This document shows positions 1 to 64,000 of a DNA stretch of 64,000 nt, in pieces. This DNA comes from Microbacterium caowuchunii (lineage in GTDB: Bacteria > Actinomycetota > Actinomycetes > Actinomycetales > Microbacteriaceae), in the NCBI RefSeq assembly GCF_008727755.1, contig NZ_CP044231.1, positions 682,001 through 746,000 of the forward strand, read 5' to 3'. Position numbers and translations under genes: made by a program. How positions within the stretch are numbered: position 1 is the first letter of the stretch; each line of letters starts with the position of its first letter. Below the pieces are notes generated by a model, which saw nothing but the letters and a program-made list of their open reading frames with translations, ran no database searches and was not told the origin of the DNA.

Positions 1-33
1 CTCGCCTCGGACGGCGGCTGGTCGGTCCAGTAG
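1..33 (+). CDS. Possible 3' end of an upstream gene (partial)
   Basis: Reading frame 1 is open from the window edge and ends in TAG at 31-33 after ten codons (LASDGGWSVQ). A GC-rich hairpin follows at once, which fits the end of a transcription unit. Too little sequence is present to name a family, and a chance open frame is not excluded. Confidence 0.25.
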   Translation, partial: LASDGGWSVQ

Positions 34-40
34 GTCCGTT

Positions 41-85
41 CCCCGCGTCCGCCCCGCGGTTTTCGCGTGCGGAGCGGACGCGGGG
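41..85. terminator. GC-rich hairpin, terminator-like
   Basis: CCCCGCGTCCGC at 41-52 is perfectly inverted as GCGGACGCGGGG at 74-85, with a 21-base loop. There is no T tract, as is common for actinobacterial terminators. It lies between the end of an upstream frame and the TSUP gene. Confidence 0.5.
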
Positions 86-185
86 ACGTCCGTCCTCGCG
101 GTTCCGGGCGCCTTCGGGGTGCCGCGGGGGAGCGCGGGGCGCGGGCGAAAAGAAGCCGTAACAGGCGAGGGCTAGGCTCGCTCAC

Positions 186-989
186 GTGATCCACGCCCCC
201 GAGCACGCCTCCGCCGCGCGCGCCCCCGCCTTCTTCCTCACCTGCATCGGCACCGGCCTCCTCGCCGGCTTGCTCTCGGGGCTGTTCGGCGTCGGCGGCG
301 GCACCGTGATCGTGCCGCTGCTGGTCATGTTCCTCACCTTCAACCAGCGGCTCGCCGCGGGCACCTCGCTCGCCGCGATCGTGCCCACCGCCGCGGTCGG
401 GGTCGTGTCCTACGCGCTCAACGGATCGGTCGACTGGCTGGCCGCGATCCTCCTCGCCGCCGGCGCGATCGTCGGAACCCAGATCGGCACGTGGCTGCTG
501 CCCCGGATCTCGCAGACGGCGCTGCGCTGGACGTTCGTGGCGTTCGTGGCCGTCGTGATCGTGAGTCTGTTCATCGTCATCCCCTCCCGTGACTCGCAGA
601 TCGACCTGACCGTCTGGTCGGGTATCGCGCTCGTCGTCGTGGGCGTGCTCACCGGCATCCTGTCCGGCCTCATCGGGGTCGGCGGCGGCGTCGTGGTCGT
701 GCCCGTGCTCATCCTGCTCTTCGGTGCGAGCGACCTGGTGGCCAAGGGCACCTCACTGCTGTTCATGATCCCGGCGGCCATCTCGGGCACGATCGGGAAT
801 CTCCGCCGTAAGAACGTCGACCTGGTGGCGGCGGCCATCGTCGGCATCGCCGCCTGCACCACGACCGCTGTCGGTGCGTGGCTCGCGACCCTCATCTCCC
901 CGTTGCTGGGCAACATCCTCTTCGCCGCGTTCCTGGTCTTCGTCGGCACGCAGATGGCCATCAAAGCGGTCCGCGGCCGTAAGCGCTGA
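186..989 (+). CDS. TSUP (TauE/SafE) family membrane permease
   Basis: Integral membrane protein of 267 residues. The family is known for export or import of sulfite, sulfoacetate and other organosulfur anions; the substrate here is unknown. The TSUP internal duplication is visible: GVGGGTVIVPLL in the first half and GVGGGVVVVPVL in the second, each within a hydrophobic hairpin, with about eight membrane segments in total. Start is GTG; a -10-like TAGGCT lies at 173-178, seven bases upstream, so the mRNA is probably leaderless. No sulfur-metabolism gene is adjacent, so the context does not reveal the substrate. Confidence 0.85.
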   Translation: MIHAPEHASAARAPAFFLTCIGTGLLAGLLSGLFGVGGGTVIVPLLVMFLTFNQRLAAGTSLAAIVPTAAVGVVSYALNGSVDWLAAILLAAGAIVGTQIGTWLLPRISQTALRWTFVAFVAVVIVSLFIVIPSRDSQIDLTVWSGIALVVVGVLTGILSGLIGVGGGVVVVPVLILLFGASDLVAKGTSLLFMIPAAISGTIGNLRRKNVDLVAAAIVGIAACTTTAVGAWLATLISPLLGNILFAAFLVFVGTQMAIKAVRGRKR

Positions 990-1058
990 GCCTGCGCATC
1001 CACCCTTTTCCCCAGCCCTTCCGGAGGTGTGCGGGAGCCTGCTCGTTAGGATGGGGGA

Positions 1059-1505
1059 GTGCCCGTGAACCCCGAGCTGCTCGGCCGTGAATTCCCGCCG
1101 ACGCCCCCCTACCTCGTCGGCCGAGAGAAGGTGCGGGAGTTCGCCCGCGCCGTCTTCGCGACCGACCCCCAGCACACCGACGTGGACGCTGCGGTGGCCC
1201 TCGGCTACCCCGACGTCGTCGCTCCGCCGACCTTCGCGATGGTGGTGCAGGACCTCACCATGCAGCAGTTGCTCGCCGAGCCGGACTCCGGCATCGTGCT
1301 CGAGCGCGCCATCCACGCCGAGCAGCGCTTCCGCTACTCCCGGCCGATCGTCGCGGGCGATGAGCTCGTGGCGCGGCTCCGGGTGACCGGGGTGCGCGCC
1401 ATCGGCAAGGGCGCGATGGTCACCAGCGAGGCGGACATCACGGATGCCGCCGGAGCCCACGTCGTCACCGCGGTGTCGGTGCTGCTGATCGGGGGAGACG
1501 AATGA
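1059..1505 (+). CDS. MaoC-like N-terminal-type dehydratase (HadA-like subunit)
   Basis: A 148-residue single hot-dog domain of the FAS1-like/MaoC dehydratase N-terminal type. Actinobacterial relatives (HadA of the HadAB/HadBC complexes) are the non-catalytic, substrate-tunnel subunit of a (3R)-hydroxyacyl-ACP dehydratase. It overlaps the next MaoC gene by four bases (ATGA), which fits a heterodimer. The GTG start is six bases after TAGGAT (1047-1052), so the transcript appears leaderless. Placement before murB resembles the conserved hadA-hadB neighbourhood close to trpT-secE in other Actinobacteria. Its true acyl substrate is an inference. Confidence 0.8.
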   Translation: MPVNPELLGREFPPTPPYLVGREKVREFARAVFATDPQHTDVDAAVALGYPDVVAPPTFAMVVQDLTMQQLLAEPDSGIVLERAIHAEQRFRYSRPIVAGDELVARLRVTGVRAIGKGAMVTSEADITDAAGAHVVTAVSVLLIGGDE

Positions 1506-1909
1506 CCGCCGCACTCGAGATCGGGCACGTCGTCGCCGAGCGCGAGGTGCATCTGACCCGGGAGTCGCTGGTGCGCTACGCAGGCGCATCCGGGGATTTC
1601 AATCCCATCCACTACCGTGACGACGTGGCCACCCGTGTCGGTCTCCCCGGGGTCCTCGCGCACGGGATGCTGACGATGGGACTCGCCGTCGAGACTCTCG
1701 TGCCGTGGCTGGGCGACTCCGGCCGGATCCTCGAGTACGGCGTGCGGTTCACCCGCCCCGTGGTCGTGGATGCCGAAGAAGGGGCCTACGTCCAGGTCGT
1801 CGCGACCGTCGGAGCGGTGGATGAGGACACGGCGCGGATCGACCTGACCGTCACGCACGCCGACACCACCGTGCTCGGCAAGGCCCAGGTCCGGATCCGG
1901 GTGGCCTGA
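1502..1909 (+). CDS. MaoC family dehydratase (HadB-like catalytic subunit)
   Basis: A 135-residue hot-dog protein with the hydratase-2 signature region: YAGASGDFNPIHYRDD around residues 27-42 contains the expected Asp and His pair, and GVLAHGMLTMG follows. It would hydrate or dehydrate acyl-thioesters together with the partner encoded directly upstream, whose stop codon it overlaps. murB follows after six bases, so the three genes form one operon. An R-specific enoyl-CoA hydratase role is the alternative to an ACP-linked role. Confidence 0.82.
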   Translation: MTAALEIGHVVAEREVHLTRESLVRYAGASGDFNPIHYRDDVATRVGLPGVLAHGMLTMGLAVETLVPWLGDSGRILEYGVRFTRPVVVDAEEGAYVQVVATVGAVDEDTARIDLTVTHADTTVLGKAQVRIRVA

Positions 1910-1915
1910 GCGCCG

Positions 1916-3052
1916 ATGACCGAGGTCGACCCGCAGCCGCTGTCGCGGCTGACCACCCTGCAGACCGGTGCCGCACCCCTGCGCATGCGTGAGGCGCGCA
2001 CGCGCGAGGAGCTCATCGGCGACCTCCGGGAGATCTGGGCGGACGGCGACGACTGGTTCGTGCTCGGCGGAGGCTCCAACCTCTTCGTCGGCGACGAGCC
2101 CTTCGACGGGACGGTCCTCCGGGTCCTCACGAGCGGGATCGAGCGGATCGCCGGTGCGAGCCCCGGTGCGACGCGTATCCGGGTGCAGGCAGGACACGAC
2201 TGGGACGCGCTCGTCGCGTACACCGTCGCAGAGGGGCTGGCAGGCATCGAGGCGATGTCCGGCATCCCCGGCACCGTCGGTGCGGCGCCCGTGCAGAACG
2301 TCGGCGCCTACGGGCAGGACATCTCGCAGACCCTCGTCGAGGTGGAGATCATCGACGAGGCGACCGGGGACGTCTCGGTCGTGCCGGCGTCCGAGCTCGG
2401 TCTCGGGTTCCGCACGTCCGTCTTCAAGCACCACTACGGGTCCGCGCCGGCGCGGCGTGCCGTCATCCTCTCGGTCACGCTGGAGCTGACGGAGGTCGGG
2501 CAGGGCGAGTATCCCGTGCGGGGCGAGCAGCTGCGACAGGCGCTGGGCCTCGAGCCCGGGGCATCCGTCTCGCTCGCCTGGGTGCGGGACCACGTCCTCG
2601 CCACCCGCCGGCGCAAGGGCATGGTGCTCGACGAGGCGGATGCGGACACCTCCTCGGCCGGCTCCTTCTTCCAGAACGCGATCGTCACCGAGCAGTTCGC
2701 CCGTACCCTGCCGGACGCGTGCCCGAGGTGGCCGATGCAGCCGGTGATCGAACAGGTGCAGGTGTATCCGCTGGACCGGTTCGACGGCTACGTCCCCGCG
2801 CCGGTGCCGCAGCCGATCGACGTCAAGGTGAGCGCGGCATGGCTCATCGAGCATTCCGGCATCGGCAAGGGCTTCCGCCTGCCCCGCTCGCGCGCCGCGG
2901 TGTCCAGCAAGCACGCGCTCGCGCTGACGAATCGCGGCGGTGCGTCCGCCGAGGAGCTCGCCGAACTCGCTCGGTTCATCCAGCAGCGCGTGCAGCAGGA
3001 GTTCGGTCTGCTGCTGCAGCCGGAGCCCGTCCTCGTCGGCGTCGAGCTGTAG
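1916..3052 (+). CDS. murB: UDP-N-acetylmuramate dehydrogenase
   Basis: FAD enzyme of 378 residues that reduces UDP-GlcNAc-enolpyruvate to UDP-MurNAc with NADPH in peptidoglycan synthesis (cytosol). Visible are the FAD-binding segment VLGGGSNLFVGD (about 49-60), GIEAMSGIPGTVGAAPVQNVGAYGQ, and GSFFQNAIV near residue 250 with the Ser that protonates the intermediate. The C-terminal substrate-binding domain ends with SSKHALALTNRGGA. Start ATG lies six bases after the MaoC stop. An antisense open frame from the DUF559 gene overlaps the last 265 bases; murB is the credible coding strand there. Confidence 0.95.
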   Translation: MTEVDPQPLSRLTTLQTGAAPLRMREARTREELIGDLREIWADGDDWFVLGGGSNLFVGDEPFDGTVLRVLTSGIERIAGASPGATRIRVQAGHDWDALVAYTVAEGLAGIEAMSGIPGTVGAAPVQNVGAYGQDISQTLVEVEIIDEATGDVSVVPASELGLGFRTSVFKHHYGSAPARRAVILSVTLELTEVGQGEYPVRGEQLRQALGLEPGASVSLAWVRDHVLATRRRKGMVLDEADADTSSAGSFFQNAIVTEQFARTLPDACPRWPMQPVIEQVQVYPLDRFDGYVPAPVPQPIDVKVSAAWLIEHSGIGKGFRLPRSRAAVSSKHALALTNRGGASAEELAELARFIQQRVQQEFGLLLQPEPVLVGVEL

Positions 3053-4101
3053 CACCCCCGCCCCCGCGCCGCCCGCCCTCCCTGCGTTTCCTCGGTCGAC
3101 TCGCCAGGACTTGCGGGTCCTGCGGGGCCGGCATACGCAATTCGTGGCGAGTCGACCGACACGGCGGCCGAGACGCGGGGCGATGCGGGATGCCGAGGGG
3201 ACGGGAGGGTGTCGGATCGGGCGGCGAGGAGACGGCGGATGCGGGCGACGAGCCGGCCCGGATCGTCGAAGTCTCGGGCGGTCACGATGGTGACCCGGAA
3301 GCCGAGCGACTCCAGGTCGGCCCGCCTGACCTGATCGAGACTCCATTGGTGGGGGTCGCGATGGTGGTCGCCGTCGTACTCGACGATCAGGCGCTGGCGG
3401 CGATAGAGCATGTCGACGCGCGCCATGAACCGATGACCATGGAAGATCTCAACGTTGAGTTCCGGCGCCGGCAGGCCGGCCAGGATCAGCAGGACCCGCA
3501 GTTCCGATTCGCGCGGCGATTCGGAACCATCCGCCGCCAGCTCGAGGCACTCCGCGCGGGCCACCGCACCGCGTGCGCGACCCGCCCGGCGATGGGCGGC
3601 CTCGAGCTCGTCCCGGGTCACCAGCGGGTCGCGCCGTGCGAGCATCCGGTCGGCGACCGCGACGAGGCTCGGCAGATCCAGGATGTGGGCGAGATCGACC
3701 CAGGTACGTTCGGGTGAGGTGCACCGCATCCCGTCGCAGACGACGATCTCCTCGGGTTCGACCGGGAGCGCCCGTCCGCGGATGCCCGGGCGACGGATGC
3801 GGTTCGCCGGCAGCGGCACCCCGATGACCGGTTCCGTCAGGGCGAGGGCGGCTTTCGCACGGGGAAGCGGCAGGCCCCAGGCGAGCGCTGCCGTCGGTCC
3901 GCACAGGAACGCGTGCTCCGGCACTGCCGACAGGAGCAGTCGGACACGCTCGAGCCCGTCGAGCTCGTCCCGCGTGCGCGTCCCCCAGTACGGTGCGTCG
4001 AGGTCCTGCGCGCGAAGCCTGCTGGGAGAGACACCCGCGGCGCGGGCATCGGTCACGGTGAAGGACGGGGGAAGGTGCGAGGGGAGCGGTGCGCGCTGCA
4101 T
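2788..4101 (-). CDS. AbiEi-like N-terminus with DUF559 (Vsr-like) nuclease domain; 3' tail probably spurious
   Basis: Open frame of 437 codons. Residues 1-70 resemble the winged-helix N-terminus of AbiEi-type proteins (FTVTDARAAGVSPSRL, then PYWGTRTR). Residues about 195-305 form a DUF559 domain of the Vsr/PD-(D/E)XK nuclease type: ESELR, ARVDMLY, LIVEYDGDHH and QVRRADLE carry the expected acidic residues. Such proteins normally end near RIRRLLAAR, here at about 3210. The frame has no stop there and instead runs through palindrome C and 265 bases antisense into murB. So the natural stop seems lost, or translation ends elsewhere. No AbiEii partner is adjacent. Biological role unknown. Confidence 0.7.
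   Translation of the reverse strand: MQRAPLPSHLPPSFTVTDARAAGVSPSRLRAQDLDAPYWGTRTRDELDGLERVRLLLSAVPEHAFLCGPTAALAWGLPLPRAKAALALTEPVIGVPLPANRIRRPGIRGRALPVEPEEIVVCDGMRCTSPERTWVDLAHILDLPSLVAVADRMLARRDPLVTRDELEAAHRRAGRARGAVARAECLELAADGSESPRESELRVLLILAGLPAPELNVEIFHGHRFMARVDMLYRRQRLIVEYDGDHHRDPHQWSLDQVRRADLESLGFRVTIVTARDFDDPGRLVARIRRLLAARSDTLPSPRHPASPRVSAAVSVDSPRIAYAGPAGPASPGESTEETQGGRAARGRGCYSSTPTRTGSGCSSRPNSCCTRCWMNRASSASSSADAPPRFVSASACLLDTAARERGRRKPLPMPECSMSHAALTLTSIGCGTGAGT
3095..3156. repeat. Palindromic element C (62 bp), pair with 4215-4276
   Basis: GTCGACTCGCCA at 3095-3106 is inverted perfectly as TGGCGAGTCGAC at 3145-3156, with a partial inner stem TTGCG/CGCAA. The element has the same outer arms, same total length (62) and same orientation as the element at 4215-4276; by eye 46 of 62 positions agree. 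It sits just after murB, inside the long 3' tail of the DUF559 frame, so the two copies bracket the conserved part of that gene. Confidence 0.8.
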
Positions 4102-4214
4102 CCGCTCATGGTTCTGCCGCGCCGGGCGTTCGTGCCGGCGCTCCCCGCCATTCGGTGCACAGCCGCGCCCCGATCATCTCCGGGGAGGAGCAGTCGGTTC
4201 CCCCTCACCCACCT

Positions 4215-4276
4215 GTCGACTCGCCAAGTTCTGCGGATGCGGGCGTGCCGGCACCCGCAGAACTTGGCGAGTCGAC
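4215..4276. repeat. Palindromic element D (62 bp), pair with 3095-3156
   Basis: A perfect 22-bp inverted repeat: arms 4215-4236 and 4255-4276 around an 18-base centre. The outer twelve bases GTCGACTCGCCA match element C exactly. It lies between the stop of aspC (4294) and the start of the DUF559 gene (4101), both on the minus strand, so it could also end aspC transcription. The rest of 4102-4293 shows no gene. Confidence 0.85.
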
Positions 4277-4293
4277 GAAAAGAGGGGACAGGG

Positions 4294-5493
4294 TCAGGCG
4301 AAGAGGGCCTGCAGGCGACGGACACCCTCCAGGAGCGCCTCGTCACCGAGCGCGTAGGAGAGCCGGAGGTATCCGGACGGGCCGAAGGCCTCGCCGGGCA
4401 CGACCGCGACCTCCGCCTTCTCCAGAATCAGGTCGGCCAGCTCCAGCGTGGTCGTCGGGGTGACGCCCTGCCACTCACGGCCGAGGAGTCCCTGCACATC
4501 CGGATAGACGTAGAACGCGCCGAGGGGGTTCGGGACGGTGACGCCGGGGATCTTCGCCAGCTCGGCCACGATGAGGCGGCGGCGACGGTCGAAGGCGTCG
4601 CGCATCCGCTCGGCCTCGTCCTGAGGTCCGGTCAGCGCCGCCAGCGCCGCACGCTGCGCGATGTTGTTCACGTTGCTGGAGAGGTGCGACTGCAGGTTCG
4701 CGGCGACCTTGATGGCGTCCTTCGGGCCCACCATCCAGCCCACGCGCCATCCGGTCATGGCGTATGTCTTCGCGACACCGTTGACGAGGATGGTCTGTCC
4801 CGCGAGCTCGGGCACGACCTCGACGATGGATGCCGCACGCGCACCCTCGTAGACGAGGTTCTGGTAGATCTCATCCGTGATGACCCAGATGCCGTGGGCG
4901 AGCGCCCATTCGCCGATCGCGCGAGTCTCCTCGGGCGTGTAGACGGAGCCGGTCGGGTTGGAGGGGGAGACGAAGACGAGCACCGTGGTGCGCTCGGTGC
5001 GGGCGGCCTCGAGCTGCTCGACGGTGACCTTGTAGTCCTGGTCGGCCCCGGCGAACACCTCGACGGGGGTGCCGTCGGCGAGGCGGATCGCCTCGGGGTA
5101 CGTGGTCCAGTACGGCGCCGGCAGCAGCACTTCGTCGCCCGGGTTCACGACCGCCTGGAACGCCTGGTACACCGCCTGCTTGCCGCCGTTGGTGACGAGG
5201 ACGCTGCCCGGGTCGACCTCGAGCCCGGAGTCGCGCAGGGTCTTGGCGACGATGGCTTCGCGCAGTACCGGCAGACCCGCGGCGGGCGTGTAGCGGAAGT
5301 TCGCCGGGTCCTGCAGTGCCTCGGCGGCCGCATCCACGATGAACTGCGGGGTCGGGAAATCGGGTTCGCCGGCCGCGTAGGAGATGACGGGACGCCCGGC
5401 GGCTTGCAGGGCCTTCGCCTTCGCATCGACCTTGAGGGTCGCGGATTCGGCGATCGCGGTGAGCTTGCGGGAGAGGGGGGCGCGTTCTGTCAC
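4294..5493 (-). CDS. aspC: Pyridoxal-phosphate aspartate aminotransferase
   Basis: Class I/II aminotransferase of 399 residues that exchanges amino groups between aspartate and 2-oxoglutarate, possibly also prephenate as in related enzymes. Seen: [10 protein letters not shown] near 41-50, [11 protein letters not shown] at 101-111, SPSNPTG at 176-182, DEIYQNLVY near 207, and [15 protein letters not shown], where Lys242 should bind PLP. The open frame extends upstream to 5781, but the family start is GTG at 5493, and TACGCT (plus-strand 5500-5505) sits six bases before it, giving a leaderless mRNA. Synteny with murB and the secE/nusG region is common in Microbacteriaceae. Confidence 0.92.
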
Positions 5494-5597
5494 GAATAGA
5501 GCGTATCCGGACGTCCGTGCCTCTGCGCGGATGCGTCCGTGTGCCGCGCCGCGCGGCGGCGGCAGGGGAGGGCGTGCCGGTGTGGAACGATGAACCG

Positions 5598-6464
5598 ATG
5601 GACGGTGCGGGGGTTCGGATCTGGGCGCTGCCGGGTATCCCGGAGGTGTGCGCGGGGGACGACCTCGCGGGCCTGATCGGTGCGGCCCTCGCCGCGCACG
5701 AGGGCGGATGCCGGGACGGCGACGTGCTCGTGGTGACCAGCAAGATCGTCTCGAAGGCGGAGGGGCGCATCGTCGCCGCATCCGATCGCGAGGATGCCAT
5801 CACCGCCGAGACCGTCCGGGTCGTCGCCACCCGCGGTAACACGCGCATCGTCGAGAACCGCCTCGGGATCGTCGGGGCCGCAGCGGGGGTCGACGCCTCC
5901 AACACCGCCGAGGGGACCGTCCTGCTGCTCCCGGAGGACCCGGATGCTTCGGCGCGCGCCCTCTGCGGCACGCTCCGTGAGCGGTTCGGGGTGCGCCTCG
6001 GCGTGCTCATCAGCGACACCCTCGGTCGCGCGTGGCGGCTGGGGCAGACCGACATCGCCATCGGTGCGGCCGGCATGCAGGTCGTCGACGACCTGCGCGG
6101 CGGGACCGACACGCAGGGACGTCCGCTGGCGGTGACCGTGCCCGTCGTGGCGGATGAGATCGCCGGCGCCACGGACCTCGTCAAGGGGAAGGCCACGGGA
6201 CTCCCGGTCGCCGTCGTCCGGGGGATGGGGCGGCTCGTGACCGACGAGGTCGACACCCCCGGTGCCCGCACGCTCGTGCGGACCGGTGAGATGGACATGT
6301 TCCGCCTCGGCACGGATGAGGCGCTCGCCGAGGGCCGCACCGCCGGGTACGCCGAGGGTCATGCCGCCGGGTACGCGGAGGGCCGCGCCGCCGGGTACGC
6401 GGAGGGGTACGCGGCCGCCCGGGCGGCGGCATCCGGTCCGTCGGCCGCCCCCGATCGCCCCTGA
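5598..6464 (+). CDS. cofE: Coenzyme F420-0:L-glutamate ligase
   Basis: About 288 residues. CofE adds the first L-glutamates to F420-0 using GTP and a divalent metal. Seen: [17 protein letters not shown] at the N-terminus, [37 protein letters not shown] and [13 protein letters not shown], all family hallmarks. The start may be ATG 5598, or GTG 5580, which has GGGGAGGG eight bases upstream. The C-terminus is odd: five near-copies of (A)GYAEG in residues about 250-275, an Ala/Gly-rich tail not needed for catalysis. No other F420 biosynthesis gene is in this window. Confidence 0.88.
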
Positions 6465-6500
6465 CCCGCGCTCCTCCTCTCCGCGAGACCACCCCTTCTC

Positions 6501-6575
6501 CCCGCGAGACTGCACGCTACCCACGAGACGGATGTAATCAGCCGCAGTCTCGTGGCCACTATGCAGTCTCGCGGG
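6501..6575. repeat. Nested palindrome A (75 bp), pair with 11695-11769
   Basis: Outer arms CCCGCGAGACTGCA (6501-6514) and TGCAGTCTCGCGGG (6562-6575), inner arms CCACGAGAC (6521-6529) and GTCTCGTGG (6547-6555). The copy at 11695-11769 has the same length and orientation and matches at 62 of 75 positions by eye. In the inner stem the outermost pair changes from C:G to G:C in the other copy, a compensatory change. It lies between the convergent cofE and aceA genes and could act as a two-way terminator. Confidence 0.85.
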
Positions 6576-6619
6576 AAAGGCTCGCGGGAAAGTCTCGCGG
6601 GAAAGGCTCGCGGGAAAGG
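6569..6619. repeat. Four tandem copies of TCGCGGGAAAGG-type unit
   Basis: Directly after the palindrome, the arm end TCGCGGGAAAG recurs four times with a spacing of 12-14 bases, with one- or two-base spacers. The copy at 11695-11769 has no such tail. It looks like slippage or partial duplication of the arm. Confidence 0.75.
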
Positions 6620-6704
6620 AGGGACCGGCGCGGACGTGGGAAGGCCCCGGCGCGGATGCAGCCGGGGCCTCCTCAGGGGAGAAGCACAGTCGCCGTACGG
6701 GGAC

Positions 6705-8300
6705 TCAGTTGAACTGGTTCATCGTGTTGTCCTTGCCGCCGGCCTTGAGCGCCGCTTCGCCGGCGAAGTACTCCTTGTGGTTGTCGCCGATGTCACTGCC
6801 GGCCATGTTCTGGTGCTTGACCGTGGCGATCCCCTCGCGGATCTCACGGCGCTGGACGCCCTTCACGTAGGCCAGCATGCCCTCGTCGCCGAAGTACCCC
6901 TTGGCCAGATCGTCGGTCGACAGTGCCGCCGTGTGGTAGGTCGGCAGCGTGATGAGGTGGTGGAAGATCCCGGCCCGGGCGGATCCGTCACGCTGGAACG
7001 TGCGGATCTTCTCGTCGGCGAGTCGGGCCAGCTCGGTGTCGTCGTACTCGACGCTCATGAGGTCGCCACGGTCATAGGCCGAGACATCCTTGCCCTCCTG
7101 TGCGAGCTGGTCGTACGCCTGCTGGCGGAAGTTCAGCGTCCAGTTGAACGATGGGCTGTTGTTGTAGACGAGCTTGGCGTTCGGGATCTCCTCGCGGATG
7201 GCGTCCACCATGCCGGCGATCTGGTCCACGTGCGGCTTCTCCGTCTCGATCCACAGCAGATCGGCTCCGTTGCGCAGCGACGTGATGCAGTCCAGCACGC
7301 AGCGCGCCTCGCCGGTGCCCGGACGGAACTGGTACAGGTTGCTGGCGAGCCGCTTCGGCCGCAGCAGCTTGCCGTCGCGCTTGATGACGACATCGCCGTT
7401 GCCGAGCTGGCTCTCCGAGATCTCCTCGACGTCGAGGAACGCGTTGTACTGGTCGCCGAGGTCGCCGGGTTCGTTCGTGACGGCGAGCTTCTGCGTGAGG
7501 CCGGCGCCCAGGGAGTCGGTGCGGGCGACGATCACGCCGTTGTCGATGCCCAGTTCGAGGAACGCGTACCGCACCGCAGTGAGCTTCGCGATGAAGTCCT
7601 CGTGCGGGACCGTGACCTTCCCGTCCTGGTGGCCGCACTGCTTCTCATCCGATACCTGGTTCTCGATCTGGATGGCGCAGGCACCCGCCTCGATCATCTT
7701 CTTGGCGAGCAGGTACGTGGCCTCCGGGTTGCCGAAGCCGGCGTCGATGTCGGCGATGATCGGAACGACGTGGGTCTCGTAGTTGTCGATCTGCGACTGG
7801 ATGAACTCGACCGCCGTCTCGTCACCGGCGGCACGCGCGTCGTCGAGGCGCGTGAACAGCAGGTCGAGCTCACGGGCATCGGCCTGGCGCAGGAACGTGT
7901 ACAGCTCCTCGATGAGCGCGGGCACCGCGGTCTTCTCGTGCATCGACTGGTCGGGGAGCGGGCCGAACTCCGATCGGAGAGCGGCGACCATCCAACCCGA
8001 CAGGTAGAGGTATCGCTTGTTCGTGCTCTTCAGGTGCTTCTTGATGGAGATGAGCTTCTGCTGCCCGATGAAGCCGTGCCAGACGCCGAGTGACTGCGTG
8101 TACACCGACGAGTCGGCGTCGTACTCGGTCATGTCGCGGCGCATGATGTCCGCGGTGTACTGGGCGATCTCCAGCCCGGTTCGGAATCGGTTCTGTGCCC
8201 GCATCCGCGCCACGGATTCGGGGTCGATCGCATCCCAGCTCGCCCCGTTCCGCTCCTTGAGCGCCCGGATGGCAATGATGTCGTCCTGGTAGTCGGTCAT
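6705..8300 (-). CDS. aceA: Isocitrate lyase (long form)
   Basis: 531 residues. It splits isocitrate to succinate and glyoxylate, the first step of the glyoxylate shunt (cytosol). ADIDAGFGNPEATY at 183-196 binds metal and substrate; EKQCGH at 219-224 carries the catalytic Cys of the K-x-C-G-H signature; ARTDSLGAG and WIETEKPH follow. The length matches the roughly 530-residue subfamily rather than the 430-residue E. coli type. Start ATG 8300 has AGGAAGAG just upstream. It lies 58 bases after aceB on the same strand, so aceB-aceA are likely co-transcribed. Confidence 0.96.
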   Translation of the reverse strand: MTDYQDDIIAIRALKERNGASWDAIDPESVARMRAQNRFRTGLEIAQYTADIMRRDMTEYDADSSVYTQSLGVWHGFIGQQKLISIKKHLKSTNKRYLYLSGWMVAALRSEFGPLPDQSMHEKTAVPALIEELYTFLRQADARELDLLFTRLDDARAAGDETAVEFIQSQIDNYETHVVPIIADIDAGFGNPEATYLLAKKMIEAGACAIQIENQVSDEKQCGHQDGKVTVPHEDFIAKLTAVRYAFLELGIDNGVIVARTDSLGAGLTQKLAVTNEPGDLGDQYNAFLDVEEISESQLGNGDVVIKRDGKLLRPKRLASNLYQFRPGTGEARCVLDCITSLRNGADLLWIETEKPHVDQIAGMVDAIREEIPNAKLVYNNSPSFNWTLNFRQQAYDQLAQEGKDVSAYDRGDLMSVEYDDTELARLADEKIRTFQRDGSARAGIFHHLITLPTYHTAALSTDDLAKGYFGDEGMLAYVKGVQRREIREGIATVKHQNMAGSDIGDNHKEYFAGEAALKAGGKDNTMNQFN

Positions 8301-8358
8301 GTTCTCTTCCTTGATGATCGTGACGGGTCGGCTCGCGTGAGCCAGGACGGGCGGAGGC

Positions 8359-10035
<1,677 letters not shown>

Positions 10036-10202
10036 TGCCCTGTCTTCCTGTGTCGTGCGGCGGCGTGGTGGAGCGGCGGTCGCGGTGACCGTCGGTGTTT
10101 CAGCGGGTCGTGGGACCACTCTGGGTGAAGTTCGGCACCGAAACCGTCCAATGGAGGGGAGAAGTTTTGCCGATCTTCTGCTCTCGTGACACAATCCCGA
10201 GC

Positions 10203-11666
10203 ATGACGATCACGGAAGATCAGCTGGGCGACGAGGCCGAAGCCGACGCGCTGACCATCGGCCGCCGCATCCGGCAGCTGCGCACGAAGCGCGGGATGAC
10301 GCTCGAGGACCTCGCCGCCGCGGTCGAACGGGCGCCCAGCCAGCTCTCGATGATCGAGAACGGCAAGCGGGAGCCGAAGCTGACCCTGCTGCGCGCGATC
10401 GCGAAGGCGCTCGGCACCACGATGGACGCACTCCTCGAGGCGGAGCCGCTCGACGAGCGCGCCTCGCTCGAGATCTCGCTCGAGCGGGCCATGCGGGGGC
10501 AGACGTTCCAGGCGCTCGGGATCGCTCCGTTCCGCATCGGGAAGGGCGTTCCGGATGAGGCGCTGCGTGCGCTGCTGTCCCTGCAGGGCGAGATCGACCG
10601 GCTCCGCGACGAGCGTTCCGCGACCCCCGAGGAGGCGCGGCGGGCGAACGTGGACCTCCGCCACCTCATGCGCAAGCAGAACAACTACTTCGCCGATCTC
10701 GAGGGTCAGGCCCGAGGCATCCTGGACGCAGTGGCGCATCCGGGCGGGCCGCTCACCCAGCGGACGGCGAGCGACATCGCCGCGCACCTCGGGTTCACCC
10801 TGCACTACGTGCCGGACCTGCCGCAGACGACGCGCAGCGTGGCCGATCTGAAGCACGGCCGGCTCTACCTCTCCAGCAAGGTCACGCAGAACGGCGACCC
10901 GCGGACCGCCGTGCTGCAGGCGCTCTCGAGCCGGATCCTCGGGCATCGCGAGCCGAAGAGCTACGCCGAGTTCCTCCGGCAGCGTGTGGAGACCAACTAC
11001 CTGACCGGGGCGCTGCTCATCCCCGAGTCGCACGTCGTGCCGTTCCTGCAGGCCGCGAAGACCGACCGCGCGATCTCCATCGAGGACCTGCGCGACCGGT
11101 ACTCCGTCTCCTACGAGACCGCGGCCCACCGCTTCACGAACCTCGCCAGTGTGCACCTCGGCATCCCGGTGCACTTCCTCAAAGTGCACGAGTCGGGCAC
11201 GATCACGAAGGCGTACGAAAACGACGACGTGAACTTCCCGACGGACCGGCTCGGATCGATCGAGGGTCAGATGTGCTGCCGGCGGTGGACGAGCCGGGTC
11301 GTGTTCGACGTGGACGACCGGTTCAACCCGTACTACCAGTACACCGACACCGGGAACGGGACGTACTGGTGCACCGCGCGGGTGGAGAACTCCAGCGAGG
11401 GGCAGCACTCGGTGAGCGTGGGGGTGCGCTTCGACGACACGAAGTGGTTCCTCGGGCGCGACACCCCGCACCGGGGCGACTCGAAGCACTCCGTCGAAGT
11501 GTGCTGCCGTCGTGCCCCGAGCGAGCTGGAGGCCGCCTGGCGGGAGAACGCCTGGCCGAACGTGCGCACGCCGCGGACCCTGCTGGCGACGCTCCCGACC
11601 GGGACCTTCCCCGGGGTGGACACGACCGAGGTGTACGAGTTCCTCGCCGCCCACGCTCCGGCCTGA
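10203..11666 (+). CDS. ramB: RamB/ScfR-type regulator of acetate metabolism
   Basis: 487 residues. An XRE-type helix-turn-helix occupies about 17-75 (RRIRQLRTKRGMTLEDLAAA, then SQLSMIENGKREPKL). A central IrrE/ImmA-like segment (YAEFLRQRVETNYLTGALL) and a C-terminal short-chain acyl-sensing region with paired Cys (GQMCCRRW, VEVCCRR) follow. In Corynebacterium RamB binds upstream of aceA and aceB; here it is divergent from aceB, which fits direct control. ATG 10203 is seven bases after CACAAT, a weaker leaderless signal. The frame extends back to 10095, but there the sequence is promoter-like rather than protein-like. Confidence 0.88.
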   Translation: MTITEDQLGDEAEADALTIGRRIRQLRTKRGMTLEDLAAAVERAPSQLSMIENGKREPKLTLLRAIAKALGTTMDALLEAEPLDERASLEISLERAMRGQTFQALGIAPFRIGKGVPDEALRALLSLQGEIDRLRDERSATPEEARRANVDLRHLMRKQNNYFADLEGQARGILDAVAHPGGPLTQRTASDIAAHLGFTLHYVPDLPQTTRSVADLKHGRLYLSSKVTQNGDPRTAVLQALSSRILGHREPKSYAEFLRQRVETNYLTGALLIPESHVVPFLQAAKTDRAISIEDLRDRYSVSYETAAHRFTNLASVHLGIPVHFLKVHESGTITKAYENDDVNFPTDRLGSIEGQMCCRRWTSRVVFDVDDRFNPYYQYTDTGNGTYWCTARVENSSEGQHSVSVGVRFDDTKWFLGRDTPHRGDSKHSVEVCCRRAPSELEAAWRENAWPNVRTPRTLLATLPTGTFPGVDTTEVYEFLAAHAPA

Positions 11667-11694
11667 TCCGCGCCGGCGTCTTGCGGGGTTCTTT

Positions 11695-11769
11695 CCCGCG
11701 AGACTGCATCCTGAGCACGAGACGGACGTAACCAGCGTCGGTCTCGTGCGGACTATGCAGTCTCGCGGG
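11695..11769. repeat. Nested palindrome B (75 bp), pair with 6501-6575
   Basis: Outer arms identical to element A: CCCGCGAGACTGCA (11695-11708) and TGCAGTCTCGCGGG (11756-11769). Inner arms GCACGAGAC (11715-11723) and GTCTCGTGC (11741-11749) pair perfectly despite base changes from copy A. It lies between ramB and the M18 peptidase gene. With element A it brackets exactly aceA-aceB-ramB. Confidence 0.85.
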
Positions 11770-11854
11770 AAGGACGACGTCTCGCGGAGGGCGGGCGGGG
11801 ACCGGCGGGGCGCGAACTACGATCGAAGGACCGTCCGCTCTGAGGAGGCCTGCC

Positions 11855-13141
11855 GTGCCCGCATCCGTCGACGCCCTCGCCCACGCCGATGACCTCGCCG
11901 ACTTCGTCGCCGCGTCGCCGTCCAGCTTCCACGCCGCCGCGGAGGTCGCGCGCCGCCTGACGGATGCCGGTTTCACCGCCCTGGACGAGCGCGAGCCCTG
12001 GCGCGCGCAGGCGGGAGGACGATACCTCGTGGTGCGGGACGGCGCCGTGCTCGCCTGGGTCCTGCCGCAGAGCGTGCGTCCGGATGTTCCGGTTCGCGTC
12101 CTCGGCGCCCACAGCGATTCACCCGGATTCACGCTGAAACCGCGGCCCACCACCGGACGGCTCGGGTGGCTGCAGGCGGGTGTCGAGATCTACGGCGGCC
12201 CGCTGCTGAATTCGTGGCTCGATCGCGAACTGCGCCTGGCCGGACGGCTCGTGCTCGAGGACGGTTCCGCGGTGCTCGCGGCGACGGGCCCCCTCCTCCG
12301 CCTGCCCCAGCTGGCCATTCACCTGGACCGCTCGGTCAACGACGGGCTCGCGCTCGACAAGCAGGCGCACACCCAACCGGTGTGGGGTCTGGGGGAGTCG
12401 GAGTCCGCCGACATCCTGGCGGAACTCGCCCGCGACGCCGGGGTCGACGCCGCCCGGATCCGCGGATACGACATCGTCACGGCCGATGCGGCGCGGGGCA
12501 CGGTCTTCGGCAGGGACGACGTCTTCTTCGCCTCCGGCCGGCTCGACGACCTGGCATCCGTCCACGCCGGTGTGCAGGCGCTCCTGGTGGCGTCCGCCGA
12601 TCATGACGCCGATCACATCGCGATGCTCGCCGTGTTCGACCACGAGGAGGTCGGCTCGGCGACGCGCTCCGGCGCGGCCGGTCCGTTCCTCGCCGACGTG
12701 CTCGAGCGCATCGGCCTGACTCTCGGAGCCGACCGGGAGGAGCGGATGCGGGCACTCGCCTCGAGCTGGTGCGTCTCGAGCGACGTGGGTCACGCGGTGC
12801 ACCCGAACTATCCGGACCGGCACGATCCGGTGGTGCAGCCGCGCCTCGGCTCAGGCCCGATCCTGAAGATCAACGCGAACCAGCGCTATGCGACGGATGC
12901 GGCCGGCGCCGCAGCCTGGGGCGGATGGTGCGCCCAGGCGGGTGTCTCGTCCCAGGAGTTCGTCTCGAACAACTCCGTCCCGTGCGGGTCGACGATCGGA
13001 CCGATCACCGCCACCCGGCTCGGAATCCGCACGGTGGACGTCGGCATCCCCATCCTGTCGATGCACTCGGCGCGGGAGCTCGCGGGCGTCAGCGATCTCT
13101 GGGACCTGGCGCGGGTGGCGGAGACCTTCTTCCGGGGATGA
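11855..13141 (+). CDS. M18 family aspartyl aminopeptidase
   Basis: 428 residues; cytosolic zinc exopeptidase that removes N-terminal acidic or neutral residues. Metal-site motifs are all present: GAHSDSPG near 86, SGRLDDLAS near 230, FDHEEVGS near 264, SSDVGHA near 309 and LSMHSARE near 401. Start GTG 11855 has GAGGAGG eight bases upstream, and TACGAT at 11818-11823 may be the -10 box. It is monocistronic: palindrome B is upstream and a two-way terminator hairpin follows before the convergent osmC-like gene. Confidence 0.93.
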   Translation: MPASVDALAHADDLADFVAASPSSFHAAAEVARRLTDAGFTALDEREPWRAQAGGRYLVVRDGAVLAWVLPQSVRPDVPVRVLGAHSDSPGFTLKPRPTTGRLGWLQAGVEIYGGPLLNSWLDRELRLAGRLVLEDGSAVLAATGPLLRLPQLAIHLDRSVNDGLALDKQAHTQPVWGLGESESADILAELARDAGVDAARIRGYDIVTADAARGTVFGRDDVFFASGRLDDLASVHAGVQALLVASADHDADHIAMLAVFDHEEVGSATRSGAAGPFLADVLERIGLTLGADREERMRALASSWCVSSDVGHAVHPNYPDRHDPVVQPRLGSGPILKINANQRYATDAAGAAAWGGWCAQAGVSSQEFVSNNSVPCGSTIGPITATRLGIRTVDVGIPILSMHSARELAGVSDLWDLARVAETFFRG

Positions 13142-13144
13142 GAT

Positions 13145-13180
13145 GAGGGCGGGACCCCGGCGAACCGGTGCCCCGCCCTC
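13145..13180. terminator. Bidirectional terminator hairpin
   Basis: GAGGGCGGG (13145-13153) is inverted as CCCGCCCTC (13172-13180), with a small inner CCGG-CGAA-CCGG hairpin. It sits between the convergent peptidase and OsmC genes. Confidence 0.7.
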
Positions 13181-13194
13181 GATCAGCGCGCGGG

Positions 13195-13749
13195 TCAGGC
13201 CTTGACGACGACCGTCTCGACGGGCGTGGGGTTGGACAGCAGGTCGAGCACCGGGCAGTTGGCGTCGACGGCGTCGCGGAGCTCGTTGTAACGCTCCTCC
13301 GTCTCGGGGCCCGTGATCTCGACGCGCACGCGGATGGCGCTGAAGCCGGGGCGCACCGACGGGTCCTTGCCGAGCAGGCGCGCGGCGTCGAGGTCGCCGT
13401 CCGCGGTGATGCGGATGTCGTCGACCTGGATGCCGAGGACCTGCGCGTACAGGCGGTAGACCACGACCTGGCAGCCGACGAGGGCGCCCAGGGCGTACTC
13501 GACGGGGCTGGCGGCGACGTCGTCCCCGCCGAGGACCGACGGCTCGTCCACGTAGAACTCGTGGCGTCCGGAGCGCACCCGGGTGGCCACCGATCCCTCA
13601 CCGACGCCCTCGGCGCGGAAGGTGAGCTGCGACGACGAGCGCTTCGCGTCGATGCGGTCGCTCCACGCGGCGCCCGCCTCGGTCAGGCGCGCGGCGCGCT
13701 CTTCGGGGGTGGTGTCGGACAGAACGGGGAAGGAGGTCACTGCGGTCAT
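13195..13749 (-). CDS. OsmC family peroxiredoxin-like protein
   Basis: 184 residues. OsmC/Ohr proteins reduce organic hydroperoxides with two conserved Cys. Both are present: ALVGCQVVVY near residue 93 and VDANCPVLDLL near 165. The order matches the OsmC rather than the Ohr subgroup, so osmotic or general stress control is more likely than OhrR control. ATG 13749 is preceded by TACGGT (plus-strand 13756-13761) at a six-base gap, indicating a leaderless mRNA. Confidence 0.88.
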   Translation of the reverse strand: MTAVTSFPVLSDTTPEERAARLTEAGAAWSDRIDAKRSSSQLTFRAEGVGEGSVATRVRSGRHEFYVDEPSVLGGDDVAASPVEYALGALVGCQVVVYRLYAQVLGIQVDDIRITADGDLDAARLLGKDPSVRPGFSAIRVRVEITGPETEERYNELRDAVDANCPVLDLLSNPTPVETVVVKA

Positions 13750-13888
13750 ATCCCGACCGTAACCAGGCGTCCGGACGGTCGGCCAATCGGGCGAAACGTC
13801 GCGTCATCATCGGTCATCGAGTGTCATGCGGTGCCTCGGGGGCATCCGGTGACCGAGTATGCTCCGTGCTGCATATGGTGAGGACGAT

Positions 13889-15280
13889 TCAGCGGGCGGC
13901 GATGCGGTCGGCGGCCCGGGCGAACAGCGAGGTGCGGGGCGAGCCGGAGGCGGACTCCCGGCGGTCCGCCGTCCGGTAGGCGCCGTAGATCCCCTGGACC
14001 GCCAGCCAGCGGAGGGGTTCGACCTCCCATCGGCGCGCGCGATGAGCCACCCACGGCAGGCGGGTGCGGTCGGTGTCGTTCCCCAGCACCAGGTCGGCGA
14101 GCGTGCGGCCGGCGAGGTTCGTCGCGGTGACGCCGGTACCGACGTAGCCGCCCGCCCACCCGAGACCGGTCGCGGGGTCGAGGCCCACCGTCGCCGCCCA
14201 ATCGCGCGGTACCCCGAGCACCCCGGCCCAGGCGTGCGCGACGGGTGCCGGGGTGGCCGCAGGGAAGAACTCCCGGAGCAGGGCGGTCAAGGCCGCGATC
14301 GTCCGGTCCTGCGTGCTGCCGTCGACGTCCACGCGGGAGCCGAAGCGATAGGGGACGCCGCGACCACCGAAGGCGATCCGGTCGTCCGCCGTGCGCTGCG
14401 CGTACATGTACACGTGGGCCGCGTCGCCGAGCGTCGCCCGGCCGCGCCATCCGACCTCGTCCCAGAACGAGGCGGGCAGCGGCTCGGTGATGATCATCGA
14501 CGAGTTCATCGGCAGCCATGTGCGCCGCTCCGCGGGAAGCGTCGCCGTGAAGCCCTCGGTCGCGCGGATCACCTGCGTCGCGCGGATGGTCCCGTGCTCC
14601 GTGCGGGCCACTCCCGGTGCGATCTCCCGCACGGGGGTGCGCTCGTGGATCGTGACGCCGAGTCGTTCGACGGCGGCGGCGAGACCCTGCACGAGCTTCA
14701 CGGGGTGGATCCGTGCGCAGTGCGGATGCCACAGACCGCCGACCGTGCGTTCCACCCGCACGTGCTCCGCGGTCGCCGCGGCGTCCAGGAGGACGACGTC
14801 GGTGCCCGGCCAGGCGGCCTCGGACGCGGCGAAGGCCCGCAGCCGGGCGAACTGCGCGGCCGAGCGCGCGACGGTCAGCTCGCCGCCCCGGTGCACGTCC
14901 GCGTCGATGCCCTCCCGCGCGCACACGGCGATCACCTCGTCGACCGTCTCGTTGAGCGCCCGCTGCTGGGCGATGGCGGCGTCCCGTCCGTGGGATCGCG
15001 CATAACGCTCCCGCCCGCCCGTGACCGAGTTCGTGAGCCAGCCGCCGTTGCGGCCTGAGGCGCCGAAACCGGCGAACCGCGCCTCCACGACGGCGATGCG
15101 CAGTCCCGGCTGCGACCGAGCAAGGTAGTACGCGGTCCACAAGCCGGTGAAGCCGGCACCGACGATGCACACGTCGACATCCAGGTCCCGGGTCTGCGGC
15201 GGCCGTCCGGCCGGAAGGCCGCCGACGTCACGCCACCAGAACGAGACCTCGCCGTTCACCGTCGTCGCGTCCGCGCTCAT
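13889..15280 (-). CDS. FAD-dependent amine/amino-acid oxidoreductase (DAO/PuuB-like)
   Basis: 463 residues. A Rossmann FAD motif DVCIVGAGFTGLWTAYYLA lies at about 35-53, and the DAO-fold continues with GGWLTNS, RGGELTV and a C-terminal GWAGGYVGTGVTATNLAGR. It is closest in style to gamma-glutamylputrescine oxidase and related primary-amine oxidases. ATG 15280 has GAGGAG directly upstream; an in-frame start at 15316 is less likely. It runs parallel to and 45 bases downstream of the PucR regulator gene, at the edge of the amine-catabolism locus. The substrate is inferred only from context. Confidence 0.8.
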   Translation of the reverse strand: MSADATTVNGEVSFWWRDVGGLPAGRPPQTRDLDVDVCIVGAGFTGLWTAYYLARSQPGLRIAVVEARFAGFGASGRNGGWLTNSVTGGRERYARSHGRDAAIAQQRALNETVDEVIAVCAREGIDADVHRGGELTVARSAAQFARLRAFAASEAAWPGTDVVLLDAAATAEHVRVERTVGGLWHPHCARIHPVKLVQGLAAAVERLGVTIHERTPVREIAPGVARTEHGTIRATQVIRATEGFTATLPAERRTWLPMNSSMIITEPLPASFWDEVGWRGRATLGDAAHVYMYAQRTADDRIAFGGRGVPYRFGSRVDVDGSTQDRTIAALTALLREFFPAATPAPVAHAWAGVLGVPRDWAATVGLDPATGLGWAGGYVGTGVTATNLAGRTLADLVLGNDTDRTRLPWVAHRARRWEVEPLRWLAVQGIYGAYRTADRRESASGSPRTSLFARAADRIAAR

Positions 15281-15325
15281 CCGCTCCTCGCTTCCTCGCC
15301 GGAGTCGTGCAGCCATCCTGCCCGG

Positions 15326-16852
15326 TCAGGAGATCGAGCGCAGTGCCAACCAGAGTTCGGCCCGGGTGTGGAACGCGCCGAGGTCGCGCTTCAGGAGGCT
15401 CTCGGCGAGCGCCAGCCGGGTGCGCACGGTGTGCCGGTGCACCCCGAGAGCGCGCGCCGTGCGTTCGTGCGAGGCGTCGTTGTCGAGCCATGCACTCAGC
15501 GTCTGGACCAATCGGGTGCCCTCCGTGGCGTCGTGCGAGAGCAGCGGTCCGAGCTCCGTGGACGCGATCACCTGCGCCTGCTGCGCGTCGAGTGCGGAGA
15601 GGATGCCGCGTCGCACCGCACCGAACGGGCGAAGGCCCTCGTCGTCGTCGCGATCGCGAGCGAGCCTGGCCTGGGCCAGGGCGGCGGCGACCGCGTCGTG
15701 ACCGGCCGGCGCGGAGACCCCTACGGCGACGGCGAACCGATCCGCGAACTCCGCCAGCACCGGGGTCCGGTCCGCGGGCACCATCAGGAGCAGACCGTCA
15801 TCGACGCGTCCGAAGAACAGAGCGCCGCCGCTGTCGACGGCGGTCGTCTCCAGCCATTCCAGTGCATCGTCGCGCCGCAGCACGCCCGGTTCGGCGAGAC
15901 CGACGAGCACGGGCGCGGCGGGGAAGCCGCCCCACATCGTCCGGGCGACGCGGCGGGGGAGCGCGGGCTCGTCGGCGGCGACGGATGCGGCGAGACCGGC
16001 GCGCAGCGTCGCGCGCGCCTGCGTGAGACTGCGCTGCTGTTCCAGGGCGAGACCGGCCATGGCGACGAACGTGGTGACGAGCCCGCGTGACTCGGCGTCG
16101 AGTTCCCCCGCCGCCACCGCGACCGCCCCGCGCAGGTGCCCACCGCGTCCGAGCGTCTGCACGCTGAACGGGACGTCGTCGATCCGCAACGACGAGCCGG
16201 CACGTGCGCCCCTGCGCAGGATGGCGCCGATCTCCTCGCGCAGACCGGAGCCGACGGGTCCGGTCAGCCGGCCGTCGGGATGCTCGTGGATGAGGGTCCC
16301 GGTGCCGTCGAACAGCCCCGCCCAGGTGCCCAGCTGCCGGGAGAGCTCGGCCAGCGTCGCGCGCAGTCCGTCGCTGTGCAGCGCGGCCAGCGCCAGCGCG
16401 CGCTGAGCGGACAGCGCCCAGCTCCGTCGCGCGTACTGCTCCGCGCCGATCGCCTCGGCGTTCGCCCGGGCGACGGCGATGAACGGCGTCCGATAGGGCA
16501 CTTCGAACAGCGGCAGGCCATGGATGCGGCACGCCGTGACCAGAGCGAGGGGGATGCCCTCGCGGACGACCTCCGTCCCGAAACCGAGAGCGGTCACGCC
16601 GCGGGTGCGCAGACGCTGCACATAGGAATCCACGCTGTCGTCGTCCGCGTCGGTGAACTGCGTGCCCGTGGTCAGCAGGACGAGGTCCTCGGTGAGGAAG
16701 GGGGTGGGGTCCGGGAGGTCGGAACTGTGCACCCCGCGCACGCGTCGGGCGGCGATCGCCGGGTCGTCCGGCCCCTCCAGGCGCAGGTGCAGGTCGCGTC
16801 GGGTCAGCAGGGCGCCCAGCGTGGCGGTCTCCGTCGTCGTCGGCGGTGTCAT
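15326..16852 (-). CDS. PucR family transcriptional regulator
   Basis: 508 residues. An N-terminal PucR-type sensory region (TLGALLTRRDLHLRL, then VHSSDLPDPTPFLTEDLVLLT) is followed by a GGDEF-related middle and a C-terminal PucR helix-turn-helix: ASHERTARALGVHRHTVRTRL near 460-480. Members control purine or amine use. It is divergent from gabT, with 155 bases between starts, so it is the likely regulator of the amine operon. ATG 16852 is chosen because an AGAGGA site precedes it; the frame is open further upstream. Confidence 0.85.
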   Translation of the reverse strand: MTPPTTTETATLGALLTRRDLHLRLEGPDDPAIAARRVRGVHSSDLPDPTPFLTEDLVLLTTGTQFTDADDDSVDSYVQRLRTRGVTALGFGTEVVREGIPLALVTACRIHGLPLFEVPYRTPFIAVARANAEAIGAEQYARRSWALSAQRALALAALHSDGLRATLAELSRQLGTWAGLFDGTGTLIHEHPDGRLTGPVGSGLREEIGAILRRGARAGSSLRIDDVPFSVQTLGRGGHLRGAVAVAAGELDAESRGLVTTFVAMAGLALEQQRSLTQARATLRAGLAASVAADEPALPRRVARTMWGGFPAAPVLVGLAEPGVLRRDDALEWLETTAVDSGGALFFGRVDDGLLLMVPADRTPVLAEFADRFAVAVGVSAPAGHDAVAAALAQARLARDRDDDEGLRPFGAVRRGILSALDAQQAQVIASTELGPLLSHDATEGTRLVQTLSAWLDNDASHERTARALGVHRHTVRTRLALAESLLKRDLGAFHTRAELWLALRSIS

Positions 16853-17007
16853 GGGGTCCTCTCCCGCGGCTGTCTGAGCCGGCCCGGCGCCGGATACCGC
16901 CGGGCGCCGGACGCGGCCAGGCGATGTACATGATGGCCTACCTGCAGCCATGCTGTATACGGTCAGGCGAATGCGCTCCGTGCAGACGCGGCCCTACGCT
17001 CCCGACC

Positions 17008-18366
17008 ATGAGCACGATCGATCTGCCCACTGCGCCGCTCGGTGGTCCCGCCCTCGCGCAGGAACGACGTCTGCGGACCGCCATCCCGGGTCCGCGCTCC
17101 CAGGAGCTGCTCCAGCGGAAGGCCGCGGCGGTGCCGGTCGGCGTGGGCCACACGGCGCCCATCCACGCCGTGGCGGCGGGTGGCGGCGTCGTGGTGGACG
17201 CCGACGGCAACTCCCTGATCGACCTGGGATCCGGCATCGCGGTCACGACGATCGGCAACGCCCACCCCAAAGTGGTCGCGGCGGTGCAGGAGCAGGCGGC
17301 TCGGTTCACCCACACGTGCTTCATGATCTCGCCCTACGAGTCCTACATCCAGGTCGCCGAGACCCTCAACCGGCTCACCCCCGGCGACCACCCGAAGAAG
17401 ACCGCCCTGTTCAACTCCGGTGCGGAAGCGGTGGAGAACGCCGTCAAGATCGCCCGCAAGCACACCGGTCGCCCCGCCGTCGTGGCGTTCGAGCACGGTT
17501 ACCACGGTCGGACCAACCTGACGATGGCGCTGACGGCCAAGTCCATGCCCTACAAGAGCGGGTTCGGTCCGTTCGCCGGGGAGATCTACCGGGCCCCGCT
17601 GTCCTACCCGTTCCGCGACGGGCTGAGCGGCGCGGACGCCGCGCGCCGGGCCCTCTCGATGATCGAGAAGCAGATCGGCGCGGAGAACCTGGCCGCCGTC
17701 GTCATCGAACCGATCCCGGGCGAGGGCGGATTCATCGTGCCCGCGGAGGGTTTCTTGGGGGCACTGGCCGCGTGGTGCCGCGAGAACGGTGTCGTCTTCA
17801 TCGCCGATGAGGTGCAGACCGGTTTCGCCCGCACCGGCGACATGTTCGCCTGCGACGGCTTCGGCGTCGTCCCCGACCTCATCACGACCGCGAAGGGCAT
17901 CGCCGGCGGGCTCCCGCTGGCCGCGGTGACCGGACGCAGCGAGATCATGGACTCCGCGCACGTCGGCGGACTCGGCGGAACGTACGGGGGCAACCCCATC
18001 GCCTGCGCGGCCGCGCTGGCCGCCCTGGACGTGTTCGAGAACGACGGCGTGATCGAGCGGGCGCGGGAGGTGGGTGCCATCCTCACGGATCGGTTGCTCG
18101 GGATGCAGGAGCACGATCCCCGGATCGGGGACGTGCGCGGACGCGGCGCGATGGTGGCGGCGGAGTTCGTCGTCCCGGAGACCGGGGACCCGGACGCGGC
18201 GCTCGCTGCAGCGGTGGCGAAGGCCTGCATCGCGGACGGGGTCATCGTGCTCACCTGCGGGACGTACGGCAACGTCCTCCGGTTCCTGCCGCCGCTGTCG
18301 ATCGGGGACGATCTGCTCAGCGAGGGGCTGGACGTTCTGGAATCGGCACTCCGAGACGTCGGCTGA
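17008..18366 (+). CDS. gabT: 4-aminobutyrate aminotransferase (class III)
   Basis: 452 residues. It transfers the amino group of GABA to 2-oxoglutarate, giving succinate semialdehyde. Seen: LFNSGAEAVENAVKIAR near 135, EHGYHGRTNLTMALT near 166, FIADEVQTGFARTG near 269 with the cofactor Asp, and TTAKGIAGGLPLAAV near 295 with the PLP lysine. The frame is open to 16846, but ATG 17008 is the family start and has TACGCT at 16995-17000, seven bases upstream, so the transcript is leaderless. It is first in a run of five same-strand genes for amine degradation. Confidence 0.92.
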   Translation: MSTIDLPTAPLGGPALAQERRLRTAIPGPRSQELLQRKAAAVPVGVGHTAPIHAVAAGGGVVVDADGNSLIDLGSGIAVTTIGNAHPKVVAAVQEQAARFTHTCFMISPYESYIQVAETLNRLTPGDHPKKTALFNSGAEAVENAVKIARKHTGRPAVVAFEHGYHGRTNLTMALTAKSMPYKSGFGPFAGEIYRAPLSYPFRDGLSGADAARRALSMIEKQIGAENLAAVVIEPIPGEGGFIVPAEGFLGALAAWCRENGVVFIADEVQTGFARTGDMFACDGFGVVPDLITTAKGIAGGLPLAAVTGRSEIMDSAHVGGLGGTYGGNPIACAAALAALDVFENDGVIERAREVGAILTDRLLGMQEHDPRIGDVRGRGAMVAAEFVVPETGDPDAALAAAVAKACIADGVIVLTCGTYGNVLRFLPPLSIGDDLLSEGLDVLESALRDVG

Positions 18367-18420
18367 GAGAGCCGCCACCCGCGCCCGAGGGCGAGACGAG
18401 AGCAAGACGAAGGAGTCTTC

Positions 18421-19779
18421 ATGAGAGAGATCACCCGGGACGTGATCGTCGTCGGTGCGGGCGCGGCGGGGCTGACGGCCGCCAACGAGTTGCGGAGGGC
18501 CGGACTCTCGGTCGCCGTGCTCGAGGCGCGCGACAGGGTCGGCGGCCGGCTCTGGACGGATGTGGTGGACGGCGCGACGCTCGAGATCGGCGGCCAGTGG
18601 GTCTCACCCGATCAGGACGCCCTCATCGACACCGTGGCCGAACTGGGACTGGAGACCTACAGCCGCTACCGCGACGGCGAATCCGTGTACATCGGCCCGG
18701 ACGGGACGCGGACGCGGTTCACCGGAGACGCGTTCCCGGTCGCGGAGTCGACCGCGCGGGTCATCGCCGGGATCACCGAACGTCTGGATGCGATGGTGGC
18801 GGAGATCGACCCGGATCGGCCCTGGGCGCACCCGAACGCCGCGGACTGGGACACCGTCTCCTGGGATGCGTGGCTGCGTGCCCAGACCGATGACGACGAG
18901 GCCGTCCGCAACCTCGCCTTCGCCACCGGTTCGGCCATGCTGACCAAGCCGGCGCACGCCTTCTCGCTGCTCCAGTCGCTGCTCATGGCCGCGTCCGCCG
19001 GGTCGTACTCGAACCTCGTCGACGCGGACTTCATCCTGGACAAGCGGGTCGTCGGCGGTCTCCAGCAGGTGCCGCTGCTCCTCGCCGAACGGCTCGGCGA
19101 GGACGTGCTGCGGGAACAGCCCGTGCGCACCCTGACGTGGGACGACAGCGCGGTGACCGCGACGGCGGACGGTGTCACCGTCCACGCCCGCCGGGCGGTC
19201 CTCGCCCTCGCCCCGGTGCTCTACGAGCGGATCTCGTTCGTCCCTGCGCTGCCCCGGCTGCAGCAGCAGATGCACCAGCACATCTCGATGGGCTTCGTGA
19301 TCAAGGTGCACGCCGTGTACGACCGTCCGTTCTGGCGGGAGCAGGGTCTGGCCGGCACCGCCTTCAGCCCGTACGAACTCGCGCACGAGGCGTACGACAA
19401 CACCAACCACGGCGACGACCGCGGCACCCTGGTGGGATTCGTCTCCGACCGGCACGCCGACGAGGTGTTCCGGTTGAGCGCGGAGGAACGGCGCGAACGC
19501 ATCCTGGACTCGCTGTCGCACTACTACGGTCCCGAGGCGAAGGAGCCGCTCGTCTACTACGAGAGCGACTGGGGCAGTGAGGAGTGGACCCGCGGCGCCT
19601 ACGCCGCCAGCTTCGACCTGGGCGGGCTGCACCGCTACGGGGCGGACCTCCGCAGCCCGGTCGGACCGATCCGGTTCGCGTGCAGCGACCTCGCGGGCGC
19701 GGGCTATCAGCACGTGGACGGCGCCATCCGGATGGGGCGGCTCGTCGCCGACCAGATCGTCGCGGAGCTGCGCGCATGA
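18421..19779 (+). CDS. Flavin monoamine oxidase family protein (putrescine-oxidase type)
   Basis: 452 residues. DVIVVGAGAAGLTAANELRR (8-27) binds FAD, then ARDRVGGRLWT and GGQWVSPDQD typical of bacterial MAO/putrescine oxidases; the C-terminus has the FAD-covering GAGYQHVDGAIRMGR. It would oxidise a primary amine to an aldehyde with release of H2O2 and ammonia. AAGGAG lies 9 bases before the ATG. Its stop overlaps the next gene's ATG. With gabT upstream and an aldehyde dehydrogenase downstream, putrescine (via 4-aminobutanal) or a related monoamine is the best guess. Confidence 0.85.
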   Translation: MREITRDVIVVGAGAAGLTAANELRRAGLSVAVLEARDRVGGRLWTDVVDGATLEIGGQWVSPDQDALIDTVAELGLETYSRYRDGESVYIGPDGTRTRFTGDAFPVAESTARVIAGITERLDAMVAEIDPDRPWAHPNAADWDTVSWDAWLRAQTDDDEAVRNLAFATGSAMLTKPAHAFSLLQSLLMAASAGSYSNLVDADFILDKRVVGGLQQVPLLLAERLGEDVLREQPVRTLTWDDSAVTATADGVTVHARRAVLALAPVLYERISFVPALPRLQQQMHQHISMGFVIKVHAVYDRPFWREQGLAGTAFSPYELAHEAYDNTNHGDDRGTLVGFVSDRHADEVFRLSAEERRERILDSLSHYYGPEAKEPLVYYESDWGSEEWTRGAYAASFDLGGLHRYGADLRSPVGPIRFACSDLAGAGYQHVDGAIRMGRLVADQIVAELRA

Positions 19780-20663
19780 GCGGGCGCATCGTCGTCGGAT
19801 ACACCGCGACGGAGGGCGGGGCCGACGCGCTGACCCTGGGCGCCCGGATCGCCGCCGCATCCGGCGCAGCCCTCGACCTCGTGATCGTGCTCCCGAGCGA
19901 CGACCGATCTGTCATCACCCCGCCCGACGCCGGTTACGACCGGCACCTGCGCGAGACCGCGCGGGGATGGCTGGACGCGGCGGCCGGGCTGATCCCGGAC
20001 ACCCTCGGCCACAGATCGCACGTGCGCTACGCCGAGTCCTTCGCCGAGGGACTCGTGGCCGCGGCGAACGAGTTCTCCGCCACGCACATCGTCGTGGGCG
20101 CGGCGAACGGCGGCCTGCGGGGCCGGCATCGACTGGGCACCGTCGCCAACGAGCTCATGCACTACTCCGACGTCCCGGTCGTGCTCGCCCCGGAGGGCGC
20201 GCGGGAGATCCCGGTCGACGCGGGCGTGCCCCGGGTCACGGCGGCCCTGGGCACCAGGGAAGGCGGGGACGTGCTGGTGGCCGAGGCGGTGGCCTTGGCC
20301 GTCGCAGCCGGGGCGCCGCTGCGGCTGCTGTCGCTGGCCGCGCTGGATCTTCCCCGCGGGGCCGATCCGGCGCTGATCCGGCGGACCGGTCGCAGCCACG
20401 CCGGCTCCGTGCTCGGGGCAGCGCAGTCGGAGCTCCCGCCGGACGTGGAAGTCGAGGTGTCCGTCGCGACCGGCACCGACATCCAGCAGGCCGTGCAACA
20501 GGTCGACTGGCTCCCCGCCGAGATGGCGATGGTCGGCTCCAGCCGCCTCGCACAGCCGCGGCGGCTCTTCCTCGGCTCGACGGCGGCCAAGATGCTGCAC
20601 GTCCTGCCGGTCCCGATGATCGTGGTCCCGCGCACCCGCGGCGCCGAAGGAGCAGGACGATGA
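19776..20663 (+). CDS. Tandem universal stress protein
   Basis: 295 residues with two USP domains. The first starts RIVVGYTATEGG and ends with ATHIVVGAANGGLRGRHRLG...VVLAPEG; the second ends with MAMVGSSRLAQPRRLFLGSTAAKMLHVLPVPMIVVP, where the G-x2-G-x9-G-S/T ATP-binding pattern is visible. It overlaps the amine oxidase stop and the permease start by four bases each (ATGA), so it is translationally coupled. USP-APC permease pairs suggest regulation of transport, but this is inference. Confidence 0.85.
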   Translation: MSGRIVVGYTATEGGADALTLGARIAAASGAALDLVIVLPSDDRSVITPPDAGYDRHLRETARGWLDAAAGLIPDTLGHRSHVRYAESFAEGLVAAANEFSATHIVVGAANGGLRGRHRLGTVANELMHYSDVPVVLAPEGAREIPVDAGVPRVTAALGTREGGDVLVAEAVALAVAAGAPLRLLSLAALDLPRGADPALIRRTGRSHAGSVLGAAQSELPPDVEVEVSVATGTDIQQAVQQVDWLPAEMAMVGSSRLAQPRRLFLGSTAAKMLHVLPVPMIVVPRTRGAEGAGR

Positions 20664-22207
20664 GCGCATCCGAAGAGCGAGTCACCCCGTCCGCGGTGAC
20701 CGGCGGGCTGTCCCAGAAGGGCCTGAGCGCGGGCACGGTCGGTCTCATCGGTGCCGTCGTCATCGGGATCTCCTGCATCGCCCCCGCGTACACGCTGACC
20801 GCCGCACTCGGACCCACCGTCTCCGAGGTCGGCCTGCAGGTGCCGGCCATCATCCTCGTCGGCTTCATCCCGATGCTGCTCGTGGCCTTCGGGTACCGCG
20901 AGCTGAACAAGCAGATGCCGGATGCCGGGACGTCGTTCACCTGGGCCACGCGCGCCTTCGGCCCGTGGGTGGGTTGGATGGCGGGGTGGGGGCTCGTATC
21001 CGCGACCATCCTCGTGCTGTCCAATCTCGCCGGTATCGCGGTGGAGTTCCTGTTCCTGCTCATCGCCCAGCTCTCGAACAATCCGGAGATCGCCGACCTC
21101 GCGTTCCAGCCGCTGATCAACGTCGCGGTCTGCCTGCTGTTCGTCGCCGCGGCGACCTTCGTGTCCTACCGCGACATGCAGACCACCCAGAAGCTCCAGT
21201 ACGTGCTCGTGAGCTTCCAGCTGATCGTGATCGTCCTCTTCGCCGGCGCCGCGATCGTCGCCGCCGTCAGCGGCAGCGCCTTCGACGCGACGCCGTTCGA
21301 CCTCACCTGGTTCAACCCCTTCGAGGTGTCGTCGATCTCGGCGCTCGTGGCCGGCCTCTCGCTGTCCATCTTCATCTTCTGGGGATGGGACGTCACCCTC
21401 ACCATGAACGAGGAGACGAAGGACCCGGACAAGACGCCGGGGCGCGCGGCGACGCTGACGGTCCTGATCATCGTGTCGCTGTACCTGCTGCTCGCGGTGT
21501 CGCTCATCATGTACGCGGGCGTGGGCGACGGGGAGTACGGGCTCGGGAATCCCGACATCCAGAGCAACGTCTTCTTCGCCCTGTCCGGTCAGGTGCTCGG
21601 CCCGCTCGCATTCCTCGTGTCGCTCGCCGTGCTCACCAGCTCCGCATCCTCGCTCCAGTCGACCTTCGTGTCGCCGGCGCGGACTCTCCTGGCCATGGGG
21701 CACTACGGTGCCCTACCGCGGGCGTTCGCCTCGGTGCACCCGCGATTCTTCACCCCGGGGTTCGCGACCATCGTCTCGGCGGTCGTCGCCTCCGGCTTCT
21801 ACGCGATCATGCGGTTCATCAGCGAGGACGTGCTCTGGGACACCATCACGGCGCTCGGCATGATGATCTGCTTCTACTACGGCATCACCGCGTTCGCCTG
21901 CGTCTGGTACTTCCGCAAGCAGTGGTTCGATTCGGTCCGGAACGTGTTCTTCACCCTGCTGTTCCCGCTCATCGGCGGGGCGATCCTGGCAGTGCTGTTC
22001 GTGCAGACGCTGATCGACAGCGCCGACCCGGAGTACGGCAGCGGTTCGAACGTGGGCGGCCTCGGACTCGTGTTCATCCTCGGAGTCACCGTCATCCTCG
22101 TCGGGATCGCCCTCATGATCTGGCAGGCGATCCGGCAACCCGATTTCTTCCGCGGCAAGACCCTGACCCTCGACGCGCCACCGAGCGCTCGCCGGGTGCG
22201 GCGCTGA
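20660..22207 (+). CDS. APC superfamily amino-acid/amine permease
   Basis: 515 residues with about twelve hydrophobic segments. The first membrane segment contains GLIGAVVIGISCIAPAYTL, and a consensus-like segment PDAGTSFTWATRAFGPWVGWMAGW follows near residue 85. IFIFWGWDVTLTMNEETKDPDKTPGRAA matches APC family cores. It sits inside the amine operon and is the likely importer of putrescine, GABA or a related amine. The ATG at 20660 overlaps the preceding stop. An open frame reaching back to 19577 is only a shadow of the two preceding genes. Confidence 0.88.
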   Translation: MSASEERVTPSAVTGGLSQKGLSAGTVGLIGAVVIGISCIAPAYTLTAALGPTVSEVGLQVPAIILVGFIPMLLVAFGYRELNKQMPDAGTSFTWATRAFGPWVGWMAGWGLVSATILVLSNLAGIAVEFLFLLIAQLSNNPEIADLAFQPLINVAVCLLFVAAATFVSYRDMQTTQKLQYVLVSFQLIVIVLFAGAAIVAAVSGSAFDATPFDLTWFNPFEVSSISALVAGLSLSIFIFWGWDVTLTMNEETKDPDKTPGRAATLTVLIIVSLYLLLAVSLIMYAGVGDGEYGLGNPDIQSNVFFALSGQVLGPLAFLVSLAVLTSSASSLQSTFVSPARTLLAMGHYGALPRAFASVHPRFFTPGFATIVSAVVASGFYAIMRFISEDVLWDTITALGMMICFYYGITAFACVWYFRKQWFDSVRNVFFTLLFPLIGGAILAVLFVQTLIDSADPEYGSGSNVGGLGLVFILGVTVILVGIALMIWQAIRQPDFFRGKTLTLDAPPSARRVRR

Positions 22208-22240
22208 GGGCTCCGAACCACCCATGATCAAGGAGGACGC

Positions 22241-23605
22241 ATGAGCGACTATGCAGTCGTCAACCCCGCGACGGGCGAGACTCTGGCCACCTACCCGACC
22301 CTGGACGATGCGGCACTCGAGACGAGGATCGCCGCCGCGGACGAGGCGTACCGTGTCTGGCGGGACACCCCCGTCGCGGAACGGGCCGCCCTCATCCGTC
22401 GCGTCGCCGAACTGCACCGGGAACGCCGGGACGCGCTTGCGGAGCTGATCGTGCGGGAGATGGGCAAGACCACGGAGGCGGCGCTCGGCGAGGTCGACTT
22501 CGCCGCGGACATCACCGAGTTCTACGCCGACAACGCCGAGCGGATCACCGCGGACCAGCCCATCGACATCCTCGGGGAGGGGACGGCCGTCGTCCGGAAG
22601 GCGCCGATCGGCGTGCTCCTCGGGATCATGCCGTGGAACTTCCCGTACTACCAGGTGGCGAGGTTCGCGGCCCCGAACCTGGTGCTCGGCAACACCATCC
22701 TGCTCAAGCACGCACCGCAGTGCCCGGAGTCCTCCGCCGCGATCGCGCAGATGTACGCGGATGCCGGTCTCCCCGCGGGTGCGTACACGAACCTCTACAT
22801 CTCGAACGAGCAGGCCGCGGCGGTGATCGCCGACCCGCGGGTGCAGGGCGTCTCGGTCACCGGGTCCGAGCGGGCCGGGGCGGCTGTCGCCGAGGTCGCC
22901 GGCCGCAACCTGAAGAAGGTCGCCCTGGAGCTCGGCGGATCCGACCCGTTCATCGTGCTGTCCACGACGGACCTGGACTCCACCGTCGCCTCGGCGGTGG
23001 AAGCGCGCCTCGACAACAACGGGCAGTCCTGCAACGCGCCCAAGCGCTTCATCGTCACCGACGAGCTGTACGACGCGTTCCTGCAGAAGTTCACGGCGGC
23101 GATGTCGGCCGTCAAGATGGGTGATCCGTTCGCGGAGGACACCGTGCTGGGCCCGCTGTCCTCGCTCGCCGCGGCCGAACGACTGGAGGAGCAGATCGAC
23201 CGTGCCGTGGCGCAGGGCGCTCGGCTCGTCCTGGGCGGGAAGCGTGACGGGGCGTTCCTCCCCCCGACCGTGCTGGCCGACGTCACCCCCGACATGGACG
23301 TCTACCGGGAAGAGCTCTTCGGACCGGCGGGCGTCGTGTACCGGGTCTCCGGCGAGGAGGAGGCCGTCCGGCTGGCCAACGACACGAGCTTCGGCCTCGG
23401 CTCGTACGTCTACACGACCGACCCGGAGCAGGCGGAGCGGGTGGCGGACGCCATCGATGCCGGCATGGTCTACGTCAACTGCGTGCTGGCGGACTCTCCC
23501 GAGCTCCCCTTCGGCGGCGTGAAGCGCAGCGGGACCTCCCGGGAGATGGGTCTGCTGGCCGCGGACGAGTTCGTGAACAAGAAGCTCGTCCGCGTCGCCG
23601 GATGA
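22241..23605 (+). CDS. gabD: NAD(P)-dependent succinate-semialdehyde dehydrogenase type aldehyde dehydrogenase
   Basis: 454 residues. PWNFPYYQVARFAAPNLVLGN near 127-147 and LELGGSDPFIV near 229 (catalytic Glu) are present; GQSCNAPKRFIV near 264 holds the nucleophilic Cys. It would oxidise succinate semialdehyde or 4-aminobutanal. AAGGAGG precedes the ATG by five bases. It is the last gene of the amine operon and completes the path amine, aldehyde, GABA, succinate semialdehyde, succinate. Which of the two aldehydes it prefers cannot be read from sequence. Confidence 0.85.
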   Translation: MSDYAVVNPATGETLATYPTLDDAALETRIAAADEAYRVWRDTPVAERAALIRRVAELHRERRDALAELIVREMGKTTEAALGEVDFAADITEFYADNAERITADQPIDILGEGTAVVRKAPIGVLLGIMPWNFPYYQVARFAAPNLVLGNTILLKHAPQCPESSAAIAQMYADAGLPAGAYTNLYISNEQAAAVIADPRVQGVSVTGSERAGAAVAEVAGRNLKKVALELGGSDPFIVLSTTDLDSTVASAVEARLDNNGQSCNAPKRFIVTDELYDAFLQKFTAAMSAVKMGDPFAEDTVLGPLSSLAAAERLEEQIDRAVAQGARLVLGGKRDGAFLPPTVLADVTPDMDVYREELFGPAGVVYRVSGEEEAVRLANDTSFGLGSYVYTTDPEQAERVADAIDAGMVYVNCVLADSPELPFGGVKRSGTSREMGLLAADEFVNKKLVRVAG

Positions 23606-23699
23606 TCGGGCGGGCGCTGCCCGGCCTGCGGAGGGGCCCGGCGGGGCGATCCTCCGATTGATCCGTGCCTTCCGCGGGGATCCGCGGGAGGATGGTCGC

Positions 23700-24662
23700 A
23701 TGCATGGGGGTGAGTATTCCGGGGCGACGGGGACCACGCCCGACGCGGACGTCGAGGAGGTCGCGGACGCGCCCGGTCCGGGCGCGCCCGAGACGCCGGT
23801 GCTGCTCTGGGAGTTCCCGCCCCCGAAGCGGTCGCGGCGGAGGCTCTGGATCGCGCTGTCCGTGGTCGCGGGCGTCCTCGTGCTCGCCGCCGCGGCGGCG
23901 GGGACGACCTGGGCGTTCGTGCAGGCGCACGAACGGGCGATGGCGGAGCGCGCGGTCACGGCGCTCCAGCAGGCGGCGGTGGAGGCGGAACTCGCCCGCC
24001 TCGCCGACGTGGCGCAGCGCAGCGACGCGCAGCGCGCCGCCTACCGGGAGACGCTCGACGTCTGGAATGCGGAGCAGGAGCAGGCAGCACAGTGGCGGGC
24101 GGGCAGCACGGCGCCCGAGCCGGCACAGGCCAATCCCGGGGGCGGTGCGATGCCGGGGGAGGACCCGGCCGGCCGCGCCTTCCTCGACTCGATCGGGGCG
24201 CCTCAGGTGCAGCTGATCATCGACGCAGGCGCGGAGAACTGCGGCTTCCAGGTGGGAGCCGCGGATCCGAGGACGAGTGTGGTCGGGGGATGCTTCAACA
24301 CCCGCTACCCGAACTGGGTGTTCCTGGCGTGGGAGCCGGGGACGGAGGAGGCCGTGTGGGCGATCTTCGTGCACGAGGTCATGCACTGGTACCAGTACCA
24401 GACGTACTATCCCGCCTTCCTCGCCGCGGACCGTCTCGGCATCCCGGACCGGGACTACGCGCCCGAGCTGGAGGCGGATGCGAGCTGCCGTGCGGTGTAC
24501 GTGCACGGCATCCCCAGCTGGCGCTACGCGCGCACCTCGGCCCCGTGCTGGGTGGACGGCTGGTACGACGGGTGGCTGCTGGACCATCTGGGCTCCCTCG
24601 GGGTTCCGCTCGCGCCGCCCGTATCCGAGGACTACGAGGTCGTTCCGGTGGTGCGCCCGTGA
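23700..24662 (+). CDS. Membrane-anchored putative zinc metalloprotease (HExxH), unrecognised family
   Basis: 320 residues. Cytosolic N-terminus, one membrane segment at about 49-74 (after KRSRRR), a likely coiled coil at 76-125, a Pro/Gly linker, then an exported domain. This domain has HEVMH at 225-229 and PELEADASC at 255-263. The spacing and the acidic ELEAD are what a gluzincin-type third ligand would look like. Four Cys in the exported part could form disulfides. GGGAGGA lies 8 bases before ATG 23700. I do not recognise the family; the protease call rests on the motif. It overlaps the lipoprotein gene by four bases. Confidence 0.6.
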   Translation: MHGGEYSGATGTTPDADVEEVADAPGPGAPETPVLLWEFPPPKRSRRRLWIALSVVAGVLVLAAAAAGTTWAFVQAHERAMAERAVTALQQAAVEAELARLADVAQRSDAQRAAYRETLDVWNAEQEQAAQWRAGSTAPEPAQANPGGGAMPGEDPAGRAFLDSIGAPQVQLIIDAGAENCGFQVGAADPRTSVVGGCFNTRYPNWVFLAWEPGTEEAVWAIFVHEVMHWYQYQTYYPAFLAADRLGIPDRDYAPELEADASCRAVYVHGIPSWRYARTSAPCWVDGWYDGWLLDHLGSLGVPLAPPVSEDYEVVPVVRP

Positions 24663-25159
24663 GGGGCGGACGACGGACCGCCGGGGTCGCGGTCGGGCTC
24701 GCGCTCCTGATGACGCTGAGCGGATGCGCGGCTCCCGATCCGGAGGTCATCGCCCTGGAGGCGCAGCAGGTCTTCGACGAGCTGGTCGCCGCCGCCGCGG
24801 CGACCGATACCGCTGTGCTCCGCACCCTGGAGACCGCTCCGCCCCGGGAGGAACGCTGCCCCGGCGAAGAGGACCGCTCGCAGACGGCGCTGACCGCATC
24901 CGGGGTGGTGTCCGTCACGGCGGACGACGGGGAGGCGGGCCGCATCCGTGACGACCTCGCCGCGTCGCTCGACCCCGAGGAATGGACCACGATCATCCCC
25001 GCCGTCGCCGAACAGCGGGCCTGGATCTCGGACCACGACGTCGTCGTGACGCTGTCCGCAGACGGTCCGGCCCTGGTCATCGCGGTGTTCACGCCCTGTT
25101 CCGCCTCGGCGGCGTCGCGCGCATTCGCCTCCCCGGTGGGCATGCCGTACACTGGTTGA
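24659..25159 (+). CDS. Putative lipoprotein
   Basis: 166 residues. A lipobox TLSGC ends a hydrophobic N-terminus, with Cys23 as lipidation site. The mature part is acidic and has two more Cys (ERCPGEE, FTPCSA). The GTG start overlaps the stop of the upstream metalloprotease-like gene (GTGA), so the two are co-translated and may work together on the outer face of the membrane. No family is recognised. Confidence 0.7.
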   Translation: MRGGRRTAGVAVGLALLMTLSGCAAPDPEVIALEAQQVFDELVAAAAATDTAVLRTLETAPPREERCPGEEDRSQTALTASGVVSVTADDGEAGRIRDDLAASLDPEEWTTIIPAVAEQRAWISDHDVVVTLSADGPALVIAVFTPCSASAASRAFASPVGMPYTG

Positions 25160-25257
25160 TGCAGTTGAAGTCTGCATTCTTTCGCCGTGCCCGGCCTCGG
25201 GCGATCCCCTAAAGATCGATACGGTGAAGAGTGCGGGCGCGAGACCTCCGGGTCTCT

Positions 25258-25330
<73 letters not shown>

Positions 25331-25375
25331 CGCGTCAGCGCGTGCTGGCACACGATAAGTGATTCAGGTGGGTGC

Positions 25376-25642
25376 ATGGTCCAGGATGAGCCGAAGGGCG
25401 AGGTCGTCGCCGTTGGCGGCGCCTCGCGCGAGAAGAAGGCGAACATCTTCACTCGCTTCATCGTGTTCATCCGTCAGGTCTTCGCCGAACTCCGCAAGGT
25501 CGTCACCCCCACCCGCAAGGAACTGCTGAAGTTCACCGGCGTGGTGCTGGGATTCGTCATCGTGATGATGGCGGTCGTGTACGGACTCGACATCCTGTTC
25601 AGCTGGCTGACGACCGTCGTGTTCGGCATTCCGGGCGCCTGA
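25376..25642 (+). CDS. secE: Preprotein translocase subunit SecE
   Basis: 88 residues, the usual size for the short actinobacterial SecE. It stabilises SecY in the membrane. [23 protein letters not shown] is the conserved cytosolic amphipathic helix before the single membrane segment [23 protein letters not shown] 25376 follows the tRNA by 45 bases. nusG starts 50 bases after the stop. Confidence 0.95.
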
Positions 25643-25692
25643 GATCGGGAATGCGGGACCTGCGGCCCGCCCACGAACGAGAGAGTACGGAA

Positions 25693-26784
25693 GTGTCTGA
25701 GAAATACACCGACGACGCCGACTGGGCGACCGCTGCCGAGCAGTCCAGCGAGGACGACGAGGCGCAGGAAGGCGACGTGCTCGCCGCCGAAGAACGCTCC
25801 GTCGAAGCGGCTGAGCACCTGGCGCTGCACATCGAGGACCCCGAGGGTGATGACGGCGACGACGTGGACACCGAAGACATCGACATCGAAGACCCGGAGG
25901 CAGACGCCATCGTGAACGACGCACTCGAGATCGACCAGGCCGCTGAGGCCGAGGCGGCTGCAGAGGTGCTCACCGAGTCGCTCGCCGATGAGGCCGCCGA
26001 GCGCGAGGCCGACGCGGCGGATGACGTGACCCCCTACGACGGCCCCGACATCAACGGCGAGCCGGACGCTCCCGTGCTGGATGAGGACTTCGTCGCGGAT
26101 GTGGAGACGGCCGCGGCCGTCGTCGACGCCGCAGAAGAGGACGAGGCCGAGGACGAGGACGAGGACCCCTACGAGGCCTTCCGTGCCGAGCTGCGCTCGC
26201 TGCCGGGCAAGTGGTACGTCATCCACTCCTACGCCGGGTTCGAGCGCAAGGTGAAGGCCAACATCGAGCAGCGCAAGTCGACGCTCGAGGTCGAGGACGA
26301 CATCTACCAGGTCGAGGTCCCGATGGAGGACGTCGTCGAGATCAAGAACGGTCAGCGCAAGATGGTCACGCGCGTCCGTATCCCCGGCTACGTGCTCGTG
26401 CGCATGGAGCTGAACGAGGACACCTGGTCGGTCGTGCGCCACACGCCCGGCGTCACCGGCTTCGTCGGCAACGCCCACAACCCGACGCCGCTGCGTTTCG
26501 AAGAGGCGTTCAACATGCTCAAGAGCCTCGTCGAGATCAAGGATGTCGCGCCGGCCAAGGGCGGCGCCGCCAAGGGCGCTCCCGCAGCGGCTCGCGTCAT
26601 CCCGGCCGAGGTCGACTACGAGATCGGCGAGACCATCACCATCAAGGAGGGCTCGTTCGCGGGTCTTCCCGGCTCGATCAGCGAGATCAAGCCGGAGAGC
26701 GGCAAGCTCACCGTGCTCGTCTCCCTGTTCGAGCGCGAGACCCCGGTCGAGCTGTCGTTCGACCAGGTCTCGAAGATGATCTGA
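25693..26784 (+). CDS. nusG: Transcription termination/antitermination protein NusG
   Basis: 363 residues. The NGN domain starts at [22 protein letters not shown] (about 171) and contains [13 protein letters not shown] and TPGVTGFVG; the KOW domain begins at [19 protein letters not shown]. NusG binds RNA polymerase and links it to Rho or ribosomes. The first 160 residues are an acidic, low-complexity extension rich in Asp, Glu and Ala; longer than in Streptomyces but of the same kind. GTG 25693 is chosen because it gives [10 protein letters not shown]; the frame starts earlier at 25651. An Ala/Gly/Lys insert ([14 protein letters not shown]) lies between NGN and KOW. Confidence 0.95.
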
Positions 26785-26795
26785 TCCAGACGCTC

Positions 26796-26833
26796 GGGAG
26801 AACCCCGCGACCCTCCGGTCGCGGGGTTCTCCC
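26796..26833 (+). terminator. Terminator after nusG
   Basis: Perfect 17-bp stem: GGGAGAACCCCGCGACC at 26796-26812, loop CTCC, and its complement at 26817-26833. No long T run. It separates nusG from the rplK promoter. Confidence 0.85.
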
Positions 26834-26906
26834 GTTCCGTGGCACGGTACGCATCCGGTGGCCCTCCGTCGGGGAGGCCTGCATCCGGCGCTGCGGCGGA
26901 GTGCGG

Positions 26907-26912
26907 TAGACT
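26907..26912 (+). promoter_or_regulatory. -10 box for rplK-rplA
   Basis: TAGACT in GCGGTAGACTTACG fits an actinobacterial -10 element; no good -35 is seen. It leaves a leader of about 105 bases before rplK, long enough for L1-type autoregulation, although no L1 binding fold is obvious to me. Confidence 0.45.
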
Positions 26913-27025
26913 TACGTGGTTTGCGTGTGCGCCCCGGCGCGCCCGACGGACGACCGCGATCCGGAGACGCCGGATATGCGGGAGAACCGGATGCAGCCGC
27001 ATCCGATTCGATGAAAGGAAACAGC

Positions 27026-27457
27026 ATGGCACCCAAGAAGAAGGTGACCGGCCTGATCAAGCTCCAGATCAAGGCCGGCGCTGCCAACCCGGCGCCGCCG
27101 ATCGGCCCCGCGCTCGGTCAGCACGGCGTCAACATCATGGAGTTCTGCAAGGCCTACAACGCGGCCACCGAGTCGCAGCGCGGCAACGTCATCCCCGTCG
27201 AGATCACCGTCTACGAGGACCGCAGCTTCACGTTCATCCTCAAGACTCCTCCGGCAGCCGAGCTCATCAAGAAGGCCGCCGGCGTCGCCAAGGGGTCCTC
27301 GACCCCCCACACGACCAAGGTCGCGAAGCTGACCAAGGACCAGGTGCGCGAGATCGCTGAGACGAAGCAGCCCGACCTGAACGCGAACGACATCGAGGCC
27401 GCCTCGAAGATCATCGCCGGCACCGCCCGTTCCATGGGCATCACGGTCGAGGACTGA
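27026..27457 (+). CDS. rplK: 50S ribosomal protein L11
   Basis: 143 residues, standard length. [20 protein letters not shown] with [17 protein letters not shown] is the conserved N-terminal domain; the C-terminal 23S rRNA-binding domain ends with [15 protein letters not shown]11 forms the GTPase-associated stalk base and is needed for RelA sensing. AAAGGA lies 8 bases before ATG. rplA follows after 13 bases. Confidence 0.97.
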
Positions 27458-27470
27458 GGGGATAACGAAC

Positions 27471-28157
27471 ATGTCTAAGTCCAAGGTTTACAACGCCGCC
27501 GCCGAGAAGCTCGAGGCCGGCAAGTACTACACGCCCACCGAGGCCGTCGAGCTCGCCAAGGAGACCGGGTCGAAGAAGTTCGACTCGACCGTCGAGGTCG
27601 CGCTCAAGCTCTCCGTGGACCCGCGCAAGGCGGACCAGATGGTCCGTGGCACGGTCATCCTGCCCCACGGCACCGGTAAGACTGCTCGCGTCATCGTCTT
27701 CGCCACCGGCCCCGCGGCCGAGGCAGCGATCGCCGCAGGTGCCGATGAGGTCGGCGGCGCCGAGCTCATCGAGAAGGTCGCCGGCGGCTGGACCGCGTTC
27801 GACGCGGCCGTCTCCACCCCGGAGCTCATGGGCCAGGTCGGTCGTCTCGGTAAGGTCCTCGGTCCCCGCGGCCTGATGCCGAACCCGAAGACCGGCACCG
27901 TGACCCCCAACCCGGCCAAGGCCGTCGAGGAGATCAAGGGCGGAAAGATCGAGTTCCGCGTCGACAAGCACGCCAACGTGCACTTCGTCGTGGGCAAGGC
28001 ATCGTTCTCGGCAGAGCAGCTCGGCGAGAACTTCGCCGCGGCTCTCGAGGAGATCCAGCGTCTCAAGCCCTCCAGCTCCAAGGGTCGTTACATCCAGAAG
28101 GGTGCGGTGTCGACCACGTTCGGCCCCGGCATCCCGCTGGACGTCAACTCCCTCTGA
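27471..28157 (+). CDS. rplA: 50S ribosomal protein L1
   Basis: 228 residues. The signature [20 protein letters not shown] is present near residue 123, followed by [17 protein letters not shown]1 forms the mobile stalk at the E site and in many bacteria represses its own operon. It is the second gene of rplK-rplA and is followed by a strong terminator. Confidence 0.97.
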
Positions 28158-28171
28158 TCCCCGGCTGAGAA

Positions 28172-28205
28172 CGAACGGCCCCGTCCACGGACGGGGCCGT
28201 TCGTC
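28172..28205. terminator. Terminator after rplA
   Basis: ACGAACGGCCCCGTC (28172-28186), loop CACG, complement at 28191-28205: a perfect 15-bp stem. It lies between rplA and the convergent acylphosphatase gene and could work both ways. Confidence 0.88.
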
Positions 28206-28232
28206 GTCTTCCGGGCCGTCCTCGGGGCCGTC

Positions 28233-28511
28233 TCACGCTGTCGGGAGCAGGTCGAACCCGGGGGCGGATGCGGCGGGGGCCTCCGTGACCTCGATCCGCG
28301 ACACCGCCGCGGTGGCGGGTCCCTCCGCCAGCCAGGCCAGCATCCGATCCACCGCTGCGTCCGGCCCGTGCAGCTCCGCCTCCACGGTGCCGTCGCGGCG
28401 GTTCCGCACCCACCCGCCGACCCCGGCATCCCTCGCGGCTTCACGCGCCGAGTAGCGGAACCCGACCCCCTGGACGGTGCCGTGCACAACGACTCGGCAG
28501 TGGCGTGTCAT
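28233..28511 (-). CDS. acyP: Acylphosphatase
   Basis: 92 residues. VHGTVQGVGFRYSAREAA (about 8-25) carries the substrate-binding Arg and the family signature; GWVRNRRDGTVEAELHGP near 32-49 has the catalytic Asn. It hydrolyses acyl phosphates such as carbamoyl phosphate and 1,3-bisphosphoglycerate. The ATG at 28511 follows GGAGGG very closely; the open frame goes on upstream without family similarity. It lies 44 bases after the lysE gene on the same strand. Confidence 0.92.
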   Translation of the reverse strand: MTRHCRVVVHGTVQGVGFRYSAREAARDAGVGGWVRNRRDGTVEAELHGPDAAVDRMLAWLAEGPATAAVSRIEVTEAPAASAPGFDLLPTA

Positions 28512-28555
28512 CCCTCCATGGTGCCCGCCGGTGGGGGAGCGCGCCAGCAGAGTCC

Positions 28556-29212
28556 TCAGGCGGGCAGGACCAGGCTGATCGCGATGGCCGCCATGACGAC
28601 GGCGATGGCGCCGTCGAGCACTCGCCATGCGCGCGGGGTGGCGAGCCACCTCCCGAGATAACGCGATCCGTACGCGAGGGAGAGGAACCACGCGGTGCTG
28701 GCCACGACGGCGCCCGCCGCGAACCACCACCGGTCGGCGCCCTGGGTGGCCGCGACCGAGCCGAGCAGGAAGACCGTGTCGAGGTAGACGTGGGGGTTGA
28801 GCCAGGTGAGCGCCAGGCACGTGGCGACCACCGCGGGAAGAGTGGTGGCGCCGGCGGTGACCGTGCGCGTCCCCGGACCGTTCGCGGGGTCACCGGGGGG
28901 CGCGGCCTGCGCGTCCAGGGCGGCTCCGGTGGGGCGCAACGCGCGACGCGCGGCCAGGGCGGCGTATCCGAGCAGGAAGGCCGCCCCTGCCCAGCGGACG
29001 ACATCGACGAGCCAGGGGACGGAATGGAGCACCCAGCCCGCTCCGGAGACCCCCACGATGATCAGCACCGCATCCGACGCCGCGCACAGCAGTGCCACGA
29101 CGAGGACGTGCTCCCGCCGGATGCCCTGCCGCAGCACGAACAGGTTCTGCGCACCGATGGCGACGATGAGGGAGAGGCCCAGCGCGAAGCCGGAGAGGAG
29201 GGCAGCGGACAC
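28556..29212 (-). CDS. lysE: LysE/ArgO family basic amino-acid exporter
   Basis: 218 residues, about six membrane segments. The family motif GAQNLFVLRQG lies near 20-30, and LTWLNPHVYLDTVFLLGS marks the second half. It exports excess lysine or arginine. GTG 29212 is preceded by TAGCCT (plus-strand 29219-29224) six bases away, pointing to a leaderless mRNA. It is divergent from the LysG-type regulator that would switch it on. Middle loop contains an Ala/Pro-rich stretch. Confidence 0.9.
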   Translation of the reverse strand: MSAALLSGFALGLSLIVAIGAQNLFVLRQGIRREHVLVVALLCAASDAVLIIVGVSGAGWVLHSVPWLVDVVRWAGAAFLLGYAALAARRALRPTGAALDAQAAPPGDPANGPGTRTVTAGATTLPAVVATCLALTWLNPHVYLDTVFLLGSVAATQGADRWWFAAGAVVASTAWFLSLAYGSRYLGRWLATPRAWRVLDGAIAVVMAAIAISLVLPA

Positions 29213-29281
29213 GTGATGAGGCTACGTCCTCCGTGATCATCAGGACCAGTGAGGAATCCTGTCCGGTCGTAAGCTGAGCTT
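29213..29281. promoter_or_regulatory. Divergent lysE/lysG control region with two leaderless promoters
   Basis: Only 69 bases separate the two starts. lysE has its -10 box at 29219-29224 (TAGCCT, minus strand) and the regulator at 29270-29275 (TAAGCT, plus strand), each six bases from the start codon. TAAGCT-G-AGCTTA at 29270-29282 is a perfect palindrome over the regulator start and could be an autoregulatory site. Confidence 0.6.
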
Positions 29282-30202
29282 ATGCGCGACATCCCGATGG
29301 AGCTGGCCGAGACCCTGGCAGCCGTCGTCGACACGGGAACGATGGATGCCGCCGCGCGACGGCTGCACATCACCCCATCCGCCGTGAGTCAGCGCATCCG
29401 CACGCTCGAGGACCGTCTCGGCCGTGTCCTGCTGGTCCGCGCGAAACCCGCACGGCCCACGGACGCCGGTGCCCGTGTCGTGCGCCTGGCACGGCAGTAC
29501 TCGGTGCTCGCACACGATGCCCTCGCCGATCTGGGTGCGGGCGCGTCCGGGGAGGAGGGAGGCAGGAGGGTCTCCATCCCGCTGGCGGTCAACGCCGACT
29601 CGATGGCGACGTGGATGCTGCCCGCGCTGGCGACCGTCGCGGACTCCCACGGCGTCGTCTTCGACCTGCACAGCCATGACCAGGACCACACCGCCGCGCT
29701 CCTCGAAGAGGGCGAAGTCATGGCGGCGGTGACCTCGCAGGAGGACCCCGTGCCCGGGTGCCGGGTCAGTCCGCTCGGCGTCATGCGTTACGAGGCCGTC
29801 GCGACGCCGGAGCTGGCGGAGCGGATGCGGGCGGATCCGACCGCGGTGCCGGTCGTGGACTTCGATCGCCGGGACGAACTGCAGACGCGGTGGTTGCGGG
29901 CGCGGGGCGTGGACGCGGCCGTCCCCGCCCGGCACCGGGTCCCCGGCTCCCACGACTTCGCTCAGGCGCTCGTCGCGGGTCTGGGCTGGGGGATGCTGCC
30001 GGAACCGCAGTCCGCCGAACCGCTCGGGAACGGACGGCTCGTGCGACTGGGCGGCGACCCGGTGGACGTGCCGCTGTACTGGCAGCAGTGGAACCTCGAA
30101 TCCGCCGTGCTCACGGCGGTGGGCGCGGAGCTCGGGAAGGAGGCGCGGCGGAGGCTGCGTCCCCCGCGCGGGGAACGCCGCCGACCGGACGCCGGCCGGT
30201 AG
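29282..30202 (+). CDS. lysG: LysR family regulator of LysG/ArgP type
   Basis: 306 residues. The N-terminal helix-turn-helix is clear: LAAVVDTGTMDAAARRLHIT with PSAVSQRIRTLEDRLGRVLL (about 12-52). The effector domain has the ArgP/LysG-style CRVSPLGVMRYEAVATPEL. LysG activates lysE when lysine, arginine or histidine accumulate. The gene is divergent from lysE, the classical arrangement. Confidence 0.9.
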   Translation: MRDIPMELAETLAAVVDTGTMDAAARRLHITPSAVSQRIRTLEDRLGRVLLVRAKPARPTDAGARVVRLARQYSVLAHDALADLGAGASGEEGGRRVSIPLAVNADSMATWMLPALATVADSHGVVFDLHSHDQDHTAALLEEGEVMAAVTSQEDPVPGCRVSPLGVMRYEAVATPELAERMRADPTAVPVVDFDRRDELQTRWLRARGVDAAVPARHRVPGSHDFAQALVAGLGWGMLPEPQSAEPLGNGRLVRLGGDPVDVPLYWQQWNLESAVLTAVGAELGKEARRRLRPPRGERRRPDAGR

Positions 30203-30226
30203 ACCGGCGGGGCTACAGGCCGGCGG

Positions 30227-30739
30227 TCACTCCGGCGCGGGTGTCCCGTTCCGGCGCCGCACGTTGGCGGGCGCGACGTCCTCGAGCAGCGTGTGCAGCA
30301 GGGTGGCGAGCGTCTCGATGTCCTCGACCGGCCAGTGCGCGAGCGCGCTGATGAGCCCGTCCTCCTGGGGCCCACGGGCGAACGCGAGGCGCTGCAGGCC
30401 GAACGGGGTCGGCGAGAGCAGGCTGGAGCGGCGGTCGGTCGGGTCCGGTGCGCGCACGATGAGGCCGAGCTCCTCGAGCTCGCGCACGGTGCGGCTGAGC
30501 TGGCCCTTGTCGAGCATGAGGTGCTCGGCGAGGGCGGCCTGGGTGACGGACTCGCGACGCACGATCGTCGTGAAGATCTTGTACGCCGCGGGGAGCATCC
30601 CCGGGCTGACACGTCCGGCGTTCTCCGCCACCATCGCGCGGAAGTGCACGATGAGTTCGCTGAACTCGGCCTCGAGGGCGCGCACCGCCTGGATGCGCGC
30701 CTCCCGTGCCGTGTCCGCTCCTGCGGTGTCGGTGGTCAT
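30227..30739 (-). CDS. MarR family transcriptional regulator
   Basis: 170 residues. A winged helix is seen: VTQAALAEHLMLDKGQLSRT, VRELEELGLIVRAPDPTDRRSSLLSPT. It lies ten bases after the MFS efflux gene on the same strand, so pump and regulator share one transcript. Three TTGA-N6-TCAA sites upstream of the pump are its likely operators, so it should repress both genes and itself. ATG 30739 has GAGGGA upstream; an upstream in-frame ATG would overlap the pump gene. Confidence 0.88.
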   Translation of the reverse strand: MTTDTAGADTAREARIQAVRALEAEFSELIVHFRAMVAENAGRVSPGMLPAAYKIFTTIVRRESVTQAALAEHLMLDKGQLSRTVRELEELGLIVRAPDPTDRRSSLLSPTPFGLQRLAFARGPQEDGLISALAHWPVEDIETLATLLHTLLEDVAPANVRRRNGTPAPE

Positions 30740-30749
30740 CGCCCGTCCC

Positions 30750-32465
30750 TCAGTCGCCCCGGGACCCGGAGGGAGCGGGTTCGTCCCCATCCGGCCGGTT
30801 CCCATCGGCCGTGGGGATGGATCCCGTCGCGGCGAGGGTCTGCATGGCCTGCGGCACCGAGACGGTGGCCAGGTCGGCCTCCCCGGCGGCGAGCCGCTCG
30901 CTCGTGGTCATGGAGGTGAGCGCGATGTTGGGCAGGAAGATGATCGCGATGAGACTCAGCACGGCGAAAGGCACCGCGATGAGGAACGAACGCGAGATCC
31001 CGTTCGCGTAGATGTCCTCGAAGACCACGCGCAATACCTCGGGCATCGCCGAGACCTGGGGGAGGGTACCGCTCTCCAGCTGCGCCACCCAGACCTGCGC
31101 CTGGTCGCCCAGGGTCCCGAGCGCGGCGGCGATGTCGTCCGTGCGGTCGGCGACGAGCTCGGTGACCCGCGTGGCGAGTGCCGCACCCATCACCGAGACG
31201 CCGATCGTGCCGCCGAGGCTGCGGAAGAACGTCACACCCGAGCTCGCGACGCCGATCTCGGTCGGTTTCGACGTGTTCTGCACCACCAGGACGAGGTTCT
31301 GCATCGTCATCCCGACGCCCGCTCCGAGGAGGAACATGTAGAGCGAGACGAGCGCGAAGTTCGTGTCGTAGTGGATGGTGGACAGCATCGACGAACCCGC
31401 GATGAGCATGACGCTGCCGACGATGAGGTACGGCTTCCAGATCCCGTGACGGGTGATCAGCCCACCGACGACGATGGACGAGATCAGCAGACCGCCGATC
31501 ATCGGGATCGTCATCAGCCCGGCCTCGGTGGGGGTCGCGCCCCGGGCGAGCTGCATGTACTGGCTCAGGTAGACGGATGCGCCGAACATGGCGATGCCCG
31601 TGGCGATCGACGCGATCACCGAGAGGGTGAACGTGCGGTTGCGGAACAGGGTGAGGGGGATGAGCGGCTCGCTCACGCGCAGCTCCACCACGACGAACAG
31701 GATCGCTCCGACGATCGCTCCGCCGAGCATCAGCGCCGTCTCGATACCCCACCATTCGAAGGTGTCACCGGCGAGGCTGATCCAGATGAGCAGCAGCGAC
31801 ACGGCCACCAAGAGCAGGACGATGCCGATGTAGTCGATCGACACCTTGCGCTTGGCGTGGGCCGGCAGCTTCAGCGTCCGCTGCACGATGATGAGCGCCG
31901 CGACGGCGAAAGGCAGTGCCACGAAGAAGTTCCAGCGCCATCCCCAGGCGTCCGTGATGAGTCCGCCGAGGAGCGGTCCGCCCACGGTGGCGACGGCCAT
32001 GACGGCGCCGAACAGTCCCATGTACTTGCCGCGCTCCCGCGGGCTCAGGATGTCCGCCATCAGGACCTGGCTGAGGGCGGCCAGGCCACCGGCGCCGATG
32101 CCCTGCACGGCGCGGAAGGCGATGAGCGTGGTCGGGTCCTGCGCGAATCCCGCTGCGGCAGTGGCCAGCACGAAGATGATGATCGCGAGCTGGTAGAGCA
32201 GCTTGCGATTGACGAGGTCGGCGAGTTTGCCCCAGACCGGGGTGGAGATGGCCGTGGTCAGAAGGGTGGCGGTGACCACCCAGGTGAAGGTGCCCTGGTC
32301 GCCCCCCAGATCGTGCACGATGACCGGGAGCGACGTCGAGACGACCGTCGAGGCGAGCATCGAGACGAACATCCCGAGGATCAGTCCGGAGAGCGCCTCG
32401 AGGACGCGTCTGCGGCTCCGGGGTGCGGTTGCGGAGCCGTCCGGGGAGGGGGGAGTGGCTGTCAT
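30750..32465 (-). CDS. MFS multidrug exporter, DHA2 (14-TM, EmrB/QacA type)
   Basis: 571 residues with about fourteen membrane segments. Motif A-like GKLADLVNRKLLYQ near 75, motif C region GPLLGGLITDAWGWRWNFFVALPF near 148 with the typical antiporter G-P pattern, and an acidic first membrane segment region LGMFVSMLASTVVSTSLPVI. It exports hydrophobic drugs or similar compounds using the proton gradient. ATG 32465 is preferred to the earlier in-frame codon at 32495. It is first in a pump-marR operon. Confidence 0.9.
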   Translation of the reverse strand: MTATPPSPDGSATAPRSRRRVLEALSGLILGMFVSMLASTVVSTSLPVIVHDLGGDQGTFTWVVTATLLTTAISTPVWGKLADLVNRKLLYQLAIIIFVLATAAAGFAQDPTTLIAFRAVQGIGAGGLAALSQVLMADILSPRERGKYMGLFGAVMAVATVGGPLLGGLITDAWGWRWNFFVALPFAVAALIIVQRTLKLPAHAKRKVSIDYIGIVLLLVAVSLLLIWISLAGDTFEWWGIETALMLGGAIVGAILFVVVELRVSEPLIPLTLFRNRTFTLSVIASIATGIAMFGASVYLSQYMQLARGATPTEAGLMTIPMIGGLLISSIVVGGLITRHGIWKPYLIVGSVMLIAGSSMLSTIHYDTNFALVSLYMFLLGAGVGMTMQNLVLVVQNTSKPTEIGVASSGVTFFRSLGGTIGVSVMGAALATRVTELVADRTDDIAAALGTLGDQAQVWVAQLESGTLPQVSAMPEVLRVVFEDIYANGISRSFLIAVPFAVLSLIAIIFLPNIALTSMTTSERLAAGEADLATVSVPQAMQTLAATGSIPTADGNRPDGDEPAPSGSRGD

Positions 32466-32510
32466 GGGAGTCCTTCGCGAGCAGGAGCGCGGCATCGGCG
32501 ACGCGAACGG

Positions 32511-32570
32511 TTGATGCGGATCAATGGTTGAAGCTGGTCAACTATACAGCAACTGGTTGAGTTGGCTCAA
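32511..32570 (-). promoter_or_regulatory. Promoter with three TTGA-N6-TCAA operators for the MFS-marR operon
   Basis: Palindromes TTGA-N6-TCAA occur at 32511-32524, 32528-32541 and 32557-32570. On the minus strand a -35 TTGAGC (32565-32570) and -10 TATAGT (32541-32546) are 18 bases apart. The third site overlaps the -35, the second touches the -10, and the first is just downstream of the expected start point. This is a typical repressor layout, and the neighbouring MarR protein is the natural ligand. Confidence 0.85.
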
Positions 32571-32787
32571 CCATTTGCAGGAAATCTCGTGAGGCAGAAA
32601 CCGCTTCGTCCGGCACCTCTCGGCGCCGCGAGCCGCGTGGCGCCTGGTCGGTTGGGGCGTGCCGCGTGCCGCGTGCCGAGTGGCCCCTGGTCGGTCGGGG
32701 CGGAGTGCCAGGCATGGCGCGGCGGCGGCCCGGTGGCGGAGCGTGGGCGGGTGCGCCCGCGGCTGCTCGGTTGAGCGGTTGGCGCGG
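32571..32787. other. Non-coding stretch with short degenerate repeats
   Basis: Between the efflux promoter and the YqaJ gene. GTGCCGC/GTGCCGC/GTGCCGA occur in tandem near 32660, and CCTGGTCGG-T/C-TGGGGCG-like blocks occur twice (near 32643 and 32685). Open frames here lack start sites and family likeness; I see no gene. Confidence 0.5.
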
Positions 32788-33465
32788 TCAGTCGCTCAGG
32801 GCGAGCGCTCGGAAGGAGGGCCGCGAGGAGGGATCGGTGCGCGGAGCGGGGATGGTCGCGGCGGCGAGCGCATCCGGGCGCCCGCCGGTCGTGCGGTAGT
32901 ACAGCTCGTCGATCAGCTTCGTCGCGAGGCCCACGAGCTTCGCGATCTCGGCCTCGTCCCGGTCTACCCAGGCGCACTTCGGTTCGTCGTCGATCGGCAC
33001 GAAACCGTCGTGCTGCTCCCAGGCGACGAGGGTGCGCTCGGCCCCCAGGACGTGCTGCTGCCACCACACCTGGCGGAGGTAGCCGCGCGGGATCGACCTC
33101 CAGGACTTGTTGGTGGTCTTGATCTCCGCCAGCACGACGCGACCGCCGGCGTCGAGGCCGATTCCGTCGGGGGTGGCCAGGTGGCGCTTCTCCACGACCG
33201 CGTGGAACAGGGAGCTCGAGGGCAGGATGCCGTGCGTCGCGGCGATCCAGGATGCGATCTCCGGCTCCCGACGTCGCCCGTGGTCCGTGAAGGCGTTGCC
33301 GGAGAACCGGGATCCGCCGAGCTTCTGGTCCGCCGCCTTCGCGATGGCGCGTTCACTCGTGAGTGTGGCGACATCCGTGGCGGTGATCCCCCGGGACCGC
33401 GCGCGCAGCCAGGCGACCCGGTCACGGGAGTCCGCGACGATCCGGGCGGCGAGTTCGGGAGTCAC
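32788..33465 (-). CDS. YqaJ-type recombinase exonuclease
   Basis: 225 residues of the lambda-exonuclease-like PD-(D/E)XK family. RRREPEIASWIAATHG, then TPDGIGLDAGGRVVLAEIKTT hold the catalytic Glu, Asp and E-x-K; YLRQVWWQQHVLGAERTLVAW is the conserved helix region. Phage relatives resect DNA ends for single-strand annealing. No annealase or other phage gene lies nearby, so it is a lone chromosomal copy. GTG 33465 is six bases after TAGGCT (plus-strand 33472-33477), a leaderless start. Confidence 0.85.
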   Translation of the reverse strand: MTPELAARIVADSRDRVAWLRARSRGITATDVATLTSERAIAKAADQKLGGSRFSGNAFTDHGRRREPEIASWIAATHGILPSSSLFHAVVEKRHLATPDGIGLDAGGRVVLAEIKTTNKSWRSIPRGYLRQVWWQQHVLGAERTLVAWEQHDGFVPIDDEPKCAWVDRDEAEIAKLVGLATKLIDELYYRTTGGRPDALAAATIPAPRTDPSSRPSFRALALSD

Positions 33466-33478
33466 CCCACGAGCCTAC

Positions 33479-33570
33479 GTCGCACCCCCCGCTCCCCACC
33501 GCCACGACGCGCCCCCGCCCCGCCCCCCGCCCCGCCCCCGCCCCCCCGCCGCCCCGCCCCCGCCCCTTCT
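33479..33570. other. C-rich tract, G-quadruplex-capable on minus strand
   Basis: More than ten runs of four to seven C with single G interruptions (CCCCCGCC-type), so the minus strand has G runs fit for quadruplexes. It lies upstream of the YqaJ start, between its -10 box and palindrome E, and has no coding character. Confidence 0.7.
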
Positions 33571-33580
33571 CTTCACGTCG

Positions 33581-33652
33581 CCCACCCCTTTTCCGCCGAG
33601 CCACCCCTCTCCCCTCCGCAGGAAGAGGGGCGGGTCGCCGAAAGGGGGGTGG
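33581..33652. repeat. Palindromic element E (72 bp), pair with 34758-34830
   Basis: Imperfect hairpin: CCACCCCTTTTCCG-type left arm against CGAAAGGGGGGTGG, and an inner ACCCCTC/GAGGGGC pair. It shares CGCCGAGCCACCCCT and the order of right-arm blocks with the element downstream of 34747, in the same orientation. It lies just after the stop of the AbiEi/DUF559 gene. Confidence 0.75.
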
Positions 33653-33668
33653 ATCGGTGCGGGTGTGG

Positions 33669-34649
33669 TCACCCTCGGCGGGGACGGATGCCGAAGGCGG
33701 CGAGGCGGGTGCGGAGTGCCCCGAGGTCCCGGATGTGGACATCGCCGACGCGTGCCATGCGCCGCTGCGCCACCCCTCTGATCCAGTCCTCGCGCTGCTT
33801 CTCGTCCAGGAGCACCTGCTCGAGGGATCGGCCCGAGCGCAACGCCTCGTCGAGGTACTTCGTCTGTCCGTCGACTTCGCAGAAGGCCTCGACGTCATCC
33901 AGGGCGATGTCGATCCAGTACGAGCCGCCGTGCGGATCGGCCACGGGCACCTGCAAACGGGGTCGCTGGAACCCCAGCCGGACCAGCTGCAGGCGGGCGA
34001 CGCTCTCCAGCGGGAGCTGCGCACGTCCGTCGCTGAGAGCGAGGACTTCGCGTGCTCGGCGGATGCCGCGCACCGCGCGAGCCGTCGTCCGTCGTTCGAG
34101 GTCCGCCTTCAGCGTGTCCGCCCGGTCGTCGTCGAACGCCCGCGGATCCCCGCCGACGCTCGCGAGCGCTGCGTCGGCCGAGGCCAGCCCGGCCTCTGCG
34201 GGCAGCATCCGTGCGAGATCGTAGACCGTGCGCGTGAGCGAGGTGCAGCGGAGGCCGTGCCGCTCGGCGATGTCCTCGTCAGGCACGCCGCCCTCGTGCC
34301 GGAGCACGTCCGGTGTGCTGTGCCGGTCGACGTTCCGGCTGTACACGTGCACGCGTCGGGGTGTGACGCGGTAGAGGGGCAGGCCCCACAGGCACGCCGC
34401 TGAGACGAGGCAGAACAGGGGGTCCGAGCCGCGAGCGGACAGCGAGACGGCGAGGACGTGAGCGAGGTGACGGGATTCGGGCCAGAGCTCCTGCCAGAGC
34501 GCGCCGCGGAGATACCAGCCACGATGCACCCGGACGAGGGATCCGGCGGCGACGTCGCGGCCGACTGCTCTGTCCGAGATGCCCGCCGCGCTCAGTTCCT
34601 CAGCCGACCGCAGCTCGCCGCGGAGCTCCTCCGCCCCTGCCTGTCTCAT
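33669..34649 (-). CDS. AbiEi-like winged helix with DUF559/Vsr-like nuclease domain
   Basis: 326 residues. N-terminus: ELSAAGISDRAVGRDVAAGS with LVRVHRGWYL, a winged-helix pattern of AbiEi-type proteins. Middle: CTSLTRTVYDLARMLP. C-terminus: PLESVARLQLVRLGFQRPRL, WIDIALDD, FCEVDGQTKYLDEA and EKQREDWIR, giving the acidic residues of the Vsr-like nuclease fold. It has the same domain order as the gene ending near 3210-4101. ATG 34649 is chosen; the frame is open to 34781 but runs through palindrome F. No AbiEii toxin gene is adjacent. Function unknown. Confidence 0.75.
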   Translation of the reverse strand: MRQAGAEELRGELRSAEELSAAGISDRAVGRDVAAGSLVRVHRGWYLRGALWQELWPESRHLAHVLAVSLSARGSDPLFCLVSAACLWGLPLYRVTPRRVHVYSRNVDRHSTPDVLRHEGGVPDEDIAERHGLRCTSLTRTVYDLARMLPAEAGLASADAALASVGGDPRAFDDDRADTLKADLERRTTARAVRGIRRAREVLALSDGRAQLPLESVARLQLVRLGFQRPRLQVPVADPHGGSYWIDIALDDVEAFCEVDGQTKYLDEALRSGRSLEQVLLDEKQREDWIRGVAQRRMARVGDVHIRDLGALRTRLAAFGIRPRRG

Positions 34650-34746
34650 CCCCGCAGCATCCCCCGCCCCCTCACCCGGCCTCTCCCGCCTCCCCGCATC
34701 CGTGTCCCCCCACCCCGCCCCCTCGCCCTGGGGAGGAGGCGTCCAC

Positions 34747-34841
34747 CCCTCCGCCGACCCACCCCCCTCTCGCCGAGCCACCCCTGCAGCTGCGGCGGGT
34801 AGAGGGGTGGGGCGCCGCGAAGGGGGTGGGTCGGCGGAGGG
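34747..34841. repeat. Palindromic element F (95 bp), pair with 33581-33652
   Basis: Perfect 20-bp arms at 34747-34766 and 34822-34841, plus inner CCACCCCT (34778-34785) and AGGGGTGG (34803-34810) and a GCAGCTGC centre. The core 34758-34830 (73 bases) aligns with element E. It lies between the start of the AbiEi/DUF559 gene and the rplJ promoter. Confidence 0.85.
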
Positions 34842-34843
34842 AT

Positions 34844-34873
34844 TTGGGGAAAGGGGGGAGGGAGACGTATGCT
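34844..34873 (+). promoter_or_regulatory. Promoter of rplJ-rplL
   Basis: TTGGGG (34844-34849) and TATGCT (34868-34873) are 18 bases apart, a fair sigma-A promoter. Transcription would start near 34880, giving the L10 leader. Confidence 0.55.
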
Positions 34874-34879
34874 GGGGGA

Positions 34880-35019
34880 AGCCGAAGACCGCTGGTCATC
34901 GTCGTGCGTGTGAACGCATGATGACCGAAGCACTGCGATAGCAGGGGCCCGCGCAGGTGTACGAAGGATACTTCCCGAAGAATCCAGCTCCGTGCGCTTG
35001 CGCCGGAGCTTTTTTGTTT
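34880..35019 (+). ncRNA. Ribosomal protein L10 leader with attenuator
   Basis: The 5' leader of rplJ contains AGACCGCTGGT and GCAGGGGCCCGCGCAGGTGT segments like those of actinobacterial L10 leaders, and ends in a hairpin AGCTCCG (34986-34992)/CGGAGCT (35004-35010) followed by TTTTTTGTTTT. That is the only T-rich terminator in the window. Known L10 leaders bind the L10-L7/L12 complex and lower operon expression; the hairpin fits premature termination. Confidence 0.7.
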
Positions 35020-35086
35020 TCCCAGAGCTGGATCGACAGCCGGCGCCCGCCTCCGCGGAGCGCCTCGTACATACCAAGGAGTGACC

Positions 35087-35575
35087 ATGGCGCAGAAGGA
35101 TGCATCGGTCGCCGAGCTCACGAAGAACTTCGAGGACTCGAACGCCGTCCTGCTGACCGAGTACCGCGGTCTGACGGTTGCGCAGCTCAAGGAGCTGCGT
35201 AACAGCATCCGTCAGGACGCGCAGTACGCCGTGGTGAAGAACACGCTGACCAAGATCGCCGCGAACAACGCGGGGATCACGGCACTCGACGAGGACCTCA
35301 AGGGTCCGTCGGCTGTCGCGTTCGTGCACGGCGACTTCGTCGCCACCGCGAAGGCCCTGCGTGACTTCGCCAAGGCCAACCCGCTTCTCGTGATCAAGGG
35401 CGGCATCTTCGAGGGCAACGCCCTGAGTGCCGACGAGGTCAACAAGTACGCCTCGCTCGAGAGCCGTGAGGTTCTGCTTGCGAAGGCTGCGGGCATGATG
35501 AAGGCGACGATGGGCAAGGCTGCGGCCACCATCGACGCGCTTCGCGAAAAGCTGGAGACCGCTGAGGCCGCGTAA
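35087..35575 (+). CDS. rplJ: 50S ribosomal protein L10
   Basis: 162 residues. [20 protein letters not shown] and [18 protein letters not shown] are conserved; the C-terminal helix EKLETAEAA binds L7/L12 dimers. AAGGAG (35076-35081) is five bases before ATG 35087, which decides it over the in-frame GTG at 35081. It forms an operon with rplL 50 bases downstream. Confidence 0.97.
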
Positions 35576-35625
35576 GCGACCGGCGGCTTTCTTTCCCACA
35601 CACCCCATCTATTAGGAGATACATC

Positions 35626-36006
35626 ATGGCGAAGCTCACCACTGAGGAGCTGCTCGAGCAGTTTGCCGGCCTGACCCTCGTCGAGCTCAGCGAGTTCGTG
35701 AAGGCGTTCGAGGAGAAGTTCGACGTCACCGCTGCTGCTCCCGTCGCCGTTGCCGGCGCCGGCGGCGGCGCTGCTGCTGAAGAGGTCGAGGAGAAGGACT
35801 CCTTTGACGTCATCCTCGAGGCTGCTGGCGACAAGAAGATCCAGGTCATCAAGACGGTCCGCGAGCTCACCTCGCTGGGCCTCGGCGAGGCCAAGGCCGT
35901 CGTCGACGGTGCCCCCAAGGCCGTCCTCGAAGGCGCCAACAAGGAGACCGCCGAGAAGGCCAAGGCCGCTCTCGAAGAGGCCGGCGCTACCGTCACCCTC
36001 AAGTAA
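35626..36006 (+). CDS. rplL: 50S ribosomal protein L7/L12
   Basis: 126 residues. N-terminal dimerisation domain [20 protein letters not shown], Ala/Gly hinge around 44-55, and C-terminal factor-binding domain [20 protein letters not shown]. It recruits translation GTPases to the ribosome. AGGAGAT lies eight bases before ATG. A strong terminator follows. Confidence 0.97.
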
Positions 36007-36020
36007 GGTCCCTTCCTTCA

Positions 36021-36057
36021 CGAAAGGCCCCGGATGCTTCGGCTCCGGGGCCTTTCG
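36021..36057 (+). terminator. Terminator after rplL
   Basis: CGAAAGGCCCCGGA (36021-36034) and TCCGGGGCCTTTCG (36044-36057) form a perfect 14-bp stem with a nine-base loop. Confidence 0.88.
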
Positions 36058-36186
36058 CGTGCCCGGGCGCACCCCGGGCACGCGGATGAGAGAAGTCTCA
36101 CCAGATCGTCACACTCCCTTAAGCCGCCAGGCGCCCTTCGCTGCGTACTCTCCGAGGAGTCCCCCCAGACACCCCCCAGGAGATCC

Positions 36187-39100
36187 ATGTCCTTCTCACA
36201 GCGGACGCGTCGTCATGCGGCGCTCGCCCTCGGCCTCGGCTCGGTCCTCATCGGCAGCACGTTCGTCCCCGTGGCGGCCTTCGCCGCCGAGGCGCCGGGC
36301 ATCGTCATCAACGAGGCGTTCGTGAAGGGCGGCAGCGCGAACGCGCCGTTCGCGAACAAGTTCATCGAGCTGTACAACCCGGGCTCGGGGGCGCAGAGCC
36401 TGGAGGGGTGGTCGCTGCAGTATCGCAGCGCCACCGGCACGGACACCGCGAACGGCGTCCAGCCGCTGACCGGCTCGATCGAGCCCGGTGGGTACTTCCT
36501 CGTGGCGCTCGGGAGCAACGGCGCGAACGGCGCTCCTCTTCCCACCCCGGACCTGTCCGGCACCGGGATCAACCCGGGCGGTCAGAACGGGACGTTGTGG
36601 CTGGCCGACACCACCGTCGCGGTCGACCCCGGGGAAGGGGCGGTGGCCGGCGCCGAAGGCGTCATCGACCTCGTCGGCTACGGGAGCTCGAACACGTTCG
36701 AGGGGACCGTCGGACCGGATGCGGGCGGCAACGGCACCCCGAACTCCCTCGTGCGTACCGGTTTCGTCGACAGCGACGACAACGGCGCCGACTTCCGGGT
36801 CTCCGAGACGGTCACACCGCAGTCCGCCACCGGGAACACCGTCGACCCCACCCCGGAGCCCACCGACCCCGGCCCGGGGCCGGAGCCCACCGACCCCGGG
36901 CCGGACCCCGAGCCCACCGACCCCGGTGCCCCGACCCTGACGGCGATCGCCGACATCCAGGGCACGGGGGACGCGAGCCCCCTCGCCGGGCAGACCGTGA
37001 CGACCGAGGGCATCGTGACGGCGGTCTACGCCACGGGCGGCTACCGCGGCTTCACCCTGCAGACCGCCGGGACCGGCGGGGCGATCGACCTCGCCGTCCA
37101 CCCCGCATCCGACGCGATCTTCGTCTACGGCGACGCCGCCGTCACGGCCGTCGAGATCGGGCAGTCCGTCCGGGTGACCGGTGCGGTGTCCGAGTTCCGC
37201 GGGCTCACCGAGATCACGCCCGCCGCCGCATCCGATGTCACCCCGCTCGCGGAAGAGGCGGCGCCGGTCGCTCCTGCGGAGGTCGCATGGCCGGCCGCAG
37301 ACGCCGATCGCGAGAAGCTGGAGAGCATGCTGCTGGCCCCGCAGGGGGAGTTCACCGTCACCGACACCTACGACACGAACGTGTTCGGATCCATCGGGCT
37401 GGCCGCAGGGACCTCGCCCCTGATCACGCCCACCGAGATCGCCCGCCCGGGCACGCCCGAGTACGACGCAGCGGTCGCCGCCAACGCGGCGCGGGCCGTG
37501 ACGCTCGACGACGGCGCATCGATCAACTTCGGTTCGAACGCGAACAAGGGGATCCCGCCGCCGTATCTCTCGACGAGCGCCCCCGTGCGCGTCGGGGCGC
37601 CGGTGACGTTCACGACGCCCGTGATCCTGGACTACCGCAACGACCTGTGGAGCCTGCAGCCCACGACGCAGCTCACGGTCGAGAACACGGCGAGCGTGCA
37701 GCCGGCCACCTTCGGGAACACGCGCACATCGGCCCCGGAGGACGTGGGCGGCGAGATCCAGCTCGCGAGCTTCAACGTGCTCAACTACTTCTCCACGACG
37801 GGCGCGGAGGCGAACTGCACCTCGTTCTACACCGACCGCGAAGGCAACCCGGTCACCGTGAACGACTGCCCCGGCGGCCCGCGGGGTGCGGCCGACGCGG
37901 CGAACCTGGCTCGGCAGGAAGCGAAGATCGTCGCTGCGATCAACGCGCTCGGCGCCGAGATCGTCTCGCTCGAGGAGATCGAGAACTCGGCCGCCTTCGC
38001 GCAGGACCGTGACGTCGCCCTCGGCGAACTCGTCGATGCCCTGAACGAGGGCCTCGGCCGGGACGAATGGGCGTACGCCGCCTCGCCCTCCGACGTGCCG
38101 GCCGGCGAGGACGTCATCCGCACCGCCTTCATCTACAAGAAGGATGCGGTCACGACCGTCGGGGAGGCGGTGATCGACGGCGACGAGGCGTTCGCGAATG
38201 CCCGCCATCCGCTCGCGCAGGCCTTCGCGCCGGTCGATGACGAGGATGCGGTCTTCCTCGCGATCGTCAACCACTTCAAGTCGAAGGGGTCGGGGTCCGG
38301 TGCGGACGCGGATCAGGGCGACGGTCAGGGCGCGTCCAACGCGTCCCGGATCGCCCAGGCGCAAGCGCTGGTGGACTTCGCCGCGGAGCGCAGCGCAGCG
38401 CTCGGTACCGACGACGTCTTCCTGCTCGGCGATTTCAACGCATACACGAGGGAGGACCCGATGGAGGTCCTCGCCGAGGCGGGGTACGTCGATCTCGGGT
38501 CCAGGACGGGGGAGTACACCTACTCCTACGACGGCGCGAGCGGGTCGCTCGACCACATCCTGGCGTCGCCCTCCGCTGAGCGCCTGGTCACCGGCGCCGA
38601 CGTGTGGAACATCAACGCGGGGGAGTCGATCGCGTTGGAGTACAGCAGGTACAACGGCAACGCGACGGACTTCTACGACGAGTCGCCCTACCGCTCGAGC
38701 GATCACGACCCGCTCGTGGTGGGACTCGATCTCGATCGCACCGTCGAACTGAACGTCCTCAACATCAACGACTTCCACGGGCGCATCGACGGCTCGACGG
38801 TGAAGTTCGCCGGCACGATCGAATCGCTGCGCGCGGAGTACGGCGAGGAGAACACGCTCTTCCTGTCGGACGGCGACAACATCGGAGCCTCTCTGTTCGC
38901 CTCGTCCGTCGCTCAGGACATCCCCACGATCGAGGTGCTGAACGCGCTCGATCTGCGGGCGTCCGCCGTGGGCAACCACGAGTTCGACCAGGGCCTGGCG
39001 GACCTCACCGGACGGGTCGCCGACGCGGCGGACTTCACCTACCTCGGTGCCAACGTCTACCGGAAGGGCACCACCACGCCCGCGCTCCCGGAGTACGAGA

Positions 39101-41070
39101 CGTTCGAGGTGGACGGCCTCACGGTCGCCGTGATCGGCGCCGTCACCGAGGAGACGCCCACATTGGTGTCGCAGGCGGGCGTCGCGGATCTCGAGTTCGG
39201 AGACCCGGTCGAGGCGGTGAACCGGGTGGCCGCGGAGCTCGAGGAGGAGGGGCTCGCCGACGTGATCATCGCGGAGTACCACGAGGGGGCGTCCGACGGC
39301 ACGCCGGACGGTGCGACCCTCGAGGAGGAGATCGCCAAGGGCCAGGCCTTCGGCGGCATCGTCACGAAGACCGCCGCGAGCGTGGATGTGATCTTCACCG
39401 GGCACACGCACAAGCTCTACGCCTGGGATGCTCCCGTGCCGGGCGTGGACGGTGCCACGCGGCCGGTCCTCCAGACCGGGAACTACGGCGAGAACATCGG
39501 GCAGGTCGTGCTCTCGCTCGACCCGGACACGGGTGATGTCCAGGGCTACACGAGCCGGAACGTCCCCCGGGTCACCACGCCCGACGAAGAACTCATCGCG
39601 GCGTACCCCCGCGTCGCAGAGGTGGCGGGGATCGTGCAGAGCGCCCTCGCCGAGGCGGACGTCATCGGTGCTCAGCCGGTGGGTTCTGTGACCGCGGACA
39701 TCACGACCTCGTTCAGTGGCGGTTCCTACGTGGACGGCGTGTACACGGGCGGAACCCGCGACAACCGCGCGGGCCAGTCCACCCTCGGCAACCTCGTCGC
39801 GGACTCGCTCGTCGACACGCTCTCGACGCCGGAGCGCGGGGGAGCGCAGATCGGTCTGGTGAACCCCGGCGGCCTGCGCAGCGACCTGCTTCACGGTGAC
39901 GACGGGGTCATCACGTACGCCGAGGCCAACGCCGTGCTGCCGTTCGTCAACAACCTGTGGACGACGACCCTCACCGGCGCCCAGTTCAAGGCCGTGCTCG
40001 AGGAGCAGTGGCAGCTGGACGAGGACGGCAACGTACCGTCGCGGCCGTACCTGCAGCTGGGTCTCTCGGACAACGTGCAGTACACCTTCGACACCACCCT
40101 TCCGCAGGGATCCCGGGTCACGTCCGTGCTGATCGACGGCGAACCCCTGGACCCCGCGGCGAGCTACCGGATCGGATCGTTCAGCTTCCTCCTGCAGGGT
40201 GGCGACAACTTCCGCACCCTGGCGGAGGGGACGGACACTCGCGACTCCGGTCTCATCGACCGGGACGCGTGGATCGGCTACCTCCAGCAGAACCCGGGCT
40301 TGTCGCCCCGTTTCGACAGCCGCAGCGCGGAGGTGCGCGGCCTGCCGGCATCCGCCGTACGTGGCGACACGGTGACGTTCGAGGTGGGAGGGCTGGATCT
40401 GACGTCGCTCGGCAGCCCGCTGACGACGACGCTGCTGGCCTCGTTCGAGGGCAGCACGGCGGTGTTCGACCCGATCCCGGTCACCGGAGGCACAGCGTCC
40501 GTGTCGCTGACGGTTCCGGCGGATGCCGTCGACGCGAGCACCATCGTGCTGCAGGCGCCCGAGACGGGCACCCAGGTGCGACTGCCCCTGACGGTCGCAT
40601 CCGGTGCGGAGGTGCCGGGGACCCCGCCGCCCCCCACCACGCAGCCGCAGCCGGCCCCGGTGGCCGACCTCATCGCCGCGTTGCAGAACGCGATCCAGGT
40701 CGTGGCGGGGGAACTGCGTGCGGGTGAGCGCATCACGATCTTCGTCGGCACGCGGTACGCCGGCGCCTGGGTGAGCGTCTGGCTGTACTCGACGCCCAGG
40801 CAACTGGGCGGATGGCAGCAGGTCGGTGCCGAGGGCACGGTGACCGTCACCCTTCCGGACGATCTCACCGGCACGCACCGACTGGTCGTCCTCGATGCCG
40901 ACGGGAACGTCATCGGCTGGCAGGAGATCATGATCGCCGGGCAGCGCGGCGGCGCCCTGGCCACCACGGGCGGAGCGTACGGCGGTATCGGCGGGTGGAT
41001 CCTGGCCGCGGCGCTGCTGATGGGCCTCGGCCTGACCGCGCGGATGATCGGTATCCGCCGCCGGGTCTGA
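36187..41070 (+). CDS. Surface-anchored ExeM/NucH-type nuclease fused to 5'-nucleotidase
   Basis: 1,627 residues. Signal peptide to about 34, a lamin-tail domain (IVINEAFVKGG...KFIELYNPGS) at about 38-165, a repeat linker PTPEPTDPG near 222, an OB-type segment, and an endonuclease/exonuclease/phosphatase domain from ASFNVLNYF (about 526) to SSDHDPLVVGL (about 837). Then a metallophosphoesterase/5'-nucleotidase: NINDFHGRID near 858, GNHEFDQG near 930, C-terminal nucleotidase to about 1370. The end has LATTG at 1591-1595, a hydrophobic stretch and RIGIRRRV-like tail, a sortase signal of the LAxTG type. It probably degrades extracellular DNA and dephosphorylates the nucleotides. AGGAG precedes ATG 36187. 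Confidence 0.88.
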   Translation: MSFSQRTRRHAALALGLGSVLIGSTFVPVAAFAAEAPGIVINEAFVKGGSANAPFANKFIELYNPGSGAQSLEGWSLQYRSATGTDTANGVQPLTGSIEPGGYFLVALGSNGANGAPLPTPDLSGTGINPGGQNGTLWLADTTVAVDPGEGAVAGAEGVIDLVGYGSSNTFEGTVGPDAGGNGTPNSLVRTGFVDSDDNGADFRVSETVTPQSATGNTVDPTPEPTDPGPGPEPTDPGPDPEPTDPGAPTLTAIADIQGTGDASPLAGQTVTTEGIVTAVYATGGYRGFTLQTAGTGGAIDLAVHPASDAIFVYGDAAVTAVEIGQSVRVTGAVSEFRGLTEITPAAASDVTPLAEEAAPVAPAEVAWPAADADREKLESMLLAPQGEFTVTDTYDTNVFGSIGLAAGTSPLITPTEIARPGTPEYDAAVAANAARAVTLDDGASINFGSNANKGIPPPYLSTSAPVRVGAPVTFTTPVILDYRNDLWSLQPTTQLTVENTASVQPATFGNTRTSAPEDVGGEIQLASFNVLNYFSTTGAEANCTSFYTDREGNPVTVNDCPGGPRGAADAANLARQEAKIVAAINALGAEIVSLEEIENSAAFAQDRDVALGELVDALNEGLGRDEWAYAASPSDVPAGEDVIRTAFIYKKDAVTTVGEAVIDGDEAFANARHPLAQAFAPVDDEDAVFLAIVNHFKSKGSGSGADADQGDGQGASNASRIAQAQALVDFAAERSAALGTDDVFLLGDFNAYTREDPMEVLAEAGYVDLGSRTGEYTYSYDGASGSLDHILASPSAERLVTGADVWNINAGESIALEYSRYNGNATDFYDESPYRSSDHDPLVVGLDLDRTVELNVLNINDFHGRIDGSTVKFAGTIESLRAEYGEENTLFLSDGDNIGASLFASSVAQDIPTIEVLNALDLRASAVGNHEFDQGLADLTGRVADAADFTYLGANVYRKGTTTPALPEYETFEVDGLTVAVIGAVTEETPTLVSQAGVADLEFGDPVEAVNRVAAELEEEGLADVIIAEYHEGASDGTPDGATLEEEIAKGQAFGGIVTKTAASVDVIFTGHTHKLYAWDAPVPGVDGATRPVLQTGNYGENIGQVVLSLDPDTGDVQGYTSRNVPRVTTPDEELIAAYPRVAEVAGIVQSALAEADVIGAQPVGSVTADITTSFSGGSYVDGVYTGGTRDNRAGQSTLGNLVADSLVDTLSTPERGGAQIGLVNPGGLRSDLLHGDDGVITYAEANAVLPFVNNLWTTTLTGAQFKAVLEEQWQLDEDGNVPSRPYLQLGLSDNVQYTFDTTLPQGSRVTSVLIDGEPLDPAASYRIGSFSFLLQGGDNFRTLAEGTDTRDSGLIDRDAWIGYLQQNPGLSPRFDSRSAEVRGLPASAVRGDTVTFEVGGLDLTSLGSPLTTTLLASFEGSTAVFDPIPVTGGTASVSLTVPADAVDASTIVLQAPETGTQVRLPLTVASGAEVPGTPPPPTTQPQPAPVADLIAALQNAIQVVAGELRAGERITIFVGTRYAGAWVSVWLYSTPRQLGGWQQVGAEGTVTVTLPDDLTGTHRLVVLDADGNVIGWQEIMIAGQRGGALATTGGAYGGIGGWILAAALLMGLGLTARMIGIRRRV

Positions 41071-41083
41071 CCCGACGGGCAGG

Positions 41084-41112
41084 GGAGGGGCCGGCGGGGC
41101 GCCGGTCCCTCC
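41084..41112. terminator. Bidirectional terminator hairpin
   Basis: GGAGGGGCCGGC (41084-41095) and GCCGGTCCCTCC (41101-41112) pair with one G-U. It lies between the nuclease gene and the convergent LacI gene. Confidence 0.7.
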
Positions 41113-41118
41113 ACCGGC

Positions 41119-42168
41119 TCAGGCGTAGGGGACGATTCCGCCGTCGGCCACCGCGGCGGACGAGGCCGGCACGATGGGCGCGGTCGAGTTACGCACCACG
41201 AGCCGGGGTTTGAGTCGCACCGCGATGGGTTCTGCGCCGGGGTCGTCGATCTGACGCATCAGCAGCTCGACGGCCGTCGCACCCTGCTGGCGGGGCACCT
41301 GCTGCAGGGTCGTCAACGCGAACATCTCCGCGTGCTCGTGGTCGTCGATCCCCACCACGCTCAGAGCGGCCGGCACCTGGATGCCGAGGCGCCGGGCCGC
41401 GATGATCGCCCCGATCGCCACCTCGTCGCACGCCGCGACGACCGCGGTGGGCCGACTGCGCGAGTCGCTCAGGAGGTCCACGGCGGCCGCGTAGCCGGCC
41501 GGCATGGTCAGGGCGGACGGGACGTGGGCGATGTGGCGCTCGAGGCCGGCGCGCCGCATGGTCTCCTCGTAGCCCGAAACGCGGGCGGATTCCACATGCG
41601 GCCAGCGGGTGTGCGTGCCGGCCCCGAGGAACGTGATCTCCCGGTGCCCCAAGGCGATGAGGTGCTCGGTGGCGCGTTCCGTGGTGTGCGAGTCGTCCAG
41701 GGTCACGACGCTCGTCCTGCTCTGATCGCCGATGACGCTGACGACGGGCTTGCCGAGAGAGAGCATGGTGTCGAGTTCGTCCTGCTCGGGTTCCAGGCCG
41801 ACGGCGATGAGGCCGTCGAAGCGCTTCCGGGCGAGGAAGTCCTCGAAGATGCGGCGTCTGCGCTCGGTTCCCGGCTTCGCGTCGTAGAGCATCAGGTCGA
41901 GCCCGCGCTCCAGCAGCGCCTGCTGGATCCCCTCCAGCACCTCGGCGAAGAACCAGCGGTTGATGTGGGGCATCACGACACCCACGCTCTGCGTGCGCCC
42001 GGTGGACAGGCTCTGCGCATTGGTCGAGGGGACGTAGCCGAGCGATGCGGCGGCCGCGGAGACGCGGTCCCGGGTCGCCTCGGACACGTATCCGCTCCCG
42101 CTCAGCGCACGGCTCGCCGTCGACTTGGACACCCCGGCCAGGCGTGCCACATCGGCGATGCCGCTCAT
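41119..42168 (-). CDS. LacI family sugar regulator
   Basis: 349 residues. Helix-turn-helix IADVARLAGVSKSTASRALS and hinge (YVPSTNAQSLSTGRT) at 3-60, followed by a periplasmic-binding-like effector domain with GVVMPHINRWFFAEVL and VVGIDDHEHAEMF. It should repress the divergent sugar transporter until an oligosaccharide binds. GGGAGG lies six bases before ATG 42168; the frame is open to 42312 but crosses the operator region. Palindromes over both divergent promoters fit autoregulation plus control of the transporter. Confidence 0.92.
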   Translation of the reverse strand: MSGIADVARLAGVSKSTASRALSGSGYVSEATRDRVSAAAASLGYVPSTNAQSLSTGRTQSVGVVMPHINRWFFAEVLEGIQQALLERGLDLMLYDAKPGTERRRRIFEDFLARKRFDGLIAVGLEPEQDELDTMLSLGKPVVSVIGDQSRTSVVTLDDSHTTERATEHLIALGHREITFLGAGTHTRWPHVESARVSGYEETMRRAGLERHIAHVPSALTMPAGYAAAVDLLSDSRSRPTAVVAACDEVAIGAIIAARRLGIQVPAALSVVGIDDHEHAEMFALTTLQQVPRQQGATAVELLMRQIDDPGAEPIAVRLKPRLVVRNSTAPIVPASSAAVADGGIVPYA

Positions 42169-42199
42169 CGGCGCCTCCCTCTTCCTTGATGGGTGGTGA

Positions 42200-42222
42200 G
42201 AACGTTCCACATCGTAAACGAT
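42200..42222 (-). promoter_or_regulatory. Promoter and operator of the LacI gene
   Basis: On the minus strand TACGAT (plus-strand 42211-42216) is a good -10 box. The palindrome GAACGTTC at 42200-42207 lies where transcription would start, and ATCGTAAACGAT at 42211-42222 spans the -10. Both could be autoregulatory sites. Confidence 0.55.
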
Positions 42223-42237
42223 GAACCGGCGGAATGT

Positions 42238-42249
42238 GGAACCGGTTCC
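42238..42249. promoter_or_regulatory. Operator GGAACCGGTTCC
   Basis: Perfect 12-bp palindrome. A near copy, GGAATCGGTTCC (11 of 12), lies over the transporter start point at 42378-42389. Two copies about 140 bases apart could be bridged by a LacI tetramer or dimer pair. Confidence 0.65.
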
Positions 42250-42266
42250 CGGCTTCAGGGAACCTG

Positions 42267-42311
42267 AGGGAGCGCTCCCATCGTCGTGTGCTAGCGAAGA
42301 GAGCGCTCCCA
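42267..42311. promoter_or_regulatory. Two CebR/CelR-like boxes
   Basis: AGGGAGCGCTCCCA at 42267-42280 and AGAGAGCGCTCCCA at 42298-42311 match TGGGAGCGCTCCCA, the known CelR/CebR operator of actinobacteria, at 13 and 12 of 14 positions. Their centres are 31 bases apart, about three helix turns. Confidence 0.75.
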
Positions 42312-42343
42312 TCCGACGTTTACCGAGTTGTGACCCACTGGTG

Positions 42344-42389
42344 TTGTGTCTCCCGCGGGATTCGATTACCGTGGCCTGGAATCGGTTCC
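42344..42389 (+). promoter_or_regulatory. Promoter and start-site operator of the sugar transporter operon
   Basis: TTGTGT (42344-42349) and TACCGT (42367-42372) are 17 bases apart. GGAATCGGTTCC at 42378-42389 covers the expected start point, so a bound LacI protein would block initiation. Confidence 0.65.
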
Positions 42390-42448
42390 CGAGTGGACCT
42401 GATGTGCCGGTGCAAGGAGTACCCGCGCACTCAAAGAGGAGGAATCAC

Positions 42449-43777
42449 ATGATCAGATCGCAGCGACGCCGCCTGGTCGCACCGATCGCGCTCATCGGCG
42501 TCGCGGGGCTCGCGCTCGCCGGCTGCGCCGAAGGCGGCTCGAGCGATAGCGGCTCCGTGGAGGGACAGACCGTCCAGATCTCCGGTGGTATCACGGGTGG
42601 CGAGGCAGACGCCCTCAACGAGGCCTTCACCCAGTTCACCGAGGACACCGGCATCGAGGTCGTCTACACGGGTGACAAGAGCTTCGAGGGGAACATCGTC
42701 ACGAAGGTCGCCGGAGGCTCGGCGCCCGACATCGCGATCGTCCCCCAGCCCGGTCTGCTGAAGGCTCTCGTCGAGACCGGTGAGGCAAAGCCCGCGCCGG
42801 AGGCCGTCGTGGCCAACGTCGACGAGAACTGGTCCTCGGACTGGAAGAACTACGGCACGGTCGACGACACGTTCTACGCGGCGCCGATGCTCGCCAACGT
42901 CAAGGGCTTCGTCTGGTACTCGCCCGCGAGCTTCGCGGAGTGGGGTGTCGAGGCTCCGACCACGTGGGACGAGATGATCGCCCTCACCGACACCATCCAG
43001 CAGGCCACCGGTTCCGCTCCCTGGTGCGCCGGCTTCGCCTCCGGCGACGCCACCGGCTGGCCGGGAACCGACTGGATCGAGGACCTCGTCCTCCGCCAGT
43101 CCGGCGCCGAGGTCTACGACCAGTGGGTCGCGAACGAGATCCCGTTCACCGACCCGAAGATCAAGGAAGCCTTCGACACCGTCGGCGAGATCCTGCTCGA
43201 CCCGGCTCGCGTCAACGCCGGGTTCGGCGATGTCAAGAGCATCAACTCCACCGCGTTCGGTGACATGGCCGCGGCGGTCGCCGACGGTCGTTGCGCCCTG
43301 ACGCACCAGGCATCGTTCCTCTCGGCGAACTTCCTCGAGGCGAAGACTGCTTCGGGCGAGACCCCTGTGGTCGCTCCCGACGGTGACGTCTACGCCTTCC
43401 TGACGCCGGGCTTCGAGGCCGGCGGCGACACCTACGTCGAGGCCGGCGGCGAGTTCGTGGTCGGATTCTCCGACTCGGAGGCCGTGCAGAAGGTTCTCGA
43501 GTACATGTCCAGTGCCGACTTCGCCAACGCGCGTGTCGAACTGGGTGGTTCCATCTCCGCCAACATCAACGCCGACGCCGAGCTCGCCTCCAGCGAGTTC
43601 CTGACCGACGCGATGAAGATCCTTCAGGACCCGAACACGGTCGTGCGTTTCGACGCCTCCGACCTGATGCCGGCAACCGTCGGTTCCGGATCGTTCTGGA
43701 AGGGCATGGTCAACTGGATCGACGGTCGCCCCGTGGACCAGGTGCTCAGCGACATCCAGGCCGGCTACGACAACTAG
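42449..43777 (+). CDS. aglE: ABC sugar-binding lipoprotein, alpha-glucoside (AglE) type
   Basis: 442 residues. Lipobox LALAGC with Cys26 as lipidation site. The mature protein belongs to extracellular solute-binding family 1: GSAPDIAIVPQPGLLKALVE, VWYSPASFAEWGVEAPTTWDEM, PWCAGFASGDATGWPGTDWIEDL and MAAAVADGRCALTHQASFL match AglE-like proteins that bind sucrose, maltose or trehalose. AGAGGAGG precedes ATG by six bases, a strong ribosome site. No ATPase gene is in the cluster; a shared MsiK-type ATPase is expected elsewhere. Confidence 0.85.
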   Translation: MIRSQRRRLVAPIALIGVAGLALAGCAEGGSSDSGSVEGQTVQISGGITGGEADALNEAFTQFTEDTGIEVVYTGDKSFEGNIVTKVAGGSAPDIAIVPQPGLLKALVETGEAKPAPEAVVANVDENWSSDWKNYGTVDDTFYAAPMLANVKGFVWYSPASFAEWGVEAPTTWDEMIALTDTIQQATGSAPWCAGFASGDATGWPGTDWIEDLVLRQSGAEVYDQWVANEIPFTDPKIKEAFDTVGEILLDPARVNAGFGDVKSINSTAFGDMAAAVADGRCALTHQASFLSANFLEAKTASGETPVVAPDGDVYAFLTPGFEAGGDTYVEAGGEFVVGFSDSEAVQKVLEYMSSADFANARVELGGSISANINADAELASSEFLTDAMKILQDPNTVVRFDASDLMPATVGSGSFWKGMVNWIDGRPVDQVLSDIQAGYDN

Positions 43778-43799
43778 TCCAGCCGGGGTTGTCATCGGA

Positions 43800-43833
43800 C
43801 AAGGGGCCGCTCGTCATTGCGAGCGGCCCCTTG
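43800..43833 (+). terminator. Intercistronic hairpin between binding protein and permeases
   Basis: CAAGGGGCCGCTCG (43800-43813) and CGAGCGGCCCCTTG (43820-43833): a perfect 14-bp stem inside the operon. Such hairpins commonly stabilise the binding-protein mRNA or reduce read-through, so that more binding protein than permease is made. Confidence 0.8.
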
Positions 43834-43873
43834 CACGGCGGTACGATCCCGTAACGACGCGGAAGGAAGAACA

Positions 43874-45208
43874 ATGACGCAAACCAGGCCCGCGACGGCG
43901 CCGGCCCCGGTCGAAGAGCTGGCGCCACCGCGCCCGGAGAAGGCCCGGCGCGGAGCGGCGATCGCCGCGATCGTCGCGGGAGCGGCTCTCCTGGTGCTCT
44001 TCATCGCTCTGCTCATGAGCCCCGGGTCCGAGGACGCACTGCCCACCACTCTCGGCTTCTCGCTGAACAGCTTCTTCGTCTGGATCGGCAATCTCCACCC
44101 GCTCGTCCAGATCCCCATCGTCATCGTCGTCTTCGGCGCCGTGGTCGGGGCGATCCTCCTGGCGATCGAGTTCGCGCCGCGCCAGGGCCGAGGATACTTC
44201 TGGCTCCGCGCTGCCATCTGCTTCCTCGTCCCGGTCCTCGCGTTCATGCTGCTGCGGCCCTACCAGAACGCGGTCCTCTACGTCGTCGCGATCGCACTCG
44301 CCGCCGGTGCGCTGCTGTTCTTCCTGGACTATCGCTCCAGCGCCGGAGCCGGCTACCTGTTCCAGATGGTCGTCTTCCTGGCGCCGGCGCTGCTGATGCT
44401 GATCGTGGGGCTCCTCTACCCGACGATCTCGACGATCATCCTGTCGTTCTTCAACAAGAGCGGCGACACGTTCGTCGGGCTGGAGAACTACATCTGGACC
44501 TTCACGAACCCGGAGGGGTTCTGGTCGGTCATCAACACCGTCATCTGGGCCATCTGCGCGCCGGTCCTGTCGACCGTGATCGGTCTCGCCTACGCCGCCT
44601 TCATCGACCGCGCCCGGGGCGAGAAGTACCTCAAGGTGATGGTCTTCATGCCCGTCGCCATCTCGTTCGTCGGCGCCGGCATCATCTGGAAGTTCGTCTA
44701 CGACTACCGGCAGGGCGAGCAGATCGGACTGCTGAACGCGATCATCACCATGTTCGGGGGCGAACCGGTCGGCTGGCTGGACGCGCAGCCCCTGATCAAC
44801 ACGTTCTGCCTCCTCGCGGTGTTCATCTGGACGCAGACCGGCTTCGCGATGGTCATCCTCTCCGCCGCCATCAAAGCGGTCCCGACCGAGCAGCTGGAAG
44901 CCGCGCAGCTGGACGGGACGAACGCCTGGCAGCGCTTCATCAACGTGACGGTCCCCGGCATCCGCGCCTCGCTGATCGTCGTGCTGACCACCATCACCAT
45001 CGCCTCGCTCAAGGTGTACGACATCGTCGCGGTGATGACCGGTGGTCGCTCCAACAGCAGCGTGCTCGGTTTCGAGATGGTCAACCAGCAGCAGCGATTC
45101 CAGAGCTACGGCCACTCGTCGGCACTCGCCGTCGTGCTGTTCCTGTTCGTGCTGCCGCTGATCATCTACAACGCCCGGCAGCTGCGCAAGCAGAAGGAGA
45201 TCCGATGA
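43874..45208 (+). CDS. aglF: ABC sugar permease with extra N-terminal membrane domain (AglF type)
   Basis: 444 residues, about 120 more than AglF of rhizobia. The first 170 residues add about four hydrophobic segments (AAIVAGAALLVLFIALLM, VQIPIVIVVFGAVVGAILL, ICFLVPVLAFMLL, VLYVVAIALAAGALLFF). The canonical permease follows from LAPALLMLIVGLLYPTI, with the EAA loop EQLEAAQLDGTNAWQRFINVTVPG. GGAAGGAAG lies before ATG 43874. It overlaps the second permease by four bases. Confidence 0.85.
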   Translation: MTQTRPATAPAPVEELAPPRPEKARRGAAIAAIVAGAALLVLFIALLMSPGSEDALPTTLGFSLNSFFVWIGNLHPLVQIPIVIVVFGAVVGAILLAIEFAPRQGRGYFWLRAAICFLVPVLAFMLLRPYQNAVLYVVAIALAAGALLFFLDYRSSAGAGYLFQMVVFLAPALLMLIVGLLYPTISTIILSFFNKSGDTFVGLENYIWTFTNPEGFWSVINTVIWAICAPVLSTVIGLAYAAFIDRARGEKYLKVMVFMPVAISFVGAGIIWKFVYDYRQGEQIGLLNAIITMFGGEPVGWLDAQPLINTFCLLAVFIWTQTGFAMVILSAAIKAVPTEQLEAAQLDGTNAWQRFINVTVPGIRASLIVVLTTITIASLKVYDIVAVMTGGRSNSSVLGFEMVNQQQRFQSYGHSSALAVVLFLFVLPLIIYNARQLRKQKEIR

Positions 45209-46179
45209 GCACGACAGTCGACGCGCCCCCGTCCTTCGACCGTCGCGCCGCACGCCGCACGGCGCGCGAGACGCGACGGAATGAGAAGACCGCGCAGAAG
45301 AAGCTGACGTCGAAGACCGCCACGATCATCGCGGTCATCATCGCGATCTTCTGGACGATCCCGACCTTCGGGCTCTTCGTCACCTCGTTCCGCCCCGGGT
45401 CCGACTCGCAGACCTCCGGTTGGTGGACGGTCTTCGTCAACCCGAGCTTCACGCTGGAGAACTACGGCGATGCGCTGACCTCGGGTGGCACCGCGCTCAC
45501 GCTCGGTCAGTCGTTCCTGAACTCGCTCGCCATCGCCATCCCGGCCACGGTCATCCCGATCGCGATCGCGTCGCTCGCGGCGTACGCGTTCGCCTGGATC
45601 GACTTCAAGGGCAAGAACCTGCTCTTCGTCTTCGTGTTCGCGCTCCAGATCGTGCCGATCCAGATGGCGCTCGTGCCGCTGCTGACGCTGTTCTCGCGGG
45701 GGCTCGAGATCAACGGCGTGGGGATCTTCCCGGGCTTCGGTCTGCGCGACGTGGATCACAGCTTCGCGACGGTGTGGATGGCGCACGCGATCTTCGCCCT
45801 CCCGCTCGCGATCTTCCTGCTCCACAACTTCATCGCGGAGATCCCGAGCGAGGTCATCGAGGCCGCGCGCGTCGACGGGGCGGGGCACGGGCAGATCTTC
45901 TTCCGGATGATCCTGCCGCTGGCCATGCCGGCGATCGCCTCGTTCGCGATCTTCCAGTTCCTCTGGGTGTGGAACGACCTGCTCGTGGCGACGATCTTCG
46001 CGCCATCCTCGTCGCTGCCACTCACGCAGACGTTGAACTCGCTCTCCGGGTCGTGGGGCGACCGCTGGTACCTGCAGTCGGCGGGTGCGTTCATCTCGAT
46101 CATCGTCCCGCTGATCGTGTTCTTCGCGCTGCAGCGGTTCTTCGTCCGCGGCCTCATGGCCGGTGCCACGAAGGGCTGA
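45205..46179 (+). CDS. aglG: ABC sugar permease (AglG type)
   Basis: 324 residues, six membrane segments. The EAA loop is SEVIEAARVDGAGHGQIFFRMILP, and the ends FPGFGLRDVDHSFATVWMAH and RFFVRGLMAGATKG are like AglG. It forms the channel with the upstream permease and starts within its stop codon (ATGA). The substrate is inferred as an alpha-glucoside from family likeness; no glycosidase gene is near. Confidence 0.88.
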   Translation: MSTTVDAPPSFDRRAARRTARETRRNEKTAQKKLTSKTATIIAVIIAIFWTIPTFGLFVTSFRPGSDSQTSGWWTVFVNPSFTLENYGDALTSGGTALTLGQSFLNSLAIAIPATVIPIAIASLAAYAFAWIDFKGKNLLFVFVFALQIVPIQMALVPLLTLFSRGLEINGVGIFPGFGLRDVDHSFATVWMAHAIFALPLAIFLLHNFIAEIPSEVIEAARVDGAGHGQIFFRMILPLAMPAIASFAIFQFLWVWNDLLVATIFAPSSSLPLTQTLNSLSGSWGDRWYLQSAGAFISIIVPLIVFFALQRFFVRGLMAGATKG

Positions 46180-46190
46180 CCCCCTCCGAC

Positions 46191-46242
46191 CGAGCGACCG
46201 CCGTGCACAGGGCCTCCGGGCCCGGTGCACGGCGGTCGCTCG
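46191..46242. terminator. Long hairpin after the sugar transporter operon
   Basis: CGAGCGACCGCCGTGCAC (46191-46208) is inverted without mismatch at 46225-46242; the loop has a further GGCC/GGCC pairing. An 18-bp stem without a T tract. Confidence 0.8.
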
Positions 46243-46286
46243 TCTCGCGGGACATGGGGACGGCGTCATCTCGATAGGGTGAGCCC

Positions 46287-48737
46287 ATGGAATCGGGGGA
46301 TACGGCCGGCGTCGCCGTGCGCGTGCAGGCGACGGTCGATGAAGCGCGGGGGCTCGACGCCGAGCAGGTCGCGGAGCGTGTGCGCGACGGGAGGGTCAAC
46401 GCCTTCGAAGCGGACTCCAGCCGGAGCATCGGCAACATCATCCGCGCGAACGTCCTCACCCTGTTCAACGGCATCGTCGGCGGGTGCTTCCTCATCCTGC
46501 TGATCGTCGGCCGCTGGCAGGACGCCCTCTTCGGCCTGGCCGCGTTCGCCAACGCGATCATCGGGACCGTCCAGGAGTTCCGTGCCAAGCGCGCCCTCGA
46601 CCGGCTGGCCCTGCTCAACGCGCCCCGCGCACGCGTGCGCCGGGACGGGCAGGAGGAGGAGATCGCCCCGGGCGAGGTGGTCCTGGACGACATCCTGGTG
46701 CTGCGTGCCGGGGACCAGGTCCCCGCCGACGCCATCGTGGTCTCCTCCCGTGGGCTGCAGATCGACGAGTCGATGCTGACGGGCGAGTCGGATGCGGTGG
46801 ACAAGACCGTGGGCGACGAGGCCCTGTCCGGTTCGATCGTCGTCGGTGGCGAGGGCAACGCGCAGGTGAACCGCGTCGGCGCGGACTCCTACGCCAACCG
46901 GTTCCAGGCGGAGGCGAAGCGTTTCTCCCTGGTCTCGAGCGAACTGCGCACGAGCATCAACCGCGTGCTCCGGTGGGTGAGCTGGGGAATCGGCCCGATC
47001 GGGCTGCTCGTGCTGAACGCGCAGGTCCAGGTCGCCGGCGGCTGGGGCACGGTCGCCGAGGACGGCCGCTGGATCCAGCCCGTGGTCAACACGATCGCCT
47101 CCCTCACGGCGATGATCCCGCTGGGGCTCGTCCTCATGACCTCGATCACCTTCGCGGTGGGCGCGGCCAAGCTCACGGCCAAGAAGGTCCTCGTGAACGA
47201 GCTCGCGGCCGTCGAGGGGCTGGCCCGGGTGGACATGATCTGCCTGGACAAGACGGGCACGCTCACGGCGGGGGAGATCACGTTCGACGCTGCCCACCCG
47301 TCCGCGGACGCCCCGGCCGGATGGGAGGACGCCCTGGGCTGGTACGGCGCAGCGCCGGACGCGAACGCCACCGCCCGGTGCCTCCGGGAGCCGTATCCCG
47401 TGACCGAGCCCCGCACGCCGGTGCAGACCATCCCGTTCTCGTCGGCACGCAAGTGGAGCGCCGTCTCCTTCGCGGACGGATCCACGTGGGTGCTCGGCGC
47501 CCCCGAGATGGTGTTCGGCGACACCGCGACCGATCCCGGGTCCGCGCTCGGCGCCCAGGTCACCGCGCTGGCGGCCCAGGGCCTGCGCACCCTCGTCCTC
47601 GGCCACTCGGCTCGTGAGCTGACGGCGGAGGACGCGGAGGCGGAGCGGTTGCCGGCGGATCTGCGCCCGGCCGTGGTCGTGACCTTCCGGGAGCAGGTGC
47701 GTCCGGATGCCGGCCAGACCCTCGCGTACTTCCGGGCGCAGGGGGTGGGGGTCCGGATCATCAGCGGCGACAACCCGCGCACCGTGGCCGCGATCGCCCG
47801 TGACGTGGGTCTCGACGTGACCGACGGGTACGACGCCCGTTCACTCCCGGTCGAGCAGGAGGCCCTGGCCGACGTCCTCGAGGCGCACACCGTGTTCGGC
47901 CGGGTGACGCCCGAGCAGAAGAAGGGCATCGTGCTGGCGCTGCAGAGCCGCGGCCACACGGTCGCCATGACCGGCGACGGCGTGAACGACGCGCTGGCGA
48001 TCAAGACCGCGGACATGGGCATCGCGATGAACTCCGGCGCGGCAGCGACGAAGGCGGTGGCACGGATCGTGCTGCTGGACGGCAAGTTCTCCCACCTGCC
48101 GGACGTCGTGGCGGAGGGGCGCCAGGTGATCGCGAACATCGAACGCGTGTCGATGCTCTTCCTCACCAAGACGGTCTACGCGACCGGTCTGGCGCTGCTG
48201 TTCGGACTGCTCGTCCTCGAGTTCCCGTTCCTCCCGCGCCAGCTGTCCATCACGGACGGACTGACGATCGGGATCCCCGCGTTCTTCCTCGCCCTCATGC
48301 CGAACGCTCGCCGTTACATCCCCGGCTTCCTGCGGCGCTCGCTGTCGTTCGCGATACCCGCCGGTATCGTCGTCGCGATCACGCTGACCGCTTACACCCT
48401 CGTGGCGCGCTCCCTCGGGGTCACGGAGGACCAGTTGCGCACGGGCTCCACCCTGATCCTCGCGATCGTGGGGATCTGGATCCTCTGCATCCTGGCCCGT
48501 CCGCTCGACCGCTTCAAGGTGCTGGTCATCGGCGCCATGTTCATCGCGCTGACGGTGCTGTTCAGCGTGCCGCTCGCGGGTGAGTTCTTCCAGTTGGTGG
48601 ATCCCGGACGCGAGGGTGCCTACGCCGTGGCGGGGTTCACGATCGTCGCCATCCTCGCGATCGAGGTCGTGCGGATCTTCCACGTCCGCTTCGTCCGGCA
48701 CACGATGCCGGATCGGGCGGCGGTTCAGCCTTCGTAG
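46287..48737 (+). CDS. Cation-translocating P-type ATPase (CtpE-like)
   Basis: 816 residues. DKTGT with phosphorylated Asp321 (CLDKTGTLTAGE), TGES in the actuator domain (MLTGESDAVD near 158) and MTGDGVNDALAIKTADMGIAM near 566 are all present, so the pump cycle is complete. In the fourth membrane segment the usual PEGL/PEAL reads MIPLGLVLM, so the acidic residue is missing. Overall it resembles actinobacterial CtpE, a calcium pump; ion specificity is inference. TAGGGT (46275-46280) is six bases before ATG: leaderless. Confidence 0.87.
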   Translation: MESGDTAGVAVRVQATVDEARGLDAEQVAERVRDGRVNAFEADSSRSIGNIIRANVLTLFNGIVGGCFLILLIVGRWQDALFGLAAFANAIIGTVQEFRAKRALDRLALLNAPRARVRRDGQEEEIAPGEVVLDDILVLRAGDQVPADAIVVSSRGLQIDESMLTGESDAVDKTVGDEALSGSIVVGGEGNAQVNRVGADSYANRFQAEAKRFSLVSSELRTSINRVLRWVSWGIGPIGLLVLNAQVQVAGGWGTVAEDGRWIQPVVNTIASLTAMIPLGLVLMTSITFAVGAAKLTAKKVLVNELAAVEGLARVDMICLDKTGTLTAGEITFDAAHPSADAPAGWEDALGWYGAAPDANATARCLREPYPVTEPRTPVQTIPFSSARKWSAVSFADGSTWVLGAPEMVFGDTATDPGSALGAQVTALAAQGLRTLVLGHSARELTAEDAEAERLPADLRPAVVVTFREQVRPDAGQTLAYFRAQGVGVRIISGDNPRTVAAIARDVGLDVTDGYDARSLPVEQEALADVLEAHTVFGRVTPEQKKGIVLALQSRGHTVAMTGDGVNDALAIKTADMGIAMNSGAAATKAVARIVLLDGKFSHLPDVVAEGRQVIANIERVSMLFLTKTVYATGLALLFGLLVLEFPFLPRQLSITDGLTIGIPAFFLALMPNARRYIPGFLRRSLSFAIPAGIVVAITLTAYTLVARSLGVTEDQLRTGSTLILAIVGIWILCILARPLDRFKVLVIGAMFIALTVLFSVPLAGEFFQLVDPGREGAYAVAGFTIVAILAIEVVRIFHVRFVRHTMPDRAAVQPS

Positions 48738-49147
48738 GGGTCCCGCGGGGGCAGATGCGTCCCGAAGTAGCGCGAGCCCGGAGGCGACCAGACGACGACG
48801 AGGACACCGACGCCCAGGAGGATCTGGACGATCGAGGTCCAGTCCCACACGTCGCTGACGAAGATGGTGACGGTGTGGAGCGCGAGCTGCACGGCGAGGT
48901 AGAGCGTCAGCAGCAGACGGGACAGGCCGCTCGCGCGGGCGATGCCGGAGGCGATCGCGAGCGTGAGCAGGCCGAACAGCAGGATGCCGACGCCGACGAG
49001 GGAGACGGTCAACACCTCATCGGCGGGGACGTCGTACCTGCTGAGCAGCAAGAGGAGGCCGAGCACGGTGTTCAGGCCGCCGCTCAGGGCGACGAGCACG
49101 GCGGCCATGGTCACGACGAGGGGGCGGCGTGGGTCGGGTGCATGCAC
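48725..49147 (-). CDS. Small integral membrane protein, unrecognised
   Basis: 140 residues with four hydrophobic segments (VVTMAAVLVALSGGLNTVLG, SLVGVGILLFGLLTLAIA, LLLTLYLAVQLALHTVTIFV, IVQILLGVGVLVVVW) and a polar C-terminus. I choose GTG 49147 because TAGGGT (plus-strand 49155-49160) lies seven bases before it; GTG 49156 would lie inside that box. The 3' end overlaps the P-type ATPase stop by 13 bases in convergent orientation. No function can be assigned. Confidence 0.6.
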   Translation of the reverse strand: MHAPDPRRPLVVTMAAVLVALSGGLNTVLGLLLLLSRYDVPADEVLTVSLVGVGILLFGLLTLAIASGIARASGLSRLLLTLYLAVQLALHTVTIFVSDVWDWTSIVQILLGVGVLVVVWSPPGSRYFGTHLPPRDPYEG

Positions 49148-49175
49148 CCGACCCACCCTAGTGGCGGGAGTTCCC

Positions 49176-49814
49176 TCAGCCCGTGCAGCCCAGCCTCTCC
49201 CGGATGGACTCCATCGCGTCGATCTCCGCGCCTTGATTGGTCTGCATGGTCTGTGCGACCTGCAGGACCCGGGGGACGCTGCCCCGCTCGAGCACCGCCT
49301 CCGTCATCGTCAGCGCGCCGGCGTGGTGTCGGATCATGAGATCGAGGAACAGGCAGTCGGCCGCCGTGCCGGTCGCGGCGTCGAGCTCCGCCAGCTCGGC
49401 GGCGCTCGCCATCCCCATGGCCGCGAGCACGTCCTGCTCCTCGGTGCCGCCGGCGTGATCATGCCCGTCCGGCCCGCTCATCCATGCCATGGTGTCGCCC
49501 GTCTGCGGCAGCCCCCACTGCACGAGCCAGTCGAACATCTCGCCGCGCTGGGCGGCCTGACCGGTCGCGATGTCGTACGAGAGCGCGCGGATCTGCTCGT
49601 CCGCGGTGCCGCGGTGGATGGTCATCGCCATCTCGACCGCCTGGGCGTGGTGGGTCTGCATGTCGCGGGCGAACCCGGCATCCGCGGCGTTCGGCGTCGG
49701 CGCCGCGTTCCCGAACATCGTGAAACGTCCGATCGCGAAGGCGAGCGCCGCCACGCCCACCGCGGCGAGCACGATCAGCGCCCAGCGTCGGGGGCGGGCG
49801 GCGTCCTCGGTCAC
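49176..49814 (-). CDS. DUF305 (CopM-like) exported protein
   Basis: 212 residues. One N-terminal membrane segment (WALIVLAAVGVAALAFAIG), then DUF305 motifs: FARDMQTHHAQAVEMAM near 49 and FLDLMIRHHAGALTMTE near 157, with His/Met pairs that suggest metal binding. Copper binding is known for some family members. It starts with GTG four bases after the DUF3105 gene, so the two are translated together. Confidence 0.85.
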   Translation of the reverse strand: MTEDAARPRRWALIVLAAVGVAALAFAIGRFTMFGNAAPTPNAADAGFARDMQTHHAQAVEMAMTIHRGTADEQIRALSYDIATGQAAQRGEMFDWLVQWGLPQTGDTMAWMSGPDGHDHAGGTEEQDVLAAMGMASAAELAELDAATGTAADCLFLDLMIRHHAGALTMTEAVLERGSVPRVLQVAQTMQTNQGAEIDAMESIRERLGCTG

Positions 49815-49818
49815 GGGG

Positions 49819-50523
49819 TCACTGCCGGCCAGGAGCGTCCACGCCGCCGCTGCACAGGGCGTTCGGCTCGGGCGAGTTCTGGCTGCGCCAGTACTCCTCG
49901 AAGAACTCCGGGATGCGGCTGTCGCCGGCGTCGTCGATCTTCAGCTGGGCGTTCCAGGCGCTGAGGACGATGGGGGAGTCCAGTCCGTCGTACGGGGACA
50001 TCAGGGTGTAGGACGACGGGAACTGCGCACGCAGTGCCGCGAGGTCGTCGTCATCGACCCGCGCGGGGTCGTAGGTGACCCAGACGGCGCCGTGCTCCAT
50101 GGAATGCACCGCGTTCTCGTCGGGGACCGCCTGGTCGTAGATGCCGCAGTTCAGCCAGTAGGAGCTGTGCGGACCGCCGGCGGGCGGCGTCTGGTCATAG
50201 TCGACGGGTTCCTCGGTGTGGGTGGTGACGTTCTCGAACGTCTCGACGCCCTCGATCGTCGCGCCGGCGGAATCGAACGCGCCGTAGCTGACGGGCTTGG
50301 GGGTGAAGACGATCGAGGCGACCACGACGGCGACGACGACCACCGCGGCGGCGGAACCGACCACCCACCAGAGGAGCTTGCTGCGCCTGCGCCGCGCGGT
50401 CTGGCGCTGGTACTCGGCCAGCTTCTCCTGGCGTCGCTGCTCGCGCTGCTGCTTCGCGGTCTGGGCGATCTGGGCCTGCGTTGCCGGGTTGCCGCTCTGG
50501 CGCTTCTCGGGCGTCGGGGTCAT
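49819..50523 (-). CDS. DUF3105 membrane-anchored protein
   Basis: 234 residues. A charged coiled N-terminus rich in Gln/Arg (about 10-47), one membrane segment at about 50-72, then the DUF3105 domain with PPAGGPHSSYWLNCGIYDQAV and NAVHSMEHGAVWVTYDP, conserved His, Cys and Met that could bind metal. First gene of a two-gene operon with DUF305. Function is unknown; a copper-related role is suggested only by the partner. Confidence 0.85.
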   Translation of the reverse strand: MTPTPEKRQSGNPATQAQIAQTAKQQREQRRQEKLAEYQRQTARRRRSKLLWWVVGSAAAVVVVAVVVASIVFTPKPVSYGAFDSAGATIEGVETFENVTTHTEEPVDYDQTPPAGGPHSSYWLNCGIYDQAVPDENAVHSMEHGAVWVTYDPARVDDDDLAALRAQFPSSYTLMSPYDGLDSPIVLSAWNAQLKIDDAGDSRIPEFFEEYWRSQNSPEPNALCSGGVDAPGRQ

Positions 50524-50783
50524 GTGACGTGCGTCCTCGGTTCGGTGCGGTCGGTGCCGCGTTCGGGCGGTGCCGAGCGGGAACCGTCGGCACCTGCGAG
50601 CCTATGCGAGCGCATGGAGCGCGTGCTGGGAGAGCGCCGATGGCCGGGTCGTCGACTCCGGCGCCGGTGGGCACTAACATGGTCAGGCCGCTCGAATCGT
50701 TTCGAGGGTCGGCCCCGTCGCGATCACCGCCCCGTCGCCGTGTGTCCCGCGTCCCTCCCACCGGATCGAGGTCTTCTCGCATC

Positions 50784-52166
50784 GTGCCCGAAACATCCCC
50801 CGTTCCCGTCACCCCGGACGCTCCGGCAGCGCCCCGTGAGCCCGAGCGCACCGCCACCGGCTCCATCCGCACGCACCACACCAGCGCGACCGGCGCCATC
50901 CGCACGCTCGGAACGAACCCCCGGACGGCGCCCATCGTGCTGCATCCCGGGGACGCCATGTCGACCCGTCGCCGGGTCCTCTACATCGTGCTGCTCGGCG
51001 CGCTCACCGCGCTCGGTCCGTTCACGATCGACCTGTACCTGCCGGCGTTCCCGATCCTGGAGGACGACTTCCAGACCTCGGCGGCGATGATCCAGCTGAC
51101 GCTCACCGGCACGATGCTGGGATTCGCCCTCGGGCAGCTCATCGTCGGTCCGCTCAGCGACAAGGTCGGCCGCCGGGTGCCGCTCCTGGCCGTCACCGCG
51201 CTGCACGTCGTGGCGAGCGCGGCCGCGGCGTACGCGCCCGACCTGCTCCTGCTCGGCATCACGCGCGTCCTCATGGGGGCCGGCGCCGCCGCCGGAGGCG
51301 TCGTCGCGGCGGCGGTCGTCCGTGACCTCTTCGGCGGTCGTCGGCTCGTGCAGATGCTGTCGCGTCTCGCGCTCGTGTCCGGCGTCGCGCCCATCGTCGC
51401 GCCCCTGTTCGGATCGTGGCTTCTCGGGGTGATGCCCTGGCGGGGGCTGTTCCTCGTGCTCGCGCTCTACGGCGTCGTCATGCTGATCGGTGCGGCCGTC
51501 TACATCCCGGAGACGCTGCCGCCCGCCCGCCGCCGGGACCGTGGCGCCACGACGGTCTGGGAGCGGTACCGAAGCGTGCTCGGGGACCGCGTCTTCATCG
51601 GCGTCCTGATCATCGGCGGAATGGCCTTCAGCGGCCTGTTCTCCTACCTCTCCGCATCCTCCTTCCTGTTCCAGCAGAGCTTCGGGTTCGACGCGCAGCA
51701 GTACGGACTGCTGTTCGCCGCCAACTCGGTCGGGGTGGTGCTGGGTGTGCAGCTCGCGTCGCGGCTCGCCGCGCGGTACGGGCCGCAGTGGGTGCTGGCC
51801 TACTCGACCGCCGCGCTCGTGATCGCCTCCGCCGCGATCATCGTCGCCGACCAGCTGGGGCTGGGGCTCTGGGGCACGGTCATCCCGCTCTTCTTCTTCA
51901 TGACCGCGTGCGGATTCACCACGCCCTGCGTCCAGGTGCTGGCCCTCGACCGGCACGGCAACGCGGCGGGCACCGCGCAGTCGATCATCGGCGCCACGAA
52001 CTTCGGCGTCGCCGCGGTGATCTCGCCCCTCGTGGGACTGATCGCCGAGGGCGACGGCATCACGGCGACCACGATGGCCATCGTGATGGTCGGATGCGGT
52101 GTCGTGGCGGTCGTGGCACTGTGGGCGGTCGTCCGCCCCCGGACGGTGGCACAGCTCGCCCCCTGA
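50784..52166 (+). CDS. MFS multidrug efflux protein of Bcr/CflA type
   Basis: 460 residues with twelve membrane segments. LGALTALGPFTIDLYLPAFP is the family's first helix; GQLIVGPLSDKVGRRVPLL is motif A. GTG 50784 gives a 58-residue polar, Thr/Pro-rich cytosolic tail; ATG 50958 would remove it and has no ribosome site. The tail has the reading-frame codon bias of a real gene, but the start is uncertain. Exports drugs such as bicyclomycin or chloramphenicol in relatives. Confidence 0.82.
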   Translation: MPETSPVPVTPDAPAAPREPERTATGSIRTHHTSATGAIRTLGTNPRTAPIVLHPGDAMSTRRRVLYIVLLGALTALGPFTIDLYLPAFPILEDDFQTSAAMIQLTLTGTMLGFALGQLIVGPLSDKVGRRVPLLAVTALHVVASAAAAYAPDLLLLGITRVLMGAGAAAGGVVAAAVVRDLFGGRRLVQMLSRLALVSGVAPIVAPLFGSWLLGVMPWRGLFLVLALYGVVMLIGAAVYIPETLPPARRRDRGATTVWERYRSVLGDRVFIGVLIIGGMAFSGLFSYLSASSFLFQQSFGFDAQQYGLLFAANSVGVVLGVQLASRLAARYGPQWVLAYSTAALVIASAAIIVADQLGLGLWGTVIPLFFFMTACGFTTPCVQVLALDRHGNAAGTAQSIIGATNFGVAAVISPLVGLIAEGDGITATTMAIVMVGCGVVAVVALWAVVRPRTVAQLAP

Positions 52167-52221
52167 CGCAAGATCCGTCCATAACGGGGCCGGTACCCGA
52201 TCGGCCGGAGAGAATGGGCCG

Positions 52222-52899
52222 ATGACCTCACCATCCGTCTCCCGCCGTCACGCCCTCGTCCTCGGCGTGACGGGGGCCGTCCTCCTCGCGCTCGCGATCC
52301 TGTTGGGCTGGTGGATCTACTCGCGCGAGAACGAACCGTTCACCGTGGATGCGGCGTGGAACACCCTGCTCGCCGGCGTGGACTCGGCGCCGTTCACGGG
52401 TCTTTCGCAGTTCATGAACGTCGCGGGCGGGGTCCTGCTCAGCTCGCTGATCGTCCCGGTGGCGGTGGTCGCTCTCCTGCTGATCCTGCGCCGGCCCCGC
52501 TCCGCGGTGTTCTTCGTGATGGCGGTCGCCCTCAGCGCCCTCGCGGTGCAGGTGCTGAAGAACTCCTTCGGGCGGGCGCGGCCCGAAGACATCCTCATCA
52601 GCAGCGATTACGGCTCCTTCCCCTCCGGCCACGCGGCGAACGCCGCCACGCTCGCCGCCGTGCTGGTGGTGCTGCTCCCGCGGTTGTGGACGGTCGGGGT
52701 GGGGGCGCTCTGGGTGATCACCATGGCCTTCAGCCGCACCTATCTGCACGCCCACTGGCTCAGTGACACCCTGGGCGGAGTGCTGGTGGGGGTCGGGATG
52801 GTGCTCGTATGCGTGGCGGTCCTGGCCGGATGGCTGAACCGGGAACGCACGCGGGGCGGCGCCGTCACCGATCGCGTGGGGCGTCCTTCGCACGGGTGA
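52222..52899 (+). CDS. PAP2 family membrane phosphatase
   Basis: 225 residues, about six membrane segments. The three phosphatase motifs are seen: KNSFGRARP near 114-122, PSGH near 135-138 and SRTYLHAHWLSD near 173-184. Likely substrate is a lipid phosphate such as undecaprenyl diphosphate or phosphatidic acid. ATG 52222 follows a GGAGAG sequence; 55 bases separate it from the efflux gene. Confidence 0.9.
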   Translation: MTSPSVSRRHALVLGVTGAVLLALAILLGWWIYSRENEPFTVDAAWNTLLAGVDSAPFTGLSQFMNVAGGVLLSSLIVPVAVVALLLILRRPRSAVFFVMAVALSALAVQVLKNSFGRARPEDILISSDYGSFPSGHAANAATLAAVLVVLLPRLWTVGVGALWVITMAFSRTYLHAHWLSDTLGGVLVGVGMVLVCVAVLAGWLNRERTRGGAVTDRVGRPSHG

Positions 52900-53014
52900 T
52901 CGCCTCGAAACCCGGCGTCTCGGGGATCCGCAACCGGAACCAGATGGCGACGACGCCGAGGGTCGCGGTCTTCCATCTGCTGTGATAGCGGAGCCGGGTG
53001 GGCCGCGGGGGGCC
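52865..53014 (-). pseudogene. Possible C-terminal relic of an unknown protein
   Basis: On the minus strand a frame ending at TGA 52865-52867 reads HSRWKTATLGVVAIWFRLR, then IPETPGFEAITRAKDAP. This is protein-like and has good codon bias, but has no start codon before it runs antisense into the oxidoreductase gene. It overlaps the PAP2 end by 35 bases. It may be the remnant of a lost gene or a very short gene with an odd start. Confidence 0.25.
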
Positions 53015-53026
53015 TACGATCGGAGC

Positions 53027-55459
53027 ATGGTGACGAAGCCTCCGATCTCAGACATCGACGAGTCCGCGCTGACCGTCTCGGGACCGAAGAAGACCGCCGT
53101 CGGCGTGCCTGCAGTGCTGCATGCACTGAAGATGTCGATGGAGCAGATGGGCCCGGTGCGGTCCGCGCGGACGCTGCTGCAGGTCAACCAGAAGGACGGG
53201 TTCGACTGCCCGGGGTGCGCGTGGCCCGACCCGGCGCACCGCCACATGGCCGAGTTCTGCGAGAACGGTGCGAAGGCGGTGGCCGAGGAGGCCACGGTGC
53301 GCCGGATCGGCCCGGAGTTCTTCGCCGCCCACTCGCTCGAGGACCTGCGCGGCCACGACGACTGGTGGCTGGGGCAGCAGGGGCGCCTGACACATCCGAT
53401 GATGCTCGAGGAGGGGGACACGCACTACCGTCCGATCTCCTGGGACGATGCGCTCCGGGCGGTGGCCGACGCCATCCTGTCCCTCGACGACCCGGATGAG
53501 GCGATCTTCTACACCTCCGGCCGCACCTCCAACGAAGCGGCGTTCCTCTACCAGCTGCTCGTGCGCGGGGTCGGCACGAACAACCTGCCGGACTGCTCGA
53601 ACATGTGCCACGAATCCTCCGGGTCGGCGCTGACCGAGACGATCGGCATCGGCAAGGGCACCGTCTCGCTGGAGGACATCTGGTCGGCGAAGCTGCTCAT
53701 CGTGGCCGGGCAGAACCCCGGGACCAACCACCCGCGCATGCTGAGCGCGCTGGAGAAGGCCAAGCAGAACGGTGCGAAGGTCATCGCGGTGAACCCGCTC
53801 CCGGAGGCAGGTCTGCTGCGATTCGAGAACCCGCAGACGGTGCGCGGCGTCATCCTCGGCGGAACGCCCATCGCGGACCGGTTCGTGCAGATCCGGCTGG
53901 GCGGCGATCAGGCGCTGTTCCAGGCGATCGGCAAGCACCTGCTCGAGGCCGAGGAGCGCTCCGGCGGCGTGCTGGACCACGCGTTCATCGCCGCCCACAC
54001 GAGCGGGTACGCCGACTACGCGAAGGCCATGGCGGAGCTCGACTGGGCCGATCTCGAGGTCGCCTCGGGTCTCAGCGAGACGGAGTTGCGGGAGATCGGC
54101 GAGGCGGTACGCACGTCACCGTCGACGATCGTGTGCTGGGCGATGGGGCTCACGCAGCACAAGCACTCCGTGCCGATGCTCCGCGAAGTCGTGAACATGC
54201 TGCTGCTGCAGGGCAACATCGGCCGTCCCGGCGCGGGCGTGTGCCCCGTGCGCGGACACTCCAACGTGCAGGGCGACCGCACGATGGGCATCTACGAGAA
54301 GCCGTCCGATGCGTTCCTGGACGCACTGGATGCGGAGTTCTCCTTCGCGGCGCCCCGCGAACACGGGCATGACACCGTGGAGGCGATCCGGGCCATGGAC
54401 TCCGGACGGGCACGCTTCTTCATGGCCATGGGCGGCAACTTCGTCAGCGCCACCCCCGACACCGAGGTCGTCGAGCGCGGGATGGCGAAGCTCGACCTCA
54501 CGGTCCAGGTCTCCACCAAGCTGAACCGCTCGCACGTGATGACGGGCCGGCGGGCGATCATCCTGCCCACCCTGGGCCGGACCGACCGCGACCGCCGGGG
54601 GAGCACCGACCAGCGGGTGTCCGTCGAGGACTCCATGGGTGCTGTGCACTCGTCACGCGGGCGGCTCGCGCCGCCCGCCGAGGACATGCTGAGCGAAGTC
54701 GCGATCGTCGCGCGGCTGTGCGAGATGCTCTTCGGGTCGGAGGCCGGGACCCGGCCCTCGGCCACTCCCTCGCACACGGGCGATGTGGACCGCGACCAGG
54801 TCGAGCGGACCGCGGCGGAGGAGTCCGGCGGCACCGACAGGGTCGTCGTGGCGGATCCGGCCAACGTGCCCCGGGCCGACTGGAAGGCACTCGAGCAGGA
54901 CTACGCCCTCATCCGCACGCACATCGAGAACGTGATTCCCGGTTTCGACGACTATGAGGAGCGCATCGCCAAGGGCCGGACCTTCTTCCTGCCCAACGGC
55001 CCCCGCGACGAACGCCGGTTCGCCACGAGCGATGGGAAGGCGCAGTTCACCGTCAATCCGCTGGAGTACCCGCGGATCCCGGAAGGTCGCCTCCTGCTGC
55101 AGACGATCCGGTCGCACGACCAGTACAACACCACGATCTACGGCAAGGACGACCGCTACCGCGGCATCCACGACGGCCGCCGGGTGGTGCTGGTGAACCC
55201 GGACGACATCGCCGCGCTCGGTTTCGCGGACGGTGAGATCGTGGACCTGGTCTCGGAGTGGACCCGCGCCGACGGCTCGGTCGAGGAGCGCCGCGCACGG
55301 GAGTTCCGGATCGTCGGATACTCGACGCCGCAGGGCAACGCGGCGGCCTACTACCCGGAGACGAATGTGCTCGTCCCGCTGGAGTCCGTGGCGGATGTCA
55401 GCAACACGCCCACGTCGAAGTCCGTGATCGTGCGGCTGGAGGCACGCGTCCCGGCCTGA
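53027..55459 (+). CDS. FdhF/YdeP family molybdopterin oxidoreductase
   Basis: 810 residues. DCPGCAWPDPAHRHMAEFCEN (split around Cys61, Cys64, Cys78) is a possible Fe-S site; NMCHESSG places Cys194 where formate dehydrogenases hold Mo via Cys or Sec. GQNPGTNHPRML and GRPGAGVCPVRGHSNVQGDRT mark cofactor binding, and the C-terminal domain has RSHDQYNTTIYG. The YdeP-like subgroup is linked to acid tolerance, substrate uncertain. TACGAT (53015-53020) is six bases before ATG: leaderless. It is next to a large Mo-cofactor region. Confidence 0.87.
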   Translation: MVTKPPISDIDESALTVSGPKKTAVGVPAVLHALKMSMEQMGPVRSARTLLQVNQKDGFDCPGCAWPDPAHRHMAEFCENGAKAVAEEATVRRIGPEFFAAHSLEDLRGHDDWWLGQQGRLTHPMMLEEGDTHYRPISWDDALRAVADAILSLDDPDEAIFYTSGRTSNEAAFLYQLLVRGVGTNNLPDCSNMCHESSGSALTETIGIGKGTVSLEDIWSAKLLIVAGQNPGTNHPRMLSALEKAKQNGAKVIAVNPLPEAGLLRFENPQTVRGVILGGTPIADRFVQIRLGGDQALFQAIGKHLLEAEERSGGVLDHAFIAAHTSGYADYAKAMAELDWADLEVASGLSETELREIGEAVRTSPSTIVCWAMGLTQHKHSVPMLREVVNMLLLQGNIGRPGAGVCPVRGHSNVQGDRTMGIYEKPSDAFLDALDAEFSFAAPREHGHDTVEAIRAMDSGRARFFMAMGGNFVSATPDTEVVERGMAKLDLTVQVSTKLNRSHVMTGRRAIILPTLGRTDRDRRGSTDQRVSVEDSMGAVHSSRGRLAPPAEDMLSEVAIVARLCEMLFGSEAGTRPSATPSHTGDVDRDQVERTAAEESGGTDRVVVADPANVPRADWKALEQDYALIRTHIENVIPGFDDYEERIAKGRTFFLPNGPRDERRFATSDGKAQFTVNPLEYPRIPEGRLLLQTIRSHDQYNTTIYGKDDRYRGIHDGRRVVLVNPDDIAALGFADGEIVDLVSEWTRADGSVEERRAREFRIVGYSTPQGNAAAYYPETNVLVPLESVADVSNTPTSKSVIVRLEARVPA

Positions 55460-55548
55460 TCGATGTCCGCGGAAGCCTGCCCGCATACCCCGGGAGTCCG
55501 TCTCCCGGGGCGTGTCCACCCCGGTGGAATGTGGCGTAGCGTCGCGGT

Positions 55549-57090
55549 ATGACCCAGCTGACCACCCCCACCGGTCGGGAGAGCGCGCTGCGGGCGGTGC
55601 CACGCGCGGACGGCACCGCGCCGCGGGCGCTGGTCCTCGGCGCGACCGGGTACATCGGCGGACGGCTGACCCCCCGGCTGCTCTCGGCGGGGTACCGGGT
55701 GCGGGTCCTGGCGCGCGATCCGGCGCGGGCCGCGGCATTCCCGTGGGGGAGCGAGGTGGAGGTCGTCGAGGGTTCGGCCGCCGATCCGGAGGCGGTCGCG
55801 ACGGCGACGGCGGACGTCGACGTCGTCTTCTACCTGATCCACTCGATGGGTGCCGGCGCCGGTTTCGAAGAGGCGGACCTGGCGGCGGCCCGGGCGGTGG
55901 CCGCCGCGGCGGAAGCGGCGTCCGTGTCCCGGATCGTCTACCTCGGCGGGCTGCACCCGGAGGGCGTCGCGCTGTCGCCGCACCTGCGTTCGAGGGTCGA
56001 GGTGGGCGAGGTGTTCCTGGACAGCTCCGTCCCCGCGATCGTGCTGCAGGCGGGGGTCGTGATCGGATCGGGTTCGGCGTCCTTCGAGATGATCCGGCAC
56101 CTCACCGAGGTGCTGCCGTACATGCCCGCACCCCGGTGGGTGCGCAACCGCGTCCAGCCCATCGCGGTGCGCGACGTGCTGCACTATCTCCTGGGCGCGG
56201 CCCGGGTCGATCCGCAGGTGAACCGTGCGGTCGACATCGGCGGTCCGGATGCCCCCCGCTACGGGCAGATGATGAACGGGTACGCCGTGGAGGCGGGACT
56301 CCGGCAGCGGGCCATCGCGTCGCTGCCGGTGCTCACACCAGGCCTGGCCTCGCACTGGGTGAACCTGGTCACCCCGGTACCGCGCGCCATCGCCCGGCCG
56401 CTCATCGCCTCGCTCGAGAACGAGTGCATCGTGAAGGACCGATCGGTCGACGAGCTCATCCCGCCTCCCGAGGGCGGGCTCACCCCCTATCGGCGGGCCG
56501 TCCAGCTCGCGCTCGGTCGCGTCGATGCGGATGACGTCGAGACCAGCTGGCAGGACGCCGAGGTGTCCGGCCTGCCGAGCGACCCACTGCCGAGCGACCC
56601 CGACTGGGCGGGGCGCACCGTCTTCACCGATACGCGGACGGTGCACACCACAGCACCCCCCGCGGACGTGTGGCGGGTGGTCATCGGCATCGGCGGAGAG
56701 AACGGCTGGTACTCCACGCCGTGGCTGTGGGCGGTGCGCGGCTGGATGGACCGGATCATCGGCGGTGTGGGGCTCCGGCGCGGGCGCCGTAGCCGCAGTT
56801 CCGCCTCCGTCGGCGACGCCATCGACTTCTGGCGGGTCGAGGCGGTGGAACCCGGCCGGATGCTGCGCCTGCGGGCGGAGATGAAGGTGCCCGGGCTCGC
56901 CTGGCTGGAGCTCGGTGCGGTGCCGGACGGGGACGGCACACGCTACGAGCAGCGGGCGGTGTTCTTCCCCCGCGGTCTCGCGGGCCGCCTGTACTGGCTG
57001 CTGGTGCTGCCGTTCCACGCGCTCATCTTCCCCGGCATGGCGACGCGCATCACGGCCGCCGCCGAGCAGCGCCCGGGTGCCGGGCAATAG
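55549..57090 (+). CDS. NAD(P)-binding SDR protein fused to DUF2867
   Basis: 513 residues. An atypical SDR domain with ALVLGATGYIGGRLTPRLL near 27 and VDVVFYLIHSMG near 96 makes up residues 25-340. The C-terminal 160 residues are a DUF2867 domain, starting near TVFTDTRTVHTTAPPADVW, which looks like a lipid-binding START-like fold. Both occur together in many actinobacterial proteins of unknown role. TAGCGT (55537-55542) lies six bases before ATG, so it has its own leaderless promoter. Confidence 0.82.
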   Translation: MTQLTTPTGRESALRAVPRADGTAPRALVLGATGYIGGRLTPRLLSAGYRVRVLARDPARAAAFPWGSEVEVVEGSAADPEAVATATADVDVVFYLIHSMGAGAGFEEADLAAARAVAAAAEAASVSRIVYLGGLHPEGVALSPHLRSRVEVGEVFLDSSVPAIVLQAGVVIGSGSASFEMIRHLTEVLPYMPAPRWVRNRVQPIAVRDVLHYLLGAARVDPQVNRAVDIGGPDAPRYGQMMNGYAVEAGLRQRAIASLPVLTPGLASHWVNLVTPVPRAIARPLIASLENECIVKDRSVDELIPPPEGGLTPYRRAVQLALGRVDADDVETSWQDAEVSGLPSDPLPSDPDWAGRTVFTDTRTVHTTAPPADVWRVVIGIGGENGWYSTPWLWAVRGWMDRIIGGVGLRRGRRSRSSASVGDAIDFWRVEAVEPGRMLRLRAEMKVPGLAWLELGAVPDGDGTRYEQRAVFFPRGLAGRLYWLLVLPFHALIFPGMATRITAAAEQRPGAGQ

Positions 57091-57099
57091 GGTGAGAGG

Positions 57100-57573
57100 A
57101 TGCGGCGTGCGGCGATGATCACGGTGTCCGACCGGACCGCGGCCGGGCTGCGCGAGGACGGCTCGGGACCCGTCGGCGTCGCCCTGCTCCGGGGCGCGGG
57201 CTGGGAGTGCGCGGACGCCGTCGTCGTCCCCGACGGCGCCGACAGCGTCGAGGGGGCGCTGCGCGCGGCCCTCGCCGCGGGTGCCGTGCTCGTGATCACC
57301 ACAGGGGGGACGGGGGTCTCACCCCGCGATCAGACCCCGGAGGGAACGGATCGCGTGATCGAACGGGACCTCCCCGGCATCGCCGAGGAGCTGCGCCGTC
57401 GCAGCGGTGCGGAGAAGCCGGCCGGCCTGCTCACCCGCGGGCGGGCGGGCGTCACCGCGGGCGCCCTGGTGGTGAACCTGCCGGGAAAGCCCGCTGCCGT
57501 CGCATCCGGCATGCCCGTCGTCCTCGCCGTCGCCGCACACGTCATCGACCAGCTCGCCGGAGGAGACCACTGA
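57100..57573 (+). CDS. mogA: Molybdopterin adenylyltransferase (MogA/MoaB family)
   Basis: 157 residues. MITVSDRTAAGLREDGSGP and VLVITTGGTGVSPRDQTPEG are signatures of molybdopterin-binding proteins; NLPGKPAAV closes the site. It adenylates molybdopterin so MoeA can insert molybdenum. TAGGGT (57088-57093) lies six bases before ATG, giving a leaderless start. moaE overlaps its stop by one base (TGATG). Confidence 0.92.
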   Translation: MRRAAMITVSDRTAAGLREDGSGPVGVALLRGAGWECADAVVVPDGADSVEGALRAALAAGAVLVITTGGTGVSPRDQTPEGTDRVIERDLPGIAEELRRRSGAEKPAGLLTRGRAGVTAGALVVNLPGKPAAVASGMPVVLAVAAHVIDQLAGGDH

Positions 57574-57998
57574 TGCCTGTTGCGATCGCCCGGATCAGCA
57601 CCCAACCGCTCGATCTCGAGGAGCACCTGCGCGCCGTCGACGACGAGGCATCGGGGGCGGTCACGACCTTCCTCGGGCGGGTCCGGGACAACGACCCGGA
57701 TGCGGCGACCCGTGTGGTCGCCCTCGAGTACTCCGCACACCCCGACGCCGAAGCGGGGCTCAGGTCGCTCGCGGAACGGGCGGCCGGGGACACCGGTGCC
57801 GTGGTCGCGGTCAGCCACCGCGTCGGACGCCTGCAGGTGGGGGACGCGGCGGTCGTCATCGCCGTCGCCAGCGGTCACCGGGACGAGGCGTTCACGGTGT
57901 GCCGCGAGGTCATCGAGGCGATCAAGCGGGAACTGCCGGTGTGGAAGCGCCAGGTCGAGGCGGACGGCACGACGGCATGGAAGGGCCTCGGCGGCTGA
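57573..57998 (+). CDS. moaE: Molybdopterin synthase catalytic subunit
   Basis: 141 residues. GAVTTFLGRVRDN, ALEYSAHPDAEAGL and AVSHRVGRLQVGDAAVVIAV are MoaE motifs; the tail LPVWKRQVEADGTTAWKG holds the catalytic Lys. It transfers sulfur from MoaD thiocarboxylate to cyclic pyranopterin monophosphate. It is co-transcribed with mogA and converges on moaD 41 bases away. Confidence 0.94.
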   Translation: MPVAIARISTQPLDLEEHLRAVDDEASGAVTTFLGRVRDNDPDAATRVVALEYSAHPDAEAGLRSLAERAAGDTGAVVAVSHRVGRLQVGDAAVVIAVASGHRDEAFTVCREVIEAIKRELPVWKRQVEADGTTAWKGLGG

Positions 57999-58039
57999 CC
58001 GGAGGGCCGGATGGCGGCGACCGGCCGGAGGAGAGCGGG

Positions 58040-58273
58040 TCAGCCTCCGGCGAACGGCGGCAGCACGTCGACGAGGGTGTCCTCGGCGAGCACGGCATCG
58101 TCATCCGTCCGGGACCCGCCCACGAGGACCGCGCAGCGGGGCAGGATACCGCCGAGACCCGGACGTTCCTGCGCGAGCGCGCGACGGAGGTCGCCGAGCG
58201 TGCGCTCGGTGCGCGTCTCCTCGGCGCGGCCCGCCATCTCCTCGGCGGCGGCGAAGTAACGTACCCGTGCCAT
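58040..58273 (-). CDS. moaD: Molybdopterin synthase sulfur carrier subunit
   Basis: 77 residues of ubiquitin-like fold. VRYFAAAEEMAGR starts it, DVLPPFAGG ends it, with the C-terminal Gly-Gly that is adenylated and thiocarboxylated by MoeB. Last gene of the minus-strand cofactor operon; its ATG overlaps the preceding stop by one base. Confidence 0.93.
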   Translation of the reverse strand: MARVRYFAAAEEMAGRAEETRTERTLGDLRRALAQERPGLGGILPRCAVLVGGSRTDDDAVLAEDTLVDVLPPFAGG

Positions 58274-58533
58274 CAGGACCTCCAGTCGCCCGCGAGGTCG
58301 CTGAGCGCGGCGACAGCCTCACGCACCTGCTCGGGGGATCCGCCGGCACGACCGGCCGCAAGACCGGCGGCGAAGGCGCTGAACGGGGCGGCGGGGCGGG
58401 CGACGCCGCGTGCCACCACGGCCGCGAGATCGAGGATCAGGGAGATCGGCAGATCGTCCGGCCCCAGTCCGAGGCGTTCGCGGACCGCGTCCGCCCACTC
58501 GTCCAGGGCCTCCGGGGGCAGGTGCTCGGTCAC
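58273..58533 (-). CDS. DUF6457 small protein
   Basis: 86 residues. EALDEWADAVRERLGLG, LILDLAAVVARGVARPAAP and FSAFAAGLAAGRA match DUF6457 proteins that lie in actinobacterial molybdenum-cofactor operons. Sequence is helical and Ala-rich with no catalytic residues. GTG 58533 overlaps the mobA stop (GTGA) and GAGGAGG precedes it, so it is translated with mobA and moaD. Its position between them suggests a Mo-cofactor role, which is not known. Confidence 0.8.
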   Translation of the reverse strand: MTEHLPPEALDEWADAVRERLGLGPDDLPISLILDLAAVVARGVARPAAPFSAFAAGLAAGRAGGSPEQVREAVAALSDLAGDWRS

Positions 58534-59165
58534 GGGGAATCCTCCTCGGCGTCGATGGCGGACAGGTCGCGCGCGGAATCCCGGCGCGCCTCCTCCAGAT
58601 CCTCCCACGTGTCGATGTCGCGGACGAGGCGGTCCTCGACGGGGAGGACGGCGATCGCCAGATCGTCGATCAGCGCGTGCACCGGCGCGCCCCGTCCGCC
58701 GTCGGGGAGGGACGCGGCGGTGCGGCGGAGTGCAGCGGTGCGGTAGACGGCGGTGAGCCACTGCGGACGGGAGGAGGCGTCGCCCAGGCACAGCCCCTCG
58801 GTGTCCGCCGGAAGCAGGGGCAGATCGGCGACCAGCAGCGGTACGACCCGGTCCGGATGCACCAGGTCGCACGCCAGCACGAGCACCCACTCCGGATCGA
58901 CGGCGGGATCGCTCGCCGTCAGTGCCGCGGCGATCGCGGCCGCAGGGCCGGAGAACTCCGGCTCCTCACGCACCCACCGGACATCGGTGATCAGGTCGGT
59001 CGCAGGGCCCGCGACGGTGACGGAGGCGGCTCCCGCCGCCCGGACGGCAGCGACGGTGCGGGCCAGGATCGTCTCCCCGCCGATCTCCAGCAGGGGCTTG
59101 ACGGCGCCGCCGAGGCGGGTGGCCCGGCCGCCGGCCAGCAGGATGGCGCCGAGGCTGGGCTTCAT
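58530..59165 (-). CDS. mobA: Molybdenum cofactor guanylyltransferase-like NTP transferase
   Basis: 211 residues. AILLAGGRATRLGGAVKPLL (7-26) is the NTP-binding loop; LVLACDLVHPD contains the metal-binding Asp. MobA makes the bis-guanine dinucleotide form needed by DMSO-reductase family enzymes such as the YdeP-type protein at 53.0 kb. The ATG overlaps the moaC stop by four bases. Confidence 0.9.
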   Translation of the reverse strand: MKPSLGAILLAGGRATRLGGAVKPLLEIGGETILARTVAAVRAAGAASVTVAGPATDLITDVRWVREEPEFSGPAAAIAAALTASDPAVDPEWVLVLACDLVHPDRVVPLLVADLPLLPADTEGLCLGDASSRPQWLTAVYRTAALRRTAASLPDGGRGAPVHALIDDLAIAVLPVEDRLVRDIDTWEDLEEARRDSARDLSAIDAEEDSP

Positions 59166-59638
59166 CGCTCGCCGGGGCGCGTCCAGGTGCCGGACTTCCC
59201 ACCCTCCTTGCGCACGATCCGCACGGCGTCGATCGCGGTCCCCTTGTCGAGCGACTTCACCATGTCGACGACCGTGAGAGCGGCGACCGAGACCGCGGTC
59301 AGGGCCTCCATCTCGACGCCGGTGCGATCCGCGGTGCGCACGGTCGCCTCGATCTCCACGCCGGTGTCGACCACTGCGAGGTCGACGACGACGCCATGCA
59401 CCCCGATGACGTGGGCGAGGGGGAGCAGCGTCGGGGTGTGCTTCGCCGCCTGGATGCCGGCGATGCGCGCGACGGCGAGGACGTCGCCCTTCGGCACGCT
59501 GCCGTCCCGCAGTGCCCCGACGACCTCGGGCGCACAGCGCACGAAACCGCGGGCGGTGGCCGAACGCACAGTGGGCTGCTTCGCGGTGACGTCGACCATC
59601 CGGGCGTGGCCGGCCGCATCCAGATGGGTGAAACTCAT
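59162..59638 (-). CDS. moaC: Cyclic pyranopterin monophosphate synthase
   Basis: 158 residues. AARIAGIQAAKHTPTL-like core (IAGIQAAKHTPTLLPLAHVI), GVEMEALTAVSVAALTVVDM and VKSLDKGTAI are MoaC motifs with the catalytic Lys. It acts after MoaA, whose gene is not in the window. ATG 59638 overlaps the moeA stop by four bases; the frame is open further upstream without family likeness. Confidence 0.95.
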   Translation of the reverse strand: MSFTHLDAAGHARMVDVTAKQPTVRSATARGFVRCAPEVVGALRDGSVPKGDVLAVARIAGIQAAKHTPTLLPLAHVIGVHGVVVDLAVVDTGVEIEATVRTADRTGVEMEALTAVSVAALTVVDMVKSLDKGTAIDAVRIVRKEGGKSGTWTRPGER

Positions 59639-60873
59639 GAGACCAGCATGACATCGACGAGGTCGCCGGGTGCGACGGCCTCGACCTCCGCGGGGACCAC
59701 GGCGTATGCCTCGGCCCGGGCCAGTCCGCCCGCCAGGTGCGACCCGGACCCGCCCGACGTCGCCGGGCGCACCGTCCACCCGCCCGGATCGCTACGGTCG
59801 ATCGCCGCCGGGAGATACTGCCGGCGGCCGGCCGGGGTGCGCCATCCGGTGGCGGCGATGAGACGCAGGACGGGCCGGTGGATGTCGCGTCGTCCCTGCA
59901 TGCGCAGCAGTGCGGGGCGCACGAACGTTTCGAACGACACGGCCGAGCTCACCGGATTGCCCGGCAGGCCGAACAGCAACGCCCCACCGGGCAGGCGCCC
60001 GAACCCCTGCGGCTTCCCCGGCTGCATGGCGACCTTGGTGAACCCGATCCCGCCGCCCTGCAGGACGTTCTTCACCACCTCGTAGGCGCCCGCGCTCACT
60101 CCGCCGGAGGTGATGACGACCTCCGCGCCCGCGGCGTCGGCGGCGTCGAGCGCCGCCAGGAAGGCCGTGTCGGTGTCGTCGACGCTCGTGCGCAGCACGA
60201 CCTCCGCCCCGGCCTCATCCGCGAGGGCGGACAGCAGAACGCCGTTCGATTCCGGGATCTGGCCCCGTCGCAGCGCGGATCCCGGCGGCACCAGCTCGCT
60301 CCCGGTGGACACCACTGCGACACGGGGGCGCCGGGAGACGCGCACGACGGCGACGCCGGCCGCGGCCGCGGCGGCGAGCTGGAGCGCACCGAGCGGAACG
60401 CCGACGGGGACGATCTCGCCGCCCGCCGCCGCGTCGCCGGCGCGGCGGCGGATGTGCGCGCCGGCAGCGCGCGGGGCCTGCACGACCTCGATCTCGTGCA
60501 GCGAGTCCGCGAGTCCTCCCGCGGTGTCCTCGAAGGGGACGACGGCGTCGGCGGCGGTGGGCACGGGGGAACCGGTCATGATGCGGGCCGCCTCGCCCCG
60601 GGACAGCCCCGGGTCGAGGTCCGTGCCGGCCGGGAGATCCGCCACGACCCGGAGCGTGACCGGGCGGTCCGGGGTCGCCGCCGCCACGTCGGCGAACCGC
60701 ACCGCGAACCCGTCCATGGCCGAGTTGTCGAACACGGGGATGTCGACGGCGGCGCGCACCGGCTCCGCGGTCGTGCGTCCGTGGGCCGCGGGCAACGGGA
60801 GGTCCTCCGGGGTGCAGGGGGTCACCTGCGTCAGGACGTGTGCGAGGTGCTCCTCGACCGATCGGAGCGGCAT
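59635..60873 (-). CDS. moeA: Molybdopterin molybdenumtransferase
   Basis: 412 residues. DNSAMDGFAVR near 50 is the active-site loop; GEAARIMTGSPVPTAADAVV, SNGVLLSALADEAG, ITSGGVSAGAYEVVK and FGLPGNPVSS follow in order. It inserts molybdate into adenylated molybdopterin. ATG 60873 starts two bases after the moeB-like stop; the in-frame GTG at 60900 would overlap that gene. Confidence 0.95.
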   Translation of the reverse strand: MPLRSVEEHLAHVLTQVTPCTPEDLPLPAAHGRTTAEPVRAAVDIPVFDNSAMDGFAVRFADVAAATPDRPVTLRVVADLPAGTDLDPGLSRGEAARIMTGSPVPTAADAVVPFEDTAGGLADSLHEIEVVQAPRAAGAHIRRRAGDAAAGGEIVPVGVPLGALQLAAAAAAGVAVVRVSRRPRVAVVSTGSELVPPGSALRRGQIPESNGVLLSALADEAGAEVVLRTSVDDTDTAFLAALDAADAAGAEVVITSGGVSAGAYEVVKNVLQGGGIGFTKVAMQPGKPQGFGRLPGGALLFGLPGNPVSSAVSFETFVRPALLRMQGRRDIHRPVLRLIAATGWRTPAGRRQYLPAAIDRSDPGGWTVRPATSGGSGSHLAGGLARAEAYAVVPAEVEAVAPGDLVDVMLVS

Positions 60874-60875
60874 GT

Positions 60876-61988
60876 TCACTCGCCGCTCCGGCGCGTCCAC
60901 GCCTCGATGCCGCCGGTCAGCACCGCGGCGGACGCGCCGGTGCGCCGCAGGGCCGCGGCGGCGCGCTGGGCGCGGATCCCGGCCTGGCAGACGACGACGA
61001 AGGGTCCGGGACCCGCGGCGGCGGGGTCGGCCAGCACCTCGCCCAGTGGCCGGAGGACGGAACCGGGGATCACGCCGAGGGAGGTCTCCGCGGGTTCCCG
61101 GACATCGAGCAGCACCGCTCCCGCTGCGACCCGTGCGGGCAGCTCATCCGGGGTCACCTGCGGTGGTGCGGGCGCGTCCGCGTCGACGGCGGCCGGAGAC
61201 GTTCCCGCGGCGCGGCCCACGGTGTGCGCGGGGTGCAGTGGGATCTCGTGCTGGCGGGCGTGCAGACTGTCGATCAGCAGGACGCGCCCGAGCAACGGCT
61301 CGCCCACTCCGGTGAGGAGCTTGATCGTCTCTATCGCGAGGACCCCGCCCACCTGGAGGCAGAGGGCCCCGAGCACGCCGACCTGGGCGCAGGTGGGCAC
61401 CGCGCCGACGCTGTCCGGCGGGTACAGATCGGAGAGCACGATCGGGTCGCCGACGGGCGGTGCCGACCAGAACACCGTGACCTGTGCGTCGAACTCCTGC
61501 AGCGTGCCCCACACCAGCGGGACGCCGAGGGACTCGGTGGCTGCGGCCACGGCACCGCGCGTCTCGAACGTGTCCGTGCCGTCCACCACGACGTCCGCAC
61601 CCCGCAGCAGCTCCTGGGCGTTGGCCGGGGTCAGGCGCTCCCGGACCGTGCGCACGACCGTCTCCGGTGCGAGGTCGGCGGCGACCCGCACGGCGCTGTC
61701 GACCTTGGCCGCGCCGAGGTCGGAGTGCCGGTGCATCACCTGCCGGTGGAGGTTCGACTGCTCCACCTCGTCGTCGTCGATGACCACGAGTTCGCCGACC
61801 CCGGCGGCCGCGAGGGCGAGGACGACGGGGGAGCCGAGTCCGCCCGCGCCGACGACGGCGACGCGGGATGCGGCGAGTCGGCGCTGCGCGAGCTCGCCGA
61901 AGCCGGCGAGGGCGGCGTGCCGTGCGGTGCGGACGCGCTCGGCGGGGCTGAGCGCGGCGACGGGCTCGACCAACGGCGGGATGGGCAT
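60876..61988 (-). CDS. moeB: ThiF/MoeB adenylyltransferase with rhodanese domain (MoeZ-like)
   Basis: 370 residues. VAVVGAGGLGSPVVLALAAAG near 43 binds ATP; DGTDTFETR near 144 has the catalytic Asp. The C-terminal rhodanese domain has VVVCQAGIRAQ with the persulfide Cys near 340. It activates MoaD for sulfur transfer. The two CxxC pairs that bind Zn in MoeB are absent: where CxxCLYP is expected it reads LSDLYP, and the second pair is replaced by LHPAH. TACGCT (plus-strand 61995-62000) is six bases before ATG 61988, so this is the operon promoter. Confidence 0.9.
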   Translation of the reverse strand: MPIPPLVEPVAALSPAERVRTARHAALAGFGELAQRRLAASRVAVVGAGGLGSPVVLALAAAGVGELVVIDDDEVEQSNLHRQVMHRHSDLGAAKVDSAVRVAADLAPETVVRTVRERLTPANAQELLRGADVVVDGTDTFETRGAVAAATESLGVPLVWGTLQEFDAQVTVFWSAPPVGDPIVLSDLYPPDSVGAVPTCAQVGVLGALCLQVGGVLAIETIKLLTGVGEPLLGRVLLIDSLHARQHEIPLHPAHTVGRAAGTSPAAVDADAPAPPQVTPDELPARVAAGAVLLDVREPAETSLGVIPGSVLRPLGEVLADPAAAGPGPFVVVCQAGIRAQRAAAALRRTGASAAVLTGGIEAWTRRSGE

Positions 61989-62159
61989 GATCTCAGCGTA
62001 GAGCGCGTACGTCGCGCCCGGGCTGTCCCTTCCCGCTGCGCGGAGCCCGGCGGGAAGGTGCGGGCGGCGGCCGTGGGCGCGTCGCGGATGACGCCGAAAT
62101 CGGCATCCGCGGAGGAATCGGTCCGGAATCCCCGCGGATACGGCGATATGGTGGGCATC

Positions 62160-62552
62160 ATGCGTGACTACAAGGTGTCCCACGCCGCCCGCCTCCTGGG
62201 CGTCAGCGACGACACCGTGCGCCGCTGGATCGATCAGGGCGTGCTGCCGGTCACCGACGCAAGCCCCGCGGAGATCCCCGGAGCGGCGCTCGCGGAGCGC
62301 GCCGTCGCGCTCGCCGCAGCGGCGGCGGATCCCACCGACGTCCTCTCCAGCGCTCGCAACCGCTTCGTCGGCCTGGTCACGCGCGTGCAACTGGACGGCG
62401 TGATGGCCCAGGTGGACATCCAGGCAGGACCGCATCGCGTCGTCTCGCTGATGTCCGCCGAATCCGCCCGTGAGCTCGGACTCGAACCGGGCTCCCTCGC
62501 CGTGGCCGTCGTCAAGGCCACCACCGTCATCGTCGAGACGCCGAAGGACTGA
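62160..62552 (+). CDS. Helix-turn-helix and TOBE-domain molybdate-binding protein
   Basis: 130 residues. MRDYKVSHAARLLGVSDDTV with RRWIDQGVLP is an excisionase/MerR-like DNA-binding helix pair. Residues 62-128 are a TOBE/Mop domain (SARNRFVGLVTRVQLDGVMA, VSLMSAESARELGLEPG). It probably senses molybdate and controls modAB, 2 bases downstream. TATGGT (62147-62152) lies seven bases before ATG: leaderless. A MopI-like Mo-storage role is the alternative. Confidence 0.85.
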   Translation: MRDYKVSHAARLLGVSDDTVRRWIDQGVLPVTDASPAEIPGAALAERAVALAAAAADPTDVLSSARNRFVGLVTRVQLDGVMAQVDIQAGPHRVVSLMSAESARELGLEPGSLAVAVVKATTVIVETPKD

Positions 62553-62554
62553 GC

Positions 62555-63346
62555 GTGGCCCGCCCTCGTCGCTTGGCCGCGCTCCTGATGCTGGCCGTGC
62601 TCGCCGTCTCCGGTTGCGCGGAGGGGACGGCGGCATCTCCGGGTACCGAGGGACAGGCCGCGCCATCCGGGCTCTCCGGATCGCTCACGGTCTACGCGGC
62701 GGCGTCGCTCGCCGTGGTTCTCGACGAGATCGCCGAGGCGTTCGAGGCGGAGAACCCCGGTGTCGAGGTCCGGCCGATCTCCTACGACGGGTCGACGACC
62801 CTGGTGACCCAGCTCGTCGCAGGGGCGTCCGCCGACGTGTTCGCCTCCGCCGACGAGACGTCGATGGCCGACGTGGTGGCGGCGGGGCTGGCGCGCGATC
62901 CGCAGGTGTTCGCGTCCAACACGCTCGTCATCGTCGTCCCCGCCGGCAACCCGGCCGGTATCCGTCGGCTCGCGGACCTCGCCGCGGACGACGCGACAGT
63001 CGTGCTCTGCGCGCCGCGCGTCCCCTGCGGCACGGCGTCCCACACCCTCCTGGCCGCGGCCGGCGTCTCGCTCGTCCCGGCGAGCGCGGAGCAGAACGTC
63101 ACGGCCGTGCTCACCAAGGTGGCCGCCGGCGAGGCGGATGCGGGCCTCGTCTACGCGACCGATGCGCTCGGGCGTTCGGACGTCGAGACGATCATCCCGG
63201 AAGGGGCGTCGGATGTCGTCAACCGCTATCCGATCGTGGCCCTGACGGACGCGCCGGATCCGGAGGTCGCGGCGGCGTTCGTGCGGTTCACGCAGAGCGA
63301 CGCAGCCCGGCGCCTCCTCGCCGGCGCGGGGTTCGGTCCCGCATGA
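62555..63346 (+). CDS. modA: Molybdate ABC transporter substrate-binding lipoprotein
   Basis: 263 residues. Lipobox AVSGC with Cys21. The mature part has SLTVYAAASLAVVLDEIAEA, DVFASADETSM, VPCGTASHTLLAAAGV and VNRYPIVALTDAPDPEVAAA, typical for ModA. It starts with GTG and its stop overlaps modB (ATGA). Confidence 0.93.
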   Translation: MARPRRLAALLMLAVLAVSGCAEGTAASPGTEGQAAPSGLSGSLTVYAAASLAVVLDEIAEAFEAENPGVEVRPISYDGSTTLVTQLVAGASADVFASADETSMADVVAAGLARDPQVFASNTLVIVVPAGNPAGIRRLADLAADDATVVLCAPRVPCGTASHTLLAAAGVSLVPASAEQNVTAVLTKVAAGEADAGLVYATDALGRSDVETIIPEGASDVVNRYPIVALTDAPDPEVAAAFVRFTQSDAARRLLAGAGFGPA

Positions 63347-64000
63347 GCGCGGCAGGCCGTGTCCCGGGGCTGATGCCGCGCTCGCTGGCCGTCCCGGCCG
63401 TGATCGCGGTGGCCTTCCTCGTGCTCCCGCTCGTGGCGCTCGTCGCGCGGGTGCGGTGGTCGACGTTCTGGGCCGACATCACGTCGCCGACCGCGCTGTC
63501 GGCGCTCGGCCTGTCGCTCGGCACCGGATTCACCGCGACCGTCCTCTGCCTCCTGGCGGGCGTGCCGCTGGCCCTCACGATCGCCCGGGTCCCCGCTCGC
63601 CCGGCGGCGTTCCTGCGCGCTCTGGTCACGATCCCGCTGGTGCTGCCGCCCATGGTCGGCGGTGTCGCGCTGCTGTTCCTGTTCGGCCGGAACGGGTGGC
63701 TGGGGGAGCCGCTCGCCGAGATGGGCCTGCGCGTGCCCTTCTCCACATCGGCCGTCGTGCTCGCACAGGCCTTCGTCGCCCTGCCGTTCCTGGTCCTCGC
63801 GCTGGAGGGGTCCCTGCGCGCGACGGGTACCGGATACGAACAGGCCGCCGCGACCCTCGGTGCCGGCCGGTGGACGATCCTCCGGCGCGTCACGATCCCG
63901 CTCGCGGCACCCGGACTCGTCGCCGGGACGGTGCTCTGCTTCGCCCGCGCGATCGGCGAGTTCGGGGCGACCGCACTGTTCGCCGGGAACGCTCCGGGGA
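63343..64000 (+). CDS. modB: Molybdate ABC transporter permease (partial, cut by window end)
   Basis: 219 codons are present and the frame is open at the edge. Membrane segments AVIAVAFLVLPLVALVARV, FTATVLCLLAGVPLALTIA and IPLVLPPMVGGVALLFLFG are seen; the EAA loop is YEQAAATLGAGRWTILRRVTIP, and AIGEFGATALFAGN is typical ModB. modC or a ModC domain should follow outside the window. Confidence 0.93.
   Translation, partial: MSAAGRVPGLMPRSLAVPAVIAVAFLVLPLVALVARVRWSTFWADITSPTALSALGLSLGTGFTATVLCLLAGVPLALTIARVPARPAAFLRALVTIPLVLPPMVGGVALLFLFGRNGWLGEPLAEMGLRVPFSTSAVVLAQAFVALPFLVLALEGSLRATGTGYEQAAATLGAGRWTILRRVTIPLAAPGLVAGTVLCFARAIGEFGATALFAGNAPG

Follow-up and report, generated by a model that had tools for sequence, protein, structure and literature searches.

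Most AbiEi-Vsr nuclease genes of Microbacterium and related bacteria lie between copies of their own palindrome: a likely REP/RAYT-like system made of unrelated parts

In Microbacterium and related bacteria, most genes of the AbiEi-Vsr family lie between two copies of their own palindrome, and the palindrome copies dispersed between genes elsewhere in the genome match the type of the resident gene (types A and B of the gene P1 below; the palindrome family F2 is dispersed as well). Considering the bracketing, the scattered copies and their joint change over evolution, the gene and the palindromes look like one co-evolving system. We believe that an AbiEi-Vsr gene and its palindrome family probably make up a single two-part system, with the spread of the palindrome driven by the nuclease, and that it is best read as a REP/RAYT-like system made of unrelated parts.

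The window, i.e., the whole stretch of DNA analysed, comprises 64,000 nt of the forward strand of Microbacterium caowuchunii (assembly GCF_008727755.1, contig NZ_CP044231.1, positions 682,001-746,000; genome size 3,262,719 bp). Its features, with a third gene from the same genome, are as follows.

1916..3052, + strand: murB-like gene, bounding the fixed P1 slot on the left
3095..3156, no strand: downstream copy of the F1 palindrome, 62 bp; GTCGACTCGCCA...TGGCGAGTCGAC
3211..4101, - strand: P1, gene for an AbiEi-fold + DUF559/Vsr-like nuclease (conserved part; the ORF extends to 2788)
4215..4276, no strand: upstream copy of the F1 palindrome, 62 bp; separated by 113 bp from the start codon taken for P1 (4101)
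4294..5493, - strand: class I/II aminotransferase gene, bounding the fixed P1 slot on the right
6501..6575, no strand: F2 palindrome of 75 bp, belonging to the 51 dispersed copies
11695..11769, no strand: F2 palindrome of 75 bp, likewise from the dispersed set
32788..33465, - strand: YqaJ-like gene, bounding the fixed P2 slot on the left
33581..33652, no strand: F3 palindrome, downstream copy, 72 bp; absent from the repeat-finder list
33669..34649, - strand: P2, gene for an AbiEi-fold + Vsr-like nuclease, beside rplJ and within the F3 pair
34758..34830, no strand: upstream copy of the F3 palindrome; its core is 73 bp, and the symmetry reaches out to 34747-34841
35087..35575, + strand: rplJ (ribosomal protein L10), bounding the fixed P2 slot on the right
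G000:C1:1172025-1173008, outside the window: P3, third AbiEi-type gene, F2-bracketed

The first-pass annotation described six palindromes paired around a DUF559 gene, aceA-aceB-ramB and an AbiEi/DUF559 gene. Reading of the sequence bears out all six at these coordinates. A repeat finder recovered five; the element at 33581-33652 was found by reading, and its hairpin folds at -46.4 kcal/mol (the six range from -40 to -57 kcal/mol). The ends of these 62-75 bp elements are GTCGAC, CCCGCGAG and CCCACCCC. At a hairpin score of at least 14 the window contains 11 palindromes, four of which belong to the six, and four Markov shuffles of it contain 0, 1, 1 and 0.

The counts of dispersed copies cover F1-F3 and the types A and B. 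The M. caowuchunii genome has 8 exact-arm copies of F1, 51 copies of F2 and 5 pattern matches of F3; F1 and F3 have 0 copies in 57 other genomes, and 1-8 copies related to F2 are found in 5 of these 57. By chance, two copies somewhere in the genome would come as near to each other as the observed pair with a probability of 0.019 for F1, 0.007 for F3 and 0.98 for F2; thus, the pairing of F1 and F3 calls for an explanation, whereas that of F2 at aceA-aceB-ramB requires none. The claim of locus-specific pairing therefore holds for F1 and F3, while the aceA-aceB-ramB "block" is what 51 copies would give by chance. Among seven other close F2 pairs read, L108 surrounds an AbiEi-type gene and six (L109-L114) have unrelated genes inside, as judged by eye; the likely partner gene of F2 is P3. 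The annotation had counted against itself an abundance of scattered copies with no link to DUF559 genes: the abundance is real for F2 (51 copies), but a link to DUF559-type genes exists.

Matching flanks on both sides, with a score above 38, are observed at 30 of the 38 usable P1 loci, 25 of the 30 P2 loci and 25 of the 26 P3 loci, i.e., at 80/94 AbiEi-Vsr loci, vs 0/344 control genes; 8, 5 and 1 loci, respectively, score 38 or less. The suggested link to Vsr-like nucleases is far more general than the two loci that gave rise to it. The bracketing geometry is common to the three clades: the palindrome-gene gaps, counted from matched gene ends, have medians of 106, 125 and 126 bp upstream and 10.5, 16 and 26 bp downstream (P1, P2 and P3, respectively). 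P2 flanks are less clearly palindromic (on both sides in 11 of the 25 bracketed loci). Flanks of different loci sometimes match (24% of P3 cross pairs score above 35, and the 95th percentile of P2 cross-pair scores is 132), as palindromes or neighbours are common to related loci. From the searches behind the P2 and P3 sets 30 loci each were read; the P3 search covered 80 chosen genomes, and 26 of its 30 loci were kept (L226, L244, L253 and L254, at contig ends with overlapping flanks, were dropped); L048, L056, L058 and L067, on the same contigs as L036-L039, were dropped or are doubtful; and one scan left 124 of 295 genomes unscored.

In the M. caowuchunii genome, P1, P2 and P3 have bracketing scores of 45, 71 and 144. 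Among the nine AbiEi/DUF559-type genes there (a tenth, weak AbiEi match at 1833299 is left out), three further ones are bracketed (61, 51 and 46), and the remaining ones score 36, 33 and 27. DUF559 genes in general were considered as partners and rejected: a search for palindromes gave no pair around the five remaining ones of this genome, and a flank-to-flank comparison gives weaker pairs at three of them. In an order-wide sample, where the nuclease flag is a regular expression (apparently false for L281) and three of the 16 unflagged loci (L258, L265, L271) have doubtful gene calls, AbiEi proteins with the nuclease domain are bracketed in 10/14 cases and those without it in 0/16 (Fisher test, 3.3e-5); without these four loci the counts are 10/13 vs 0/13 (5.4e-5), and both tests overstate the difference, since the genomes are related.

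P1-clade genes adjoin murB and/or a class I aminotransferase at 29 of 38 loci. In the P2 clade, the gene adjoins a YqaJ gene and/or rplJ at 27 of 30; thus, the genes stay in place while the palindromes change. The turnover is paired: at 76 of 93 loci (a set that leaves out L066) the locus's own downstream flank ranks in the top three out of 93, and at 44 it ranks first (7 of 30 for P2). With genes holding their slots and palindromes changing, the earlier proposal of cassette exchange by recombination between the copies is unsupported. Neither do the gene-less slots read contain a fused F1 or F3 copy, which was expected to replace the block: P1 slots (G146, G060, G184, G142, G085, G012) and a P2 slot (G146) contain other palindromes or none (regions L200, L202, L203, L205, L206 and L209 are not part of this set). 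The comparison with the sister genome G146 gave no clean target-site duplication or empty site, since its intergenic DNA is too diverged. Its aceA-side intergenic region, an F2 site in M. caowuchunii, carries the palindrome family that brackets its own P3 gene; the site after ramB carries a palindrome of other sequence with no partner found, so only one of the two sites fits.

The P1 palindromes were assigned by eye to types A, B, C and D, seven of them at loci scoring 38 or less (L037, L050, L055, L060, L062, L066, L100); the A-type and B-type sites are GAGTCGCCA and GAGGGGTCA. A palindromes outnumber B in 16 of 19 genomes with an A-type P1, and B outnumber A in 10 of 11 with a B-type one. 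A palindromes are present in 20/38 P1 genomes vs 13/257 others, and B palindromes in 17/38 vs 13/257. On the nuclease tree the types change 5 times, compared with a mean of 15.8 and a minimum of 13 in 200 shuffles (G301, which has no type, is excluded). Some copy-rich genomes are without a P1-clade gene: G305 (22 A), G012 (12 A; the P1 slot is empty) and G009 (32 B).

P1, P2 and P3 are mutually homologous, and profiles show P2 and P3 to be full-length homologues. In the structure models, P1 and P2 join an AbiEi-antitoxin fold to a Vsr/I-Bth0305I-like nuclease fold; a profile search of the PDB matched 3r3p (E 4.5e-4), and the search with P2 gave no match. DUF559 (PF04480) matches P1 at 24 bits (gathering 20.6) and neither P2 nor P3 at the E-values used; no NCBIfam family covers P1-P3. 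The residues E198, D230, H247 and D256, candidates for the EDxHD catalytic residues of P1, are invariant across 66 aligned P1 sequences; K264 of P2 stands at the position of H247. Of 295 congeners, 260 carry P1 homologues (E <= 1e-20); the protein searches scored no more than 8 and 7 candidates in a genome. Such genes are annotated as "endonuclease domain-containing", "DUF559", "AbiEi family antitoxin domain-containing" or "hypothetical". In M. caowuchunii the neighbours of P1 (murB/aminotransferase) and P2 (YqaJ/rplJ) were identified by Pfam, and those of P3 (glycine dehydrogenase/CPBP-like) by eye.

We presume that the AbiEi-like N-terminal part recognises the palindrome by direct binding, and that the latter would be a pair of long inverted half-sites. 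Parts of PMC7319586 describe AbiEi bound to two 23-bp inverted repeats, and parts of PMC3943268 describe I-Bth0305I dimerising on a target of near 60 bp. The upstream copy, about 105-125 bp ahead of the gene, is probably also an operator, through which the gene would regulate itself. The Vsr/I-Bth0305I-like C-terminal nuclease would nick or cut at or near palindrome sites, and repair from another copy would spread and homogenise the palindromes in intergenic DNA; this resembles the supposed role of RAYTs for REPs, yet on double-stranded DNA. The gene would keep its fixed slot, and a drift of specificity may lead to the replacement of the flanking pair and the dispersed copies by a new sequence. 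For the fuller proposal we consider the balance to be even: AbiEi-Vsr nucleases would drive a second, independently evolved REP system, recognising a long double-stranded palindrome, copying it intergenically and rewriting the family upon a change of specificity, with several pairs per genome.

It is possible, although rather unlikely, that the AbiEi part is only an autoregulator, that the dispersed palindromes serve as its regulon or titrate it, and that the nuclease is otherwise employed (e.g., in defence), the copies being multiplied by another route. AbiEi relatives repress via inverted repeats upstream of their own genes (according to parts of PMC7319586), the upstream palindromes here end at a median of 106-126 bp ahead of the matched gene start, and PADLOC AbiEi models match P1, P2 and P3; such a regulator, however, is at odds with the second copy close downstream of the gene (medians of 10.5-26 bp), with the rare occurrence of F2 between divergent genes (2/39 copies) and with the 0/16 bracketed among nuclease-less AbiEi proteins. 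A homing cassette, i.e., a palindrome-gene-palindrome block that enters single palindromes and leaves by recombination between its copies, seems improbable: the nuclease shares its fold with the homing endonuclease I-Bth0305I and some genomes have the slot without the gene, but the same slot is kept (29/38 for P1, 27/30 for P2), which argues against recent homing, and the gene-less slots read, though in distant genomes, have no fused F1- or F3-family palindrome.

That these are RNA hairpins or terminators adjoining the genes by accident is highly improbable. The folds of the six palindromes are stable indeed, and F2 copies lie near gene ends (0/39 inside predicted genes, a gene end commonly 15-30 nt away). 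However, F2 consists of 11 bp, a fixed 7 bp spacer and 8 bp per side around a 17 bp centre, and the spacers are constant in length with no covariation (paired 0.26-0.46 vs expected 0.26-0.49; the set holds 39/51 F2 and 7/8 F1 copies, with 12 F2 and 1 F1 left out). The palindrome flanks are mostly ttCCC...GGGaa, the opposite of an intrinsic terminator; no Rfam family matches the palindromes (the sole match in the window is a tRNA); and the gene-specific pairing and the type match would be left unexplained. Chance proximity of ordinary REP-like repeats suits the F2 pair around aceA-aceB-ramB and is accepted for it; for P1, P2 and P3 it is refuted by the 80/94 vs 0/344 controls, and as an explanation of the whole its probability is nearly negligible.

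Among the closest known systems is REP/RAYT (REPtron; TnpA-REP, an IS200/IS605-like HUH transposase), where, as here, according to parts of PMC2817692, PMC3116915 and PMC8266576, a single gene lies between two copies of its own palindrome, copies are dispersed in intergenic regions, the gene and the palindrome co-evolve, and the gene itself does not spread. In contrast, the enzymes P1 and P2 are predicted AbiEi-Vsr fusions and not HUH/Y1 tyrosine transposases; the elements are 62-75 bp, whereas REPs measure 20-40 bp and have one end tagged by GTAG or CGTC (PMC3733652); and F2, with its fixed, non-pairing spacers, looks like a double-strand recognition site and not a selected hairpin. The EDxHD (Vsr-like) homing endonuclease I-Bth0305I shares the fold of the catalytic domain; unlike it, the gene here occupies a fixed slot of the chromosome, flanked by housekeeping genes, the DNA-binding part is AbiEi-like, and the proposed target is a dispersed repeat family. 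The AbiE type IV toxin-antitoxin shares the AbiEi fold, but here AbiEi is fused to a nuclease, AbiEi without the nuclease is not bracketed, and no AbiEii nucleotidyltransferase toxin gene is among the immediate neighbours of P1, P2 and P3 in M. caowuchunii. Vsr-like DUF559 endonucleases such as Caulobacter VsrA share DUF559 and the Vsr fold; VsrA, however, is linked to a cytosine methyltransferase (PMC12907096), and "palindrom" is absent from the main text of that paper.

The open-licence PMC literature contains no report of such a system that we could find (subscription papers and preprints are outside this scope), and DUF559 combined with "palindrom" gives unrelated papers only. The proposal supplies a testable function for AbiEi/DUF559 nucleases, which are common and unexplained in these actinobacteria, and suggests what may drive palindromic repeats in a phylum whose name is absent from three RAYT/REP papers (PMC2817692, PMC3116915, PMC3733652). 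Should the spread prove to be the work of a nuclease with no relation to transposases, REP-like repeats would have arisen more than once in evolution. Moreover, nucleases and palindromes paired by nature at fixed loci could serve directly as data from which to learn the recognition of long DNA sites: in one clade GTCGCCA is swapped for GGGGTCA at a constant position, and 11 protein columns separate the two groups.

The six palindromes that the first-pass annotation placed in the window are present, five in the repeat-finder list and the sixth by reading and folding:

3095-3156 and 4215-4276: family F1, around P1, a DUF559 gene in the murB/aminotransferase slot
6501-6575 and 11695-11769: family F2, around aceA-aceB-ramB (Pfam domains: isocitrate lyase and malate synthase, then a regulator of HTH/IrrE-like type)
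33581-33652 and 34758-34830: family F3, around P2, an AbiEi-type gene in the YqaJ/rplJ slot

Palindromes in the window exceed the chance level: 11, including four of the six, score at least 14, against 0, 1, 1 and 0 in four shuffles. The genome carries F1 in 8 exact-arm copies, F2 in 51 and F3 in 5 pattern matches. Neither F1 nor F3 was found in the 57 other genomes searched, and 5 of these have F2 relatives. The chance probability of two copies lying as near as the observed pair is 0.019 for F1, 0.007 for F3 and 0.98 for F2; the F2 pair around aceA-aceB-ramB therefore calls for no explanation. Seven other close F2 pairs were read. One (G000:C1:1171906 and 1173154) flanks an AbiEi-type gene, P3 (L108:1117-2103), and the remaining six (L109-L114) enclose unrelated genes, as judged by eye. 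Thus, each of the three families brackets one AbiEi/Vsr-type gene somewhere in this genome. P1 and P2 have relatives, at 98% and 95% respectively, from M. caowuchunii.

To score bracketing, the 450 bp ahead of each gene were compared with the 450 bp behind it, and the best local match was taken. A gene scoring above 38 was considered bracketed; among 344 control genes none exceeded 38 and five exceeded 35. Bracketing is general among AbiEi-Vsr genes of the P1, P2 and P3 clades (30/38, 25/30 and 25/26 usable loci, respectively). The spacing recurs in the three clades: in the same order, the median distance from the upstream match to the matched gene start is 106, 125 and 126 bp, and that from the matched gene end to the downstream match is 10.5, 16 and 26 bp. 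The bracket segments of bracketed loci are self-complementary on both sides in 21/30, 11/25 and 22/25 cases, and on at least one side in 26/30, 17/25 and 24/25. The own genome has nine AbiEi/DUF559-type genes (a tenth, weak match was left out of the count), with scores of 45 (P1), 71 (P2), 144 (P3), 61, 51, 46, 36 (palindromes visible), 33 and 27.

The AbiEi family provides a built-in control. An AbiEi_4 search of the order gave matches in 99 of 149 genomes, and among 30 loci fetched, 10 of 14 proteins flagged with the nuclease domain were bracketed (eight taxonomic families), versus none of 16 unflagged ones, whose top score was 27 (Fisher 3.3e-5; without four doubtful rows, 10/13 versus 0/13, 5.4e-5). 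Bracketing goes with the nuclease domain.

The slots are fixed and the palindromes change. The murB and/or aminotransferase gene adjoins 29 of 38 P1-clade genes (six adjoin a different shared gene, three have no placement), and the YqaJ gene and/or rplJ adjoins 27 of 30 P2-clade loci. Palindromes are alike within one locus and unlike between loci: among 93 downstream flanks, the locus's own ranked first in 44 cases (P1 18/37, P2 7/30, P3 19/26) and within the top three in 76 of 93, with median matches on the diagonal of 56, 54.5 and 88 versus 23-27 off it. Some cross pairs are high, because related loci have palindromes or neighbours in common: for P3, 24% of them score above 35, and for P2 their 95th percentile is 132. 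One clade of 14 members has the murB slot in common. The typical half-site is GCG(T/C)GAGTCGCCA-N5-TGTCGC at eight of its loci and GCGTGAGGGGTCA-N5-TGTCGC at the other six; the outer core varies and the inner part is constant. In this clade, 11 protein columns separate the two groups, none within residues 226-297.

Dispersed copies follow the P1-type gene. In the set of 295 congeners, A-arm palindromes (GAGTCGCCA) are present in 20/38 genomes with a P1-clade gene versus 13/257 without (Fisher 1.5e-12), and those with B arms (GAGGGGTCA) in 17/38 versus 13/257 (7.6e-10), although the genomes are related, the trials are not independent and the counts include bracket copies. Of the 19 genomes with A-type brackets, 16 have more A than B copies and one has the reverse; of the 11 with B-type brackets, 10 have more B than A. 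On the nuclease tree the palindrome type changes 5 times (200 shuffles: mean 15.8, minimum 13). We consider the co-evolution of P1-type genes with their palindromes shown.

F2 comprises 69 bp of symmetric parts; on each side, a stretch of 11 bp is invariant and one of 8 bp nearly so (39 of 51 copies). Its 7-bp spacers, fixed in length and without covariation in these copies, suggest double-strand recognition of paired half-sites more strongly than a selected hairpin; the F1 spacer is partly complementary (7 copies). None of the 39 F2 copies with context lies inside a predicted gene; 18 lie between convergent genes, 18 between tandem and 2 between divergent ones, and one is without class. Two 23-bp inverted repeats are described as the AbiEi binding target (PMC7319586), and I-Bth0305I as a dimer on a target of nearly 60 bp (PMC3943268).

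REP/RAYT is described (PMC2817692, PMC3116915, PMC8266576) as a single-copy transposase gene between two REPs, co-evolving with dispersed REPs. The present system shares the gene between two palindromes and the co-evolution with dispersed copies; however, the enzyme is unrelated and the palindrome lacks the REP size and tag, and therefore it is not a member of the REP/RAYT family. It probably works like REP/RAYT; we rate its parts as new and the arrangement as already precedented. The AbiEi-Vsr protein would bind, cut and spread the palindromes, and we believe that a two-part system including such nuclease-driven spread is the rather probable reading. Counted against it are the lack of a clean insertion boundary, AbiEi-Vsr members without bracketing, and orphan families, e.g., 12 A copies in G012, whose P1 slot, read directly, is empty. 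Palindromes where no P1-clade gene was found also occur in G305 (22 A) and G009 (32 B); those of all three genomes are orphaned families or families with another partner.

In the sister genome G146, the P3 gene has one in-frame stop (TGA; L228, C50) and the bracket palindrome GGGTAAACCCCAC(G/C)GT(T/C)TCGGGGCCCAG. Copies of this family persist, three having been seen in 140 kb. The family sits in the intergenic region on the aceA side, the place taken by F2 in the own genome. A P3-family palindrome of G146 also lies in the intergenic region that, in the window, contains a 52-bp palindrome (46191-46242) belonging to no known family. The site after ramB is occupied in G146 by a different palindrome without known partner; a further family, CATGTCCCACTTTCTGCCGTTAT (L285-L291, C62), has three copies in 140 kb.

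The P1 frame (window 2788-3210) has no stop ahead of the F1 palindrome; the ORF crosses it and runs antisense into murB, to 2788. A database record 98% identical to P1 is marked partial. At 6566-6618, the F2 arm end (CTCGCGGGAAAG) is tandemly repeated immediately adjoining the copy. Tandem arrays of F2-like palindromes were also seen elsewhere (L019, L020, L244): that of G016 adjoins a P3-type gene, and those of G020 stand at contig starts; such arrays may therefore break assemblies.
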